The notes under the pieces were generated by a model. That model ran no database searches, was not told the origin of the DNA, and was given only the letters and a program-made list of their open reading frames with translations. Below are positions 1-64,000 of a stretch of DNA of 64,000 nt, in pieces. Made by a program: the position numbers and the translations under genes. This DNA comes from Bordetella genomosp. 4. Lineage in GTDB: Bacteria > Pseudomonadota > Gammaproteobacteria > Burkholderiales > Burkholderiaceae_B. Positions within the stretch are counted from its first letter, which is position 1, and every line of letters starts with the position of its first letter. The stretch spans positions 248,001-312,000 of the forward strand of contig NZ_NEVQ01000012.1 of the NCBI RefSeq assembly GCF_002261185.1, written 5' to 3'.

Positions 1-1343
1 AGGGAATGGCCCGTTCTCGTTGCGGCGGCGGGATGATCATCGCCGTCACCCATGCCGGCCAGCCGGAAAGCGTTGCGAAACGTCTGTTCTACAAAAGTCC
101 GGTGTTCCGTCAAGGCACGTTCGAATTCATCCGCACCCAGTCCCAGTGCACTTGCCAGACGTGCGCGCTGTTCGGCATCACCAGGCAAGAGGTGGGTCTG
201 CTCGTCTTCGCGATATTGCAGTGTGTGTTCGACGCGGCGCAAAAAACGGTAGGCGTTTTCCAAGCGTTGGGCATCGTCGGTGCTGATGAGACCGGCATCG
301 CGTTCCGCGTGCAGTGCCTGCAATAGACCGCGTCGCTGCAGGGCGGGCATGCGGCCGCCGCGGATGAGCTGGAATAACTGCACGACGAATTCTATTTCCC
401 GAATGCCGCCATCGCCGAGTTTGATGTTGTTGGCACTGTCGATGCCGTTGCGCGCAAGGGCACGCCGCTGCCAGTCCTGGCGGATGCGTTCGCGCAAGGC
501 ACGTAACGAGGCCAGGGCATCGAAGTCAAAGTATTTGCGATAGACAAACGGTACGCGCAGGCTTTCGAGCTGGCGGGCTTGGGCGGTGGAGTCGCTGTCG
601 GGAAAGGCCTGCGCCGGAATCAAACGCGCCTTGAGCCAGGCATAGCGCTCCCATTCGCGGCCTTGAGCGACTAGGTAGTGTTCCAGCGCGTCCAGGCTCC
701 ACGCGGGTGGACCGGAGTCGCCGTCGGGGCGCAGGCGCAGGTCGGTGCGAAACACCTGGCCGTGGGCATCGGCCTCTGACAGCACCGGCATCATGCGGCG
801 TGTGAGACGCCCGTAGAACTCGTGATGGCTGATGCGGCGCGGGCCGTCGGTTTCTCCTTCTTCGCCATACAGCATGATCAGATCGATGTCTGATGACACA
901 TTCAACTCGCCGCCACCGAGCTTGCCCATGCCGAGGATCAGCATTTCTTGAGGTGCGCCGGTGGCGGGGTCGCGGGGGATGCCGTGGGTCTCGGCCATTT
1001 CTGCTGCGACGCTGCGATATGTGATGGCCACCGCCAGATCCGCGAGGGCCGTCATGGCGCCTACGACTTCTTCCAATGTCGCCTGGCCCGCCAGGTCGCG
1101 CACCATCAACGTCGTGAATACGCGTTCGCGCAGTTTGCGCAGGACCTCACGGCATTGAGGGACCGACAGGACGGCTGACGCCTCGGCGCCTGCCAACTCG
1201 GCTTGCCAGGCGGCCAAGACATTCGGCGTGACGGGGTGACGGCTGGCGACTTCCAGCCAGGCAGCCAGATCGGGATGGGTATCGACACGGCGGCGCAGAT
1301 AACCAGACCAGGCCAGGGCGGGGGCGAGCAGAGAGGCAGACAT
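1..1343 (-). CDS. glnE: Glutamine synthetase adenylyltransferase / adenylyl-removing enzyme, N-terminal part
   Basis: GlnE attaches AMP to, and removes it from, glutamine synthetase in response to PII and glutamine. The leftward frame opens with ATG at 1343 and runs off the left edge, so about 447 of the usual 900 or more residues are present. The nucleotidyltransferase core is clear: [11 protein letters not shown] followed by [16 protein letters not shown], with the metal-binding Asp pair in DID, and further on [20 protein letters not shown] and [16 protein letters not shown], all typical of the GlnE adenylyl-removase half. Family members usually have Arg where this protein has the third Gly of GKLGGGEL. 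The gene diverges from the YhdP-like gene across an 80-bp gap. The identification is secure; the C-terminal adenylyltransferase half lies outside the window. Confidence 0.95.
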
Positions 1344-1422
1344 GGGAGGAAGTGCAGACGGATAGACGCGTTTCAGGTATAAGGGGACGATACCCCAAGA
1401 AGTTCTTTCTGCCCACTGCTCT

Positions 1423-4400
1423 GTGTCGTTAATCGCCAAAGTCTTCCGTTGTCTATTCTGGACCGGGTTCGCCATATATATTGCCGCGGCCGCTACGCTG
1501 CTCGGCTTGCGATATTGGGTCCTGCCCAATATCGATCAGTGGCGTCCCCGCATTGAGGCCTATGCCAGCGAGGCGCTGGGCGCTCGCGTGCAGATTGGCG
1601 AGCTAAAAGCGAATTGGCGCGGTTTGAATCCCAGTCTGCGATTGACCTCGTTGGTGGTGTACGGTTCGGACAACGAGCCTGTGTTGACCTTGCCGACGGT
1701 CTCGGCGGTGTTGGGCTGGCGCAGCGTACTGGTGTTGTCGCCGCGTTTACTCAGTCTGCGGGTGGACGGCCCGGAACTATGGGTCCGCCGCGATGCGACA
1801 GATCATCTGTGGGTGGCGGGCCAATCGATTGATCTCAATACCGATGCAGATAATGTGCATGGCCGCTCGCCGTTGGTGCGCTGGTTGGGTAATCAACGTG
1901 ATCTGGCCTTGGTCGACGCGACGGTGCACTGGCAGGATGAGTTGCGGCAGGCTCCCGATGTGGTGTTGCGTAACGTCAGTCTGCGGTTATTCAATGGGCT
2001 GCTGGCTCACCGCTTTGCCTTGTCGGCAGAGCCGCCTGCCACGCTGGCGAGCGGGGTGCTGGTGCGGGGCAATTTTTCTCGCAATCCTTTGCAGGCGGGG
2101 GCACCCCGTTGGACAGGCGAGCTCTATGCGGAAATCAAAGACGCGGAACCCCGGGCTTGGGCTCCCTGGCTTTCTGTCCCGGCCGTATCGGGCCGAGGGG
2201 CGGCGCGTGCCTGGTTGACCTTGGATGAGGGCAAGGTCACTGATCTGACGGCGGATGCGGCGTTGCGCGGGGTGAGCTGGCATGCGGCGGATGAGGGCAC
2301 TGTGGCGTCCACGTCATCGCAGACGGGCGATGCGACAGAGGAGGCATCCGCATCCCACACGAGACCGCATACTGCCGCATCATCTCAGGCGCTGGCGTTT
2401 CGTCTGGAATCCGGCATACTTCATCTGCAAGGGCCGCCCGGCAGCGTCACACAGTGGGACGGTGTGCCATTGGCGCCCGCGGCCGAGGACGCGGGCATGA
2501 CAGTCCGTGCCGAGTTGGCCGGTGTGCAGGCCAATCTGCCCGAAACATTCGATCCCGCCTTGCTGCAGGTCGATACACTGCGTCTGGATGCAACCGTGCG
2601 TCGTCTGTCGCAGCAGCCATTGGTGGTTGACGTCAGGCAGCTCGATCTGGCGAATGATGATTTGGATGCCCGTCTGAATGGACGCTGGACCTCGCAGGGC
2701 AAGACCGTCGCAGGCACCGCGGATTTCCAGGGTAATCTGGCTCGCGGCAGTATGTCGGCAATTCACAAGTACCTGCCTCTGACGGTGAACGCCGATGCGC
2801 GCGAGTGGCTGGCGCGTGGCTTGCCTGCGGGACATATCCGCGATGCCTCGGTCACGGTAAAAGGCGACCTTGACGAATTTCCCTTTGAAGATAAAGAGGA
2901 CCACGGCCAGTTTCGTATTGCGGGCGCCTACAGCGGGGCGATCGTCGACTATGCGCCGCCCCAAGGCCGAAACAAAGGCTGGCCGCGCCTGGAAAACGTT
3001 TCGGGCAATTTTGCCGTGGACAAAGTCAGTCTGTCGCTGGACACGCCCGGCGGAGCGATTGCGCATATCGGCGATGACCATACGCTGACGATCGGGGCGG
3101 TCAGGGCCACGATCCCCGACATGGAGCACGCATCGACGCTGCATCTCGACGGTGAGATCTCTGGCGCCGTGCCAGCCTATTTGGCGTTAGCAAACCATTA
3201 TCAATTGGGGCAGTTGTTGGACGGCATACTCGACACGGCCGAGGGCACCGGTGCGTGGCGTGTGCCGTTGAAGCTCGAGGTGCCGCTGCTGAATGCTGAG
3301 GACTCCAAGGTCGACGGACGGATCGTGTTTGCGGGCAATGACTTCCGCTTTGTGCCCCAGATGCCGATGTTGCGGGACTTGCAGGGCGAATTGATGTTTT
3401 CCGAGCGTGGGCTGCGGGTCGATGTGCTGCGCACCGAGTTTCTGGGTGGGCAGGCACGTATCAGCGGCAAGCTCGAGCAACGCCAGGATGCGTTGCGTGT
3501 CGAGGGAACCTTGCCTGCCTCCGGGCTGGCGCAATGGGTGCGCAATCCTCTCATGGATCGCTTGTCTGGCCAGACTTCGTATCGCGCGCATGTGGGGTAT
3601 GGGCCGGGCGGGATATTGGACCTTAGCCTGGATTCGGATCTGACCGGGATGGCCATCGACTTGCCCGCGCCGGTGGGCAAACCCAAGACGACCGCGGTGC
3701 CGCTGAAGGCCAGTTGGGGGGCGTCGAGCGCGGCCGATAGCGGCAAGCGGGACCAACTATCGGTGAGTCTCGGCGGCAATGTTGCCTTGCTACTGGAGCA
3801 TGATCGCGCTGCGCGTGGCAGTTACTTTACGCGCGGCGCATTGGGCGTGAGCCGCCCGGCAGTGCTGCCTGCAACTGCCGGGATGCTGGTCGATGTGCAG
3901 ATGCCGGAATTGGATTTGGATGCCTGGCAACAGGTGGCCGACGAGGCCGAGGCCCCAAAAAAGGCGGACGCAGACAAAGCCGCTGCGCGTTCTGATGCGT
4001 TGCCCGTACTGAATCGGATCAATTTAGCAACCCAGCATCTGCGGGTGGGAGGTTGGTCAATAGACAATCTGACGCTTGCCGCGACGCGTCCGCAGCCCAC
4101 GCAGTGGCAGGTATCGTTGAATTCCAAGCAGGCTGCCGGGTCACTATCCTGGCAGGAAGCCTCAGGCGCCATTGCAGGGCGTGTCACCGCGCGACTCAAG
4201 CACCTGGCCCTTGGCGGGGATTCAGATGTCGCTACCAGCATGCCCGTCAAAGAAGGGCCGACGCCCGACGAGGACTTGTCGGATATCCCGGCTATCGACC
4301 TGCAGGCGGATCAATTTTCGATATACGGCAGTAATGTCGGCAAGCTCGAGGTCTTGGGAACCAACCTGGAACGAGGCCAGTCATGGCGCCTGGACAAACT

Positions 4401-5145
4401 GCACATCGGTAATGAGTCGGCCACGTTGGATGCGACGGGAAATTGGAGCCTCAAGGGGGCGCAGCGCGGTCTGACCGTGGATGCCAAAGCCCAATTCAAG
4501 GACCTGGGCGCGTTCGTGGATCGCATCGGCTACAAAGATCACGTGGGCGGCGGCAGCGGTTCGATCGTGGGCAAAATGACGTGGCGCGATCTGCCTTGGA
4601 CGCATGATCTGGCCAATCTGGAAGGCAATGTGCAGATCAGCCTGGACAAGGGGCGTTTCCTGAACGTGAATTCGCGCAGCGCCCGTTTGCTGGAGCTCCT
4701 GTCGCTGCAATCATTGCAGCGCCTGGCCAAGCTGGAGGCCAATCCGGCCGATGCGTGGCGGGATGGTTTTCCTTTTGACACGATCCGGGGTGATATGGCC
4801 TTGAGCCGCGGCATCGCGCACACCGAGGGTTACAAGCTCAACGGTCCGGTGGCGACGATTGTGCTGGCCGGCGATACCGACATCGTGGCTGAGCAGTGGA
4901 ATATGAAAGCGGTCGTGATTCCCAATCTCGACGCCAGCGGTGCAGCCGTTGTGACGGCGTTGGCCGTGAATCCCCTGATCGGTCTCGGAGCGTTTGTGAC
5001 GCAGTGGTTATTGAAACACCCACTGGCTCAGGCAATGACGATGGAGTACGCCGTGACGGGATCATGGGATGACCCCCAGGTCCATCCCATCGAGACGAAG
5101 CGTACACCCAACCATCCCTCGAGCCGCGACTATATCGAGCATTAA
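1423..5145 (+). CDS. yhdP: YhdP family AsmA-like envelope protein
   Basis: A 1240-residue protein of the YhdP/AsmA/TamB-like group, inner-membrane anchored and largely periplasmic. In Escherichia coli, YhdP and its relatives support phospholipid transport to the outer membrane. One N-terminal membrane segment lies at about residues 8-30, followed by the family opening ([23 protein letters not shown]) and a long beta-rich, low-cysteine body. The C-terminal part carries the AsmA-like segment [22 protein letters not shown], and the protein ends near WDDPQVHPI. The start is a GTG at 1423; no strong ribosome site precedes it. Length matches the family (about 1270 residues in E. coli). It is transcribed away from glnE and converges on rho, with tandem terminator-like repeats between. 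Function is by family similarity only. Confidence 0.9.
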
Positions 5146-5178
5146 AAACACCCCTCCACGCCGCGCCTTTGGCTTGCT

Positions 5179-5198
5179 GCCCCCCGAGGGGGCTTTTT
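5179..5198 (+). terminator. Intrinsic terminator downstream of yhdP (first copy)
   Basis: The stem is GCCCCC/GGGGGC with a GA loop, followed by five T. It lies about 35 bp after the yhdP stop and inside the first repeat unit. Confidence 0.7.
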
Positions 5199-5254
5199 AC
5201 CTTGGGGCGGCCCGGCGGTAAAAAAAGGCCCCCACGCTGCGCCTTCGGCTTGCA

Positions 5255-5275
5255 GCCCCCCGAGGGGGATTTTTT
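5255..5275 (+). terminator. Intrinsic terminator downstream of yhdP (second copy)
   Basis: The same C-run/GA/G-run hairpin as in the first unit, followed by ATTTTTT. It backs up the first terminator for rightward transcription. Confidence 0.6.
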
Positions 5276-5293
5276 ACCTTGGGGCGGCCCGGC

Positions 5294-5326
5294 GGTAAAA
5301 AAACAGGCGCCCTAGGGCGCCTGTTT
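5294..5326 (-). terminator. Intrinsic terminator downstream of rho
   Basis: A perfect 26-bp palindrome at 5301-5326 (half-site AAACAGGCGCCCT) is preceded on the plus strand by a run of A. Read leftward this is a strong hairpin followed by seven U. It lies about 55 bp past the rho stop and is distinct from the adjacent tandem repeat. Confidence 0.8.
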
Positions 5327-5380
5327 CAGATCTGAGGCGGGGCCGCGCATCAACGTACGGACAGTCCCGGCGCCTCGGAT

Positions 5381-6637
5381 TTATTTCTTCATCATGTCGA
5401 AGAACTCGGCGTTGGTCTTGGTAGCGCGCATCTTGTCCAGGATGAATTCCATCGACTGGATTTCGTCCATGTCGTGGATGAACTTGCGCAACACCCAGAC
5501 TTTTTGCAGCAGATCGGGCTTGATCAGCAGTTCTTCGCGGCGGGTGCCGGACTTGTTCAGGTTGATCGCGGGATAGACGCGCTTTTCGGCAAGACGGCGC
5601 TCGAGGTGGACTTCGGAGTTACCCGTGCCCTTGAATTCCTCGTAGATGACTTCGTCCATACGGCTGCCGGTTTCGATCAGCGCCGTACCCAGGATGGTCA
5701 GCGAGCCGCCTTCTTCGAGGTTGCGCGCGGCGCCGAAGAAACGCTTCGGGCGTTGCAGGGCGTTGGCATCGACACCGCCTGTCAGTACCTTGCCCGAAGC
5801 GGGCACCACGGTGTTGTAGGCACGTGCCAGACGGGTAATGGAGTCCAGCAGGATCACCACGTCTTTTTTCATTTCGACTAGGCGCTTGGCCTTTTCGATG
5901 ACCATTTCCGCGACCTGCACGTGACGGGTGGCAGGCTCGTCAAAAGTCGAGGCGACGACTTCGCCGCGCACCGTGCGCTGCATCTCGGTGACTTCCTCGG
6001 GCCGTTCGTCGACCAGCAGGACGATCATGATGGCTTCGGGGTAGTTCGTGGTGATGGCGTGCGCAATGTGCTGCATCATCACCGTTTTACCGGATTTGGG
6101 GCTGGCTACGATCAGACCGCGTTGGCCTTTGCCGATGGGGGCAAAGATGTCCATGATCCGGCCGGTGAGGTTTTCTTCGCTCTTGATGTCGCGTTCCAGG
6201 CGCAGCGGCTGATTCGGGTGCAGCGGCGTCAGGTTTTCGAACATGATGCGATGCTTGATCGCTTCGGGGGCCGAGCCGTTGACCTTGTCGACTTTGACCA
6301 GGGCAAAGTAACGCTCGCCGTCTTTGGGCGTACGAACCTCGCCCTCGATGGAGTCGCCGGTATGCAGGTTGAAACGGCGGATCTGCGACGGCGAAATGTA
6401 GATGTCGTCGGTGCTGGCCAGATACGAGGTCTCGGGAGAACGCAGAAAGCCGAACCCGTCGGGCAGGACTTCCAGTACGCCGTCGCCGAAGATCTGCTCG
6501 CCTTGTTTGGCCCGTCGCTTCATGATGGCGAACATCAGCTCTTGCTTGCGCAAGCGGTTGGCGTTTTCGATTTCCAGGCCGGCGGCCATTTCCAGCAACT
6601 GCGAAACGTGCAGCGCCTTCAGTTCATTGAGGTGCAT
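5381..6637 (-). CDS. rho: Transcription termination factor Rho
   Basis: The hexameric RNA-dependent ATPase that ends transcription at Rho-dependent sites. The 418-residue protein has the usual length. It opens with the N-terminal Rho segment [18 protein letters not shown] and the RNA-binding cold-shock-like domain ([17 protein letters not shown]) at about residues 50-125. The Walker A motif SPKSGKT is at about 180, then the Walker B region [16 protein letters not shown] and the Q/R-loop segment [20 protein letters not shown]. It is read in the same direction as trxA, 118 bp downstream, with no clear terminator between, so co-transcription is likely. Its 3' end faces yhdP across terminators. 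Confidence 0.98.
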
Positions 6638-6755
6638 CGCGGTGAAAGGGGGATAGTAGAGAAGGGTCTTGGCGGCAGGCCACGGACGGGCCCGCGCGGT
6701 AATCTCAGACGGAGCGCCGACCAGGTCGGCGCATGTGTTTACAACACGTAGTGTA

Positions 6756-7082
6756 TTACAACGCGCCGTCCAGGAAAGCAGTTAATTGCGATTTCGACAG
6801 GGCGCCGACCTTGGTGGCGGCGGCTTGGCCGTCCTTGAACAGCATCAGCGTGGGGATGCCACGAATGCCGTATTTGGCGGCGGTCTCCTGGTTTTCGTCG
6901 ACGTTCAGCTTGGCGACCGTCAGGCGGCCGGCGTACTCGGTGGCGACTTCCTCCAGGAGGGGGGCGATCATCTTGCAGGGGCCACACCAGGCCGCCCAGT
7001 AATCGACCAGCACCGGCTGACCGGATTTGATCACATCGGCATCGAAGCTTGCATCGCTGACGTTCTTGATTTGCTCGCTCAT
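6756..7082 (-). CDS. trxA: Thioredoxin 1
   Basis: A 108-residue cytosolic thiol-disulfide reductant. The active site WCGPC places the redox cysteines at 33 and 36, and the cis-proline segment [14 protein letters not shown] follows. The start at 7082 ([10 protein letters not shown]) gives the standard thioredoxin length; the frame is open further upstream to about 7262, but that extension has no thioredoxin character. The gene lies directly upstream of rho on the same strand, a common arrangement in beta- and gamma-proteobacteria. Confidence 0.97.
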
Positions 7083-7392
7083 GGTGATTCTCGGTTCCGC
7101 GGCATGATGGGCGTCAGACGCCCCTGCCATTTTTGTTCTACTAAAAGGTAGGTGAGGCATTAAGCATACCACTGTTGAAAACAACAGGGTTTGCCAGTTT
7201 TGTGTAGCATGTTGCGTCGTGGTCGACGGAATCCAGAAACTGGCAGAACGCCATTCTGTCATTCTTTGACCTGCAAACTACTTATCCTACCGAATTCGGA
7301 CTGGTCAGGACGTGCGCATCCTACCTAAGGCCGCGCAAAACCTAGACTTATCCGTAAAATGTCGGTTTTTTTCCACAGATCTTGGGGATAAC
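7083..7392. promoter_or_regulatory. Divergent trxA / parE control region
   Basis: About 310 bp without a gene, between the trxA start and the chosen parE start. It contains a perfect 6-bp inverted repeat, CTGTTG-AAAA-CAACAG, at 7172-7187 that could be an operator or small hairpin. No convincing sigma-70 pair was found. The last 80 bp could be read as an N-terminal extension of parE, but they look like leader sequence. Confidence 0.3.
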
Positions 7393-9354
7393 TTGGCTAC
7401 ACCACGTTACACCGAAGCCTCCATCCGAGTCCTGAAGGGGCTGGAGCCGGTGCGTCAGCGTCCGGGCATGTACACCCGCACCGAAAATCCCCTGCACGTC
7501 GTGCAGGAGGTCATCGACAATGCCGCTGATGAGGCGCTCGCCGGCTACGGCAAGCAGATCCAGGTCACCCTGCATACCGACGGCAGTGTGTCGGTCGAGG
7601 ACGATGGCCGCGGTATTCCCGTCGGCCTGCACCCCGAAGAAAACGCGCCCGTCGTCGAATTGGTCTTTACGCGGCTGCACGCCGGGGGCAAGTTCGACAA
7701 GCAGGGCGGGGGCGCCTATGCCTTTTCTGGCGGCCTGCACGGCGTCGGGGTATCCGTCACCAACGCGCTGGCGACACGGCTCGAGGTGGTCGTCTGGCGC
7801 GATGGCGCGACCAACCGCCTGGTGTTCCAGGGCGGTGATGTGACCGAGCCGCTGGCGCCGTATCCCGAGGCAGGGCGAAAGAAGTCCGGTACCCGGGTGC
7901 GCGTCTGGCCCGATGGCAAATATTTCGACAGCCCGCAGATCCCGCTGGGCGAACTGAATCATCTGCTGCGCAGCAAGGCCGTGCTGTTGCCGGGCGTGAA
8001 AGTCACGCTGATCAACGAAAAAACTGGCGACACCAAGGTCTGGCAATACACCGACGGCCTGCGCGGCTATTTGGCCGAGGCGCTGTCCGGTTCGGAGCTG
8101 ATGGTGCCGTTTTTCGAGGGCCAGCAGTATGCCGGCGCCGATCACGAGAGCTTTGCCGACGGCGAGGGCGCGCAATGGGTCGTCGCCTGGACTGAGGACG
8201 GCAACGCGGTGCGTGAGTCCTACGTCAACCTGATTCCGACACCGGCTGGCGGTACGCACGAATCTGGTTTGCGCGAAGGCCTGTTCTCGGCGGTAAAGGG
8301 GTTTGCCGAGCTGCACAGCCTGCTGCCCAAGGGCGTCAAGCTGTTGCCCGAGGACGTGTTTTCGCGCGCCAGTTTCGTGCTGTCGGCCAAGGTTCTCGAT
8401 CCGCAATTCCAGGGCCAGATCAAGGAACGCCTGAACAGCCGCGACGCGGTGCGCCTGGTGGGCGGCTTTGCAAAAAGCGCGCTCGATCTCTGGCTTCACA
8501 GCAACGTCGAATACGGCAAGAAATTGGCCGAACTGGCGATCCGTCAGGCCCAGGCGCGGGCGCGTTCGGCGCAGAAAGTTGAAAAGCGCAAGAGCTCCGG
8601 CGTTGCGGTGTTGCCGGGCAAACTCACTGATTGCGAGTCTTCTGATGCCACCCGTACCGAGGTGTTCCTGGTCGAGGGCGACTCGGCTGGCGGCTCGGCC
8701 AAAATGGGCCGCGACAAGGAATTCCAGGCCATCCTGCCGCTGCGCGGCAAGGTCCTGAACTCCTGGGAAGTCGACCGCGACCGTCTCTTTGCCAATAACG
8801 AGATCCACGATATATCCGTGGCGATCGGCGTGGACCCTCACGGCCCGAACGATTCGCCCGATTTGTCGGGATTGCGTTATGGACGCATCTGCATTTTGTC
8901 GGACGCAGATGTGGACGGCTCGCACATTCAGGTGCTGCTGCTGACCTTGTTCTACCGTCATTTCCCCAAGCTGGTCGAGCGCGGGCATGTATATGTGGCC
9001 AAGCCGCCGCTGTTCCGCCTGGACGTGCCGGCCCAAGGCAAGCGCCCCGCGCGCAAGATCTATTGTCTGGATCAGGGCGAGCTCGAGGCGGCGCAAGACA
9101 AACTCCTCAAAGAAGGCGTGCGCGAGGGCGCATGGAGCATCAGCCGATTCAAGGGGCTGGGAGAAATGAATCCGGAGCAACTGTGGGAAACCACGATGAA
9201 CCCCGATACGCGGCGCTTGTTGCCTGTTGGTTATGGCGCGTTGACCCCCGAGGACACCACCAGCATGTTCGACATGCTGATGGGTAAAGGCGAGTCATCG
9301 CAGCGCCGTGCCTGGATCGAGGAAAAGGGCAATCTCGCTGAACTCGATATCTGA
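7393..9354 (+). CDS. parE: DNA topoisomerase IV subunit B
   Basis: The ATPase subunit of topoisomerase IV, which decatenates daughter chromosomes together with ParC. The GHKL ATP site is seen in [13 protein letters not shown] (about residues 38-50) and [11 protein letters not shown]. The TOPRIM domain is shown by EGDSAGGSA (about 428) and [11 protein letters not shown] (about 502), and the protein ends with the conserved [10 protein letters not shown] segment. I place the start at a TTG at 7393: it follows GGGGAT at a good distance and yields [19 protein letters not shown], matching the family N-terminus. The frame is also open from a GTG at 7312, which would add 27 unrelated residues. The product is about 653 residues. 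parC follows 158 bp downstream on the same strand. Confidence 0.95.
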
Positions 9355-9512
9355 TCCTGAATCCATCAGGCAGCCAGACCGACATGGATCAACACTGCCT
9401 TGGCCGACCCGGTAAAAATGCCTTCTGGGCTGTGCTTTGCGCAGTCCGCCTTGCAAAGGGCAGACTGCGTGTAAGCGCGGGGGGCTTTTCCTGAAAGCAA
9501 TTTCGACGACAA

Positions 9513-11831
9513 ATGACTGACAGCAATCAACCTGGCTTGTTTGACGAAGCCGCCGGTGGGTCCGACGAGGCCATCACGCTGGGCCGCTATGCCGAGCAGG
9601 CCTACCTGGACTACGCCGTTTCCGTGGTGCGAGGCCGCGCCTTGCCCGATGTGGGCGATGGGCAAAAGCCGGTACAGCGCCGTATTCTTTTCGCCATGCA
9701 GGACATGGGCTTGGGCCCCGGCGCCAAGCCAGTCAAATCCGCGCGCGTGGTAGGCGATGTGCTCGGTAAATACCACCCGCACGGCGACCAGGCGGCGTAT
9801 GACGCCATGGTGCGCATGGCGCAGGATTTTTCGCTGCGCTATCCGCTGATCGATGGGCATGGCAACTTTGGCTCGCGCGATGGCGACAATGCTGCCGCGA
9901 TGCGTTATACCGAAGCGCGTTTGACGCCGTTTTCGCGTCTGCTGCTCGATGAGCTCGACGAGGGCACCGTCGATTTCGCGCCGAATTACGACGGCAGCCA
10001 ACAAGAGCCGCAAATGTTGCCGGCGCGTTTGCCGGTGATGTTGCTCAATGGCGCCTCGGGGATCGCCGTGGGGATGGCGACGGAGATCCCCTCGCATAAT
10101 CTGCGCGAGGTGGCGCAGGCGTGCGTTGCATTGATCAAGCAGCCTAACTTGCCGGACAGCGAGCTGCACGCCATGGTGCCCGGCCCCGATTTCGCCGGCG
10201 GCGGTCAAATCATCACGCCCGAGGCCGACATCGCCCAGATCTACCAGAGCGGCCGCGGCTCGCTCAAGGCGCGCGCGCGTTGGCAATTCGAGGAAATGGC
10301 GCGCGGCCAGTGGCAACTGGTCGTACATGAACTGCCTCCCGGCACGTCCTGCCAGAAAGTCCTCGAGGAAATCGAAGAACTCACCAACCCGAAGGTCAAG
10401 TCCGGCAAGAAGAGCCTCACGGCCGATCAGCAGCAGTCCAAGGCAGTCATGCTGAACTTGCTGGATGCCGTGCGCGACGAGTCCGGCAAGGACGCCGCCG
10501 TACGTTTGGTATTCGAACCCAAGACCTCGCGTGTCGATCGCGATGAGTTCGTCAATACACTGCTTGCGCAAACCAGTATGGAAAGCAGTGTGCCGATCAA
10601 CCTGGTGTGCATCGGCACCGACGGCCGTCCGCGTCAAAAGGGACTGCGCGAGGTTTTGACAGAATGGCTGGCATTTCGCACCGATACCGTCGTGCGCCGT
10701 ACTCGCCATCGCTTGGACAAGGTCACGGATCGCATCCATGTGCTCGAAGGGCGCATGGTCGTGTACCTGAATGTCGATGAGGTCATTCAGACGATCCGCG
10801 AATCCGACGAGCCCAAGGCGGCGTTGATGCAGCGTTTCTCGTTGTCTGAACGCCAGGCCGAAGACATTCTGGAAATGCGCTTGCGGCAATTGGCGCGTCT
10901 GGAAGGCTTCAAAATCGAGCAGGAGCTCGCCGACAAGCGCGACGAACAGGCAAAGCTGCAAGAGCTGTTGGATAACCCCAATTCGCTCAAGCGTCTGCTC
11001 ATCAAGGAAATCGAGGCCGACGCAAAGCAATACGGCGATGACCGCCGCACCTTGATCGAAACGGCCGAGCGCGCCGTTCTGGAAACCAAGGTATTGGACG
11101 AACCCGTCACGGTCATCGTCTCGCAAAAGGGATGGTTGCGCGCTCGCCAGGGCCACGGCCATGATGCCTCGCAGTTTGGCTTCAAGCAGGGCGATGATCT
11201 GTACGGCGCTTTTGAATGCCGCACCACGGACACGCTGATCGCGGTGGGTGACAACGGCCGGGTATACACCGTTGCGGTGTCCGGTTTGCCTTCGGCGCGA
11301 GGCGACGGGCAGCCCGTCACCACGATGGTCGATTTGTCGCCCGGGACGCGCATCGTCCATAGTATTGCAGCGGCCCCGGATAGCCGCTGGCTGCTGGCCA
11401 CGCAACGTGGTTTTGGTTTCGCAGCCAAGCTCAGCGATATGACCTCGCGTCAGCGTGCGGGCAAGCAATTCATCACGCTCGAGGATGGCGATGCGTTGTT
11501 GCGGCCGGTTCCCTTGTTTGCCGGGGCGCAGCAACTGGCGTTGTTGTCGGCCAAGGGCAAGTGCCTGGTGTTTGGATTGGATGAGGTCAAGTCCCTGTCG
11601 GGCGGCGGCCGCGGCACCATCTTGATGGGCCTGGACGCTGCCGACAAACTTGAACAAGCCGTGCCTGTCGGGGTAGGCGGGTTGCGCGCAACAGGCGTGT
11701 ATCGCAACAAGCAAACCGAAGACATTCTGGTTGGCCCGACGCTCGCACCCTACATCGGCAAGCGGGCTCGCAAAGGCCGCGCGCTGGATGTGCGGCCCAA
11801 GCTGCCCGTGCTGCTGTCGCCGGTGCTTTAG
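9513..11831 (+). CDS. parC: DNA topoisomerase IV subunit A
   Basis: The DNA-cleaving subunit of topoisomerase IV, 772 residues. The catalytic tyrosine is Tyr132 in AMRYTEARL. The winged-helix segment GKYHPHGD lies just before it, followed by coiled-coil and gate regions ([22 protein letters not shown]) and a C-terminal beta-pinwheel with GxGRGT-like repeats ([10 protein letters not shown]). The quinolone-resistance region reads [12 protein letters not shown]: Gln93 and Asp97 stand where E. coli ParC has Ser80 and Glu84. Bases GAAAGCAA precede the ATG. The parE-parC pair is probably one unit ending at the strong hairpin at 11872. Very long open frames on the opposite strand are codon-bias shadows. 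Confidence 0.97.
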
Positions 11832-11871
11832 TCGACGTCATGCGCTAATCGGGGGGCATATGCCCCGATCG

Positions 11872-11912
11872 TTGGGCCGCTATCCGTTTCGGATAGCGGC
11901 CCAATCTGTTTT
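11872..11912 (+). terminator. Intrinsic terminator after parC
   Basis: A perfect 15-bp stem (TTGGGCCGCTATCCG with its complement) and TTT loop at 11872-11904 is followed by TCTGTTTT. A smaller palindrome, GGGGCATATGCCCC, lies just upstream at about 11853. Confidence 0.85.
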
Positions 11913-12063
11913 CACCAAAGTACTTCTCTGGCGGATGATGCCGAGCCCGGTAGGTTTGGTGTGCGCTGCTTCGGCAGATACTGGAATGTTTTCAGGTTTT
12001 CATTCCTCGTCATCATGCGTCACAATAATCAAAAATTTAATTTGCCTAGTCGAGGATGACCGA

Positions 12064-13002
12064 ATGAAACTGACCGCCGATGCCCGCGGGGTATTCCCCA
12101 TCGCTCCCACACCCTTTTTTGACGATGGGGCGGTGGATCATGCCTCCATCGATCGGATGATGGATTTCTATCACGGCTGCGGATCCACCGGGCTGACCGT
12201 GTTGGGCCAATTGGGCGAAGCCCCCAAACTGGATTTCAACGAGTCGCTGGAAATCGCTTCTCAGGTCATCGGCAAATCTGCTGGCATTCCCATCGTCGTC
12301 GGCGTGTCCGCGCCTGGCTTTGCCTCGATGCGTTCCCTGACGCGAGCAGTCATGGATCGCGGGGCGGCAGGCGTCATGATCGCGCCGCCCAACACCCTGC
12401 GTACTGACGACCAGATCGTCAATTACTACCATCAGGCTGTAGAAGCCATCGGCGACGACGTGCCGTTTGTGCTGCAAGACTATCCGCTGACTTTTTCGGT
12501 ACAGATGGCGCCTGGTGTGATCAAGCGCATCGTGGACGACCTGGCCTCATGCGTGATGCTCAAGCACGAGGACTGGCCTGGCCTGGAGAAAATCTCCACG
12601 CTGCGCCGCTACGAGGCTGAGGGCACCATGCGTCACATCTCGATCCTGTGCGGCAATAACGGCCTGTTCCTGGACTACGAAATGAATCGTGGCGCGGACG
12701 GCGCCAACACAGGCTATTGTTTTCCCGACATGCTGTGCGATTTCGTCCGCATGATCGGCGAGGGCCAAAAAGAAGAGGCGCATGACCTCTTTGACGCGCA
12801 CCTGCCGCTGCTGCGTTACGAGCAACAGCCCGGCGTCGGTCTGGCGGTACGCAAATACGTGATGATGCGGCGTGGCATTCTGTCCAGCGCCGCACAACGC
12901 CGTCCCGGTGGCGCGCTGACGCCTGCAGCGCGCAGCGAGGTCGATCATCTGCTGACACGCCTGGCACGTCACGATCCTCGCGCAGGAAAGCTCGTCGCTT
13001 AA
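12064..13002 (+). CDS. Dihydrodipicolinate synthase (DapA) family aldolase/dehydratase
   Basis: A 312-residue TIM-barrel class I aldolase of the DHDPS/NAL family. The Schiff-base lysine is Lys167 in [11 protein letters not shown], the catalytic tyrosine is Tyr140 in LQDYPLTF, and the pyruvate-carboxylate loop reads GQLGEAPKL, a variant of the usual GTTGE. These differences suggest a catabolic member (sugar-acid or hydroxy-acid dehydratase/aldolase) rather than lysine biosynthesis. I chose ATG 12064 because GAGGATG precedes it; the frame is open another 333 bp upstream, through terminator sequence, without family character. The 3' end overlaps the convergent gdx gene by 4 bp. The substrate is unknown. 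Confidence 0.85.
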
Positions 13003-13313
13003 CTGGACAGCTTCAACCCGATCAAGCCGGCCGCGATCAAGAGCACGCTGATGACTCGCATGGGGCTCAACGCCTCGTGAAACAGGATCAGGCCGGCGAC
13101 GAATGCGCCGATCGCCCCTATGCCGACCCAAATGGCATAGGCGGTGCCTAGCGGCAGCGTTTTCATGGCGAGCGAGAGCAGCCAGAAACTGATCAACATG
13201 CCGATCAGGGTGATGACAGAAGGAACGAGACGGGTAAAACCCTCGGTGTACTTCAGGCCGACGGCCCAGACGACCTCAAACAGCCCTGCGAGTACAAGAA
13301 TAATCCAGGCCAT
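12999..13313 (-). CDS. gdx: Guanidinium exporter (SMR family, SugE/Gdx type)
   Basis: A 104-residue four-helix small multidrug resistance protein of the inner membrane that works as a dimer. The opening [20 protein letters not shown] with Glu13 (the proton/substrate carboxylate) and KYTEGF is diagnostic of the SugE/Gdx branch rather than EmrE; the third-helix segment [13 protein letters not shown] also fits. Gdx proteins export guanidinium, and this assignment is strengthened by a guanidine-II riboswitch just upstream. The ribosome site AGGGGC lies at 13319-13325. The gene is monocistronic and converges on the DapA-like gene. Confidence 0.93.
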
Positions 13314-13318
13314 GATGT

Positions 13319-13416
13319 GCCCCTTTTAATAGCCAGCGAGATGCTGGCACTGGGGCCGTCCCCGGATACGAAAGCGACCGGCGGGTCGCCGGCGGCTGCG
13401 TCGGGCCGTCCCGAAG
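13319..13416 (-). ncRNA. Guanidine-II riboswitch (mini-ykkC) controlling gdx
   Basis: Read leftward, the gdx leader contains two hairpins with identical ACGG tetraloops: CGGG-ACGG-CCCG at 13413-13402 and GGGG-ACGG-CCCC at 13363-13352. Paired stem-loops with ACGR loops define the mini-ykkC/guanidine-II class, which typically controls SMR exporters. Here the spacer is 38 nt and includes another GC hairpin. Between the second ACGG hairpin and the ribosome site lies a perfect GCCAGC/GCTGGC stem (13332-13348). The CCCC arm of the second hairpin could pair with the AGGGG ribosome site, which would explain control of translation. The class assignment is strong; the pairing with the ribosome site is my inference. 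Confidence 0.9.
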
Positions 13417-13424
13417 CAGCAAAG

Positions 13425-13430
13425 ATTATA
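13425..13430 (-). promoter_or_regulatory. -10 element for the gdx riboswitch transcript
   Basis: A perfect TATAAT on the minus strand, placed so that transcription would start near 13418, just before the first ACGG hairpin. No good -35 hexamer is evident. Confidence 0.6.
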
Positions 13431-13517
13431 GAATAGCAAATTGACCGCCGGGTGGCAGGGAATCTTCTATCCCAGTCACGGTGTCGGTGCCACGCATTTT
13501 CCTAAAGATTCGTACAC

Positions 13518-14564
13518 ATGAGTTTCCAGGTCACTGTTCAACCCAGCCAGCATCAATTTTCCGTCGAGGCCGGCCAGACCGTGCTGGACGCCGCCTTGGC
13601 CGCAGGTATTGTGCTGCCCTATAGCTGCCGCAATGGCGCGTGCTCCACCTGTAAAGGCAAGGTCGTCTCGGGCCAAGTCGATGCAGGCGAGTATCCCGCC
13701 CAGATCCTGTCGCCCGAGGAGCTGTCCCAGGGTTACACGCTGTTTTGCCAGGCTCGCCCGCAATCGGACCTGGTGGTCGAGTCTACCGAGGTCAGGCTGG
13801 CCAGCGACATCCAGATTCGCAAGCTGCCCGCACGCGTACAAGAAATGACCCTGGCCGCGCCGGATGTGACAGTGCTGCGTCTGCAACTGCCTGCGGCCGA
13901 TCCTTTCCGCTATTACGCCGGGCAATATGTCGAAATCATCCTGAAAGACGGCAAGCGGCGCAGTTACTCCATGGCCAGCGCACCGCATACCGGCAGCCCG
14001 CTGGAGCTGCATATCCGGCATATGCCGGGTGGCGTGTTTACGGATCACGTTTTCGGCGCGGGCGATACGCAAATGAAAGTCCGTGAAATTCTGCGCCTGG
14101 AAGGGCCGTTCGGCTCGTTCTTCCTGCGCGAAGACTCCGACAAGCCGATTGTGCTGTTGGCCAGTGGCACGGGCTTTGCACCGGTCAAGGCGATTGTCGA
14201 GCACATGGCGCATCACAATATTCAACGTCCTGTATCACTCTACTGGGGCGGCCGCCGTCCCCGGGACCTGTACATGGACGAGTTGGCGCAGTCCTGGGCT
14301 GGCACCCTGCCGGATTTTCGTTACATTCCCGTGGTGTCCGATGGTTTGCCCGAGGATGCCTGGGCGGGCCGCACGGGCTTCGTCCATGAGGCGGTCATGC
14401 AGGATCTGCCGGATCTGTCCGGCTATCAGGTGTATGCCTGCGGCGCGCCGCCCATGGTGGATGCAGCACGCCGGGAATTCACGGCCCAGTGCGGCTTGCC
14501 GGCCGAGGAGTTCTACGCCGACGCGTTCACCTCGCAGGCGGATCTGGCCGTCGCCGGCGGCTGA
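13518..14564 (+). CDS. 2Fe-2S ferredoxin / FAD / NAD(P)H reductase (AscD-like)
   Basis: A 348-residue single-chain electron-transfer protein. The N-terminal plant-type ferredoxin domain has cysteines at 37, 42, 45 and 77 (SCRNGACSTCKGK then TLFC). The FAD domain follows (KRRSYSMASAPH, RHMPGGVFTDHVF), and a C-terminal NAD(P)H domain has LLASGTGFAPVKAIVEH and YACGAPPMVDAAR. This architecture is annotated in relatives as CDP-6-deoxy-delta-3,4-glucoseen reductase, but it is shared by many oxygenase reductases. No deoxysugar genes or partner oxygenase are nearby, so the partner is unknown. The GC-rich gdx leader lies upstream on the other strand. Confidence 0.88.
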   Translation: MSFQVTVQPSQHQFSVEAGQTVLDAALAAGIVLPYSCRNGACSTCKGKVVSGQVDAGEYPAQILSPEELSQGYTLFCQARPQSDLVVESTEVRLASDIQIRKLPARVQEMTLAAPDVTVLRLQLPAADPFRYYAGQYVEIILKDGKRRSYSMASAPHTGSPLELHIRHMPGGVFTDHVFGAGDTQMKVREILRLEGPFGSFFLREDSDKPIVLLASGTGFAPVKAIVEHMAHHNIQRPVSLYWGGRRPRDLYMDELAQSWAGTLPDFRYIPVVSDGLPEDAWAGRTGFVHEAVMQDLPDLSGYQVYACGAPPMVDAARREFTAQCGLPAEEFYADAFTSQADLAVAGG

Positions 14565-14770
14565 GACAGAAATGCCGCTCGCGCCAGCAATGACCGTCGC
14601 TAAAAAGCCGCACCGAAACCTTTGGGTGTAAATAGATACCGACCCTGCTTTTATGTCATAGGCGAGGGTCCGCTGGCGCTGTACACTGCGGCACGAAACT
14701 TTGATCGGATTCAAGCTGCGACAGCAGGGGGCATGACCCTGCGGCCAGCGGCGCAAGGAGCAAGTCGCGC

Positions 14771-16027
14771 ATGAGAGTTGTGGTTTTGGGTAGCGGCATT
14801 ATTGGCATTTCCAGCGCCTGGTGGTTGAACCAGGCGGGCCATGACGTCGTGGTGATTGATCGTCGCCCCGGCGCAGCGCAGGAAACCAGCCTGGCCAATG
14901 GTGGACAGATCTCGGTGTCGTACGCCGAGCCCTGGGCCAACCCCCAAGCCCCCCTGAAACTGCTGAAATGGATGTTTCAGGACGATGCGCCACTGTTGTT
15001 CCGTCCCCAACTCGACTGGCGGCAGTGGGTGTGGGTCTTGGCGTTTCTGCGCGAATGCCTGCCGGGGCGGTTGGCGCCCAATATCCGCGCTATGGTGCGC
15101 CTGGCGGAATATAGCCGCAGCACCTTGCAGGGCATGCGCGCTGAGCTGGGGATCACCTACGATCATCTGGAACGCGGCATTCTCAATTTCTATCGTGATC
15201 AGCGCGAGTTCGAAACCTCGCAAAGGGCCGCAGGCTTGATGCGCGATTTTGGCGTCGAGCGCCGTGTCGTCACTGCTGATGAGGTGGTTGCCATCGAGCC
15301 CGCGCTGGCATCTTGCCGGGCTACGATTGTCGGCGGTGATTACACGCCGGAAGACGAAAGCGGCGACGTGCATTTATTTGCCACGAGTCTGGCTCGCCGG
15401 TGCGAGGCCGCAGGCGTCGAATTCCGTTTCGAAACCAGCGCGACGCGCTTGGTCACCGAAGGCGGTCAGGTGCAGAGCCTGGAAGTCATTCAGCCCGATG
15501 GCCGCTATGCCCGCGTGGCGGCCGATGCCTACGTCGTAGCGATGGGCAGTTTCAGTCCGCGTTTGCTGCGGCCGTTGGGCGTGCCGTGCAATGTGTATCC
15601 GGCCAAAGGCTATTCGGCGACCTTCGACATTGTGGACCCGGCACGCGCGCCGTCTGTCAGCCTGACCGACAGCAGCCACAAAGTCGTAGTGTCGCGTTTG
15701 GGCAATCGCTTGCGCATGGCGGGTACCGCCGAGCTGTCGGGCTATTCCCGTTCGCTGAATATGGGCCGTTGCGAGGCCTTGACGCGCCTGGCGCGTGAAT
15801 TGTTTCCCGGCGCTCTCGATGTCGAGGGCGTCAGCTATTGGTCGGGTTTGCGCCCGGCCACCCCTTCGAACGTGCCGCTCATCGGCCGGACCCGCATTCC
15901 CAACCTGTATCTGAATACAGGCCACGGCACGCTGGGCTGGACCATGGGTGTCGGTTCGGGTCGGGCTTTGGCCGATCTGCTCAGCGGACGTAAACCAGAG
16001 CCTGAATTTCCTTTTCTTGGTCTATAA
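14771..16027 (+). CDS. dadA: D-amino acid dehydrogenase, small subunit
   Basis: An FAD-dependent, membrane-associated enzyme that oxidises D-amino acids such as D-alanine to 2-oxo acids and passes electrons to the respiratory chain. The 418-residue protein starts with the dinucleotide-binding segment VVVLGSGIIGISSAWWL and the acidic strand end VVIDR, followed by ETSLANGGQISVSYAEPWA, characteristic of DadA. It ends with the FAD-binding segment YLNTGHGTLGWTMGVGSGRALADL. AAGGAG lies 9 nt upstream of ATG 14771. The binding-protein gene begins 5 bp after the stop, so the two are probably co-transcribed. No alanine racemase is adjacent. Confidence 0.93.
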   Translation: MRVVVLGSGIIGISSAWWLNQAGHDVVVIDRRPGAAQETSLANGGQISVSYAEPWANPQAPLKLLKWMFQDDAPLLFRPQLDWRQWVWVLAFLRECLPGRLAPNIRAMVRLAEYSRSTLQGMRAELGITYDHLERGILNFYRDQREFETSQRAAGLMRDFGVERRVVTADEVVAIEPALASCRATIVGGDYTPEDESGDVHLFATSLARRCEAAGVEFRFETSATRLVTEGGQVQSLEVIQPDGRYARVAADAYVVAMGSFSPRLLRPLGVPCNVYPAKGYSATFDIVDPARAPSVSLTDSSHKVVVSRLGNRLRMAGTAELSGYSRSLNMGRCEALTRLARELFPGALDVEGVSYWSGLRPATPSNVPLIGRTRIPNLYLNTGHGTLGWTMGVGSGRALADLLSGRKPEPEFPFLGL

Positions 16028-16032
16028 AGCCT

Positions 16033-17364
16033 ATGAAGACATTGCAATTGGCGGGCCTGGCCCGTGGATTGGGCGCCAGCCGGCGCACCTGGGTATTCGG
16101 CGTAGCTATGGCGGTCGCAGGAGCCGCGCACGGTGCTGGCGTCGAGATTCAGGTGTGGCATACCCTGAGCGGTCCCAACAAAGCCGAATTTGAAAAGCTC
16201 ACGAAGAAATACAACAAAGAGCAGGACGAGGTCGTGGTTGAATTGCGCGACTTCCCGGATTCCAAAGCCCTGCAAGCTGCCGCTACCGAGGCGATTAAGA
16301 AAAAGTCCGGTCCCAACCTCGTGCAATTGGCGGACAACCGCTCTCCCGAGATGGTCTCGGAGCACAAGGCGATCCTGCCTCTGTATCAGTTGCTGGCTAA
16401 ATATCCGATCAAGGACTTGAACTGGTTCCTGCCGTCCACCTCCAGCTTTATCCGCGACAGCAAAGGACGCTTGCTGGCCTTTCCGTGGATGGCCGAAGTG
16501 CCGGTCATGTTCTACAACCTGAGCTACTACAAAAAGGCCGGGCTGGATCCCAACAACCCATCGCGTACCTGGGCTGACCTGCAAGGCGATCTGCTCAAGC
16601 TGCGCGACGTGGCCAACCTGGATTGCCCCTACGCGTCCAGCAACCAGGTGCAGGTCCACCTCGAAAACCTGGCGCCCATCAACAAGCAGTTGTACACCTC
16701 GAACGACAACGGCCTGGCTGCCAGCAAAACTGCGCCCGTGCTGAAGTTCGATACCTTGTACATGCGCCATATCTCGTTGATGGTTAGCTGGAAGCGCTCG
16801 TACCTGCTCACGGCGCACTCTGAGGGCACGCAAAGCGATGCCTTGTTTGCCCAGGGCAAATGCGGTGTGCTGATGTCGGGGTCTGGTGCCGCCGGTACGT
16901 TCATGCATACACGCAACCTCTCGTTTGGGGTCGCGCCGCTGCCGTACTATCCGCAGGCGACGCCCAGCGCGGGACGTCCTTTTGTCAGCGGGTCTGCGTT
17001 GTGGGCGATCGACGGCCGTCCGCAAAACCAGGAAAAAGCGACAGCGCAGTTCCTGGCTTGGCTGTCCAAGCCGGTCAATGCGGCCGAGTGGCATCAGCAA
17101 ACCGGTTATCTGCCTTTGACCGATGCGGCATTGCGTGCGGCTGACGTGTCGTTTTACGACAAAGTCCCCGGCGCGAAGGCGCTGGTAGACTCGATGAAAG
17201 GCGATGCGGGCGCGACCAGCCGAGGCTTTCGCATGGCCAACTATGACCGTGTCGAGCCCGTCTTGAGCAACGAGTTGAGCCAGGCATTGGAGGGCAAAAC
17301 GCCTCCCATGGCCGCGCTGAACAGCGCCTCGGATCAAGCACGCAAAATCGTGCAGCAACGTTGA
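16033..17364 (+). CDS. Extracellular solute-binding protein, UgpB-like
   Basis: A 443-residue family 1 periplasmic binding protein of an ABC importer, resembling the glycerol-3-phosphate receptor UgpB. It has a signal peptide (residues about 1-36, ending ...AGAAHG) and the fold signature IQVWHTLSGPNKAEFEKLT, then LLAFPWMAEVPVMFYN and GKCGVLMSGSGAAGTF. No permease or ATPase genes follow; the transcript ends at a strong hairpin 34 bp later. It therefore either serves a transporter encoded elsewhere or has a role linked to dadA. The close spacing (5 bp) after dadA suggests one transcript. The substrate cannot be assigned from sequence. Confidence 0.85.
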   Translation: MKTLQLAGLARGLGASRRTWVFGVAMAVAGAAHGAGVEIQVWHTLSGPNKAEFEKLTKKYNKEQDEVVVELRDFPDSKALQAAATEAIKKKSGPNLVQLADNRSPEMVSEHKAILPLYQLLAKYPIKDLNWFLPSTSSFIRDSKGRLLAFPWMAEVPVMFYNLSYYKKAGLDPNNPSRTWADLQGDLLKLRDVANLDCPYASSNQVQVHLENLAPINKQLYTSNDNGLAASKTAPVLKFDTLYMRHISLMVSWKRSYLLTAHSEGTQSDALFAQGKCGVLMSGSGAAGTFMHTRNLSFGVAPLPYYPQATPSAGRPFVSGSALWAIDGRPQNQEKATAQFLAWLSKPVNAAEWHQQTGYLPLTDAALRAADVSFYDKVPGAKALVDSMKGDAGATSRGFRMANYDRVEPVLSNELSQALEGKTPPMAALNSASDQARKIVQQR

Positions 17365-17397
17365 TCGTCATCGCGACGTTCGCGCGTCGCATCCGGG

Positions 17398-17433
17398 CCG
17401 TGGCGGTTAGTACCGCCACGGTCTTTTTTTTTT
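17398..17433 (+). terminator. Intrinsic terminator after the dadA transcript
   Basis: A perfect 9-bp stem CCGTGGCGG / CCGCCACGG with loop TTAGTA, followed by TC and ten T. Confidence 0.93.
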
Positions 17434-17499
17434 GGGGCCGCCGGCCCGACGTCCGTGTGCCGACCGCGATAGCGGGCTCCTCGCTTGACAGTCAGACGA

Positions 17500-18981
17500 T
17501 CACCGCCGTGTGCGTTGCCGCCACCACGCCTTGCCCTGCATCCAGCGCTTGCGCAGCCCTCGTGCGGCAATGGGGTCCAGAAAGCCATCCGCGCTTTCGG
17601 GATCCAGAATCTCGTTGTCGGCAATAAAGGTATCTAGCGGGTTGGGTTTGATGAGGTCCAGTAGCTCCAGTGTTTTGCCTGCGCCCCGGCAGGCTTCGAT
17701 GGCATCAACCAATGAGCCGCAGCGTTCGAAATGACTGGCAAATTTCTGGGTCTCGATGCCTAGATGTTCTGCAATCAATCGGTGAAGAATTCCGGTAATG
17801 ATAGGGGGAGTGTGGCGATTTGCCTCCAATCCCGCATCGATGATGACATCACATTCGCTATCCAGCCCCAGCGACCGGTTGTTGAGATTGGATGAGCCAA
17901 TACGCAGCAACCGGTCATCGACGATAGAGACCTTGGCATGGACGTAAATGTCCTCGCCTTGCGCGGTGACCGGCACATAGATCCTGAATCGATTGTTCTT
18001 ATCGACCTTCCCAATGGCCCGCGCCAGCCGGATGCGTGCTGCATCCATCGCCATTTGCTCCAGCCATCCATCGGCGTTGCGGGGCATGACCATTACGATT
18101 TCTGGAGGCTCATCTTCTTCCATGCGTTTCGCAATAGCCCCAGCGATCTTGGCGGACGTGAAATATTGATTCTCGAAATAGATGAAATCCTTGGCCGCAG
18201 CGATCATGTCCAGGTAGAGCGCTTCGATTTCCCGGATTTCGGATAGCTCTTGATAACATGCACGGGTTCGAGCAATCGCAATCTCGACGTTCTCAAACTG
18301 CACAGCGAGATCATCGGGCCATAGGTCGGTATCGCTCACAGGGATGGGTTTGAGCCGTGTAGTGGTGGCAGAGTACCAGCGGTCTCGCGACAGCTCTGCC
18401 AGGGCTTGCGCTGCCGGTCCCGTCAGCATCATGGTCGTATCGTGCCAAGGCGGATACGCCTTGCCGTTGGGTAGCCGTCGCTTGGGCTCGTCGTCGAGGT
18501 GTTTCGAGGTATCCCAGCGTGCTGTCGCGATATCGATACCTCCGCATACGGCGAGTTGCTCGTCGATGCTGACGATTTTCTGATGATGGCTGCATCCTGC
18601 GGGATGCACGCTATCAAAGCAGTAACCGATGGCCTTGGTACGACGCCATTTCCATAGCATCCACGCAGCGCCTGGATGCAGGAATTGTTTCTTCGCGCCA
18701 AAGCTCCACTTCAGGATGTCTATGCGACGTTGGGGGTTCTCTCGCGCCAATCTCAGAAAGAATTCGCCCAATGTCTCGCTCTGATCCGGTTTGCTGGGTT
18801 CGAGTTGAATACGAGTATCGAAGTCCCAACCAAGAATCAGAACCTGATGTGCGGACGCGGACATTGCCTCGCGCACAAAATGGTAATAGTCGGCTGCGTC
18901 GATAATGACGGAGGCCTTCTTTGCGCGTTCAATACGCCAACAGTTTTTACCGGAAACGACGATAGGCAGTTCGGCTGGCAT
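17500..18981 (-). CDS. Phospholipase D family protein
   Basis: A 493-residue protein with two HKD-type active sites: HHQKIVSID with His133 and Lys135, and HAKVSIVDDRLLRIGSSN in the C-terminal half. Companion motifs are also visible (GGIDIATARWD after the first, SSNLNNRS after the second, FENQYFTSAKIA between them). Bacterial relatives act as phospholipase D or cardiolipin-synthase-like phosphatidyltransferases. No signal peptide or membrane segment is apparent at the N-terminus, unlike classical cardiolipin synthases with two N-terminal helices, so a soluble PLD is more likely. It stands alone between the dadA terminator and garD. Confidence 0.88.
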   Translation of the reverse strand: MPAELPIVVSGKNCWRIERAKKASVIIDAADYYHFVREAMSASAHQVLILGWDFDTRIQLEPSKPDQSETLGEFFLRLARENPQRRIDILKWSFGAKKQFLHPGAAWMLWKWRRTKAIGYCFDSVHPAGCSHHQKIVSIDEQLAVCGGIDIATARWDTSKHLDDEPKRRLPNGKAYPPWHDTTMMLTGPAAQALAELSRDRWYSATTTRLKPIPVSDTDLWPDDLAVQFENVEIAIARTRACYQELSEIREIEALYLDMIAAAKDFIYFENQYFTSAKIAGAIAKRMEEDEPPEIVMVMPRNADGWLEQMAMDAARIRLARAIGKVDKNNRFRIYVPVTAQGEDIYVHAKVSIVDDRLLRIGSSNLNNRSLGLDSECDVIIDAGLEANRHTPPIITGILHRLIAEHLGIETQKFASHFERCGSLVDAIEACRGAGKTLELLDLIKPNPLDTFIADNEILDPESADGFLDPIAARGLRKRWMQGKAWWRQRTRR

Positions 18982-19165
18982 TATCCTGGCGACAATCAGT
19001 CATCGAGGCTGGTTAGGATAAAGCGAGTGTACAAACTGCTTGCTACAAAATGTATTTCGGGATGTGCGTCCATGCCCTGGTGTAGTCCGGAGCATGGCGC
19101 AATCGCTCAAGCAGGACTCGCGTAGCGGTCCGCACAGCGTGCGGACCACGCGCATGGCACGGCTA

Positions 19166-20776
19166 TCAAGTCACCGGACCCGGATTGAACAGCACCAGTG
19201 CGTTGTGCAATTTCCAGCGTTCCGCCCAGGTTTGCTTGCGGCCGCTGGCGACATCCAGCAGCAGGTGGAACATCTCCCAGCCGAGTTCCTCGATGCTCAG
19301 CTCGCCATCGGCGATACGTCCCGCGTTCACATCCATCAGGTCATGCCAACGGCGCGCCAGATCGGTGCGAGTCGCGACTTTGACGACGGGTACTTCCGCC
19401 AGGCCGTACGGCGTACCGCGGCCTGTCGTAAAGATATGCAGATTCATACCGGCTGCCAATTGCAGCGCGCCGCAAATGAAATCGCTCGCAGGCGTGGCAG
19501 CATAAACCAGGCCCTTTTCGATTCCCCGATCGCGCAGGCTCTCGCCCGGACTCAGGACCCCGTTGATGGCCGAGGTACCGGACTTGATCACCGAGCCCAT
19601 CGCTTTTTCGACGATGTTCGAGAGCCCGCCTTTTTTGTTGCCCGGAGAGGTATTGGCGCTGCGGTCTGCTTGCCCGCGTTGCAGGTACGCGTCGTACCAA
19701 GCCATTTCGTGGATGATGGCTTCGGCGACCTCGACCGATTCCGCACGTTTAGTCAATTGCTCAACGCTGTCGCGCACCTCGGTGGTCTCTGAGAACATGA
19801 TGGTCGCGCCCGCCCTCACCAGCAGGTCCGCGCAGAAACCCACCGCAGGATTTGCCGTCACGCCGGAAAACGCGTCGCTGCCTCCGCACTGCACACCTAC
19901 GACCAGATCCGATGCCGGACACGTCTCGCGTCGGCGGCGATTCAGCCGTTCCAGGTGAGGCACAGCCTGAGCCAGAATGGCATCGATCATCGCTTGAAAC
20001 CCGACGTGCTCGTCGTCTTGCAGCCGCATGACGTCCAGCCCCTGACTCATCGATCCATCGGCCTGAATCGGGATACTGTTGGCCGGCATCAAACGCTCGG
20101 GTTGCAGCTTTTCGCAGCCCAGGCTCACGATCATGACCTCGCCGCCGAAATTCGGATTGCGGCTGATGTTGCGCAGCGTACGTATTGGAACTATCGCGTC
20201 AGGCGCGTCAATGGCGACACCGCAGCCATAACCGTGTTCCAGCACGACCACGCCATCTACGTTCGGATAGCGCGGCAGCAGTTCAGCGCGAATGCGCTGC
20301 AGGGCATGTTCCACTACGCCCGCCACACACTGCACCGTGGTGCTGATTGCCAGCAAATTACGTGTGCCTACCGTGCCATCCGCGTTGCGGTACCCTTCAA
20401 ACGTATAACCCTCCAGCGGGGGCTGGGCGGCCGGTGTATGGGTAGCCATCGGCAGATCATCCAGGCCGCGTGCGGCTGGCATCGTCAGTACGTTTTCATT
20501 GACCCAGCTGCCGGCGGGCAAATCACGATTCGCATACCCGATGGTCACGTTGTAACGACGGACCTCTGCACCCTCGGCGATATCGGTCAAAGCGACCTTG
20601 TGGCCTTGCGGGACGCGTTCGCGCAGTTGTGGACCATTCGGCAATTGAGCGCCGGCAGCGAGGCCGCCCAGGTTCGCCACAATGGCGACATTGTCGTTCG
20701 GATGCATGCTGATCGCACGCGGAGTATCAGTGGCGGGGGAGGCCACTGCCATAGCGGATGAAGTACAGGTCGACAT
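19166..20776 (-). CDS. garD: D-galactarate dehydratase
   Basis: GarD dehydrates D-galactarate (mucate) to 5-dehydro-4-deoxyglucarate. The similarity to E. coli GarD is extensive: NDNVAIV in the N-terminal SAF domain, [80 protein letters not shown] and [15 protein letters not shown], ending NPGPVT. Cysteines for the metal site are visible in GYGCGV, LGCEK and VQCGG. I start at ATG 20776 (about 536 residues); a TTG at 20854 would add 26 residues and overlap operator-like palindromes. It diverges from a Bug receptor gene that probably binds a related sugar acid. Confidence 0.93.
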
Positions 20777-20812
20777 ACCTAAAGGCTGAGAAGGGGGAGT
20801 AAAGGGATGATC

Positions 20813-20839
20813 GTTGACGTTATGAATGTTAACGTTAAC
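20813..20839. promoter_or_regulatory. Candidate LacI-family operator between garD and Bug receptor
   Basis: A perfect 12-bp palindrome, GTTAACGTTAAC, at 20828-20839 has the central CG step typical of LacI-family operators. A related copy, GTTGACGTTA, lies at 20813-20822, 15 bp away start to start. A LacI-type regulator is encoded about 1.2 kb downstream of the divergent gene, making it a plausible binder. Confidence 0.5.
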
Positions 20840-20907
20840 TATTTTTGGCGTCAATGTGTTCGATGTGGCTCGGATAAATCCCAGCCGCGGGCCCTGAATG
20901 ATGGACC

Positions 20908-20993
20908 AAGCTATCGCATTCGATGAAACACGATAGCTTTACCGCAGGCGATCGCCCTGATGGACTTTGTTCAGATATTCCATCTGGTGGAAT
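20908..20993. promoter_or_regulatory. Two inverted repeats in the Bug receptor leader
   Basis: AAGCTATCG (20908-20916) is repeated inverted as CGATAGCTT (20931-20939) with 14 nt between. Further on, ATTCCA-TCTGG-TGGAAT lies at 20977-20993. Together with the palindrome at 20828 these fill most of the 325-bp gap between garD and the receptor gene. Whether they act as operators or RNA hairpins is unknown; no convincing sigma-70 promoter was seen. Confidence 0.4.
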
Positions 20994-21101
20994 TCATGGG
21001 CTCTCAAACGTGGTGTCGGGAACTACAGTCTGCTTTCGGACTGCTGCACGGGGGAGGTTGCAGCGGTCGGCCCACAGACACCAGAACAAGGAGACCTCAG
21101 A

Positions 21102-22076
21102 ATGAAGTTATTTTTACAGCGCGTGCTGATGCGTGCGTGTATCGCTGTCGTCGGCAGCGCTTGCATCACGACGGCGCTGGCCGCATATCCCGACAAACCC
21201 ATCCGCCTCGTTGTGCCATTTTCACCGGGGGGCGGGACCGATCTGATTGCGCGTACTCTTGCGGCTGGCATGGCAAAGGACCTCGGACAACCTGTCGTCG
21301 TCGAGAACAAACCAGGCGCCGGCACGATGATAGGCACGGACAATGTGGCCCGCAGCGCTCCCGATGGATATAGCGTCGTGGTTGCGTCTTTTGCGCACGC
21401 GGTCAATCCCTCTTTGCAGCCGAAACTCCTGTACGGCAGCAACAAAGCCTTTGCGCCCGTGATGCTCATCGGTCGTGGTCCGAACGTCCTGGTTGTGCGT
21501 CCAGACGGTCCCTACCATTCTGTCAGCGATATTCTGCAGGCGGCAAAGGCGAATCCAGGGAAACTGACATACGCATCGCAAGGTATCGGAACCTCCGCGC
21601 ACCTGGCGGGCGAGATGTTTGCCAACTTGGGGAAAGTCTCGCTCACGCATGTCCCGTATCGTGGCGCGGGACCTGCGCTGACTGATTTATTGGGTGGTCA
21701 GGTCGACATGATGTTTGCCACTGCCGCAGCCGTTTCCGCCTTCATCGACAATGGCAAGCTGCGAGCCATCGGGGTGACGACGGCTGAGCCATCAGCGGCC
21801 TTTAAGGGCGTACCGACGATCGCGTCCACCGTACCGGGATATCAGGTAGAAAGCTGGTACGGCTTGTATGTGCCTGCCGGGACACCCGGTCCCGTCATTG
21901 ATCGATTGAATGCATCGGCCCGTAAAGCTGCCGCGTCGCCTGAATTTGCCAGCAAGATTGAAGAGGAAGGCCTGCAGGTCAGTGCCGGTGCGCCTGCCGA
22001 GTTGGATGCCTATGTCCAGGGCGAAGAGGCTAGATGGGCGCGTGTCGTCAAGGAAAATAACCTCAAACCTGAATAG
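21102..22076 (+). CDS. Bug/TctC family periplasmic solute-binding receptor
   Basis: A 324-residue periplasmic receptor of the tripartite tricarboxylate transporter (Bug) family. The signal peptide runs to about residue 28 (ITTALAAYP), followed by the family motif YPDKPIRLVVPFSPGGGTD, then GAGTMIG, HVPYRGAGPALTDLLGGQVD and VPAGTPGPVIDRLN. I chose ATG 21102, preceded by AAGGAGA; the open frame starts earlier. There are no tctA/tctB membrane genes nearby, as is usual for the expanded Bug families of Alcaligenaceae. Divergence from garD suggests a sugar-acid ligand such as galactarate or glucarate. The stop lies 9 bp from the end of the convergent lacI-type gene. Confidence 0.9.
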   Translation: MKLFLQRVLMRACIAVVGSACITTALAAYPDKPIRLVVPFSPGGGTDLIARTLAAGMAKDLGQPVVVENKPGAGTMIGTDNVARSAPDGYSVVVASFAHAVNPSLQPKLLYGSNKAFAPVMLIGRGPNVLVVRPDGPYHSVSDILQAAKANPGKLTYASQGIGTSAHLAGEMFANLGKVSLTHVPYRGAGPALTDLLGGQVDMMFATAAAVSAFIDNGKLRAIGVTTAEPSAAFKGVPTIASTVPGYQVESWYGLYVPAGTPGPVIDRLNASARKAAASPEFASKIEEEGLQVSAGAPAELDAYVQGEEARWARVVKENNLKPE

Positions 22077-22085
22077 GGATTGTCG

Positions 22086-23129
22086 TTAGCCGCTTTCGCG
22101 TCGGACGAGCCTGAAGCCGACATCCTGAATCGGATTGTCCGGCGCAATGCCTTCGATACGATTGATCAGCATGCTGGCTGTACGGCGTCCGATATCCTCG
22201 TGATCCACCCGTACGGTGGTCAGGGCAGGGGTGACGTTGCAGGCAAAATCGAAATCACCAAACCCCACGACGGCGAGGTCCTCTGGAACGCGCAGTCCGC
22301 GCAATTGCGCTTCCATCAAGGTGCCCAGGGCCACCATGTCAGTGGCCGAGAAAATAGCGTCGACATCGGGGTCGCCCTCTAGCGCCCGAACCAGGCCGCT
22401 GCGTCCGTGGCCGAGCTGGCTGGGCGGTTCGATCACAAATGACGAGCCTTCCTGCAGATGGCGGCCCGCGATACCCAGGCGCAATGCCTCATCGGCAAAA
22501 CCGTGGAACCGTGCCGCCGTACGCGCCTCTGTTGCCGCGATCGAGGCAACACGGCGCCTGCCTTGCTCATGGAAATAGCGCGCAATGGCCACGCCCACGT
22601 CATAGTGAGAGAAACCGACCAGCATATCGATGGGCGTATCGGTCATTTCCCAGGTCTCGACGACAGGGATGCCTGATGCAGCGAGGTGTTGCCGCGCACG
22701 CGGCGATTCCATCAACCCTGTCAGCACAATCCCATCGGGCCGGCGGGCAATCACAGAGTCCAGCACCATGTCGTCGCGGGAGCGGTCATACCCGCGTTCG
22801 CTCAACATCACCTGATAACCGGCCTCGACCAGGATTTCCGTCATCGCGTGCACGGCCAGAAGGAATGCCGAGCCTGAGGCAATGGATGGCACCATCAGTG
22901 CAATCATGCGTGTGCGTTTTGAACGCAGTCCGGCCGCATGCAGATTCGGCACATAGCCGCTGTTGGCGACGGCTTCGAGCACCTGTTTGCGCGTGTCATC
23001 AGATACCAGATGAGGTTGGTTCAAGGCTCGCGACGCCGTCATGACAGAGACTCCCGCCTGGCGTGCGACATCGGTCAGCGTGACGCCGCCACCGCTGCGC
23101 CGTCCGAGACGCGTCGTGGTCTTGCTCAC
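22086..23129 (-). CDS. LacI family transcriptional regulator
   Basis: A roughly 347-residue repressor: N-terminal LacI helix-turn-helix (VTLTDVARQAGVSVMTASRALNQP), hinge (NLHAAGLRSKRTRMIALMVPS) and periplasmic-binding-like effector domain ending FGDFDFACNVTPALTTVRVDHEDIGRRTA. GntR/GalR-type regulators of this class often respond to sugar acids. I start at GTG 23129, which follows AAGGA at good spacing and comes just after the LysR gene stop at 23131; a second GTG at 23156 would overlap that gene. It is therefore likely co-transcribed with, and coupled to, the upstream LysR gene. The palindromes beside garD are candidate targets. Confidence 0.9.
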   Translation of the reverse strand: MSKTTTRLGRRSGGGVTLTDVARQAGVSVMTASRALNQPHLVSDDTRKQVLEAVANSGYVPNLHAAGLRSKRTRMIALMVPSIASGSAFLLAVHAMTEILVEAGYQVMLSERGYDRSRDDMVLDSVIARRPDGIVLTGLMESPRARQHLAASGIPVVETWEMTDTPIDMLVGFSHYDVGVAIARYFHEQGRRRVASIAATEARTAARFHGFADEALRLGIAGRHLQEGSSFVIEPPSQLGHGRSGLVRALEGDPDVDAIFSATDMVALGTLMEAQLRGLRVPEDLAVVGFGDFDFACNVTPALTTVRVDHEDIGRRTASMLINRIEGIAPDNPIQDVGFRLVRRESG

Positions 23130-23130
23130 C

Positions 23131-24060
23131 TTAGAATCCTTGCGAATACTTGTCACGTAAAAACTCCACCAGGCATTTCACCGATTGCGGCACATGCGCG
23201 GACCAGGGGCGCAAGGCATAGAGTTTGCCACCAAAAAAGCCATGTACCCGCCAGTTGGGCAGAACCTCGACCAGCCCATTGGGCGGCGTCGTCACAGCGC
23301 TGAAGTCCGGCAGCATACCTATTCCCACGCCTTCGAGCACGGCTTGACGCAGTACCTCGCTGTTATTTGCCCGAAAATTGGTTCGTATCGGTATCACGAT
23401 GGGCTGCGCCGATTGGCGCCGGCCTTCGCGTACAAACGACCATGTTTCATAGGTGCGATTGCCGAGATAGGTGACGCAGGCGTGGTCGCTCAAGTCGCGC
23501 GGATGCCGCGGTTCGCCGTGAGTCTGCAGGTATTGTGGACTGGCGACCAGCATCGAGCGCGACGAGCAGAGTTCCCACGCGATGTAGGATTCCGGCGGAT
23601 GATCGGTATGGCGGATCGCCAGATCAAAGCCCTCGTGCGCCAGATTCACCAGACGGTCGACCAGCTCCAGGTCGATGCGGACCTCAGGATATTGCCGCAG
23701 AAATGCAGGCAGGACCGGCGCCAGATGTTGCCGACCAAACGCAACAGGCGCTGTCACGCGCACCGTGCCGCGCGGCACATCCGACAAATCCTTTACAGCT
23801 AAAAACCCTGCGCTGATGCGATCAAACGCCGGCGCTGCGTTTTCGACCAGATTGTGTCCTGCTTCGGTCAACATGACATGCCGCGTCGTGCGGCGCACCA
23901 GCGGCAGACCGACGGCTTTTTCCAGCGCATTGATGCGCGTACTCACCGAGGCCTTTGAGACGCCCAGGCGTTTGGCCGTCTGGGTAAAGCTGCGCGTTTC
24001 CGCCAGCGCGGTCAATAGATAAATATCCGCCACGAGCGGCGCAATCTGATCAGTGGCCAT
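23131..24060 (-). CDS. LysR family transcriptional regulator
   Basis: A 309-residue LysR regulator. The winged helix-turn-helix is near the N-terminus (YLLTALAETRSFTQTAKRLGVSKASVSTRINALEKAVGLPL), followed by an effector domain with VRVTAPVAFGRQHLAPVLPAFLRQYPEVRIDLELVD, of the CrgA/DmlR-like subgroup. It diverges from the MmsA-type dehydrogenase across 129 bp and so is the probable regulator of that gene. The lacI-type gene follows with a 1-bp gap, suggesting a two-regulator transcript. Confidence 0.92.
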   Translation of the reverse strand: MATDQIAPLVADIYLLTALAETRSFTQTAKRLGVSKASVSTRINALEKAVGLPLVRRTTRHVMLTEAGHNLVENAAPAFDRISAGFLAVKDLSDVPRGTVRVTAPVAFGRQHLAPVLPAFLRQYPEVRIDLELVDRLVNLAHEGFDLAIRHTDHPPESYIAWELCSSRSMLVASPQYLQTHGEPRHPRDLSDHACVTYLGNRTYETWSFVREGRRQSAQPIVIPIRTNFRANNSEVLRQAVLEGVGIGMLPDFSAVTTPPNGLVEVLPNWRVHGFFGGKLYALRPWSAHVPQSVKCLVEFLRDKYSQGF

Positions 24061-24189
24061 TGTGATGATTCCCGGGCTGACGATTGTTCATTTTATCAAA
24101 CACTGATGTCGCAAAAACGGTCTTCTCGCGCACCGGATGCAGCCGTAGACTGAGCCTGTTTTCCGATCAACTCCATCTGGATACCGCCT

Positions 24190-25722
24190 GTGACTACCGC
24201 ATCCTCCAACGCTTCCACGTCCCTGATTGGTCACTGGATCGACGGCCATCGTGTCGATCCGCAATCTCCCAAAACCCGCGACGTTTTCAATCCCGCGCTG
24301 GGACAGGTTTCGGCGCGTGTCGCATTGGCCGAGCCGACAGATGTCCAGGCCGCCGTGGCATCTGCCCGCAAGGCGTTTCCCGCCTGGGCCGCCACGCCGC
24401 CGCTGCGCCGTGCACGAGTGCTGTTCCGTTTTCTTGAGTTGCTGCATCGTCACCAGGACGATCTGGCCCGCATCATTACCTCCGAGCATGGCAAAGTTTT
24501 CAGCGATGCCCAAGGCGAAGTCGCCCGCGGCATCGACATTGTCGAGTTCGCCTGCGGCGCGCCGCAGTTGCTGAAAACCGACTTCACCGAACAAGTGTCG
24601 GCCGGCATGGATAACTGGACCTTGCGCCAGCCGCTGGGTGTGGTGGCCGGCATCACGCCGTTCAACTTCCCGGTGATGGTGCCCATGTGGATGTTCCCCA
24701 TGGCGTTGGCCACCGGCAATACCTTCATCCTGAAGCCGAGCCCCATTGATCCCAGCGCATCGTTGTTCATCGCCGATCTGCTCAAGCAGGCCGGCTTGCC
24801 CGATGGGGTTTTCAACGTCGTGCAGGGCGATCATCATGCTGTGCAGGCCTTGATCGAAGACCCCGACGTCAAGGCGATCTCATTTGTGGGCTCGACACCG
24901 GTGGCGCAACAGATCTACGAAGCGGGCGCCCGCCACGGCAAGCGCGTACAAGCCTTGGGCGGCGCCAAGAACCACATGGTGATCATGCCCGATGCCGACC
25001 TGGACCAAGCCGTCGACGCCTTGATGGGCGCTGCCTACGGCTCGGCGGGCGAACGCTGCATGGCGATCTCTGTTGCCGTCTTGGTTGGCTCCGCCGCGGA
25101 TCAAGTCGTGCCGCGCATTGCCGAGCGCTTGAAGCAACTGAAAGTACTGAACGGCACGAACCCCCAGGCTGAAATGGGCCCCATCGTGACAGCGGAAGCG
25201 CGTCAACGCATCGCCGGCTATATCGATATCGGCATCAACGAAGGCGCGACGCTGTTGGCCGATGGCCGCGAGTTCAAGGGCGCTCAGGCTGGCGAGGGCT
25301 GCGACAACGGCTTCTGGCTGGGCGGTACGCTGTTCGACAACGTCACCCCTGACATGCGTATCTACAAAGAAGAAATCTTCGGCCCCGTGCTGTCATGCGT
25401 GCGTGTGCCCGATTTCGCTTCCGCGGTGCAATTGATCAACAGCCACGAGTTCGCCAACGGTGTCAGCTGCTTTACGCGTGATGGCAACGTCGCGCGTGAG
25501 TTCGGCCGCCAGATCGAAGTCGGCATGGTGGGTGTGAATGTGCCGATTCCGGTGCCGGCGGCATGGCATGGTTTTGGTGGCTGGAAGCGTTCCTTGTTTG
25601 GCGACATGCATGCGTACGGTGAAGAGGGCGTGCGCTTTTACACCCGTCAAAAGAGCATCATGCAGCGTTGGCCCGAGAGCATCGGCAAAGGCGCGGAATT
25701 CGCCATGCCGACGATACGTTAA
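24190..25722 (+). CDS. mmsA: Methylmalonate-semialdehyde dehydrogenase (CoA-acylating) family
   Basis: A 510-residue NAD-dependent aldehyde dehydrogenase. The catalytic cysteine is Cys290 in [11 protein letters not shown], the oxyanion asparagine is in [10 protein letters not shown], and the cofactor segments are KPSPIDP and [14 protein letters not shown]. The GERCMA motif and the C-terminal FTRDGN...[17 protein letters not shown] are typical of MmsA, which converts methylmalonate or malonate semialdehyde and CoA into propionyl- or acetyl-CoA. The start is GTG 24190, with a weak ribosome site. A nearby 3-hydroxyisobutyrate-dehydrogenase-like gene (35.6 kb) could feed it, but they are 10 kb apart. 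A role in sugar-acid semialdehyde oxidation is an alternative given the neighbours. Confidence 0.88.
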
Positions 25723-25797
25723 ACGTCATCAGCGGCCGCGTGATTCTGTAGGGCGGCCGTTAAGATCGACATGCGCAGCCTCGTTGCCGTGCAGTTT

Positions 25798-26523
25798 TTA
25801 AGCCCCGGAGGAGTCATTCCCTCCGGGGTTTCGCACATTATCGATACCAAATAATCGTGTCATTCCGCCGCGCAGATGATCGACCATTGCCGTGCGCGCT
25901 GCCTCTGCATTACCTGCTTTGATCGCCTCGCCTATGGCGCGATGTTCATTACGCACATCCACAGCCCGTCTGACCATCGGCAGCGGCGACAGCTCGCGGA
26001 TTAGTTTGATGGAAACTCGAGTCTGTTCGGCGAGCGCGGCCATCGTCATGCTGAAAAACCGATTGCCGCTGGCCGCCGCGATGGCGCCATGAAAGGCGAT
26101 GTCTTCTTCGATGCCCAGTTCACCGCGCGACCAAGCAGATTCCAGCAGGCGTTGGCGCCGTTCGATTTCCGCGAGCATCTGCGCGTCGGTGCATCGAGCT
26201 GCCTCAGCAGCGCTTTCACCCTCGATCAGACAGCGAAACTCCAAAAAGCTGCGCACATCCGGAATGCTGTGCAACGGGCCGAACGTCGTGCTTTGCAGGG
26301 CAGGTGGCTTGCCCACAAAATTTCCCGAGCCGCGCCGGGCATAGACCCATCCCTCTGAACGTAATCGGGCGAGGGCCTGGCGCAGGACCGGACGCGAGAC
26401 GCCCAGCTTGCGCGCCAGTTCGTCTTCGCTGGGGAGCTTGCCGTCCGGCTCCTGTTTGTCGATGATTTCCAGCACCTGCTTGTAGGCGAAATCGCTCAGC
26501 GGGGAAATGGCCATTGCTGTCAT
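25798..26523 (-). CDS. GntR family (FadR/FCD subgroup) regulator
   Basis: A 241-residue regulator. The N-terminal winged helix has LPSEDELARKLGVSRPVLRQALARLRSEGWV, and the C-terminal all-helical FCD effector domain includes FLEFRCLIEGESAAEAA, DIAFHGAIAAASGN and the metal-binding histidine region AIGEAIKAGNAEAARTAMVDHL. FCD-type regulators commonly bind sugar acids or other carboxylates. It diverges from the enolase-superfamily dehydratase and Bug receptor genes across 174 bp and so likely controls them. Its 3' end contains the hairpin noted separately. Confidence 0.92.
   Translation of the reverse strand: MTAMAISPLSDFAYKQVLEIIDKQEPDGKLPSEDELARKLGVSRPVLRQALARLRSEGWVYARRGSGNFVGKPPALQSTTFGPLHSIPDVRSFLEFRCLIEGESAAEAARCTDAQMLAEIERRQRLLESAWSRGELGIEEDIAFHGAIAAASGNRFFSMTMAALAEQTRVSIKLIRELSPLPMVRRAVDVRNEHRAIGEAIKAGNAEAARTAMVDHLRGGMTRLFGIDNVRNPGGNDSSGA
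25803..25828. terminator. Hairpin overlapping the 3' end of the gntR-type gene
   Basis: A 9-bp stem CCCCGGAGG / CCTCCGGGG with an 8-nt loop. It is embedded in the last codons of the leftward GntR gene and lies 80 bp after mmsA. Read rightward it is followed by only TTT, so it is a weak terminator for mmsA; T residues on the other side give some bidirectional potential. Confidence 0.45.
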
Positions 26524-26540
26524 CCATGATCTGTAAATCG

Positions 26541-26564
26541 ATACTGCAGAAGTAGTAATACTGC
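26541..26564. promoter_or_regulatory. Candidate GntR operator in the divergent region
   Basis: ATACTGC occurs at 26541-26547 and again at 26558-26564; the interval contains AGTA-GTAA-TACT, a short dyad. It lies directly upstream of the GntR gene start (26523), the usual place for an autoregulatory operator. Confidence 0.35.
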
Positions 26565-26697
26565 TTTGTCATTTTATTGACAAGATAACCGTCGACCACG
26601 AGCATGACAAGTCGCGCACGGATCGATGTGATTCGGACCCGATCCCGGCGACAACCGATTCCCCTTTCCTTTCCACAGACAAGAGCAGATCAACGGC

Positions 26698-27906
26698 ATG
26701 GCAACCATCACGGCGTTACGCAGTATTCGCATCAACGAACGTCCCAATCTGATTTGGGTGGAAATCGAAACCGACGAGGGTCTCATTGGCCTGGGCGAGT
26801 CATTCCGGGGGGCGCAGGCAGTCGAGGCCGTCCTTCACGAGACCGTTGCTCCCTGGCTGCTGGGCCGCGATGCACGGCATATCGAAGCTGTCTCGCAGCA
26901 ACTCATGAACCCGTACCTGGGATTTCACAGCGCCAGCGCCGAGGTTCGTGCAGCGAGTGCCGTCGATATCGCATTGTGGGACTTGGCCGGCCAGCGCCAA
27001 GGCGTGCCGACCTACATCGCCATGGGCGGGGGCGTGCGCGATCGTATCCGTGCCTACAACACCTGCGCGGGCTACGCCTACAACACGGGGGGCGTAGCAC
27101 GACGCAGCACTGACGGCACTGAGCTTTCTGCCGGGCCGTACGACGACCAGATCGCTTTCATGCGCGACGCGGGAACTCTGGCGCAAAGCCTGTTGGACGA
27201 AGGTTACTCCGCGATGAAAATCTGGCCGTTCGACGCCTATGCCGCTGCTACCGGCGGGCATTTGATCAGCGCACAAGACTTGAAGCGCGGCCTCGAGCCC
27301 TTTAAAAAAGTTCGCGAGGCCGTGGGTGACCGCATTGAGATCATGTGCGAACTGCACAGCCTTTGGGGCGCCAATGCCGCCTTGCGTATTTGCCGCGCGC
27401 TAGAGGACTACGGCGTCTTCTGGGCCGAAGATCCCATCAGCAAAATGGACGATGCGCAGGCGCTCGCCGACCTGCGCCGTCAGACCAGCGTGCCGATTTG
27501 CGGCAGCGAAACGCTGGCCGGTACCGTGCCATTCCGTGATTTGCTCGCCAAAGACGCTTTGGACATCGTGATGCTGGACTTGGCGTGGTGCGGCGGCCTC
27601 ACCGAGGGGCGCAAGATCGCTGCGTTGGCCCAGGCCTACGCACGGCCCTTGGCGCCGCACGATTGCACTGGCCCTGTCACGCTGATCGCCGGCCTGCATC
27701 TGGCCATGCATGCGCCTACGGCGATTTTCCAGGAAGTTGTGCGCGCCACGCTGAGCACCTGGTATCGCGACCTGGTGACGCATTTACCTATCGTCGATAA
27801 CGGCATGGTGCTCGCGCCCAGCGCGCCCGGGCTAGGGACGGCTTTGAATCCTGCTATCAAAACCAGACAAGACGCCGTCGTGCGCGAGAGCGCGGCGCAG
27901 TCGTGA
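26698..27906 (+). CDS. Mandelate racemase / muconate lactonizing enzyme family sugar-acid dehydratase
   Basis: A 402-residue enolase-superfamily enzyme with an N-terminal capping domain and a TIM barrel. Metal ligands are visible in MCELHSL, FWAEDPI and CGSETLAG. The barrel also has AMKIWPFDAYA on the second strand and the general base region LAPHDCTGPVTL, where His is expected to abstract the proton. The MKIWPFD variant and ELHS segment match the galactonate-dehydratase-like group, so dehydration of an aldonic or aldaric acid is the best inference. The substrate is unproven. A Bug receptor follows after 109 bp, and a divergent GntR regulator precedes it. Confidence 0.87.
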   Translation: MATITALRSIRINERPNLIWVEIETDEGLIGLGESFRGAQAVEAVLHETVAPWLLGRDARHIEAVSQQLMNPYLGFHSASAEVRAASAVDIALWDLAGQRQGVPTYIAMGGGVRDRIRAYNTCAGYAYNTGGVARRSTDGTELSAGPYDDQIAFMRDAGTLAQSLLDEGYSAMKIWPFDAYAAATGGHLISAQDLKRGLEPFKKVREAVGDRIEIMCELHSLWGANAALRICRALEDYGVFWAEDPISKMDDAQALADLRRQTSVPICGSETLAGTVPFRDLLAKDALDIVMLDLAWCGGLTEGRKIAALAQAYARPLAPHDCTGPVTLIAGLHLAMHAPTAIFQEVVRATLSTWYRDLVTHLPIVDNGMVLAPSAPGLGTALNPAIKTRQDAVVRESAAQS

Positions 27907-28015
27907 CGTAAACCGCTCGCCAAACAACGACATCACCACATTCGCACACATATCGACAAATAAGCGATGCCGCCATCCGCGCGGCCGCTCAATGCTTACA
28001 TCGAGGAGACAAACA

Positions 28016-28981
28016 ATGAAAAAACTATTGGCCACCGTGATGCTGTCATGCGCCGCGTTCACCGCAGCGGCTCAAACGCCATGGCCCAAAGAAAAGCCTG
28101 TGCAAGTCGTCGTGCCGTTCCCGGCGGGCGGCGCCACCGATACGCTCGGCCGGATGATGGCAGAGCAACTGCAGCGCCGCTTGGACCAATCGTTCGTGGT
28201 GTACAACCGGCCTGGCGCCACGGGCACTATCGGCGGGGGTCAAGTCGCGCGTGAAAAACCCGATGGCTATACGCTGATGTTTTCCTCGCTGGGCACATAC
28301 GTTATTGCGCCGCACCTGATCAAATCCACGCCTTATGACGCTCTCAAGGATTTCGATTACATCACCGTCGCCGTACAGACGCCCAATGTCCTCGTCACGC
28401 CGCCCAGCAAATCGGCGCGCACAGTACAAGACGTGATCGCCGAATTGAAAGCCAAACCTGGACAGGTCAGTTTCGCCAATTCGGGGTATGGCGCTTCGGA
28501 TCATTTATCCGCTGAGGTCTTTCTGCAGCAAACCCATACCGAGGGCATGCACGTGGCTTACAAAGGCGGTGCTCCTGCCATCAACGATCTGATGGGCGCT
28601 CAAGTCGATTACTCATTCCAGAACGTGAACTCCGTATTGCAGCACATCCGTGCCGGCAAATTGAGAGCCATCGCTGTCACCGGCGAAAAGCGTTCAGCCG
28701 TACTGCCCGACGTGCCTACGCTGACTGAAGCCGGCGTACCGAATGTCGTAATTTATTCATGGCAAGGCTTATCGGCCCCCAAAGGCTTGCCGGCCGATGT
28801 CAAAGCCAAACTCGCCGAGACTGCGATCGCCAGTTTTAAAGACCCCGAAGTCGCTCATAAACTCGAAGAGCAGGGGTTGGAAATCGTCGCCAATACGCCC
28901 GAGGAGTTCACTGCTTTTCAGGCGCAGGAATTCAAACGTTGGAAAGATCTGATCGAAGAGCGCGGCATCACGATCGAATAG
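28016..28981 (+). CDS. Bug/TctC family periplasmic receptor
   Basis: A 321-residue receptor with a signal peptide ending near AFTAAAQT, then WPKEKPVQVVVPFPAGGATD, RPGATGTIGGGQVA, VAYKGGAPAINDLMGAQVD and LSAPKGLPADVKAKL, all family motifs. ATG 28016 follows GAGGAGAC at 8 nt. It is downstream of the dehydratase gene and likely in the same transcript, so the ligand is probably the dehydratase substrate. No TctAB genes are present. Confidence 0.9.
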   Translation: MKKLLATVMLSCAAFTAAAQTPWPKEKPVQVVVPFPAGGATDTLGRMMAEQLQRRLDQSFVVYNRPGATGTIGGGQVAREKPDGYTLMFSSLGTYVIAPHLIKSTPYDALKDFDYITVAVQTPNVLVTPPSKSARTVQDVIAELKAKPGQVSFANSGYGASDHLSAEVFLQQTHTEGMHVAYKGGAPAINDLMGAQVDYSFQNVNSVLQHIRAGKLRAIAVTGEKRSAVLPDVPTLTEAGVPNVVIYSWQGLSAPKGLPADVKAKLAETAIASFKDPEVAHKLEEQGLEIVANTPEEFTAFQAQEFKRWKDLIEERGITIE

Positions 28982-29220
28982 GCCGCGGGCCTAACGTTCA
29001 ATGGGCGACGGGTGCAGCTTGCGCCCATTCCCTTTTCGCGCGGGTGCGCACGTGCGCCGGGCGCCGGCCAACGGTAGACCCAGGCGTCGCGCAAGTGCTT
29101 CATCTCAAGAGTGAACGAAAAAGTCCGTTCGTATAAGTCAGTCTAGTCACCATCACGGCAACTCGTCACCATGTTAGGGATGCGCTTCTTTTTGGAGCGC
29201 TCCTTGATTTCAGGAAAAGC

Positions 29221-29643
29221 ATGGTTCGAGGTTTATGTGCTGGCGTGCTGTCACTGTGTCTCGCAGGGTGTATGACATGGCCAGATAATGCGCCCGGCTG
29301 GCCACGTGATGGTGCCCCCGTGGCTGACTACGATTTCAACTGGCAGTTGTCCGGCGATCCCATGGTCGCACCGTTGCAGGTGTTCAGCGGAGCGGGGCGT
29401 ATCTGGCTGCAATTCGCGCCAGGTCGTACGCCTCCGGCGTTATTCGCGCAAACACCCGCCGGGCTGCAGCCGCTGCCGTATCAACGGCAGGATCCCTACG
29501 TCATCGTCGACGGCATGTGGCCCGTATTGATTGTGCGCGGCGGGCATCAGGTGGCGCGAGTAGAAAAGCATATAAAACATATGCCGTACGTCTCTGACGT
29601 TGATGACTCCAGTCGTGACATGGGGCCGGGGAGCGACCAGTGA
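29221..29643 (+). CDS. Small lipoprotein with VirB9/TrbG-like C-terminal fold signature
   Basis: A 140-residue predicted lipoprotein. The signal peptide ends in a lipobox, LCLAGC (Cys17), and AGGAAAAGC precedes the ATG. The body reads PLQVFSGAGRIWLQFAPGR, then PPALFAQTPAGLQPLP and YVIVDGMWPVLIVRGG; this pattern (variable-F-D-G-R-x-x-x-Q-F, P-A-L-F, Y-x-V-D) resembles the C-terminal domain of VirB9/TrbG of type IV secretion systems. No other secretion genes are nearby, so it is an orphan. I treat the VirB9 resemblance as a suggestion, not an assignment. It converges on a LysR gene 66 bp away. Confidence 0.7.
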   Translation: MVRGLCAGVLSLCLAGCMTWPDNAPGWPRDGAPVADYDFNWQLSGDPMVAPLQVFSGAGRIWLQFAPGRTPPALFAQTPAGLQPLPYQRQDPYVIVDGMWPVLIVRGGHQVARVEKHIKHMPYVSDVDDSSRDMGPGSDQ

Positions 29644-29709
29644 GAGGAAGTCGGAGCATACCTCATGCATGACATGCGATTTGACCTGACGGCAAACGGA
29701 ACGCGACGC

Positions 29710-30708
29710 TCAGAAATCCGTCTGCCGCCCCGGATGTATAGCCCTGCGCGGCATACCGCTCGATGCAAGGCGCACCGCTTCCAGGAAACGCCGATGCGAT
29801 TCGCTATTGCCTACATCATTGCGAACAATCGCCGCCACTGGCGGCAGGTTCCATTCGATGGTGTACGGCACAATCGCCACACCCGCGATATGCACGAGTT
29901 CGGTGGCAATATCCGCCGGCAATAGCGACACGGCGCGCTCGGACGAGGCGATGATTTCACCGATGAGCTTTGCCGAATAGCCCTCAGTGATTGGCACGGG
30001 CGGCGCAATGCCGGCCTGGATGAACAGGCTGGCGACTTGCTCGCGCAGCGCGGTGTTCGGTTCTCCCAGTACCCAATCCAGTTCGGCCAGTTGCGCCCAG
30101 GATAGCGGCACTCGCCCCAATTGCGCTGCCAGTTGTCTGCTGCTGATGAGTCTGGCCTGTTGGTGATAGAGCGGTTCGAACCCCAGTCCTTGCAGATCCA
30201 ATTGGGGGCTCGCCCGGGCAATGACTACATCCAATTCATGATCGCGCAGCGCGCGCAGCAGGCTCTCGCTGGTGCCGTCATGAATGCGCACAGCCAACCG
30301 CTGAGTGCCGGTCTGCACCGCACAGACGGCATCGGCGATCAGCCGCCCCGAAACATACGGCGTCACGCCCACGTGCAGGCGTGCGGCCAGGCCGACGCTG
30401 GACGCCTCCATATCCCGCACCAGGTGCCCCAGGTCTTGCAAGATCGCCTGGGCCCGGGCCGCCACGACACGCCCCATGTCCGTCGGGGCCATCCCGCGCG
30501 CCGTCCGCGCGAACAATGGGGCGCCAAACATGGACTCCAATTCCGACAAGGTATTGGTCACCGCAGGCTGGCTGGTCGCCATTTGCTCGGCGACCCGCGT
30601 CAGCGAGCCGAGCTGGTGAACCTGCACGATCAACTGCAGATGACGCATTTTGAGCCGGGAAATCAGCCGGCGGACGACATCATCGGAGGAAAAAACGGAT
30701 TCGGGCAT
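29710..30708 (-). CDS. LysR family transcriptional regulator
   Basis: A 332-residue LysR regulator. The helix-turn-helix region is LQLIVQVHQLGSLTRVAEQMATSQPAVTNTLSELESMFGAPLF, and the effector domain includes LHVGVTPYVSGRLIADAV and VIARASPQLDLQG. This resembles the GbpR/CbbR-like subgroup of aromatic or sugar regulators. It diverges from maeB across 124 bp of AT-rich sequence and may regulate it, although maeB in this group is often unlinked to a dedicated regulator. Confidence 0.9.
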   Translation of the reverse strand: MPESVFSSDDVVRRLISRLKMRHLQLIVQVHQLGSLTRVAEQMATSQPAVTNTLSELESMFGAPLFARTARGMAPTDMGRVVAARAQAILQDLGHLVRDMEASSVGLAARLHVGVTPYVSGRLIADAVCAVQTGTQRLAVRIHDGTSESLLRALRDHELDVVIARASPQLDLQGLGFEPLYHQQARLISSRQLAAQLGRVPLSWAQLAELDWVLGEPNTALREQVASLFIQAGIAPPVPITEGYSAKLIGEIIASSERAVSLLPADIATELVHIAGVAIVPYTIEWNLPPVAAIVRNDVGNSESHRRFLEAVRLASSGMPRRAIHPGRQTDF

Positions 30709-30832
30709 GCCGGAAGGGGTGAGATATTAGATAAATGATATGGATATATCTTTAATCAGAATATTTCAATGATAACCCACCACCTAGAATGGTCATTCTT
30801 TCGCAATATTCGCCGTCATCAGGAAAATCACC

Positions 30833-33118
30833 ATGAGCGATCGCCAAGCCGCCCTCGACTACCACGAGTTTCCCGTTCCGGGAAAAATCTCCATCGCTGC
30901 GACCAAGCCCCTGGTCACGCAGGGTGATCTCGCGCTGGCCTACACCCCCGGCGTCGCCGCCGCCTGCGAGGAAATCGCCGCGGACCCGGTCAACGCCTTT
31001 CGGTTTACGGCCCGCGGCAATCTGGTCGGTGTGATCACCAACGGTACCGCCGTATTGGGGCTGGGCAATATTGGTCCGCTGGCCTCCAAGCCTGTCATGG
31101 AAGGCAAGGCGGTACTGTTCAAGAAATTCGCGGGCATCGACGTATTCGATATCGAGATCGACGAGACCGACCCCGACAAACTGGTCGATATCATCGCCTC
31201 ACTAGGCCCCACCTTTGGCGGCATCAACCTCGAGGACATCAAGGCGCCCGAGTGCTTTACGGTCGAGCGTCGGCTGCGCGAACGCATGAGCATCCCGGTG
31301 TTTCACGATGATCAGCACGGAACCGCCATCACCGTGTGCGCCGCGTTCATCAACGGCTTGAAGGTCGTCGGCAAGGACATCACACAGGTCAAGGTCGTTG
31401 CTTCGGGCGCCGGTGCCGCAGCGCTGGCCTGTCTGGACCTGATGGTGGATCTAGGCTTGCCGCGCGAAAACATCTGGGTCACCGATATCGAAGGCGTGGT
31501 GTACGAAGGACGTACCGTGCTCATGGACGAGCAGAAAGCCACTTTCGCGCAGAAAACCGATGCGCGTAAATTGGCCGACGTCATTGCCGGGGCTGACGTG
31601 TTCCTGGGTCTGTCCGCCGGCGGCGTGCTAAAGCCCGAAATGGTCGCGGCCATGGCCGCGCGGCCCTTGATCCTGGCGCTGGCCAATCCGACGCCGGAGA
31701 TCCTGCCCGAAGTGGCTCATTCGGTCCGCGACGACGTCGTCATGGCTACCGGGCGTTCGGATTACCCGAATCAGGTCAACAACGTACTGTGCTTTCCGTA
31801 CATTTTCCGTGGCGCCCTGGACGTGGGCGCCAGCACGATCACGCGCGAAATGGAGATGGCCGCGGTCCGCGCCATTGCCGCCCTCGCCGAAGAAGAGCAA
31901 AACGAGGTCGTAGCCGCGGCCTACGGGACCTACGATCTGCGGTTTGGTCCCAACTATCTGATCCCTAAACCTTTTGATCCGCGCTTGATCGTGCGCATCG
32001 CACCCGCCGTGGCCGCTGCCGCCATGGAAAGCGGCGTGGCGACACGACCCCTGGCAGATCTGGAGGCATACGCCGAGCAACTGCAGCAGTTTGTCTACCG
32101 GTCGGGGGCCTTCATGAAACCGCTGTTCGCCAGTACCAAGCGTCTGGTGCGTACAGGAGGCAAGGCCCGCATCGTCTTTACCGAAGGCGAGGACGAGCGC
32201 GTCCTGAGGGCCGTGCAGGTGGTGGTCGATGAGGGCCTGGCCAAGCCTATTCTGGTTGGCCGTCCTGCCGTGTTGATGGCTCGTATCGAGAAATATGGAT
32301 TGCGCCTGCGTCTGGGCCAGGACGTTGAAGTGACCAATCCAGAATTCGACGAACGGTTTCACCAATATTGGACGACCTACTGGGACAAAATGTGCCGCCG
32401 CGGGATCACCAAGGAAATGGCCCGTGTGGAAATGCGCCGCCGTATGACCTTGATCGGTGCGATGATGGTGCACCTGGGCGATGCGGACGGCATGATCTGC
32501 GGCACTGTGGGGGCGTATCACGATCACCTGCGGTTTATCGATGAGGTGATCGGCCTGCAACCGGGGCACAAGGTCTACGCCGCGATGAATATCCTGCTGC
32601 TGAACGAGCAGACGATCGCGCTGGTCGATACGCACGTCAATGATGATCCCAGCGCCGAGCAGATTGCCGAATACACTGCGATGGCTGCCCAGACCATGCG
32701 GCGCCTGGACGTGATGCCCAAGGTCGCCCTGTTGTCGCGCTCGAACTTCGGCTCGGGCAGCTCCGCATCCGGCGCCAAAATGCGCCGCGCGCTGGAGTTG
32801 ATACATGAACAGGCGCCGGACCTCGAGGTGGACGGCGAAATGCACGGCGATTGCGCGCTGGATGAGGCGCTGCGCCAGCGCCTCTTGCCCGAATCTCCCT
32901 TGAAGGGCGCTGCCAACCTGCTGGTCTGCCCGAATGTGGACGCGGGCAACATCGCCTATAACCTGCTCAAGACCGTCGCGGGCGGCAACGTCGCCGTGGG
33001 GCCATTCCTGTTGGGCGTCAACGCACCGGTGCATATCCTGACCTCGAGCGCCAGTGTTCGTCGGATCGTCAATATGGCGGCGCTGGCGGTGTTGGAGGCG
33101 AATGGCGGATTGGGCTAG
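30833..33118 (+). CDS. maeB: NADP-dependent malic enzyme with C-terminal phosphotransacetylase-like domain
   Basis: MaeB decarboxylates malate to pyruvate with NADP. At 761 residues it has the full fused form: malic enzyme domains over about residues 1-430 ([85 protein letters not shown]) and a phosphotransacetylase-like domain over about 440-761 ([50 protein letters not shown]). In E. coli the second domain is regulatory rather than catalytic. A divergent LysR gene lies upstream. A small CCGCGCG-TTT-CGCGCGG hairpin follows the stop at 33120-33136. Confidence 0.95.
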
Positions 33119-33213
33119 GCCGCGCGTTTCGCGCGGTGTAGTCCAGGCTTCCCCGGGGGCTGCATTCCGCATGCAGCCCAGCTCCTGCGGCAGCAGGCGA
33201 GCCAAAACAATAC

Positions 33214-33244
33214 TTGACTTAAAGTCAACTTTAATTTCTAGACT
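33214..33244 (+). promoter_or_regulatory. MerR-type promoter (19-bp spacer with central dyad)
   Basis: A -35 TTGACT (33214-33219) and a -10 TAGACT (33239-33244) are separated by exactly 19 bp. The spacer carries the dyad TTAAAGT-CA-ACTTTAA (33219-33234). An over-long spacer with a dyad between the hexamers is the hallmark of promoters activated by MerR-family proteins. Transcription would start about 105 bp upstream of the MFS gene. No MerR gene is encoded in the window. Confidence 0.6.
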
Positions 33245-33264
33245 TCAGCCATCCCCGAGTCCGG

Positions 33265-33357
33265 ATGCATCCCAGCAGCGACCCGCTGCTGGGAGACACG
33301 GTTCAGATATCCAGAACCAGGCGTCGCGCACCAGCTCATGAATCTGTGATCGGCTGA
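33265..33357 (+). CDS. Possible 30-residue leader peptide ahead of the MFS gene
   Basis: An ATG at 33265 opens a short frame (begins MHPSSDPLLGDTVQ) that stops at 33355-33357, one base before the MFS ATG at 33359. The MFS gene has no evident ribosome site of its own, so coupled translation from this frame is conceivable. Its own ribosome site is poor, and a perfect CCCAGCAGCG/CGCTGCTGGG hairpin (33271-33293) lies within its first codons. It may well be chance. Confidence 0.25.
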   Translation: MHPSSDPLLGDTVQISRTRRRAPAHESVIG

Positions 33358-33358
33358 C

Positions 33359-34567
33359 ATGACACCACCACCCATAACCGTCTGGCGCAACATCGCATTG
33401 GCGATCCTTGCCGCGCTGATTGCTTCATTCCAGATTGGCAAGGCCATTATCGCTGCGCCCTTGCTGCAAGGCGATCCTCTGCATCTGAGTCTGGGGCAAA
33501 CGGGGCTGGTGATATCGGCCTTGGCGATGGTCGGCGCCATATTGGCGATGCCGCTCGGCGTGCTTATTGCGCGCTTTGATGCGCGCAAGGTCCTCGTGGG
33601 CGGATTGGTCATCATCGCCGTGACCAGCTTTTTGGGCGGTGGCGCGTCGAGCGTCGCGGTCTTGCTGGTATCGCGCGTTATCGAGGGCATAGCCGTTGTC
33701 ACGCTATTGATCTGCGCGTCGAGTATCGTGGGGCGTCAGGCGTCCCTGGAAGACCGCGACTTGGCGATGGCCTTATCGAGTACTGCCGTTCCCAGCGGGA
33801 TTGCGTTGGTGATCTTTGCGACGACCCTGTTCTCATCGTTGGGTCAGCCGCTGTCGTGGCCTGCGATTTGGCAAATCAACGCAGGCTTGGCCGTCATATG
33901 CGCGATCGTGATGCTGTTCGGGTTGCCGTCTATGCCTGCCATAGCAACGCCGCAGCTCAATGCAACACCTTCCGGAAATCCGCAGTCGGGTAGCGCATGG
34001 ACTGCCATACGCAACGTCGGCATAGCACGTGGCCCGCAGTTCATTGCTGTCTGTTTTGCCCTGTACGCGATTGTCTACTTTGCATTCTCCGGGTTTCTGC
34101 CATTGTTGCTGCGCGATCTTCTGGACCTGACGCCCATACAGGCAGGCTTTGCGAGTGCGGCAGTTGTCGCGTCCAATGTGTTGGGGAACATCGGTGCAGG
34201 CATGTTGATGCGGCGCGGCATTGCCTCGCGCCGGATTGTGTCGGTGAACTTCATTATTGCGACACTCTGCATACCGGCGTTGTTTTGGCTACATCCGCCG
34301 CCTGTCGTTGCCGTGTCCATCGCCGTGGCGATGATCGGCTGCATGGGCGGCATCCCAGGTGCGTTGACTGCCATTGCACCTAGAGTTGCTCCCACCCCCG
34401 CGCTGGTTGCTCCGACAATCGGCTTGATGTTGCAGGGCAGCTATGCGGGGCAATTGATAGGGCCGATGTCAGCCGGCGCGCTGGCGCAAGCCGGCGGTTG
34501 GATGTTAGTAGCACTGATGCTGTTGCCGCTGGCGGTGGGCGGTGCGATGTTAGCACGTAAGCTCTAA
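33359..34567 (+). CDS. Major facilitator superfamily transporter
   Basis: A 402-residue inner-membrane protein with about twelve hydrophobic segments. Between the second and third helices lies the MFS loop-like sequence GVLIARFDARKVLVGG, with equivalents in the second half (GAGMLMRRGIASRRIVSVN). The first helix begins right after VWRNIALAILAALIASFQIGK. Members of this type are putative drug or metabolite exporters; the substrate cannot be told. The promoter upstream looks MerR-type, and a LysR gene follows 33 bp downstream, possibly in the same transcript. Confidence 0.85.
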   Translation: MTPPPITVWRNIALAILAALIASFQIGKAIIAAPLLQGDPLHLSLGQTGLVISALAMVGAILAMPLGVLIARFDARKVLVGGLVIIAVTSFLGGGASSVAVLLVSRVIEGIAVVTLLICASSIVGRQASLEDRDLAMALSSTAVPSGIALVIFATTLFSSLGQPLSWPAIWQINAGLAVICAIVMLFGLPSMPAIATPQLNATPSGNPQSGSAWTAIRNVGIARGPQFIAVCFALYAIVYFAFSGFLPLLLRDLLDLTPIQAGFASAAVVASNVLGNIGAGMLMRRGIASRRIVSVNFIIATLCIPALFWLHPPPVVAVSIAVAMIGCMGGIPGALTAIAPRVAPTPALVAPTIGLMLQGSYAGQLIGPMSAGALAQAGGWMLVALMLLPLAVGGAMLARKL

Positions 34568-34600
34568 ACTGCATCTGGTTCAAGACGGGGAGACACCCGC

Positions 34601-35482
34601 ATGCGATTCAGCTTGCGTCAGATGGAAGTATTCCGAGCGGTCATGTTGACCGGCTCGATAAAAGGGGCATCTCGCTTACTCTTTACCTCGCAGCCTGCGC
34701 TGAGCCGCATCGTCGCGCATACGGAATTGACACTGGGACTGACGCTTTTTAACCGGGTCAAGGGCAAACTGGTTCCTACCTCAGAGGCCGAGGCGCTGTT
34801 TCGCGAAGTGGACCAGTGTTACCAGCAAGTGCTGCGCGTGGACGATTTCGCGCGTGGGCTGGTCAGTGGCCCGTCGGGGGTGCTGAATCTGGCATGCAGT
34901 CCTGCACTCAGCCGTGGCATTGTGGCCCGGACGATCACACGGTTCGTTCAGCAGTATCCCAATATTCAGGTGAACTACTGCCTCACGCTCTTGAACAGCA
35001 TGGCGCAAGACGTGCTGAGCAACAAGGTGGATCTGGCCATCTCGGTGCTGCCCATCGAGCATCCCAACCTGCATGTGACGCCGTTCCTCTCTGGCCGTAT
35101 GGTGTGCATCGTGCCGCGCGGGCATGTGCTGGCGGACCTGAAATGCGTGAGTATCGCGGATCTGGCGAGATACCCGCTGATTGCCCATCATCCGAGCATC
35201 CCTTTCGGCCAGCTGGTTTCGGCGGCATTCAACAAGGCCAATATCAGTCTGCAGGCTTGTATCTATATTCATCACACTGATATGGCCTGCAGCCTGGTTC
35301 GGGCTGGCGCCGGCGTTGCCATGGTGGATCAGTTCACCGCCGAGAGCATGGACTGGCCGGACATTCAGGTATTGCCGCTGGCAGAGGATATTCCGCTGAA
35401 CCCCAGTATCGTGCGATCGGCTTTCGATACCGGAAAGACGCACGCCACGAAGTTCCTCGACCTGCTGCTGAAGCGCGATTAA
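34601..35482 (+). CDS. LysR family transcriptional regulator
   Basis: A 293-residue LysR regulator with the helix-turn-helix MEVFRAVMLTGSIKGASRLLFTSQPALSRIVAHTELTLGLTLF and an effector domain starting GVLNLACSPALSRGIVARTI. It resembles the NocR/OccR-like subgroup. It lies between the MFS gene and the Bug/dehydrogenase block, all on the same strand, so either may be its target. Confidence 0.9.
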   Translation: MRFSLRQMEVFRAVMLTGSIKGASRLLFTSQPALSRIVAHTELTLGLTLFNRVKGKLVPTSEAEALFREVDQCYQQVLRVDDFARGLVSGPSGVLNLACSPALSRGIVARTITRFVQQYPNIQVNYCLTLLNSMAQDVLSNKVDLAISVLPIEHPNLHVTPFLSGRMVCIVPRGHVLADLKCVSIADLARYPLIAHHPSIPFGQLVSAAFNKANISLQACIYIHHTDMACSLVRAGAGVAMVDQFTAESMDWPDIQVLPLAEDIPLNPSIVRSAFDTGKTHATKFLDLLLKRD

Positions 35483-35604
35483 CCTGAAGCTATACCCCAT
35501 CGAGGAATCAGCACTCGCCCAGTTTCCTTCTGATCCCTAGGATTCCATTGATGACGCCAGGCCACTGGCCGGTGCGAATCATGAATCCTGTGGAGGCATC
35601 AATA

Positions 35605-36492
35605 ATGAAGTTGGGACTGATAGGTCTGGGTAACATTGGCCAGCATTTTGCAAATCGCCTGTTGGCCGCAGGCCATGAGCTGATTGTGCATGATCGCTCA
35701 TCGGCGGCGCAGGAGCGCATCGTGGCGCGTGGCGCAAAAGGGGCGGGCAGCGTTGAAGAACTGGCGGAACAGACGCCCATTGTGTTGTTGTGTTTGCCCA
35801 TGCCGGCGGTTGTCGCAGAAGTCGGCGCCCAAGTCTCCAGGGTAAAGAACGTACGTATCCTGGTGGACCTGTCCACGACAGGCCCTTCTGTCACCAAGAC
35901 CGTCGAAACCTTGTTGAGCGAGCAGGGCATCGCCATGATCGGTTCGCCCGTCAGCGGCGGTACCGTGGCCGCTGAAAAGGGCACCTTGGCCGTGATGGCG
36001 GCCGGCCCTAAAGGGGCGTTCGACGAAATCGAGCCGGTGCTGCGCGTCATCGGCAAGAACGTGTTCTATCTCGGGGCCGATCCCAGTCTGGGCCAAACCA
36101 CAAAGATCATCAACAACACGCTTTATGCCACCAGCATGGTGGCCAGCTGCGAGGCCCTGGTCTATGGCGTGAAGGCCGGGCTGGATCCTCAAACGCTGCT
36201 GGACGTGATCAATGTCTCCAGCGGACGTTCGTTCGCGACGCTGGAACGTATTCCGCAATGCGTCCTGGACCGCAGCTTTCCCGTCCGTTTTACGACGGAA
36301 TTGCTGCACAAAGACGTCAAGATGTGTATCGACGAGGCCGAGAAACTGGGTGTTCCCATGTCGGTGAATCCGGCGGCGCGGCAATTTCTGGCGTTCGCGA
36401 TCACGCAGGGCGACGGCCAGCGCGACAACGTTTATCCCATTCGGCATATCGAACAATGGGCGGGCGTGGAGTTTGGCGCCAAGCCGCAGTGA
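35605..36492 (+). CDS. 3-hydroxyisobutyrate dehydrogenase family NAD(P)-dependent oxidoreductase
   Basis: A 295-residue beta-hydroxyacid dehydrogenase. The N-terminal cofactor site is MKLGLIGLGNIGQHFANRLLAAGHELIVHDR, the substrate-binding segment is GSPVSGGTVAAEKGTLAVM, and the catalytic lysine is in GQTTKIINNTLYATSM. Relatives act on 3-hydroxyisobutyrate, tartronate semialdehyde or similar acids. ATG 35605 follows TGGAGG; the frame is open further upstream without family sequence. It leads a co-directional block: Bug receptor, AA_synth protein, second Bug receptor, 2-hydroxyacid dehydrogenase. Confidence 0.88.
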   Translation: MKLGLIGLGNIGQHFANRLLAAGHELIVHDRSSAAQERIVARGAKGAGSVEELAEQTPIVLLCLPMPAVVAEVGAQVSRVKNVRILVDLSTTGPSVTKTVETLLSEQGIAMIGSPVSGGTVAAEKGTLAVMAAGPKGAFDEIEPVLRVIGKNVFYLGADPSLGQTTKIINNTLYATSMVASCEALVYGVKAGLDPQTLLDVINVSSGRSFATLERIPQCVLDRSFPVRFTTELLHKDVKMCIDEAEKLGVPMSVNPAARQFLAFAITQGDGQRDNVYPIRHIEQWAGVEFGAKPQ

Positions 36493-36526
36493 CGGGGTTG
36501 CACTGAGATAGATGAGGAGACATTTA

Positions 36527-37477
36527 ATGAAGCGACGTCTGTTCGCGGCCTTGATGTGCGCCTTGCCCGTGCTAGGGTGGGCAGCCTATCCAGAAAAACC
36601 TGTTCGTTTGGTCGTACCCTTTACGCCGGGCAGCATCACCGACGTGGTGGCGCGTGCCCTGGCCCAGGGCTTGGATAGGGAGTTCGGTCAATCCGTTGTG
36701 GTCGAAAATCGCGCTGGGGCCAACGGCACAGTGGGTACGGCTTCTGCGATACGCTCGGAGCCGGATGGATATACCTTGTTCATGGTGGGCGTCAGCACCG
36801 GAGCTAGCAACGTTAGCGCATTCAAGTCGTTGCCCTATGACCCCCGCAAGGATTTCGCCCCCATCGGCCTCGTTGCCGAAGCGCCTTTCATGTTGGTCTC
36901 GCGCGGTGATTTGCCTGTAAATAGCGTAAAGGACCTGATTGACTACGCCAAGGCGAATCCCGGCAAGCTGTCCTATGGCTATGGATCCGGCAGCGCGCAG
37001 TTATGCGGGGCGCAGGTCGTATCCATGGGTGGGTTTACCGCCACGGCCGTGGCCTACCGTGGCGTGCCCCAGGTCATGACAGATCTGATGGGTGGGGTAT
37101 TGGATTTCACCGTTGCCGACATGGTCAACGGTCTGCAGCAGTCTCGGGCAGGGCGCGTAAAAGCCCTGGGCGTCACCAGCAAGACGCGTTCGCCATTAGC
37201 CCCGGAACTGCCGACCCTTGCAGAGGCAGGGTTGCCAGACTACGACTTGAACGTATGGTTCGGCGTAGCTGCGCCGGCCGGCACTCCAGCTGATGTGGTC
37301 GCACGTATCAACACCGCCTTGGGAAATGTCTTGAGCTCCCCATCGGTGCAGCAGCAGTTCGCGACCAACGGGCTGACTGTGCGCACCTCTACTCCTGATG
37401 GGTTCAGGCAACTGATCGCATCGGACATCGACAAATGGGGCAAGGTGTTCGCCGATGCCGGTTTAACCCCTCAGTAG
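36527..37477 (+). CDS. Bug/TctC family periplasmic receptor
   Basis: A 316-residue receptor with a signal peptide (about residues 1-19, ending LGWAAYP) followed by KPVRLVVPFTPGSITDVVA, NRAGANGTVGTASA and APAGTPADVVARINTAL. The usual GG of the PGGxxD motif is GS here. ATG 36527 follows GAGGAG. It lies 34 bp after the dehydrogenase gene, indicating co-transcription. Confidence 0.9.
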   Translation: MKRRLFAALMCALPVLGWAAYPEKPVRLVVPFTPGSITDVVARALAQGLDREFGQSVVVENRAGANGTVGTASAIRSEPDGYTLFMVGVSTGASNVSAFKSLPYDPRKDFAPIGLVAEAPFMLVSRGDLPVNSVKDLIDYAKANPGKLSYGYGSGSAQLCGAQVVSMGGFTATAVAYRGVPQVMTDLMGGVLDFTVADMVNGLQQSRAGRVKALGVTSKTRSPLAPELPTLAEAGLPDYDLNVWFGVAAPAGTPADVVARINTALGNVLSSPSVQQQFATNGLTVRTSTPDGFRQLIASDIDKWGKVFADAGLTPQ

Positions 37478-37547
37478 CAATTATCGCCACGGCATAGAGC
37501 GCGGTGGCGGCGTTTATTTCATTCACGAAACGAAGGAGTCAATCCAC

Positions 37548-38126
37548 ATGGCAATCCAGATCCGCAAAAAACTGTTGAACGTCGAGTCGATCTATCACGA
37601 AGGCGGCCCGGTACGTGACAAACCTATCAAGATGGCGTCGATTGCGGTGGTGATCAAGAATCCCTATGCGGGCCGCTATGTAGAGGATCTGTCTCAACTG
37701 GTCGAGGACTCCAAAGTGCTGGCCAAGGAGATCGTGCCGGAGCTCATGGAGGCCGTAGGCGGGCCTCAGAACGTCGAGGCCTACGGTAAAGGGGCGATCG
37801 TGGGGTTGAATGGCGAATTGGAACACGGGGCCATTTGGCATGAGGCCGGGGGTTGGACGATGCGTGCGGTGTTGCCCAAGGCAAAATCCATCGTGCCGGC
37901 AGCCAAGGTTGTTGCGTCGGCAGGTACTCGACTGCAGATTCCGCTGCACCATATCGAAGCCTGCTACGTGCGCAGCCACTTCAGCACCATGGACGTAGGC
38001 GCTATTGATAGTCCGCGTCCCGATGAGCTGCTGTACGCATTGGTTGTTTCCACTGGTACACGTGTACATGAGCGCCTGGGCGGTTTGCGCGCCGATAATT
38101 TGACGGTTGGTGACGGCCAACGTTGA
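37548..38126 (+). CDS. AA_synth (PF06684) family protein
   Basis: A 192-residue protein of the amino-acid synthesis family, a small alpha/beta family with known structures but no settled reaction. It shows the conserved core KMASIAVVIKNPYAGRYVEDL, EAYGKGAIVGLNGELEHGAIWHEAGGWTMRA and GTRLQIPLHHIEACYVRSHF. AAGGAG lies upstream of ATG 37548. It sits between two Bug receptor genes and near two hydroxyacid dehydrogenases, so a catabolic hydrolase-type role on an imported acid is possible; this is inference from context. Confidence 0.85.
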   Translation: MAIQIRKKLLNVESIYHEGGPVRDKPIKMASIAVVIKNPYAGRYVEDLSQLVEDSKVLAKEIVPELMEAVGGPQNVEAYGKGAIVGLNGELEHGAIWHEAGGWTMRAVLPKAKSIVPAAKVVASAGTRLQIPLHHIEACYVRSHFSTMDVGAIDSPRPDELLYALVVSTGTRVHERLGGLRADNLTVGDGQR

Positions 38127-38267
38127 ACGTTTCGCCCTTGTCAGAGTACTGGCCTGGGGGCGCGACATGGCGCATTTCCGCTAGGGAATGGCGCCATATT
38201 TTTATAAATCGATAGGCGTTGCGCGGATCCCACTGCCGGGGCGACGCACGCCAGCAAGGAGACAAGC

Positions 38268-39233
38268 ATGATCAAGACAGTTAGCACCATCATGGCAAGC
38301 CTGTTGTGCCTCGCCGCTGCCCCTTTGGCTTACGCTGAAAATTGGCCCACGCGTCCGATTACGTTGGTGGTGCCGCTGGCCCCTGGCGGCAGCACGGATG
38401 CTACCGCGCGCCTGATCGCCCAGAAGCTGCCGAAAGAACTGGGGCAGCCTGTGGTGGTCGAAAACCGTGCAGGCGCGGGTGGCAACATCGGCGCGGATTA
38501 TGTGGCCAAGGCGACACCGGATGGGTATACCTTCCTGATGCACACCAGTACGCTGATGACCAACGTGACGCTCTACAAGAAAATGCCGCTCGATGTTCAA
38601 AAGGACCTTGCGCCGGTGTCTCGCGTCTCGCTCATCCCGAACGTCTTGATGGTCAATACGAGTTTTCCGGCAAAGACGCTGAATGATTTCATTGCCTATG
38701 TTAAGGAGCACAAGGGCGCCGTCAATTACGGCTCGGCGGGCAATGGCACGTCGCAACAGCTGTCGGGGGCGTTATTTGGTCAGATGGTGGGCGCGGAGAT
38801 GACGCATGTGCCCTATAAAGGCGGCGCACCCGCGAATACGGATCTGCTGGCAGGGCAGATACAAGCCGTTTTCTCGCCTATGGTCGAGATACTGCCCTTC
38901 ATCGATAGCGGCAAACTGCGCCCATTGGCCGTCACCACGGCCGAACGGTCGCCGCGATTGCCTGATGTGCCAGCGGTGTCCGAAGCTCTGCCCGGATACG
39001 AAATCGTATTATGGAACGGTGTATGGGCTCCCGCAGGCACGCCCAAACCGATCATTCAGCGCATGAATCTGGCTATCAATGCGGTGCTGAACGACCCCGA
39101 TGTGAAGAAAATCCTGCGTGATCAGGGTTCGACTCCAGCGGGTGATACGCCGGAGGCTTTCCAACAATTGGTCGGTACCGAAATCAAGAAATGGGGTGAG
39201 CTGGTAAAACTGTCGGGCGCGAGTATTCAATAA
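38268..39233 (+). CDS. Bug/TctC family periplasmic receptor
   Basis: A 321-residue receptor with a signal peptide ending APLAYAENWP, then TRPITLVVPLAPGGSTDATA, ENRAGAGGNIGADYVA, HVPYKGGAPANTDLLAGQIQ and APAGTPKPIIQRMN. AAGGAGAC lies 6 nt upstream of the ATG. It belongs to the co-directional block starting at 35605. Confidence 0.92.
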   Translation: MIKTVSTIMASLLCLAAAPLAYAENWPTRPITLVVPLAPGGSTDATARLIAQKLPKELGQPVVVENRAGAGGNIGADYVAKATPDGYTFLMHTSTLMTNVTLYKKMPLDVQKDLAPVSRVSLIPNVLMVNTSFPAKTLNDFIAYVKEHKGAVNYGSAGNGTSQQLSGALFGQMVGAEMTHVPYKGGAPANTDLLAGQIQAVFSPMVEILPFIDSGKLRPLAVTTAERSPRLPDVPAVSEALPGYEIVLWNGVWAPAGTPKPIIQRMNLAINAVLNDPDVKKILRDQGSTPAGDTPEAFQQLVGTEIKKWGELVKLSGASIQ

Positions 39234-39261
39234 TCAAATCCCGTTGACGGAGAGACGTTGC

Positions 39262-40215
39262 ATGAAACCTGTATTGCTGGTGCTGGTGTTTTTGTCAGAA
39301 GAACATCGTGCTTTGGTGAGCGAGCGATTCGACATGATCTACGCGCCGAATGCCCACTTGGGCAAGGACCGGTCAAACGGTGAGGCGCAGATCGCGGCGC
39401 GCGGGCATGAAATCAAAGTGGTGTTGACTAATGGCACCAACGGCTTGTTGGCTAGCGAAATCGACCGGCTGCCCGCGCTGGAGTTGATCTGTACTGTGGG
39501 CGTCGGTTATGAAAACGTGGCCGTCGAACATGCCAAGGTGCGCGGAATTCCGGTTGCCAATGCGGCGGGTACCAACGACGACTGTGTCGCCGATCACGCA
39601 ATGATGCTGTTGTTGGCGGCGATTCGGCGTTTGCCCTTTCTTAACAATGGTGTACGGCATGGCATGTGGCGCGACGATATTCCGCGTCCACCGCATGTGT
39701 CATATCGCCGGCTGGGCATTCTGGGCATGGGGGCGATCGGCAAAAAAGTCGCCCGCCGGGCCTTGGGTTTCCATATGGAAATCGGCTACCACAATCGCAG
39801 GGTCCGCGATGACGTGGATTTTCAGTACTTCGGGGATGTGAAGAGTTTGGCTGAATGGTGCGATTTTCTGGTGGTTGCTGCACCCGGGGGCAAGGAGACG
39901 TACCACATCATCGATGAGACCATCGTTAATGCCATCGGGCCGCAGGGCGTGCTGGTGAACATTGCTCGTGGCACATTGGTCGATACGGAGGCGGTCGCGC
40001 GGGCACTACGCGATGGCAGATTGATGGCAGCGGCGTTGGACGTCTATGAGAACGAGCCTACACCGCCGCAGCCGCTGCTCGACCTGGATAATGCGGTGTT
40101 AACCCCGCATATTGCCGGGATTTCGCCTCAGGCGATCGATATGTCGGTGCGTAAGTTCCTGGAGAATGCCGAATGCTTCTACGCGGGTAAGCCGTTGGTT
40201 ACGCCGGTTGTGTGA
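39262..40215 (+). CDS. D-isomer specific 2-hydroxyacid dehydrogenase
   Basis: A 317-residue NAD(P)-dependent enzyme of the glyoxylate/hydroxypyruvate reductase type. The dinucleotide site is LGILGMGAIGKKVARRALGF. The catalytic Arg is within NIARGTLVDTEAVARAL, the Glu in ALDVYENEP, and the His in LTPHIAGIS. Usual start-site evidence: GGAGAGAC precedes ATG 39262. It ends the rightward block; the composite inverted repeat begins 87 bp after its stop. Confidence 0.9.
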   Translation: MKPVLLVLVFLSEEHRALVSERFDMIYAPNAHLGKDRSNGEAQIAARGHEIKVVLTNGTNGLLASEIDRLPALELICTVGVGYENVAVEHAKVRGIPVANAAGTNDDCVADHAMMLLLAAIRRLPFLNNGVRHGMWRDDIPRPPHVSYRRLGILGMGAIGKKVARRALGFHMEIGYHNRRVRDDVDFQYFGDVKSLAEWCDFLVVAAPGGKETYHIIDETIVNAIGPQGVLVNIARGTLVDTEAVARALRDGRLMAAALDVYENEPTPPQPLLDLDNAVLTPHIAGISPQAIDMSVRKFLENAECFYAGKPLVTPVV

Positions 40216-40301
40216 TGTGCATGTCCCGGTCGGGTATGAATAGTCTTGCCGTTCGTATGTTATGCGGTGGTCATTGATCGAGATTGGTTTGCTTATTGGA
40301 C

Positions 40302-40643
40302 GTCGAGCCGAGGCAATCGGGCCGTGAGGGCTTCACAAAGCCGGTCCGGCGCGCGGGCGCCGGACACCGTGTTCGCTCACCTCGTCCGCGCCTTCGCGCT
40401 TCCTTCGGTGTCCGCTCCACTCGGCTTTGAGGCGCCCTCACGGCCCGATTGCCTCGGCTCGACTCGCAGTCACTCAAGCTCATCACATCGCTGGCACGGT
40501 TGTCTTGCTTGGCGTTTTTCTGCTGCCCTGTTGGCAAAGAGGAAGATCTTGCAGTGCTGCTATTCGCGCGTGCCCTGCACACGCGCGAATAGCGATCAGT
40601 CCGGGCATGCGGCGGGGTGGCGTGTTGCCAGTTTGGAAGATCT
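40302..40643 (+). repeat. Structured repeat, locus A left copy
   Basis: A 342-bp element. It opens with a perfect 30-bp inverted repeat (40302-40331 with 40434-40463, ends GTCGA...TCGAC) enclosing 102 bp. Inside are stem CAAAGCCG/CGGCTTTG, a GTCCGGCG/CGCCGGAC hairpin and the conserved block TGTTCGCTCACCTCGTCC. The tail has CGCTGGCA, AAGATCTT (40543-40550), a hairpin TATTCGCGCG/CGCGCGAATA (40561-40591) around CCCTGC, GGGCATGC, and a closing AAGATCT (40637-40643). It contains no credible gene. Confidence 0.85.
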
Positions 40644-40768
40644 GCTTGGCCAGAGTTGATGCATGCGACGATGATACGTAGAACGTACGACGACATGTAG
40701 ACATGAAGCATGTGGCGCATCCAACGATGCGTAGTAGGTCTCTATGTGTCACGACGCCCTAACTCGAG
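40644..40768. other. Spacer between the two locus A repeat copies
   Basis: 125 bp separating two head-on copies. The left edge (TGCTTGGCC then CGATGAT) resembles the matching part of the locus B spacer, so the repeat may extend slightly into it. No gene, promoter or terminator was recognised. Confidence 0.5.
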
Positions 40769-41114
40769 AGATCTTCCGTTTATCTCCGATGCCAAGGCCC
40801 TCGCATGCGGATCCCGAACGCTATTCATGGCCGCGCCCGTAGGCGGCCATGAATAGCAGCCCTGCAAGATCTTCTTCCTTGCAGACGCCAGTTCCTACGA
40901 AGCCTACGTAGACCAGTCATGCCAGCGACGAGAGAATCAGAGATGCTGCGAGTCGAAGCGGGGCAGTGACCGTGTTGGCGCGCCTCGGAGTCGCGCGAGC
41001 GGACGTCGAAGGTAGGCCCGAAGGGGCCGGACGAGACAAGCGACGCGGCAGTCGGACGCGCAGGCGGCCGACCGACTCCGTGAAGCGCCAACACGGTCAC
41101 TGCCCCGCTTCGAC
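40769..41114 (-). repeat. Structured repeat, locus A right copy
   Basis: A 346-bp copy in the opposite orientation. A perfect 30-bp inverted repeat pairs 40952-40981 with 41085-41114; its sequence differs completely from the left copy apart from the GTCGA ends. The inner stem is CGGAGTCG/CGACTCCG. The tail hairpin TATTCATGGCCGC / GCGGCCATGAATA lies at 40822-40855, flanked by AAGATCTT (40866-40873) and AGATCT (40769-40774). It ends 84 bp from the stop of the convergent Bug gene. Confidence 0.85.
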
Positions 41115-41197
41115 GTCCAACAGAACTCATGTCCCCGTTCCGCCCGAGCCCGTCAAGAACAAACCTATCCAAGACAAACCATCCACATGACAAAGAC

Positions 41198-42154
41198 CTA
41201 GTTCGCCTTCCCCATCAACCCCACCAGCGTCTTCATCCGCTGCCCCAGTTGCTGCAGCTCTTGACCCCATTGTTTGCCAGGCAAAAACGCCAACACCGGC
41301 GCATCAGCCTTGCCCGCCTCCAGAAATCCCGGATCCTTCATGGTGGCCTCTACGGCATCCTGTACGCGTTGAGCGATGTCATCAGGCAAGCCGAGCGGCC
41401 CCGCAATCCCGCGCTCGGACGATATTTTCAGATCGTAGCCTTGCTCGGCCAACGTAGGGACATTGTTGGCAGCGCGTTTGTCGGCCCAGATTGCCACCCC
41501 TGTCAGTGGAATGCCCGGTTGTCCGAGCTCCAATACCTCGCCTGTGGTCATCATGACGTAATCGACATGTTTGCCCAGCAGCGCGGTCTTGGCTTCGCCG
41601 TTGCCTTTAAACGGAATGGACATGAACTGGAATCCCGCATCCCGTCCTAACTCCAGCATCCCCAGATGCCCTGTTGTACCTTCACCGGAATGTCCGATCG
41701 AGAAGGGCGTTTTCTTGGATTGTGCGATGAACTCTTTCAGCGTGACAGGTTTGCCCGCCTCTCGATTGGCCACCAGCATGATCGGATCGTCGACTATGCG
41801 GGCGATGAGTCGGATCTGATCCGGGTGATAAGAAGTCTTGCGATACATCGGCTGAAAAATAAAGCCCGGTATATTGACCATGCCCAAGGTGTATCCATCC
41901 GGTTTGGCATGTTGAATATAGTTGGCAGAGATCTCGCCGCCTGAGCCCGGCTTGTTGACCACGACGATCCGGGCCGATTCTCCCAGGCGTTTTTCCATAA
42001 AACGCGCCAGATTGCGCGCCATGACATCAGTGCCGCCGCCTGGGGCAAAACCCACCACCAGTTCGATGGGTTTATCGTTGGGCCAAGCCGCCATGACCGT
42101 CTGTGACAGCATGCCAGCGCTTACCAACAGGATACTGCCGAGCATCTTTCCCAT
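41198..42154 (-). CDS. Bug/TctC family periplasmic receptor
   Basis: A 318-residue receptor with a signal peptide (MGKMLGSILLVSAGMLSQTV, cleavage near AAWP), then NDKPIELVVGFAPGGGTDVMA, NKPGSGGEISANYIQ and GPLGLPDDIAQRVQDAV. ATG 42154 follows GGAGAC; the frame is open 102 bp further upstream without signal-peptide character. It lies about 100 bp downstream of the two decarboxylase-subunit genes on the same strand, so it may import their substrate or a precursor. Confidence 0.9.
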   Translation of the reverse strand: MGKMLGSILLVSAGMLSQTVMAAWPNDKPIELVVGFAPGGGTDVMARNLARFMEKRLGESARIVVVNKPGSGGEISANYIQHAKPDGYTLGMVNIPGFIFQPMYRKTSYHPDQIRLIARIVDDPIMLVANREAGKPVTLKEFIAQSKKTPFSIGHSGEGTTGHLGMLELGRDAGFQFMSIPFKGNGEAKTALLGKHVDYVMMTTGEVLELGQPGIPLTGVAIWADKRAANNVPTLAEQGYDLKISSERGIAGPLGLPDDIAQRVQDAVEATMKDPGFLEAGKADAPVLAFLPGKQWGQELQQLGQRMKTLVGLMGKAN

Positions 42155-42256
42155 GGATTTGTCTCCGTATATAGGTATATGGGATGAGAGGGCAATGTAT
42201 TCGCCCGTGTTGTGATACGGGTTATCACCGTCCACGTCGCCGGGCCGGGACAACAA

Positions 42257-42853
42257 TCAGAACGGTTGTAATCCCAGTGCAGCGCGAAACCGATTTTTGA
42301 TAAACGGTCCATCTCTGGGCGGCAACACACGTGGAGGCTCGTTCGCCTCGATAAACACTTGTACGAACGTGACCTCGTCGCGAGCTTGAACATGGCGGAT
42401 GACCTCATCGCAGCCCTCCAGGCTGTCGGTAGAGAACGCATCTCTGATACCAAAACCCTTGGCGACGGCGACCAGATCCGTACCGAGGCTGGAATGACTG
42501 CGCTGCATGCCGGTTTCGCCGAAATGGCCGTTGTCCAGTACCACGATGGTGAGGTTGCGCGGTTGTTTTGCTGCGATCGTGGCCAGGCTGCCTATGCCCA
42601 TGAGCTGCTCGCCATCGCCCGTGATGACAACGACTGATTTGTCAGGTTGTGCCAGCGCCAAGCCTAATCCTAAAGGCGCCGCGCCACCCATGGCGCCCCA
42701 CAGATAATAGTTGCTGTCGCGATCGCCAGCAGCGTAGACGTCGTATGAGGCCGACCCCAGGCCCGTTACCACCAATGCATCGGGAACGCCCGCCAGCACT
42801 CGTGCTACGAACTCCCGGCGTTGGACACCCGGTTCTTTTTGAGTCTGATTCAT
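42257..42853 (-). CDS. Thiamine diphosphate-dependent decarboxylase, TPP-binding subunit
   Basis: A 198-residue protein equal to the C-terminal (TPP/Mg) domain of a thiamine-diphosphate enzyme. The metal/TPP motif runs from GDGEQLMGIGSLATIA to VLDNGHFGETGMQ (GDG then N about 27 residues on), and YLWGAMGGAAPLGLGLAL precedes it. It resembles the beta subunit of sulfopyruvate or phosphonopyruvate decarboxylase (ComE-like). The start at 42853 overlaps the stop of the upstream subunit as TGATG, implying coupled translation and a stoichiometric complex. The true substrate is unknown. Confidence 0.85.
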   Translation of the reverse strand: MNQTQKEPGVQRREFVARVLAGVPDALVVTGLGSASYDVYAAGDRDSNYYLWGAMGGAAPLGLGLALAQPDKSVVVITGDGEQLMGIGSLATIAAKQPRNLTIVVLDNGHFGETGMQRSHSSLGTDLVAVAKGFGIRDAFSTDSLEGCDEVIRHVQARDEVTFVQVFIEANEPPRVLPPRDGPFIKNRFRAALGLQPF

Positions 42854-43389
42854 CAGTTGCGCTCCCACTTTTTCCGTCCGATCAGGTTCTGCCCCAACAA
42901 CACAGCGACTTTATCGCCCGCCCCAAAGGCGGCGTCGAATCCCGCACTGACAATCTCCTCGGCCTCTTCGGGGCGAGAGACACGCAGCACATGTATGCCC
43001 ATCAATTCCAGCGCAGCCTGTGTGGCTCTGCCCATCGGACCTTGCCAGGGATTGAACTCTGCATATTCGCCGCGCATGGTGACCAGCGTGAAAAACGGAA
43101 AATCGGCCGCCTGCAGCAACGAAAACATATTGACGCAGTTACCTACGCCGCTGCTTTGCATCAGCAACACCGCGCGCTGGCCGCCTAGCCAGGCGCCGCT
43201 GGCGAGCGCCACGCCTTCCTCTTCGGTCGTCAGCACGATGTCCTGGATATCCGGATCCGCGATGGCGCTGCGTATGACATGGGAATGGCCGGCATCCGGC
43301 ACGTAGGCGATCTGCCGTACGCCGCCCCTCTTTAATACATTGAAAACGGCTTCCTGCCAGGAAGGCGCCGTAATGGATGGTTGGTTCAT
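42853..43389 (-). CDS. Thiamine diphosphate-dependent decarboxylase, PYR subunit
   Basis: A 178-residue protein equal to the N-terminal PYR domain of a thiamine-diphosphate enzyme. It contains VFNVLKRGGVRQIAYVPDAGHSHVIRSAIAD and the activating glutamate region IVLTTEEEGVALASGAWLGG, then GVGNCVNMFSLLQAADFP. It corresponds to the alpha subunit (ComD-like) of sulfopyruvate decarboxylase-type enzymes. The TPP subunit gene follows with a 1-nt overlap. A divergent LysR gene and a downstream Bug receptor complete an apparent uptake-decarboxylation unit. Confidence 0.85.
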   Translation of the reverse strand: MNQPSITAPSWQEAVFNVLKRGGVRQIAYVPDAGHSHVIRSAIADPDIQDIVLTTEEEGVALASGAWLGGQRAVLLMQSSGVGNCVNMFSLLQAADFPFFTLVTMRGEYAEFNPWQGPMGRATQAALELMGIHVLRVSRPEEAEEIVSAGFDAAFGAGDKVAVLLGQNLIGRKKWERN

Positions 43390-43422
43390 TGGGGGAGATC
43401 CCTAGAGTTGAACGACGTAGAA

Positions 43423-43437
43423 ATCATAAAATGTGAT
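43423..43437. promoter_or_regulatory. Candidate LysR box between the decarboxylase genes and lysR
   Basis: ATCA-TAAAATG-TGAT is a T-N11-A type dyad in the 113-bp AT-rich divergent gap, the standard place for a LysR-family recognition site. Confidence 0.5.
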
Positions 43438-43502
43438 GGATATGTAAATAAAATAGAAAATTGGCATGATCCAATCACGATTCCTGATCGAGGCATAGCA
43501 AG

Positions 43503-44432
43503 ATGGATTTGAAACAACTGCGCGCTTTCCTGACCGTTGTCGAGACCGGCAACGTGACGCGGGCGGCCGACGTCCTCAATCTGGTACAGCCCGCCGTCTC
43601 GCGTCAGATCCGTTTGCTCGAGGAGGACATCGGCACACCATTGTTCGAGCGAGAGCGCCGCGGCATGGTCCTGACGGAGGCAGGCGAGGTACTGGTCGGT
43701 TATGCGCGCCGGGCATTGCTGGAGCTGGACCGGGCGAGGGTGGAAATCAACGGCGTGGGGCAGGGCATCAGTGGCCTGGTGACGCTGGGGCTTTTGCCTA
43801 GCAGTATCGACATGCTCTCCAGTCCGCTGGCATCGGCTGTCGCGGCCGCCTACCCCGGCATACGTGTACGTATCGCCATGGGCTACGCGGGGACGTTACA
43901 GCGCTGGCTGGCATCGGGCGAGGTGGATGCGGCCTTGCTATATGGGGTGGAACGGTCGCCCGATATCGAGTCCACGCCACTGATCGAGGAGCCGCTCTGG
44001 GTCATCGGGCCGAAGCACAGCGCATTGCGTCCGGACCGCCCGGTCGCGTTGGCGGATCTGGTCGGCCAGCGGCTGGTGTTGCCCAGCGCGCCTCACGGCA
44101 TACGCACGTTGATGGAGCATGCATGTGCGGTTGCGCACGTGACGCTGGATGTATCGGTCGAAACCAATGCCTTGAGCGTACAACGCAGCCTGGTGTTGGG
44201 CGGGCATGGGTGGACGATTCTGCCGCCCATCGCAGTCGCGGAGGACTTGCGCAGAAATCACCTGAGAGGCGCGCCGCTGGCCGAGCCGGACATCACGCGC
44301 ACGATAGTGTTGGGATTGCCGACTAATCGACCCATTTCCCGTGCGGTTCAATGCACGGTCGATGTACTGATAGACGAGGCCCGCAACGCGGTGGTTTCCG
44401 GCGCATGGGTAGAGGGGCGATGGTTAGGGTGA
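43503..44432 (+). CDS. LysR family transcriptional regulator
   Basis: A 309-residue LysR regulator with the classical N-terminus MDLKQLRAFLTVVETGNVTRAADVLNLVQPAVSRQIRLLEEDIGTPLF, and an effector domain with GLVTLGLLPSSIDMLSSPLASAV, similar to Nac/Cbl-type or CatR-type members. It diverges from the decarboxylase operon, which it most likely controls through the box at 43423. Confidence 0.93.
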   Translation: MDLKQLRAFLTVVETGNVTRAADVLNLVQPAVSRQIRLLEEDIGTPLFERERRGMVLTEAGEVLVGYARRALLELDRARVEINGVGQGISGLVTLGLLPSSIDMLSSPLASAVAAAYPGIRVRIAMGYAGTLQRWLASGEVDAALLYGVERSPDIESTPLIEEPLWVIGPKHSALRPDRPVALADLVGQRLVLPSAPHGIRTLMEHACAVAHVTLDVSVETNALSVQRSLVLGGHGWTILPPIAVAEDLRRNHLRGAPLAEPDITRTIVLGLPTNRPISRAVQCTVDVLIDEARNAVVSGAWVEGRWLG

Positions 44433-44592
44433 CGTGGTTCCCGTGTTCTTCAGGTCAGGACGCATGTACACTTATTCCAGGTAAGGACGGATGAGGTAGT
44501 GGCTGCCGGGCATGATTGACGCACGGCAGAAAATTGGAACATCCGACGGCAAGCGTCGTGATAGTGTCAATGGATAGCGCCTGGAGTGAACC

Positions 44593-45495
44593 TTGACTAA
44601 CCCCTACGAAGTTCTCGGCGTCGCCTCGACGGCATCGCTTTCCGAGATCAAGCATGCGTATCGCAGGCTGGCAAAGAAATACCACCCTGATCTGAATCCA
44701 GGCGATAAACCCGCCGAGGAAAAGTTCAAGGCCATCGCGAGCGCCTACGCGTTGCTGAGCGACGACGAAAAACGCAAGCGTTATGACGCGGGCGAGATCG
44801 ATGAAAGCGGTCAAGAACGTCCGCAGCATCACTATTACCGCGATTTCGCGTCATCGGATCAAGCTCACCCATATGCAGATGCGTCAGGCTTTGCGGACTT
44901 TATGCATGATGATGCCTTTGCCGAGATACTCAGACGCAGCCAGGAAGCGCAGCGCAATCGGCGTGGGCAGGATATGCATTATCGTCTGGAGATTCATTTC
45001 GCCGAGTCGATTACGGGTGCGAGCAAACGATTGACCTTGCCCGGTGGCGAAGTGCTGGACGTGACGATTCCGCCGGGTCTCGTGAGCGGGCAGGTGCTGC
45101 GTTTGAAAGGTAAAGGTGAGCCCGGTGCCGGTAGAGGCGGCCCAGGGGATGCGCTCATCGAGGTCGAGGTGTTGCCCGATGCGCGCTTTACGCGCAAGGG
45201 CGATGATATTTCGCTGGAGTTGCCCGTGTCCCTGTCCGAGGCCGTACTAGGCGGCAGCGTGACCGTGCCTACCGCTACAGGCGAAGTCGTGATGACGGTG
45301 CCCAAAGGCTCGAACACCGGGACCACCCTACGCCTGAAGGGCAAGGGCGCGCCCCGCCGTGGTGGCGGATTCGGCGATCAGTTCGTCAAACTGAAAATCG
45401 TGTTGCCGAAATCTTCTGATCCGGATCTAGAAAATTTCGTGTCCAATTGGACCCGGGGCAAGGACTTCAACCCGCGGGAGGAAGACAAATCATGA
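44593..45495 (+). CDS. cbpA: Curved DNA-binding protein / DnaJ-class co-chaperone
   Basis: A 300-residue J-protein without a zinc finger. The J domain occupies residues 1-65 with the HPD motif ([11 protein letters not shown]), and the C-terminal substrate-binding domains show [29 protein letters not shown] and [21 protein letters not shown]. This layout equals CbpA, which assists DnaK and binds nucleoid DNA. The start is TTG 44593, preceded by GGAG. The modulator gene cbpM overlaps its stop by 4 bp (ATGA). Confidence 0.92.
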
Positions 45496-45758
45496 GGATG
45501 ACCAAACAGGAGTTTCTGATTTCTTGCGAACTGCCTGCGCCGACCTTAGAGCTATATCTCGAGCAGCAATGGATCATTCCGGAGCAGACCTCCACAGGTG
45601 TCACGTTTTGCGAAATGGACATCGCACGCGTGCATCTGATTCAAGATCTGAAAGTCAATATCGGCGCCAACGACGAGGGCATCGATATCATTCTGCATCT
45701 CATCGATCAGGTGCATGGGCTGCGTTATGCGCTCGCCCAGGTGCAGAAAAAGCCCTAG
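45492..45758 (+). CDS. cbpM: Chaperone modulator CbpM
   Basis: An 88-residue partner of CbpA; in E. coli CbpM inhibits the co-chaperone activity by binding the J domain. The helix-turn-helix-like MerR-type fold is suggested by [25 protein letters not shown] and the C-terminal helix [24 protein letters not shown]. The ATGA overlap with cbpA fits a coupled operon. The stop overlaps the convergent YdjC-type gene by 4 bp. Confidence 0.88.
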
Positions 45759-46669
45759 TGCCACGACGGCCGATCGATGTGTACGCCATTTTGGCGCAAC
45801 CACTGGCCGAGCTCAGGCCGGGCGAGTACGTGGAATTCCGCGGCACGCTGGGCGGCCAACTTATCCCCGGCTCCGGCCACCGCGGGATGGCACATCAAGA
45901 GATCGCCATCTCGCGCGTTGCTCAGCCATTGATGTAGCAATCCGGCGTAGTGGCGCGCGCCACCGTTAAGCCCATATACCCCCAACAAGCGGCGGTTCGT
46001 GCGCCAGCCTTCATGCCGCGCAACACGCGCGACCGCGTTAGCGCCCAGGGCGGCGATGACATGCGCTTTGGCGGATTGCTGGATGGGAATGCCTGTTTGC
46101 ATACCGGGCGCGGTATACCGTAGCCAAGGTCGGCAGTTGCCATACCGCTTTTGCAGCAGTTGAATCAAGCGTGGCAGAACATTGGGCAACTGATGTACAT
46201 GCTGATGTCCATCAACATAATCCGGCGCGCGACCCAAGACCTGTTCAAAAGCATCAAACTGGCGAGTCAACTGCGCGTCGATCAGCGCATCGTTCAGATG
46301 GCCCGCATAGGCACGGGTAATCAGCGCAGGCAGCGGCATGACCGCCAATTGGTGTCGATGCCCAAATGCTTCCGTCAGATTCAGATGCAGGCCGACCTCG
46401 ACGTTGAGGTCGCGCAACTGTCGTGCGTTGGCAGCGAAGGTGGGCCCTTGCGTGAGACAGCTGATGGCGCTGAGCCGGCCCCATTGCGCGAGTTGAAACA
46501 TGCCAGCATCAACGCTCGAATTCATGCCAAAATCGTCGCCACACACGATGATATGTTTCCAGCATCGTTCGCCGTAATTTCGACTGTTCTCGTTCAGCCC
46601 TTCATGCGTGCCTTGATTAAACAGATTGCCTGGTTTGTCGTCGTGGGCTGTGCCGCGGCCGCTACGCAT
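45755..46669 (-). CDS. YdjC/ChbG-type carbohydrate deacetylase (LgmC-like)
   Basis: A metal-dependent deacetylase of the YdjC/HpnK fold. The metal and catalytic residues are seen in HIIVCGDDFGMN (Asp-Asp near the start), VDGHQHVHQLPNVLP (His triad) and DLLMCHPAV. In Bordetella the equivalent LgmC removes acetyl from undecaprenyl-phosphate-GlcNAc for lipid A modification; neighbouring genes fit that role. The start is uncertain. ATG 46669 is the first usable codon before the core strand but lacks a ribosome site and overlaps the divergent gtrA by 66 bp. GTG 46546 would delete the first beta strand. The identity of the fold is firm; the lgm role is inferred. Confidence 0.78.
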   Translation of the reverse strand: MRSGRGTAHDDKPGNLFNQGTHEGLNENSRNYGERCWKHIIVCGDDFGMNSSVDAGMFQLAQWGRLSAISCLTQGPTFAANARQLRDLNVEVGLHLNLTEAFGHRHQLAVMPLPALITRAYAGHLNDALIDAQLTRQFDAFEQVLGRAPDYVDGHQHVHQLPNVLPRLIQLLQKRYGNCRPWLRYTAPGMQTGIPIQQSAKAHVIAALGANAVARVARHEGWRTNRRLLGVYGLNGGARHYAGLLHQWLSNARDGDLLMCHPAVAGAGDKLAAQRAAEFHVLARPELGQWLRQNGVHIDRPSWH

Positions 46670-46999
46670 TGGGCCGTCGCAGTAGCCTGCGTCGAAGGCT
46701 TGCATATGCCGCCACTCGCTGCCAATGCGGTGGGCTGGCTGATAGCATTCGTTGTATCGTTCTCGGGTCATTATCGACTTACCTTTCGCCACTTGGCCTC
46801 ACACTGGATGACAGCCGCGCGGCGATTTTTTCTCATTTCTGCATGCGGATTTCTGTTGAACGAGGCCTCGTATGCCTGGTTGCTGCATGCCACGTCATTG
46901 CGTTATGACGTATTACTTGCATTGATCTTGATCGGGTTGGCCGTGCTTACTTTCCTGGCGAGCCGGCTATGGGCGTTTCGCCGCAAAGCCGAGCATTGA
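46604..46999 (+). CDS. GtrA-like membrane protein (LgmD-like)
   Basis: A 131-residue protein with four membrane helices of the GtrA family: RALIKQIAWFVVVGCAAAATHWAVAVA, AANAVGWLIAFVVSFSGHYRLTF, RRFFLISACGFLLNEASYAWLL and a last helix ending ASRLWAFRR. GtrA proteins are thought to flip or help flip polyprenyl-phosphate sugars. Here it would handle the glucosamine carrier made by the neighbouring enzymes. ATG 46604 gives the family N-terminus; an ATG at 46553 would add 17 residues. The 3' end overlaps the convergent lgmB-like gene by 53 bp. Confidence 0.82.
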   Translation: MRALIKQIAWFVVVGCAAAATHWAVAVACVEGLHMPPLAANAVGWLIAFVVSFSGHYRLTFRHLASHWMTAARRFFLISACGFLLNEASYAWLLHATSLRYDVLLALILIGLAVLTFLASRLWAFRRKAEH

Positions 47000-48542
47000 A
47001 ATCGCGATCGATGTCGATCCGCCATACCATGTAGTGACGGTCAGAAAATTTCGGTGCCAGCCCTCGCAAAGCGGGATAATGTTGTGCGTCTTCGGGCTCG
47101 CCCCATATCCAGAACCGATTGCCCGGCGCTGCGGTACACAGACGAGACAGAAACGTCTCGGGCGATATCAGCACATGTGCGGCGGTCTGCGGCGCAAACA
47201 GTCCAGCGTCATACAGCTCTTTGCGCCAGTTATCCCGCAAGGGTATCTGTGGGTTGGTCCAATCGTCGATCACCCAGGCCGGTTTCATCGAGCCCGTATA
47301 GATGCCCAGATCGAACGGATAGGAATGCAACGTTACCAAGGTGTCGCTAGTCTGTATTTCCGCGGCGATCTGGCGGCCTAATGGTTCTGCGCTGCGGCGC
47401 GGATTGGCGACGAACACGCCGACCAGCACGACGCACAATAAGACAGAGCCCGCGGCGCATCGGTAGGCCCAGAGACGGGCTTGCCCTGTCATACTGTGGC
47501 GGATCGCGCGTTGTATCACTTCAGCCAGGGCGACGGCCAGTGGCGGCAATGCGGGCACGACGTAGCCAATGAGCTTTGAACTGGGAATGGAAAAAAAGCC
47601 CAGCACCACGACGATCCAGATGGCCATCAAACTGCGTAATCCAGCGGGATCCGGGCTCTGCCAAAAATCTTTTCGCAGCACACCGCCACCCCACAGTGAC
47701 CAAGGCAGTATCAGACCGACAGTGACAGGCAGGTAAAACCAGAACGGTTGCGCGTTATTGAATCCCGATTGCGCGAATCGTTCGAAATGCTGGTAAACGA
47801 AGAAATAGTGAAAAAAGCCCGGAAATCGCGCCTGCATCATCCAGAACCAGGGGATGGCCACGAGTCCAAACATCAACAGTGCAGGTGGCCACAGCAACAC
47901 TCGAAAACCATGCCATCGCCGGCTCAGAATCAGCCAAAAGAATATCGTGGCGCCAGGTAGTACCAGTCCGATCAGCCCCTTAGCCAACACCGCCAAACCG
48001 GCGAGCGTTGCGGCTGCCAATGACATCAGACGAAACGGACGCTGTGTTTCGGCACGCAACACGCTGTCTGCCGCTGCCAGGACCGCCAACGTAATCAACC
48101 CGGCAACCAGCATGTCTGTATTGGCAAACTGCGCGCCGCCGTAAAAGAATGGAGTAGTGGCCAGGATCACGACGGCAATCGTCGCTGTCGCCGCATCGCG
48201 ATAACGCCGCACAAACGCGTAAAGGCCAGCTAGCGCAGCCCAGGCGGCCAGCCACGACGGCATGCGCGCCGCCCATTCGTTCAACCCGAAAAGCTTGAAT
48301 CCGATTTCCGTCAGCCAGTAGTAAAGCGGCGGCTTATGGAAATAGGGCATACCATCCAATAATGGCACCGCATGTGAGCCGCTGCGCAGCATTTCCCATG
48401 CCACGCCGGCGTAACGCCCTTCATCTGGCAGGGTGAGTACCCGCGCCCACGACAGGCAGGCCAGCCATATGCCCAAGCCCGCAAGCAACCACGCCGCAGG
48501 CGGCACCCACAAATGGGGGCCGGCGTTATTGCGGGTGCTCAA
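46947..48542 (-). CDS. lgmB: ArnT-type lipid A glycosyltransferase (LgmB-like)
   Basis: A 531-residue GT-83 inner-membrane enzyme with an Asp/Glu-rich first periplasmic loop (TLPDEGRYAGVAWEML), the motif MPYFHKPPLYYWLTEIGFKLFG and about a dozen membrane helices, then a periplasmic C-terminal part. ArnT moves amino sugars from undecaprenyl phosphate to lipid A phosphates. In Bordetella the ortholog LgmB transfers glucosamine, giving resistance to cationic peptides. The TTG start at 48542 overlaps the stop of lgmA (TTGA), indicating one operon. No arnA/arnB-type aminoarabinose genes are present, favouring glucosamine. Confidence 0.88.
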   Translation of the reverse strand: MSTRNNAGPHLWVPPAAWLLAGLGIWLACLSWARVLTLPDEGRYAGVAWEMLRSGSHAVPLLDGMPYFHKPPLYYWLTEIGFKLFGLNEWAARMPSWLAAWAALAGLYAFVRRYRDAATATIAVVILATTPFFYGGAQFANTDMLVAGLITLAVLAAADSVLRAETQRPFRLMSLAAATLAGLAVLAKGLIGLVLPGATIFFWLILSRRWHGFRVLLWPPALLMFGLVAIPWFWMMQARFPGFFHYFFVYQHFERFAQSGFNNAQPFWFYLPVTVGLILPWSLWGGGVLRKDFWQSPDPAGLRSLMAIWIVVVLGFFSIPSSKLIGYVVPALPPLAVALAEVIQRAIRHSMTGQARLWAYRCAAGSVLLCVVLVGVFVANPRRSAEPLGRQIAAEIQTSDTLVTLHSYPFDLGIYTGSMKPAWVIDDWTNPQIPLRDNWRKELYDAGLFAPQTAAHVLISPETFLSRLCTAAPGNRFWIWGEPEDAQHYPALRGLAPKFSDRHYMVWRIDIDRDFNARLCGETPIAGSPGK

Positions 48543-49597
48543 GGCTGCACCCGGGCGGAACTGGCGCGCCGGGCGCGTCCGCGGCGCTGACGTACGACAA
48601 AGAGCGGGCGGCCTTTGACCTCGTCAAAGATACGAGCCACATACTCTCCGACGACCCCGAGGGAAATCAGATTCACCCCTGCGAAAAACAACAGCGCAGT
48701 GACGATGGTCGTCCAGCCCGAGATATGGTTGCCGTTGATCAGATAGTCCAGGACCAGATACCCACCATAGGCAAACGACAGCAGCGCAAAAACACACCCC
48801 AGCAAACTGACCATGCGTAATGGCCAGGTCGTAAACGCAGTCAGTCCGGTCAAGGCCAGACGGACCAGACGCCAGGTGTTGTAGCGGCTCGCGCCATTGG
48901 CGCGTACGTCGGGCGTATACGGCAGGGCTTCGCTACGGAAACCGACCCAGGCATACAAGCCCTTCATAAAGCGGGTGCGTTCCGGCAGCGCCATCAGGGC
49001 CTCGATGACCCGCCGGTCCATGAGCCTAAAATCTCCGGCGTGGGCGGGCACTTGTACGCCATGGGTGCCGCTCATCAGACGATAGAACCATTGGCTGCCT
49101 GTGCGTTTGATCCATGATTCGTCATCGCGATGTTCGCGTACGGCATATACCATGTCGGCGCCCGATCTCCAACGCTCGAGCATGGGCCCGATCAGCGCGG
49201 TAGGGTGCTGTAGATCTGCATCCAGGCAGATGACGACGTCGCCGTCTGCCGCTTCGAATCCTGCAGACAGCGCTGCCTCTTTGCCGAAATTGCGCGATAG
49301 CTGCAGATAGCGCATGCCGTCATGTACCGTCCATTCCGTCATCAGGTCCTCGGTGCCGTCGGTACTGCCATCGTCTATGACAATGATCTCCCATTGTGTG
49401 GACAGAGACTTCAGCTCTTGGCGCAATGCCGGCAGCAGCAGGTGCAGGTTGTCGCACTCATTCAGGCAGGGAATGACGCAGCTGATGCGCGCGTCGGAAA
49501 ATTTGTCGGACCTGGATGAGGTGGTGACCAAGGGCGCCGCGATGGACGGCGTAGGCAAGGCATGGGCTTGCGTGTCTAAACGAAATTCGAGGGCCAT
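48539..49597 (-). CDS. lgmA: GtrB/DPM1-type polyprenyl-phosphate glycosyltransferase (LgmA-like)
   Basis: A 352-residue GT-2 transferase with the nucleotide-sugar site ISCVIPCLNECDNL, the DxD-type region EIIVIDDGSTDGTED and VVICLDADLQHP, and two C-terminal membrane helices (LTAFTTWPLRMVSLLGCVFALLSFAYGGYLVL and TTIVTALLFFAGVNLISLGVVGEYVARI). It would load an N-acetylhexosamine onto undecaprenyl phosphate for the ArnT-type enzyme. It leads the lgmA-lgmB operon and has a probable regulator box 50 bp upstream of its start (49646-49662). Confidence 0.88.
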   Translation of the reverse strand: MALEFRLDTQAHALPTPSIAAPLVTTSSRSDKFSDARISCVIPCLNECDNLHLLLPALRQELKSLSTQWEIIVIDDGSTDGTEDLMTEWTVHDGMRYLQLSRNFGKEAALSAGFEAADGDVVICLDADLQHPTALIGPMLERWRSGADMVYAVREHRDDESWIKRTGSQWFYRLMSGTHGVQVPAHAGDFRLMDRRVIEALMALPERTRFMKGLYAWVGFRSEALPYTPDVRANGASRYNTWRLVRLALTGLTAFTTWPLRMVSLLGCVFALLSFAYGGYLVLDYLINGNHISGWTTIVTALLFFAGVNLISLGVVGEYVARIFDEVKGRPLFVVRQRRGRARRASSARVQP

Positions 49598-49645
49598 ACG
49601 TGGGTACCCTGGCAGTGCAAGAGCGCCCAGTATGCGTGGCGGCTC

Positions 49646-49662
49646 GTCGAATTTTCGTTAAA
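49646..49662 (-). promoter_or_regulatory. PmrA-like direct-repeat box upstream of lgmA
   Basis: Read leftward: TTTAAC-GAAAA-TTCGAC, two 6-bp half-sites with a 5-bp spacer, as bound by OmpR/PmrA-type dimers. The same box, with one change, lies upstream of the response-regulator gene at 51814-51830. Confidence 0.6.
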
Positions 49663-49704
49663 TGGAATGCGGAAAACGCAAATGGGACAGTGGGATAGCG
49701 ATGT

Positions 49705-51006
49705 TCAACCAAATCTCAGCGTGAAGCTCGTACCCGATTGCGGACCGCCGCGCTGTGATCTGACCTCCAGTTTCCAGCCCTGCATGTCACAGACTCGTTT
49801 CGCAATGGCCAGGCCGAGTCCATGCCGCAAACCGCCATGATCCGTAGCTGATGTAGACGCATCGGCCAGTCGCCCGCTGTAATACCGTTCAAATAGAAAC
49901 GGTAGTTCCGAGGCCTCTATTCCCTTGCCTGTATCGCGCAGCTCGATTGCACCGTCGACCGTCAGCAGCGCCGTCAGGGTGGCGGGCGCTGCATGATCTA
50001 TGGCGTTACGCACCAGATTACGCAGCACGGTCAATAAAGCGTACTTGTCGAGCATGCGTACCGTTTCGGGCGGAATGTGGTTGCGGAACACGAGATCGCA
50101 GGCTTCGGCGATCGCTTCCAGCCCGCGCCATGCATCGTCCATGCAACCATTCAGATCGACGGGCTCGGACGGGCGAGGCTGGTCGCGAGCCATGGAATGC
50201 GCGCTTTCCAACGACGCTGCAATATGGTCGACGTTAGCCACAATACGGGTCAGGCGTTCTTTTGGATCGGCGGGCAGTGCGCTATTGAGCAGCATGATTT
50301 CGCTATCTGAGCGAATCGCGGCCAGAGGCGTTCGGACTTCGTGGCTGAGGTTGGCAGCAAACTCGCGCTCGCGTGCGATCGAATGATCGACTTGGTTCTG
50401 AACGCGATTGAACGCCTCGATGAGACGGCCTGCTTCATCATCGCGAGTGATGGCAAGGTCTGGGGACCCTGGCGCCCAGTCTGATAATCGTGTCGTCAAG
50501 TCCAGCAGCGGGCTCACGGCAACACCCGCAATCCGGCGCGATAGTGCATAGGCGGCAATGATGCACAGCACGCCCACGCCCAGCACGATCAAGCCGAACT
50601 CACGTACGCGGGCTTCGTGCGCGGTGGCGTCATACAACACGTACAGCCGCCCGCGCGCAGTGTCTTCGACCATGACGTGCCATGTTTCGTCATCGGGTTC
50701 CAGTTCATGCAGGCCAGGGGTCAAGTCGCGCAGCGGCGTCGGCATGCTTTGGGGAACATCATTTTGTTGCAGCCATGCGCGAATCGAGCCAGTCAGTTCC
50801 GATGACTCCTGAGGAACCGCATAATTCGTATCGGATTCCAGGTGCTGGATAATGCGATTGCCTTCGGAGGTCAGAATCTGCTCAACCAGGCCGTCCTCCA
50901 TTTGATCGAATGCCAGATAGGCCAGCAGCGCCAGCACGGCGACAAAAATAGAAACCACGCCCGTCAGCGCCCAAATGACGCGCTGGGTTAGGGTGCCGCT
51001 TTTCAT
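49705..51006 (-). CDS. Sensor histidine kinase
   Basis: A 433-residue inner-membrane sensor. The first membrane helix is at about residues 8-33 (VIWALTGVVSIFVAVLALLAYLAF), a periplasmic domain of about 115 residues follows (with acidic stretch LEPDDETW), then a second helix (FGLIVLGVGVLCIIAAYAL) and HAMP. The phosphoacceptor is His222 in FAANLSHEVRTPLAAIRSD. The ATP domain has VLRNLVRNAIDHA, ELRDTGKGIEASELPFLFERYY and HGLGLAIAKRVCDM. It resembles PmrB/BasS/QseC-type sensors. ATG 51006 overlaps the regulator stop by 4 bp. The linked lgm genes suggest that it senses cationic peptides, metal or pH; that is inference. Confidence 0.92.
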   Translation of the reverse strand: MKSGTLTQRVIWALTGVVSIFVAVLALLAYLAFDQMEDGLVEQILTSEGNRIIQHLESDTNYAVPQESSELTGSIRAWLQQNDVPQSMPTPLRDLTPGLHELEPDDETWHVMVEDTARGRLYVLYDATAHEARVREFGLIVLGVGVLCIIAAYALSRRIAGVAVSPLLDLTTRLSDWAPGSPDLAITRDDEAGRLIEAFNRVQNQVDHSIAREREFAANLSHEVRTPLAAIRSDSEIMLLNSALPADPKERLTRIVANVDHIAASLESAHSMARDQPRPSEPVDLNGCMDDAWRGLEAIAEACDLVFRNHIPPETVRMLDKYALLTVLRNLVRNAIDHAAPATLTALLTVDGAIELRDTGKGIEASELPFLFERYYSGRLADASTSATDHGGLRHGLGLAIAKRVCDMQGWKLEVRSQRGGPQSGTSFTLRFG

Positions 51007-51713
51007 GAGCCTGCCCCAGGCTCGACCATCCGCCACCCTACGCCGTGTATCGTTTCGATGCCATCAAAGCCTACGTCGGAAAGCGCTCGCCTCAACAAAT
51101 GCACTTGACTGCGCAAGGCATCGCTCGAGGGTGGGATGTCGTTCCAGAGGATGGCTTCGAGTTCCTCTCTCGATACCACTTGGCCTGGCGTGCGTATCAG
51201 GGTTTCGACGATGAGGACCGATTTGGGAGTGAGGTGCAATGCCTGGCCTGAAACGGATACCTCTCTGGTGCGCCCGTCGAATTGCAGCGGGCCGCAGGTT
51301 TGCACGGCGTCGACCACTTTGCCTTTGGCACGGTGTATCAGTGCCAGCAGGCGCGCCTGAACCTCGGCCAGCGCAAAAGGCTTGGTCAAATAATCGTCCG
51401 CGCCATGGCCGAAACCGGCCAGCTTGTCTTCCAGTGCATCCCGAGCCGTCAGGATCAGCACGGGAATCGCCTTGCGCCATTCGCTGCGCAGAGTGTGCAG
51501 AATCTGGTAGCCGTCCTTGCCGGGCAGGCCGATGTCCAGCACGACGGCGTCAAAATGCTGGCTCTGGAGCATTCGCAGTGCGGTCGTACCGTCGTAGGCG
51601 ACGTCTGGCACAAATCCGCTGAGCTCGAGGAATTGGTACAGATTTCCCGCGATGGTCAGATCGTCTTCGACAATCAGTACTTGGTAGTGCACATTGGCCG
51701 AAACGGTTTTCAT
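51003..51713 (-). CDS. OmpR/PmrA family response regulator
   Basis: A 236-residue two-domain regulator. The receiver has acidic pocket EDD (16-18), phosphoacceptor Asp60 (VVLDIGLPGKDGY), TARD and KPF lysine (YLTKPFALAEV). The winged-helix output domain has LHLTPKSVLIVETLIRTPGQVVSREEL and SQVHLLRRAL. ATG 51713 gives a normal receiver N-terminus; the frame is open to 51857, but that stretch would absorb the promoter and box. It is co-transcribed with the sensor kinase downstream (ATGA overlap). Confidence 0.93.
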   Translation of the reverse strand: MKTVSANVHYQVLIVEDDLTIAGNLYQFLELSGFVPDVAYDGTTALRMLQSQHFDAVVLDIGLPGKDGYQILHTLRSEWRKAIPVLILTARDALEDKLAGFGHGADDYLTKPFALAEVQARLLALIHRAKGKVVDAVQTCGPLQFDGRTREVSVSGQALHLTPKSVLIVETLIRTPGQVVSREELEAILWNDIPPSSDALRSQVHLLRRALSDVGFDGIETIHGVGWRMVEPGAGS

Positions 51714-51813
51714 GTGGGCGGGCGCTGGCGGTGACTCGTGCGGTGACACGTGAGCATCACTGTCAGATGCGGCAGTGACAATTTGATGGATTATTGAGCA
51801 TGCAGGGGCTGCC

Positions 51814-51830
51814 GTCGAATTTTCGTTGAA
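51814..51830 (-). promoter_or_regulatory. PmrA-like direct-repeat box upstream of the response regulator
   Basis: Read leftward: TTCAAC-GAAAA-TTCGAC, 16 of 17 bases identical to the lgmA box. TTCGAC is followed 18 nt later by AATAAT, a possible -35/-10 arrangement, so the box could place the regulator at the promoter. Suggests autoregulation. Confidence 0.6.
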
Positions 51831-51952
51831 TTCGCCAGGGGAAGGGTGATCTCGCATTCATGGCGGCCTCGGGCCTGGGCGCCACGCCGGGAGCGGCCAA
51901 GTGCGCCTCGGGCCAGTCAGGGGGCTGCGGTGGCATTGGGCGGACTAGCCTC

Positions 51953-51958
51953 TATAAT
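51953..51958 (+). promoter_or_regulatory. -10 element for alaS
   Basis: A perfect TATAAT 34 bp upstream of the alaS ATG. The -35 region is weak. Confidence 0.55.
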
Positions 51959-51991
51959 TAAAGATTCGCCTTATTTCCGGTTCGTGCACGC

Positions 51992-54613
51992 ATGAAATCC
52001 TCAGAGATTCGCCAGAAGTTCCTGCAATTTTTCCAGTCCAAGGGGCACACGATCGTGCCTTCGGCGTCGCTCGTGCCGGGCAATGACCCCACGCTGCTCT
52101 TTACCAACTCCGGGATGGTGCAGTTCAAGGACGTCTTTACCGGCAAGGAAACCCGTTCCTATTCGCGCGCGACCTCGTCGCAGCGCAGCGTGCGTGCTGG
52201 CGGCAAGCACAACGATCTGGAAAACGTCGGCTACACCGCCCGGCACCACACGTTCTTTGAAATGCTGGGCAATTTCAGCTTTGGCGACTACTTCAAGCGT
52301 GATGCGATCCAGTACGCCTGGGAATTGCTGACTACGGTATACAAGCTGCCGGCCGAAAAGCTCTGGGTCACCGTCTACCAAGAAGACGACGAGGCCTACG
52401 ACATATGGGCCAAAGAGATCGGCGTGCCGACCGAGCGCATCATCCGCATCGGTGACAACAAGGGCGCCCGTTACGCGTCGGACAATTTCTGGCAAATGGC
52501 CGATACCGGTCCGTGTGGCCCGTGTTCCGAGATTTTCTACGACCACGGCCCGGAGATCTGGGGCGGCCCTCCGGGCTCACCCGAAGAAGACGGCGACCGT
52601 TACATCGAGATCTGGAACCTCGTGTTCATGCAGTTCGAGCGCGACGCTGCCGGCAACATGAACCCGCTGCCCAAGCCGTGTGTCGATACGGGGATGGGCC
52701 TGGAGCGTATCGCCGCGGTGTTGCAGCACGTCCATTCCAACTACGAAATCGATTTATTCCGTCACCTGATCCAGGCTGCGGCGCGTGAAACCGGGGTCAG
52801 CGACCTCGCAGAGAACTCGCTCAAGGTGATCGCCGATCACATCCGGGCGTGTTCCTTCTTGATCGTCGATGGCGTCATTCCCAGCAACGAGGGCCGCGGC
52901 TATGTGCTGCGCCGTATCGTGCGCCGCGCCTTGCGTCACGGTTACAAATTGGGTCAGACCAAGCCGTTCTTCTACAAATTGGTGCCGGATCTGGTCGCCG
53001 AAATGGGCGAGGCCTATCCCGAGCTGGCTCAGGCAGACGATCGCGTGGCGCAGGTGCTCAAGCAAGAAGAAGAGCGCTTTGGCGAAACCCTCGAACACGG
53101 CATGAAGATCCTGGACGGCGCCTTGGCGGGCGTGCCTGCTGGCGGCCAGTTGGACGGCATGACGCTGTTCACGCTGTACGACACGTACGGCTTCCCGGTG
53201 GATTTGACGGCTGACATTTGCCGCGAACGCAATGTCGAAGTCGATATGGCCGGTTTCGAGGCAGCGATGACGCGTCAGCGCGACCAAGCCCGCGCCGCCG
53301 GGAAATTCAAAATGGCCGAGGGTCTGAGCTACGAGGGCGCCGAGACCCGTTTCGAGGGCTACGAAAAGCTCGAGCTGGACAACGTGAAAGTCACGGCGCT
53401 CTATGTGGACGGCACTCAGGTCGACCGCGTCCAGGCCGGCCAAAAGGCCGTCGTGGTGCTGGACGCCACGCCCTTTTACGCCGAGTCGGGCGGTCAGGTC
53501 GGTGATACCGGTCTGCTCGAAGGAGGTGGCGCCCGTTTTGCCGTGGCGGATACGCTCAAGATCCAGGCCGGCGTCTTTGGGCATCATGGCGAACTGGAGT
53601 CCGGCGCGTTGGCCGTTGGCGACACGCTCTTGGCTCGTGTGGACGCCGTGCGCCGTGCTCGCACCGTGCGCAACCACTCGGCGACGCACTTGATGCACAA
53701 GGCGCTCCGTCAGGTGCTTGGCGGACATGTGCAGCAGCGTGGCTCGCTGGTTGATCCCGATAAGACCCGTTTTGACTTCGCGCACGACGCCCCGATGACC
53801 GCCGAGCAAATTGCTCAGGTCGAGGCCATCGTCAATGCCGAGGTGTTGGCCAACGAGCCCACTCAGGCGCAAGTGATGGCGTATGACGATGCCGTCAAAG
53901 GTGGCGCGATGGCACTGTTCGGCGAAAAATATGGCGATACGGTGCGTGTGCTGGACATTGGTTTTTCGCGCGAATTGTGCGGCGGCACGCACGTGACTCG
54001 TACAGGCGATATTGGCCTGTTCAAGATCGTGGCCGAAGGCGGCGTCGCCGCGGGCGTTCGCCGGGTCGAGGCGATCACGGGCGACAATGCGTTGGTGTGG
54101 GTACAGAATCAACAAGCCTTGCTGCTGCGTGCGGCGGGCGTGTTGCGCAGCACGCCGGCGGATCTGCCCGAGCGTATTGCTCAGGTGCAGGATCAGGTCC
54201 GCGCGCTGGAAAAAGACCTCGAGCAGGCGCGCGGCAAGCTGGCCGCCAGCGCGGGCAACGATCTGGCTGCCAAGGCCGTCGACATCAAGGGGGCCAAAGT
54301 ACTGGCCGCTAACGTTGGTGATGTGGACCCCAAAGCCTTGCGCGGAATGGTCGACAACCTCAAGGACCGCCTGAAATCGGCCGTCGTGTTGCTGGCCAGC
54401 GCTGGCGCCGATGGGAAAATCAGCGTGGTGGGCGGTGTGACCGCCGATTTGACGGGCCGCGTCAAGGCCGGCGAACTGGTGGGCTTTGTGGCCAGCCAGG
54501 TCGGCGGCAAGGGCGGTGGCCGTCCTGATATGGCGATGGGTGGCGGCACCGATGCTCAGGCATTGCCGGCCGCGATCGCCAGTGTGGCAGGGTGGATCGA
54601 TGAGCGCCTCTGA
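51992..54613 (+). CDS. alaS: Alanyl-tRNA synthetase
   Basis: Class II synthetase charging tRNA-Ala, 873 residues as expected. The N-terminal catalytic domain has motif 1-3 sequences ([50 protein letters not shown]). The editing domain shows [16 protein letters not shown] with the zinc-binding His pair, and [18 protein letters not shown] with the Cys-His partner site. The C-terminal C-Ala domain has [15 protein letters not shown]. The tusA-type gene starts inside its last codons (14-bp overlap). Confidence 0.98.
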
Positions 54614-54893
54614 ACTACCGAATGGCGCTGGGACGGCAGGAGCTCCCGCGTCGTCGGAGAATCTGCCTGAGTTCCAGCACGACGTCGACGCCAGCGGGCT
54701 GACGTGCCCGCTGCCCATCTTGCGCGCCAAGAAAGCCCTGGCCCAGATGGAGAGCGGGCAGGTGCTGCGCGTCACGACAACAGATCCCAAGGCCGTGCGC
54801 GATTTTCAGGCGTTTGCCAAACAAAGCGGCAACGGTCTGGTGGCGCAGCACGAGACTCAGGATTCGGTGTTGCATTATTTGCGGCGCCGTTGA
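54600..54893 (+). CDS. TusA family sulfurtransferase
   Basis: A 97-residue small sulfur carrier of the TusA/SirA/YedF family. The core [29 protein letters not shown] contains the catalytic Cys36 in the CPxP motif. The residues before it (1-27) are an uncharacteristic Ala/Gly-rich tail. ATG 54600 overlaps the alaS end by 14 bp, so translation is probably coupled. Whether it acts in tRNA 2-thiouridine synthesis or another sulfur pathway cannot be told. Confidence 0.88.
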
Positions 54894-54895
54894 GG

Positions 54896-54931
54896 GAAGG
54901 CTTGCTATAGCCTTCGATTTAATGCTAGAAT
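54896..54931 (+). promoter_or_regulatory. Promoter of the rpsP operon with overlapping hairpin
   Basis: TTGCTA (54902-54907) and TAGAAT (54926-54931) are separated by 18 bp, a good sigma-70 pair 36 bp upstream of rpsP. A 7-bp hairpin GAAGGCT/AGCCTTC (54896-54915) overlaps the -35; it may end the alaS transcript weakly. Confidence 0.6.
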
Positions 54932-54966
54932 CTTCCGTTTTTCACAACTAATTCAAGGGATTACCT

Positions 54967-55227
54967 ATGGTGGTGATTCGCATGGCCCGCGGTGGCTCCA
55001 AGAAGCGTCCGTTCTACAACCTGGTTGCTACCGATTCGCGCAACCGTCGCGATGGCCGCTTCATCGAGCGCGTGGGTTTTTACAACCCCGTCGCCAGCGA
55101 AGGCTCGGAGCAACTGCGCATTGCGCTGGATCGCGTCCAATACTGGACCAACAGCGGTGCACAACTGTCGCCCGCCGTTGAGCGTCTGGTCAAAGACTAC
55201 TCGGCCAAGGTTTCCGCTGCAGCCTAA
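54967..55227 (+). CDS. rpsP: 30S ribosomal protein S16
   Basis: An 86-residue ribosomal protein with the conserved opening [51 protein letters not shown] lies directly upstream of the ATG. It is the first gene of the rpsP-rimM-trmD operon. Confidence 0.97.
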
Positions 55228-55270
55228 GGGCTAGCAGGGAATCTGTGCGTCGTTTTCGGCTGTTGGCCTG

Positions 55271-55897
55271 ATGCCGTCTGATGCCATTACCCCCAACGCA
55301 GCGCCTGACGACTTAGTCGAGTTGGGCCGCATTACCGGGGCATATGGCGTCAAGGGTTGGGTCAAGGTACAGCCGCATTCCGCACAGGCTGATGGTTTAC
55401 GCCGGGCAAAGACCTGGTGGCTGACTCGCCTCGCCCCTGAAACGGCGCGAGGCGTTGTCACGTCTGTACCGACCGCCCATCGGGTGCTGCAGGCTCGGCC
55501 TCAGGGCACGGCCGTTGTAGCGCAGCTCGATGGCGTTGCCGATCGTGATCAGGCCGAGGCCATGCGTGGCTACACCGTACAGGTGCCGCGCAGCGAGTTT
55601 CCGGCAACCGCCGACGACGAATATTACTGGGTCGATTTGATCGGCTGCGCCTTCTATTCGGATGCGGAGGGCGAGCCCGCTCGCGTCGGTATCGTCGAGG
55701 ATGTCATGGACAACGGCGCACACGCGATCTTGCGTGTGGTGTTGCAACGCGCGCCTGCGCCTGGCGCAGAGCCCGAGCCCAGGCTCGATCCCAAGGGTCG
55801 GCCGATGGAAATGCTGGTGCCTTTTGTTGCTGCGCATATCCTGGCGGTGGACTTGTCCGCGCGCCGTATCGATAGCAACTGGCCCACGGAAATCTGA
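55271..55897 (+). CDS. rimM: 16S rRNA maturation factor RimM
   Basis: A 208-residue two-domain protein (N-terminal RimM barrel, C-terminal PRC barrel) that assists 30S assembly with S19. Features are [21 protein letters not shown] and [14 protein letters not shown], with [18 protein letters not shown] near the end. The linker carries a 20-residue Ala/Pro/Glu-rich insertion (ending [17 protein letters not shown]). The stop overlaps trmD by one base (TGATG). Confidence 0.95.
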
Positions 55898-56664
55898 TGC
55901 GCTTTGATGTCGTCACGCTATTTCCGGATATGTTCGGAACCGTGCGCGACTTGGGCGTTACCGGCAGGGCGCATTCCCAGGGACTATGGGCGTTACGCGC
56001 CTGGAATCCTCGCGACTATACCCATGATGTGCATCGCACTGTCGATGATCGCCCTTATGGAGGTGGTCCGGGCATGGTGATGATGGCGGCCCCGCTAGAG
56101 GCCGCTGTTGCTGCTGCGCAATCGGATCGTGCCGAGCAGGGTCTAGGGGTCGCGCCGGTGGTGCTGCTGTCACCGACAGGCCGTCGCTATGATCAGCAGG
56201 GCGCTCAGTCGCTGGCTAATGGCGAGGGCGCCATCATGATCTGTGGTCGCTACGAGGGTATTGATCAGCGGTTTATTGATCGCTGTGTTACCGATGAAAT
56301 CTCGCTCGGCGATTTTGTGCTGTCTGGTGGGGAAATCGCCGCGCTCGCGGTGATTGATGCTGCGGTGCGTCTGGTGCCAGGTGTGTTGAATGACGGTGAT
56401 TCGGCGCTTCAAGACTCTTTCAATGACACGTTGTCGGGGTTGCTGGATAGCCCGCATTACACGCGGCCTGAAGTGTATGACGGGGAGGCCGTGCCTGCAG
56501 AGTTGCTGAGCGGGCATCATGCCAATATTGCGCGGTGGCGGCGGGAGCAGTCTTTGCGATTGACCGCGCAGCGTCGTCCTGATTTGCTTGAGCGGGCGCG
56601 GGCTAATGGGTGGCTGACGCGTGCGGATGAGAAGTTTCTGGCGGCGTTGAAGGCTGTGGGGTAG
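55897..56664 (+). CDS. trmD: tRNA (guanine-N1-)-methyltransferase
   Basis: Makes m1G37 in tRNAs, a frameshift-suppressing modification. The 255-residue SPOUT protein has the trefoil-knot segments [35 protein letters not shown] and [22 protein letters not shown]. The rplS gene that follows trmD in many proteobacteria is not here; instead the composite repeat begins 80 bp after the stop. Confidence 0.97.
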
Positions 56665-56743
56665 GTGTTTTTATCGAGCGGGTCTTTGATTTTTTGGGGG
56701 CTCGTGTTTGTGGTCTTTGCGGAAGTCGGATTTTCTATTGGTC

Positions 56744-57087
56744 GTCGAGCCGAGGCAATCGGCCCGGCCGAGCTTCACAAAGTCGGTCCGGCGCGCGGGC
56801 GCCGGACACCGTGTTCGCTCACCTCGTCCGGCCCGTTCGGGCCTACCTACGGTGTCCGCTCCACTCGACTTTGAGGCGCCCGGCCGGGCCGATTGCCTCG
56901 GCTCGACTGGCAGCAACTAGAATTCTCTGCATCGCTGGCACGACTTTCTTGCTTGGCGTTTTTCTGCAGCCGCGTTGGTAGAGAGAAAGATCTTGCGGTG
57001 CTGCTTTCGGCGGCCGCCCTGCGCGGCCACCTCAAGCGATCGGTCCGGGCATGCGACGGGGTGGCGTGGTGCTTGGTTGGAAGATCT
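56744..57087 (+). repeat. Structured repeat, locus B left copy
   Basis: A 344-bp copy. The 30-bp inverted repeat pairs 56744-56773 with 56878-56907 (one mismatch) and shares its outer 19 bp with the locus A left copy, while the inner part differs compensatorily. The inner stem is CAAAGTCG/CGACTTTG. The conserved block TGTTCGCTCACCTCGTCC is present, as is a small GGCCCG-TT-CGGGCC hairpin. The tail has CGCTGGCA, AAGATCTT (56987-56994), an imperfect hairpin near 57009-57031 and AAGATCT (57081-57087). Confidence 0.85.
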
Positions 57088-57258
57088 GCTTGGCCGCGAG
57101 TGAGGCTTGCGGCGATGATGCGCAGGGCAGTTTTTCCGGCGGCGTATCTAGCATGCGCGTGCCCGGGATCAGCGTTCCTCGCCGCAGACATGATTTGCGC
57201 TCACCATGATGGCATTACAACGAGTGCCATGCGTGGCATTACGTCAATGTGACTGGAG
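57088..57258. other. Spacer between the two locus B repeat copies
   Basis: 171 bp between head-on copies. The left edge (GCTTGGCC, then GCGATGATG) resembles the locus A spacer. No gene or clear regulatory site was seen. Confidence 0.5.
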
Positions 57259-57602
57259 AGATCTTTTGTCCAGCGACGGTGTCACAGCCTGTGCATGCAG
57301 ATCCCGAACGCGATGACCGGGTGTGCAGGGCACCCGGTCATCGCAGCCCTGCAAGATCTTTCTCTTCACCCAGACTGATGCAGAAAAATGCCAAGCAAGA
57401 AAACCGTGCCAGCGATGTGATGAGCTTGAGTTACTGCGAGTCGATGCGGGGCAGTGGCTGCGTGGGGGCGCCTCGTGGTCGAGTGGAGCGGACACCGTAG
57501 GGAGCGCGCAGGCGCGGACGAGGTGAGCGAACACGGTGTCCGGCGCGCAGGGCGCCGGACCGACCACGTGAAGCCCCCACGCAGCCACTGCCCCGCATCG
57601 AC
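57259..57602 (-). repeat. Structured repeat, locus B right copy
   Basis: A 344-bp copy in opposite orientation. A perfect 30-bp inverted repeat pairs 57440-57469 with 57573-57602, similar to the locus A right arms. The inner stem is CGTGGTCG/CGACCACG. The tail hairpin GCGATGACCGGGTG/CACCCGGTCATCGC (57310-57344) is a perfect 14 bp, with AAGATCTT (57353-57360) and AGATCT (57259-57264) around it. It ends 100 bp from the valS stop. Confidence 0.85.
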
Positions 57603-57701
57603 GTTCAAAAGAACTTCTACTCCCTCACATCGCGCAAGCCGATTCAAAGCACAGCCCACGGCTCCATCGAACATCGATAGACAGCGCTATGGGCCCCGCT
57701 C

Positions 57702-60587
57702 TTATCCCAGCTTGACCCGCTGTTCACGCACCTTAGCCAGCGTCTCATTGAACTGCGCCAACCGGCCTTTCTCCTGTTCAACGACCGCCGCCGGCGCACG
57801 CTCGACAAAGCTCGCGTTACCCAGCTTGCCATTGGCTTTGGCAACCTCGCCCTCGAGGCGCGCGATTTCCTTGTCCAAACGGGCGCGTTCAGCAACGACG
57901 TCGATTTCAACGTGCAGCATCAGACGAGCCGTTCCTACCACTTGCACTGGCGCTCCAGCATCAGGCAGCGTATCAACCACATCGACCTGGCTCAACTTGG
58001 CCAGCGCGGCCAGGTACGGTCCATTGCGAGTGAGCGTAGCGGCATCACCTTGAGCTACGAGCGGAACTCGTTGGGCGGGCGACAGATTCATTTCGCCACG
58101 CAGAGCGCGTACCGCTTCGACCTGGGCCTTCAGTTCAGCGACATCCGCCTCGGCCGCGGCGTCAATCGCGTCCGGGTTGCTGCGCGGGTAGGGCTGAATG
58201 CTGACGCTGTCGGTTGCGCCCTCTGCACGTTTGCCTGCCACTACTGATACTTTCTGCCATAGGGCTTCAGTAATGAACGGGATGATCGGGTGTGCCAGGC
58301 GCAGTACTGCCTCAAGCACGCGGATCAAGGTGCGGCGCGTGCCCAGTTGTTGAGCAGGCGTGCCGTTCTGAATCTGCACCTTGGCCAATTCTACGTACCA
58401 ATCGCAGTATTCATCCCAGACATAGCGATAGAGCGCATTGGCGATGTTGTCGAAACGGTAGTCGGCAAAGCCGCGTTCGACGTCTGCTTCGAGGGTCTGT
58501 AATTGGCTGACAATCCAGCGATCGGCAAACGACAGCTCGGCCGTTTGATCACTGCTCAGATCATGGCCCTCTGTGTTCATCAACACAAAGCGCGTCGCGT
58601 TCCACAGCTTGTTGCAGAAATTGCGATAGCCCTCGCAGCGCTTGAGATCGAAATTGATGTTGCGGCCCAGCGTGGCATAGGCTGCCATGGTGAATCGCAG
58701 AGCGTCGGTGCCGAATGACGGAATGCCATCGGGATACTGGCGGCGCGTTGCTTTCTCGATCGTGCTGGCTTGTTTTGGATTCATCAACCCATAGGTGCGC
58801 TTGGCGACCAGGCCGTCCAGATCGATACCGTCGATCAAGTCCACCGGGTCGAGCGTATTGCCCTTGGATTTGCTCATCTTCTGGCCATCGGCGTCACGGA
58901 TCAGTCCGTGCACGTACACGTGCTTGAACGGAATCTGGCCGGTCATGTGCGTGGTCAGCATGACCATGCGCGCCACCCAGAAGAAGATGATGTCAAAGCC
59001 GGTGACAAGCACGCTCGAGGGCAGGTAGCGTTGCAGGTCAGGTGTGTTTTCGGGCCAGCCCAGGGTGGTGAAGGGCACCAGGCCCGACGAGAACCACGTA
59101 TCCAGAACGTCGGGGTCACGGGTCAGCGGGCCCGTTACGCCAGCTGCGCGAGCTTGTTCCTGTGCGTCGGCTTCCGAATGCGCAACGAAGACCTGGCCAT
59201 CCTCGGCATACCAGGCCGGAATCTGATGGCCCCACCAGAGCTGACGCGAAATACACCAGTCCTGGATGTTGTTCAGCCACTGGTTGTAAATGGTAGTCCA
59301 GTTCTCGGGATAGAACTTGATCTGCCCATTGGCCACGACATCCAGCGCGACTTCGGTGATGCTCTTGCCGGGATTCAGCGTGCCCTCGGGTGCGGGCTTG
59401 CTCATCGCCACGAACCACTGGTCGGTCAGCATGGGCTCCAGCACGACACCGGTACGGTCGCCCTTGGGCTGCATCATTTTGTGCGGCTCGACCTTGACCA
59501 GGTATTGCTCGGCCTCGAGCTGGGCCACGACGGCTTTACGCGCCTCGTAGCGTTCCAGGCCCTGGAACTGTTTCGGGCCGTTTTCGTTGATATGCGCGTC
59601 CAGCGTGAAAATCACAATCAGCGGCAAATTGTGGCGTTGGGCGCAGGCATAGTCGTTGAAATCGTGGGCGCCTGTGATCTTGACGCAGCCGGTGCCGAAC
59701 TCGGGGTCGACGAAATCGTCCGCGATGATAGGGATATTGCGGTCACACAGGGGCAGCTCGACCATCTTGCCAATCAGGTGTTGGTAGCGGGGATCGTCAG
59801 GGTGCACGCACAATGCGCCGTCGGCCAGCATGGTTTCCGGACGAGTGGTGGCGATCGTCATGCCGCGCAATGTGACCGTCTGTCCGTCCTTGTCCACAAT
59901 GGTTTGCGGACCGTCGACGAACGGATACAGAATGTGCCACATATGGCCGTCGACTTCCTCGGATTGCACTTCGAGGTCGGAAACCGCCGTTAACAGTTTC
60001 GGGTCCCAGTTGACCAGGCGCTTGCCGCGATAGATCAGGCCCTGCTTGTACAGGCGGACAAAGGTCTCCACCACGCCCCGCGACATGCGGTCGTCCATGG
60101 TGAAATATTCACGGGGCCAGTCGGCGGATGCGCCCAATCGGCGAACCTGGCTGGTGATGGTGTTGCCGGACTGCTCCTTCCATTCCCAGACTTTCTCGAT
60201 GAATTTTTCCCGGCCCAGGTCGTGGCGCGAGACTTTCTCGGCATCGAGGCGGCGTTCCACCACGATCTGGGTGGCAATACCTGCGTGATCGGTGCCGGGA
60301 ATAAAGACTGTGTCGTCGCCGCGCATGCGGTGATAGCGCACCAGGCCGTCCATGATGGTCTGGTTGAACGCGTGGCCCATGTGCAGCGTGCCGGTTACAT
60401 TGGGCGGGGGGAACTGGATGACGTAGGGCTGGTTATCTGTCCCTGTTTTTACGTGTTGGCCTGCCGCGAAATAACCGCGGCGCTCCCATTCGGTGTACCA
60501 CTGAGCCTCGAGCGCTGCGGGCTCAAAGCTCTTGGGCAGGTCGGCGGTATCGGTGTCAGACGGGATCGGGGCAGCGGCTTCGGTCAT
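57702..60587 (-). CDS. valS: Valyl-tRNA synthetase
   Basis: Class I synthetase, 961 residues. The HIGH motif is HMGH in [17 protein letters not shown], the KMSKS motif is in [14 protein letters not shown], and the editing domain includes [20 protein letters not shown]. The tRNA-binding coiled coil of ValRS closes the protein ([29 protein letters not shown]). It diverges from ndk and converges on trmD across the repeat pair. Confidence 0.98.
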
Positions 60588-60674
60588 TACTGGGTTCCGG
60601 CAAAAGACGAGGGCCCGGCCGATTGGTGGCCAAGCAAACCGTTCATTTTAAGATGTATTGCGGTCTTGGCGGCG

Positions 60675-60683
60675 TGTTAGAAT
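60675..60683 (+). promoter_or_regulatory. Extended -10 promoter of ndk
   Basis: TG-T-TAGAAT, an extended -10, lies 58 bp upstream of the ndk ATG. No good -35 at standard spacing. Confidence 0.4.
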
Positions 60684-60741
60684 GTCGGGTTACTGTAAAC
60701 CCTACAGAAGTCCCTGTTTTTATTAGGAATTTGGAGCCTCC

Positions 60742-61167
60742 ATGTCCGTCCAACGTACTCTCTCGATCATCAAGCCCGACGCCGTGGCCAAGAATGTCAT
60801 CGGTCAGATCGTCGCCCGCTTCGAAAACGCTGGCCTGAAAGTCATCGCCGCACGTCTGCAACAACTGTCGCGTGCCGACGCCGAGCGCTTCTACGCCGTG
60901 CACAAAGAACGCCCCTTCTTCAAGGATCTGGTTGACTTCATGGTCTCGGGCCCCGTGTTCGTGCAGGTCCTGGAAGGCGAAGACGCCATCCAGAAAAACC
61001 GCGACCTGATGGGCGCGACCGACCCCAAGAAAGCCGAACCCGGCACCATCCGCGCCGATTTCGCTGACAGCATCGACGCCAACGCCGTACACGGTTCCGA
61101 CGCTCCCGAAACCGCCGCCGTCGAAGTCGCTTTCTTCTTCCCCGAAATCAACATCCACAGCCGTTGA
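60742..61167 (+). CDS. ndk: Nucleoside diphosphate kinase
   Basis: Moves the gamma phosphate among nucleoside triphosphates. The 141-residue protein has the phosphohistidine His117 in NAVHGSD, the opening [18 protein letters not shown] and the substrate segment [17 protein letters not shown]. The rlmN gene starts 27 bp after the stop, so ndk-rlmN-rodZ-ispG is a likely operon. Confidence 0.98.
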
Positions 61168-61194
61168 TCTGGGTTAGCATTACCTGAGTACGTC

Positions 61195-62340
61195 ATGGAA
61201 ACCGCCGAACGCGTCAATCTCCTGGGCCTCGATGCCGCCAAACTGTCCGATCTGGTCGGGCAGTGGGGGGGCAAGCCGTTTCGTGCCCGCCAATTGCAGC
61301 GTTGGGTGCATCAGCGCGGGGCTGACTCGTTCGACGCCATGACCGATCTGGCTCGCGAATTTCGCGGGCAACTGGCAGAGCACTGCCTGATCCAGGCGCC
61401 GCCGGTCAATACCGAGCAGCGCTCCTCGGACGGTACACGCAAGTGGCTGTTCGACGTGGGGCAGGGCAACGCCATCGAAACCGTCTTCATTCCCGAGGAC
61501 GACCGCGGCACGCTATGCGTGTCCAGTCAGGCAGGCTGTGCGGTCAACTGCCGTTTCTGCTCTACCGGTCACCAGGGCTTCAACCGCAACCTCCAGTCCA
61601 GCGAAATCATCGGCCAGTTGTGGTGGGCCAAGCGTATCCTCGAGGCCGACGCCGGTACGGCGCGCCTGGGCGGGGCGCGTGGCGATGACACGCGCGTGAT
61701 CAGCAACGTGGTCATGATGGGCATGGGCGAGCCTCTGCTCAACTACGATCAGTTGCTGCCTGCGCTGCGCCTGATGCTGGATGACAATGCGTACGGCCTG
61801 TCGCGCCGTCGCGTGACCGTGTCCACGTCGGGCGTTGTTCCTATGATGGACCGATTGGCAAAAGATTGCCCGGTCGCTTTGGCCGTATCGTTGCATGCTC
61901 CTACGGATGCCTTGCGCGATGAGCTGGTGCCGCTGAACAAAAAATATCCGTTGGCCGAATTGCTGGCTGCGTGCGAACGCTATCTCGCCAGTGCGCCGCG
62001 TGATTTCATTACTTTCGAATATTGCATGCTGGATGGTGTCAACGACACCGACCAACATGCCAAGGCGCTCATTCAGGTGGCGCGGCAGGTCCGCTGCAAA
62101 CTCAACCTGATTCCCTTTAATCCGTTTCCGGCCTCTGGCCTCAAGCGTTCGCCCTCGGCGCGGGTCAAGGTCTTTGCCCAGCGCCTCATGGATGCCGGTA
62201 TTGTGACGACGGTACGCAAGACGCGTGGCGACGATATCGATGCGGCCTGTGGACAATTGGCTGGCGAGGTTCGCGATCGTACACGTGTCGCCCAGCGTAA
62301 TGCCGGGCGGACCATACCCATTGCACAGGTGCAGGCATGA
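61195..62340 (+). CDS. rlmN: Dual-specificity RNA methyltransferase RlmN
   Basis: Radical-SAM enzyme that makes m2A2503 in 23S rRNA and m2A37 in some tRNAs. The 381-residue protein has the cluster CxxxCxxC at Cys115, 119 and 122 ([16 protein letters not shown]), [14 protein letters not shown] and the C-terminal cysteine region [18 protein letters not shown]. The stop overlaps the RodZ-like gene as ATGA. Confidence 0.96.
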
Positions 62341-62849
62341 CGCAGGAGCTCAACGCGGCGGCGCTTTCCAAGGAATCGGCAACTCCGGCCCAGCCAGCGA
62401 ATGCTGGCACGACGGCTACCGTTGGCCAGGCTCTAAAGGACTTGCGCGTCGCAAAGGGCTGGTCTCTAGAGGACGTGTCGAGCCGCATCAAGTTCGCCCC
62501 GCGCCAGATCCAGGCACTGGAGGGCGAGCAGTGGGACAAATTGCCCAAAGGTGTTTCGCTGCGCGGATTGGTTCGCAGCTATGCGCGATTGCTCGATACT
62601 GACCCGGCAGCGATCGTCTCTTCAGTGGAAAGCCAGGTCGGCGCATTGAGCTCGCCAGGGTCCGTTCACCGGGTATCGCGTACGATTCCTGTGGCAGTCA
62701 GTGGACACAGCGATAGCCGCAGCTCCGTGCCATGGGGATGGCTGTTGGTGATTGTCGTACTGTTGGCAGTGTTGGGCGGCTATGCTTTCTGGCAAGGCTG
62801 GCTCCCTGCCGATTGGCTGCCGTCCTGGCTGTCCGGTGCAAAACCGTAA
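62337..62849 (+). CDS. RodZ-like helix-turn-helix membrane protein, short form
   Basis: A 170-residue protein with a cytoplasmic RodZ-type helix-turn-helix ([58 protein letters not shown]) and one membrane helix ([20 protein letters not shown]). It ends soon after the helix, so the periplasmic DUF4115 domain of full RodZ (about 300-340 residues) is missing. RodZ links MreB to the elongation machinery. Position between rlmN and ispG is conserved in proteobacteria. The short form could be native to this lineage. Confidence 0.82.
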
Positions 62850-62862
62850 TTCAATATACGCA

Positions 62863-64000
62863 TGCAAGAGTTGTCTTTGCCCTGCCAAGATGCCCCGCCT
62901 CCAGAAGTCGGCGCAGCCTCACGCCGCCCGACTCGCTCGGTTGCCGTGAAATGGGGCGAACGCGTTGTCCATATCGGGGGCGACGCCCCGGTCGTGGTCC
63001 AGTCCATGACCAATACGGATACCGCGGATCCCATTGCAACGGCCATTCAGGTAAAAGAGCTGGCGCTGGCCGGGTCCGAGATGGTGCGTATCACGGTCAA
63101 CACGCCTGAGGCGGCCCGTGAGGTCATCGCCATCCGCGAGCAGTTGGACCGCATGGGGGTATCGGTGCCGCTGGTGGGGGACTTCCACTACAACGGCCAC
63201 AAGCTGCTGACCCAGTTCCCCGATTGCGCGCAAGCCCTGTCAAAGTACCGGATCAACCCCGGCAACATGGGCGGCGGCAAGCGTCGTGACGACAACTTTG
63301 CGCAGATGATCGAAGTCGCCTGCCGCTACGACAAACCGGTGCGCATCGGCGTCAACTGGGGCAGTCTGGATCACGAGCTGATGGCGCGCAAAATGGACGA
63401 AAACAGCCGCCGCACGCAGCCCTGGGAAGCCCAGGCCGTGATGCGCGATGCGCTCGTCGTGTCCGCGATCAGCAACGCCCAGCGCGCCGAGGAGCTCGGC
63501 TTGCGCGGCGATGCCATTATCCTGTCATGCAAGGTCAGCCATGTACAGGATTTGATCGCGGTTTATCGCGATCTGTCCGCGCGCTGCGATTACCCGTTGC
63601 ACTTGGGCCTGACCGAGGCTGGCATGGGCAGCAAGGGCATCGTGGCCTCGACGGCCGCATTGGCGGTCTTGCTGCAACAGGGCATCGGCGACACGATCCG
63701 TATTTCTCTGACTCCTGAACCCGGCGGCGATCGTACGCGCGAGGTCGTGGTCGCGCAGGAAATTCTGCAAACCATGAATCTGCGTGCATTCACGCCGATG
63801 GTGGTGGCGTGCCCTGGTTGCGGCCGCACCAGCAGCACGTTTTTCCAAGAACTGGCCGACAGCATTCAGTCTTATTTGCGTCGCCAGATGCCGGTGTGGC
63901 GCGCCCGTTATCCCGGTGTCGAGAGTATGAACGTCGCCGTGATGGGCTGTGTGGTCAATGGCCCCGGCGAAAGCCGCCATGCGGATATCGGGATCAGTTT
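62863..64000 (+). CDS. ispG: 4-hydroxy-3-methylbut-2-enyl diphosphate synthase, partial
   Basis: A 4Fe-4S enzyme of the MEP isoprenoid pathway. The frame opens with ATG 62863 and runs off the right edge (about 379 codons of about 430). Visible motifs: [62 protein letters not shown], the cluster cysteines in [11 protein letters not shown], and [20 protein letters not shown]. It is 13 bp after the RodZ-like gene. Confidence 0.97.

Follow-up and report, generated by a model that had tools for sequence, protein, structure and literature searches.

Head-on pairs of hairpin arms between convergent genes in Bordetella genomosp. 4: a compound intergenic element and its possible role as a two-way gene end

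The 64,000-nucleotide stretch of Bordetella genomosp. 4 analysed here (the window) holds four similar noncoding segments arranged as two facing pairs, which raises the question of what these segments are and what they may do for the genes that they separate. The first-pass annotation had described them as a ~344-bp element present four times, each copy opening with a 30-bp inverted repeat around about 102 bp and continuing into a tail with CGCTGGCA, AAGATCTT, a second hairpin and a final AGATCT. BLAST searches with the four copies returned 40302-40643 (+), 40769-41114 (-), 56744-57087 (+) and 57259-57602 (-), which agreed with the coordinates, lengths and head-on orientation given in that annotation, and all parts of the tail were found. 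The definition of the element itself had to be replaced: each repeat is one arm of a compound DNA unit, with two such units at 40302-41114 and 56744-57602, and the repeating unit is a head-on pair of two unlike arms, 751-871 bp in length.

Architecture of the units

Each arm was composed of a ~162-nt hairpin (H1), a linker and a second hairpin (H2). The H1 stem was mostly 30-31 bp long and surrounded a conserved branched core. In the four window copies, the inverted repeat at the arm start had 42-nt arms that were 90-93% complementary with a spacing of 78-80 nt; counted strictly, it formed a 30-bp stem enclosing 102-104 nt, as had been claimed. The H2 stems were perfect over 14-15 bp in three of the four arms, and the one at 57003-57037 was imperfect by eye. 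The unit ends reached ~14 bp further out, near GAGTGCTATTGGAC-GTCGA, and in complete units the two ends were alike and mutually inverted. Besides H1, the linker and H2 were conserved, and the unit centre was poorly conserved and variable in length among copies. The open reading frames overlapping both window units were mechanical, and none was called as a gene. The features are as follows.

39244-40215, + strand: left neighbour of unit 1, 2-hydroxyacid dehydrogenase, ending 86 bp before unit 1
40290-41128, no strand: unit 1 (type 1) with its terminal inverted repeats, alike and inverted in complete units
40302-40463, + strand: unit 1 arm A H1, 30-bp stem and branched core (covariance model 129.7 bits, covariation, folding)
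40464-40558, + strand: unit 1 arm A linker with CGCTGGCA, GGCGTTTTT and AAGATCTT
40559-40593, + strand: unit 1 arm A H2, stem 40559-40572 / 40580-40593
40594-40643, + strand: unit 1 arm A tail with the final AGATCT
40644-40768, no strand: unit 1 centre, length variable among copies
40820-40857, - strand: unit 1 arm B H2
40952-41114, - strand: unit 1 arm B H1 (covariance model 125.1 bits)
41198-42256, - strand: right neighbour of unit 1, TctC-family receptor, 83 bp beyond the unit
55897-56664, + strand: left neighbour of unit 2, tRNA (guanine-1)-methyltransferase (trmD)
56744-57602, no strand: unit 2 (type 2)
56744-56907, + strand: unit 2 arm A H1 (covariance model 122.8 bits)
57003-57037, + strand: unit 2 arm A H2, imperfect (by eye)
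57088-57258, no strand: unit 2 centre
57310-57344, - strand: unit 2 arm B H2
57440-57602, - strand: unit 2 arm B H1 (covariance model 122.5 bits)
57702-60587, - strand: right neighbour of unit 2, valyl-tRNA synthetase (valS)

A conserved fold, its stems and its spread

The proposed covariance-model check revealed a conserved secondary structure, 80 matches in this genome and relatives in other genera; within the window, the model reported the four copies and nowhere else at E <= 0.01. Trimmed H1 sequences folded far better than dinucleotide-shuffled versions: none of 200 shuffles was as good, and z ranged from -5.7 to -8.5 in eight folds covering both strands. Over 47 pairs of the H1 alignment, 95.5% of 821 cells were paired, compared with 37-44% in slid controls, and 144 cells were changed on both sides, compared with 51.7 in shuffles; such double changes occurred in 28 of the 33 predicted pairs (26 sequences). 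One further covariation measure, the number of additional pair types, was not above shuffles (86 of 500).

The letters of the stems varied while complementarity held. In a survey of 90 distinct stems, whose extents were chosen by pairing score and which therefore favours paired stems, we counted 2428 Watson-Crick, 17 G-T and 98 other positions, and a G-T pair occurred in only 2 of 151 variable cluster-positions. The outer stem bases were mostly GTCG/CGAC, and the stem base read CGTCG in many copies. Additionally, the two strands were not equivalent. Across 30 stem clusters, A-C mismatches exceeded G-T pairs by 50 to 11 (p 4.6e-7), an A-C mismatch in the flanking-gene strand being a G-U pair in the opposite strand, and of the two strands, that of the flanking gene gave the better fold in only 10 of 147 cases (mean difference 7.4 kcal/mol). 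Excluded from the asymmetry test were four more partial matches, any match below 101 nt and every stem in which Watson-Crick pairs numbered less than 20 out of 26, so that the test is biased towards paired stems. The rarity of G-T pairs relative to A-C mismatches argues against simple selection on an RNA with the same sense as the flanking gene, and the structured RNA suggested earlier is putative. Cytosine deamination was considered as the origin of the G/T-rich flanks, and the stem mismatches ran the opposite way.

This genome contained 19 complete units and two subfamilies, with similar units dispersed. In all 19, a type 1 A arm faced a type 1 B arm, and type 2 likewise faced type 2; the A arm was detected alone at some other places (for example L026, L027 twice, L028 and L035). 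Copies devoid of the inverted repeat, which would have spoken against the element as first described, were only a few divergent, truncated or damaged ones, such as L112, L113, L051 and L062. Of 268 genomes belonging to the window's taxonomic family, 65 carried the element, with 3 to 80 matches per congener and with several Bordetella-like and Achromobacter species among the carriers; among 399 genomes of the order, no match was found outside that family. Unit 1 was unmatched in plasmid and phage collections, which may omit records very close to the genome of the window. Many contig ends of this genome fell inside element copies, indicating that the copies break assemblies.

No named family had been recognised in the first-pass annotation, and Rfam gave no match in the window. 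On six loci, five Rfam matches were obtained at E <= 1, all below the gathering score; one of them, MIR1858 on an H1 hairpin, scored 34.6 bits compared with a gathering score of 137.

Gene context, terminators and mobility

Among 150 listed of 204 matches in nine closed genomes, neighbouring matches less than 4 kb apart were head-on in 28 of 28 cases. The flanking genes were convergent at 55 of the 74 loci with both neighbours called and non-convergent at 19, according to a still crude hexamer model; it replaced a codon model, which was dropped because its calls were doubtful in GC-rich relatives. This count left out 8 of 146 matches, which were either weakly palindromic or lay opposite a hairpin already counted, and both hairpins were detected at only 31 of the 55 convergent loci. 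At contig ends, the visible gene ran into the element at 21 of 23 loci. As unlike arms face each other between convergent genes, each gene runs into one arm. Among the Achromobacter orthologues, a model match followed the same gene in 19 of 30, and in 17 of these 19 the same right neighbour was recognised. One orthologous Achromobacter site carried unlike hairpin types, and sites common to many species showed altered yet compensated stems. The first-pass annotation had mentioned neither the convergent placement nor an exchange with terminators.

To compare filled and empty sites, we scanned the 220 nt beyond the stop codon at three loci, picked for an easily followed left gene rather than at random, for a hairpin with TTTT behind it. 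None of the 24 orthologues with the element had such a hairpin, compared with 7 of the 24 without it; the species are not independent, and the sequences include a remnant (L196, element-bearing) and one with only 92 nt after the gene (L158, element-free). The scan thus found no TTTT hairpin in 17 of the 24 element-free orthologues, and a looser rule gave terminator-like sites in 8 sequences with the element and 13 without it, out of 24 each. On the valS side, genome G100 had a T-tailed hairpin by eye and this genome had none. The element hairpins had no U-tract. A consensus scan placed no terminator inside either window unit, its single site lying before unit 2, and a loose terminator pattern at whole element junctions showed no excess (15 of 29, compared with 13.2 in shuffles). 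We found no consistent C-rich, G-poor tract beyond H1 of the kind expected for Rho sites, and neither window unit had a consensus match to a sigma-70-like promoter.

Regarding mobility, empty and filled sites were found, and their intergenic flanks did not align. No target-site duplication was seen by eye in the unit flanks, and none of the loci read held a unit carrying its own transposase. Other insertion sequences had also landed in the element. Longer spacings in genomes G104 and G096 were considered as a possible autonomous parent version, and those looked at contained IS256-like and IS110-like genes (named by eye from the protein) rather than a parent transposon; the insertion sequence in G104 had its own ends and 8-bp duplications. 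The Y1/RAYT transposase domain (PF01797) had no match in this genome (a 23-contig draft), G096 or G100, and was matched in six of nine congeners.

Possible function and relation to known repeats

The results demonstrate the anatomy of the unit with its covariation, its head-on pairing and its mostly convergent placement. They also demonstrate that several species carry it at the same gene pair, that it has multiplied in this genome as whole units, and that loci bearing it do not have the T-tailed hairpin present there in some related species. From the sequence comparisons, we tentatively favour a two-way gene-end cassette that may replace terminators and spread as a unit while also being inherited in place. 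Such a cassette would do the job of a terminator in both directions, making polymerase stall or dissociate and protecting the 3' ends of mRNAs, and would thereby keep convergent transcription out of the opposite gene. It would spread as a non-autonomous unit, through some enzyme or by copying between loci, and its stems may remain complementary because what counts is the fold, or the correction of one arm against its partner, and not the letters. That the better-folding strand is mostly opposite to the flanking gene would be unexpected if a sense mRNA hairpin did the work. We consider it unlikely that the element is a new kind of exchangeable two-way gene end that displaces terminators between convergent genes across Achromobacter and Bordetella-like bacteria and is accompanied by dedicated machinery, which would copy or correct hairpin arms and so keep stems of fixed length Watson-Crick complementary while their letters are nearly free.

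A selfish non-autonomous mobile element, large and MITE-like or REPIN-like, with host function absent or incidental, is a possible but rather doubtful explanation. It would build up between convergent genes as insertions elsewhere do harm, or as a transposase targets bidirectional terminators. The terminal inverted repeats, the two dispersed subfamilies, the copy numbers varying among congeners, the confinement to one family, the differing hairpin types found at a single orthologous site and the use as a landing site all fit this explanation. However, the compensated stems at sites held by many species look like continued selection or correction, neither target duplications nor a unit with its own transposase were seen in the flanks and loci read, and the orthologues that bear the element do not have their relatives' T-tailed hairpin beside it. 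A divergent pair of noncoding RNA genes, transcribed outwards from the centre so that each arm yields a structured RNA of ~340 nt that is antisense to its neighbour's 3' end, would account for the strand asymmetry in folding and mismatches, for core loops that are purine-rich in the outward strand and for the conserved linker and H2. We regard it as improbable, given the poorly conserved centre, the lack of a promoter by consensus in either unit and of a U-tract at the outer end, and G-U making up only ~5% of distinct pairs even in the outward strand. Least probable is a DNA-level device, with H1 serving as a cruciform or paired DNA site between convergent genes, for instance for topoisomerase or a nucleoid protein, as has been proposed for BIMEs. 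The almost wholly Watson-Crick stems would suit it, whereas the core, kept as loops with branch-specific covariation, resembles a folded strand more than a duplex site, and the strand asymmetry also stands against it.

Several known systems resemble the element in part. REPs are described as 20-40 bp palindromes with a GTAG tag, and REP-type repeats as intergenic, often inverted dimers that lie downstream of genes and are common between convergent genes (PMC3733652, seen in part). The present element shares inverted dimers at gene 3' ends with the REP/BIME/REPIN group (the GTAG superfamily, with RAYT Y1 transposases), but its units are 751-871 bp, with mostly 30-31 bp stems around ~100 nt, a branched core and H2; membership was ruled out by the size, by outer bases that are mostly GTCG/CGAC and not the GTAG tag, and by the lack of a Y1 transposase match in this genome. 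CGTC-REPs have 8-9 bp stems, 4-5 nt loops, an unpaired CGTC tag and a CCA tail (same source and extent). They are likewise palindromic, form HH dimers and have no known dedicated transposase, and the stem base of the element is often CGTCG; in contrast, GTCG is paired in the element, and the short stem, unpaired tag and CCA tail were not found. In the parts of the sources seen, Bor repeats of Bordetella are 26-30 bp (PMC1590033), far shorter than the element, and stem-loop clusters were counted in three Bordetella genomes (PMC2267715); by description, these families resemble the element as repeated stem-loops near genes. MITE/ERIC-like elements are also noncoding, folded and dispersed with terminal inverted repeats, but the present stems are free in sequence and compensated, and neither a parent transposon in the spacings examined nor a target duplication in the flanks was seen. 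Bidirectional intrinsic terminators occupy the same place between convergent genes and occurred at some empty orthologous sites, whereas the element is far larger and has no GC-rich hairpin with a U-tract. The Burkholderiales-1 motif, a candidate from the same order listed without Rfam accession in the part of PMC2864571 seen, was compared through its table description alone, and the two may be identical. Literature searches turned up no description that we recognised as this element; PMC11109978 and PMC2817692 name neither Bordetella nor Achromobacter.

Taken as a whole, the element represents a large, covariation-supported intergenic family that lacks a match in Rfam and occurs in genera with human pathogens among their members. 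Its compensated stems, almost without G-T pairs, bear on the evolution of long palindromes. Since natural filled and empty alleles exist at the same gene pairs, the separation of convergent transcription is directly testable, and the same alleles would allow a test of whether mobile repeats can take over this separation between convergent genes.

Paired units and associated sequences

The four copies of a noncoding element that the first-pass annotation had placed at 40302-40643, 40769-41114, 56744-57087 and 57259-57602 are real and lie at these coordinates, and together they make up two units, each with two arms. In each unit, arm A lay on the plus strand and arm B was inverted, with a centre of 125 or 171 bp separating them, and both units were located between convergent genes, as follows:

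40302-41114, arm A on plus strand, arm B inverted: unit 1, between convergent genes for a 2-hydroxyacid dehydrogenase and a TctC receptor
56744-57602, arm A on plus strand, arm B inverted: unit 2, between convergent trmD and valS

The genome of origin comprises 5.53 Mb in 23 contigs, with the window at C6:248001-312000. There, a BLAST search with arm A1 revealed 132 pieces, and the covariance model of H1, the first hairpin of each arm, gave 80 matches at E ≤ 0.001; many contig ends lay inside the element. Nineteen units were complete (751-871 bp), with a short inverted repeat at their termini, beyond GTCGA/TCGAC. The complete units were of two types, and each type had A and B arms of its own, so it is the pair that multiplies; at some other places of this genome, a single arm alone was detected. 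In nine closed genomes (204 matches at E ≤ 1e-4), all 28 neighbouring H1 pairs less than 4 kb apart were head-on among the 150 matches listed.

At L099:3496-5694 of the genome of origin, two facing hairpins were separated by 1.9 kb in which no gene was convincing. A short 81-nt H1 variant was also observed (L125, L126, L132, L135 and others), likewise in head-on pairs and sometimes partnered with a full H1 (L119, L122, L131). At L125:4062-5045 in the congener G096, an IS110-like transposase gene, recognised by eye, lay between two 81-nt hairpins. In G104, from another genus, a 1382-bp IS256-like element was found in or adjoining the hairpin element at nine of ten fetched loci, most of which were picked for long spacing (L209-L214, L216-L218). 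These copies were at least 99.8% identical and occurred in both orientations; nine had an 8-bp target duplication, each its own, and one was inserted into an earlier IS copy.

Hairpin structure and stem pairing

The H1 stem was mostly 30-31 bp long, and in the majority of copies its base read GTCG...CGAC. Beyond the stem, an internal loop (GCTTCACG / CGAGGCGCC) gave way to two branches, one being the hairpin GGTCnGGCGC-loop-GCGCCnGAC and the other a branched arm whose internal loop, TCGTC / CCTTC, was conserved. In 18 sequences from seven genomes, the resulting 47-pair structure was 95.5% paired, and 28 of its pairs showed double changes. None of 500 shuffles, which do not preserve kinship, matched its pairing, double changes or covariation score, and further pair types showed no excess over shuffles (86/500). 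Slid controls were 37-44% paired, a comparison biased in favour of the structure, which was derived from the same sequences. A wider alignment of 26 sequences showed double changes in 28 of 33 predicted pairs. The linker with CGCTGGCA, GGCGTTTTT and AAGATCTT was conserved, with changes, in G100, and AAAGATCT and CGCTGGC were present in G104 too. H2, the second hairpin, came with loops of two main types, and its stems varied yet remained complementary; the anchor and a hairpin were found in 52 of 122 arms examined, and these gave 22 distinct stems. Ahead of H1, the gene strand was rich in G + T and poor in A + C in all groups (GC skew 0.22 to 0.49).

Across 90 distinct stems, we found 2428 Watson-Crick, 17 G-T and 98 other positions. 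The 147 stems considered next formed 30 clusters; with each pair type scored a single time at any position of a cluster, there were 934 Watson-Crick, 50 A-C, 11 G-T and 31 other pairs; at least two Watson-Crick types occurred at 151 positions, and G-T was also there at only two. At one Achromobacter locus, two species (L157 and L159) differed from each other in a block of adjacent bases, with every change compensated on the other side. Selection for an RNA fold on the strand reading in the direction of the neighbouring gene should leave more G-U than A-C, and the opposite was observed; that strand folded better than its complement in only 10 of 147 cases. Read on the opposite strand, the imbalance is as RNA selection would give. 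The stem pattern may reflect either RNA made on the other strand or palindrome correction at the DNA level.

Placement and exchange with terminators

Among 97 clusters of matches in this and relative genomes, 74 had a gene called on each side, and 55 of these were convergent, 31 with both hairpins detected. The other 19 comprised eight co-directional minus, five co-directional plus and six divergent, classes that rest on the gene calls, with some neighbours far away. At contig ends, the visible gene ran into the element in 21 of 23 clusters. As background, convergent spaces in 40 genomes account for 8-12% of all space between genes (PMC1590033).

For one Achromobacter gene, a match lay downstream in 19 of 30 orthologues (the best 30 of 43 genomes), 17 of which had the same recognised right neighbour; L172 and L179 had this gene pair without the element, 101 and 157 bp apart. 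At Bordetella locus L118, a hairpin pair was present in G095 and G096 and a truncated remnant in G101; G097, G099, G100 and the genome of origin had a T-tailed hairpin instead, and G094 and G098 had neither. The element at L023 was present in the genome of origin and G100 and absent from seven others, one of which (G094) had a T-tailed hairpin. Within 220 nt beyond the stop codon, a hairpin followed by TTTT was found in none of 24 element-bearing versus 7 of 24 element-free sequences, where the run at L195 was taken by reading the sequence and the hairpin present at L197 was missed by the scan; a looser rule fired in 8/24 versus 13/24. In the genome of origin, a terminator-like site was present at 6 of 13 element-free convergent junctions (0.8 expected from shuffles, a control covering these junctions only) and in 3/29 left and 5/29 right flanks of element junctions. 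At 5145-5380 of the window, a convergent junction carried terminator-like sequence in tandem repeats.

Distribution and possible roles

The element was found in all nine genomes of the genus and, when up to 12 candidates per genome were scored, in 65 of 268 genomes and 10 of 43 genera of the family. Matches were present in 42 of 43 Achromobacter genomes. Across the order, matches occurred in 4 of 399 genomes, all within the same family, with eight candidates per genome and strict filters that weak members may have failed to pass. When named genomes were scanned with a pattern, 17 stretches matched, all from Achromobacter or Bordetella records.

No Rfam family was matched, and checks for defining traits of REP, CGTC-REP and intrinsic terminators came out negative. 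The element may overlap with Burkholderiales-1 (PMC2864571) or with the stem-loop clusters of PMC2267715. An earlier description elsewhere is possible, because the literature search was a word search of open-access texts. Some junctions of congeners (L204, L205, L121, L057) had a different palindromic repeat nearby, with the pattern GTGTCAGGCTCC...GGAGCCTGACAC, which may be the Bor repeats.

A role at gene ends is favoured by persistence at sites, by changes that are compensated and by the exchange with terminators; in that role, the element would work like paired palindromic repeats. Terminal repeats, multiplication by units, the differing hairpins at a single site and the 3-80 matches per congener favour a mobile element. 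The two readings may hold together, and any function of the element is inferred from these sequence comparisons.
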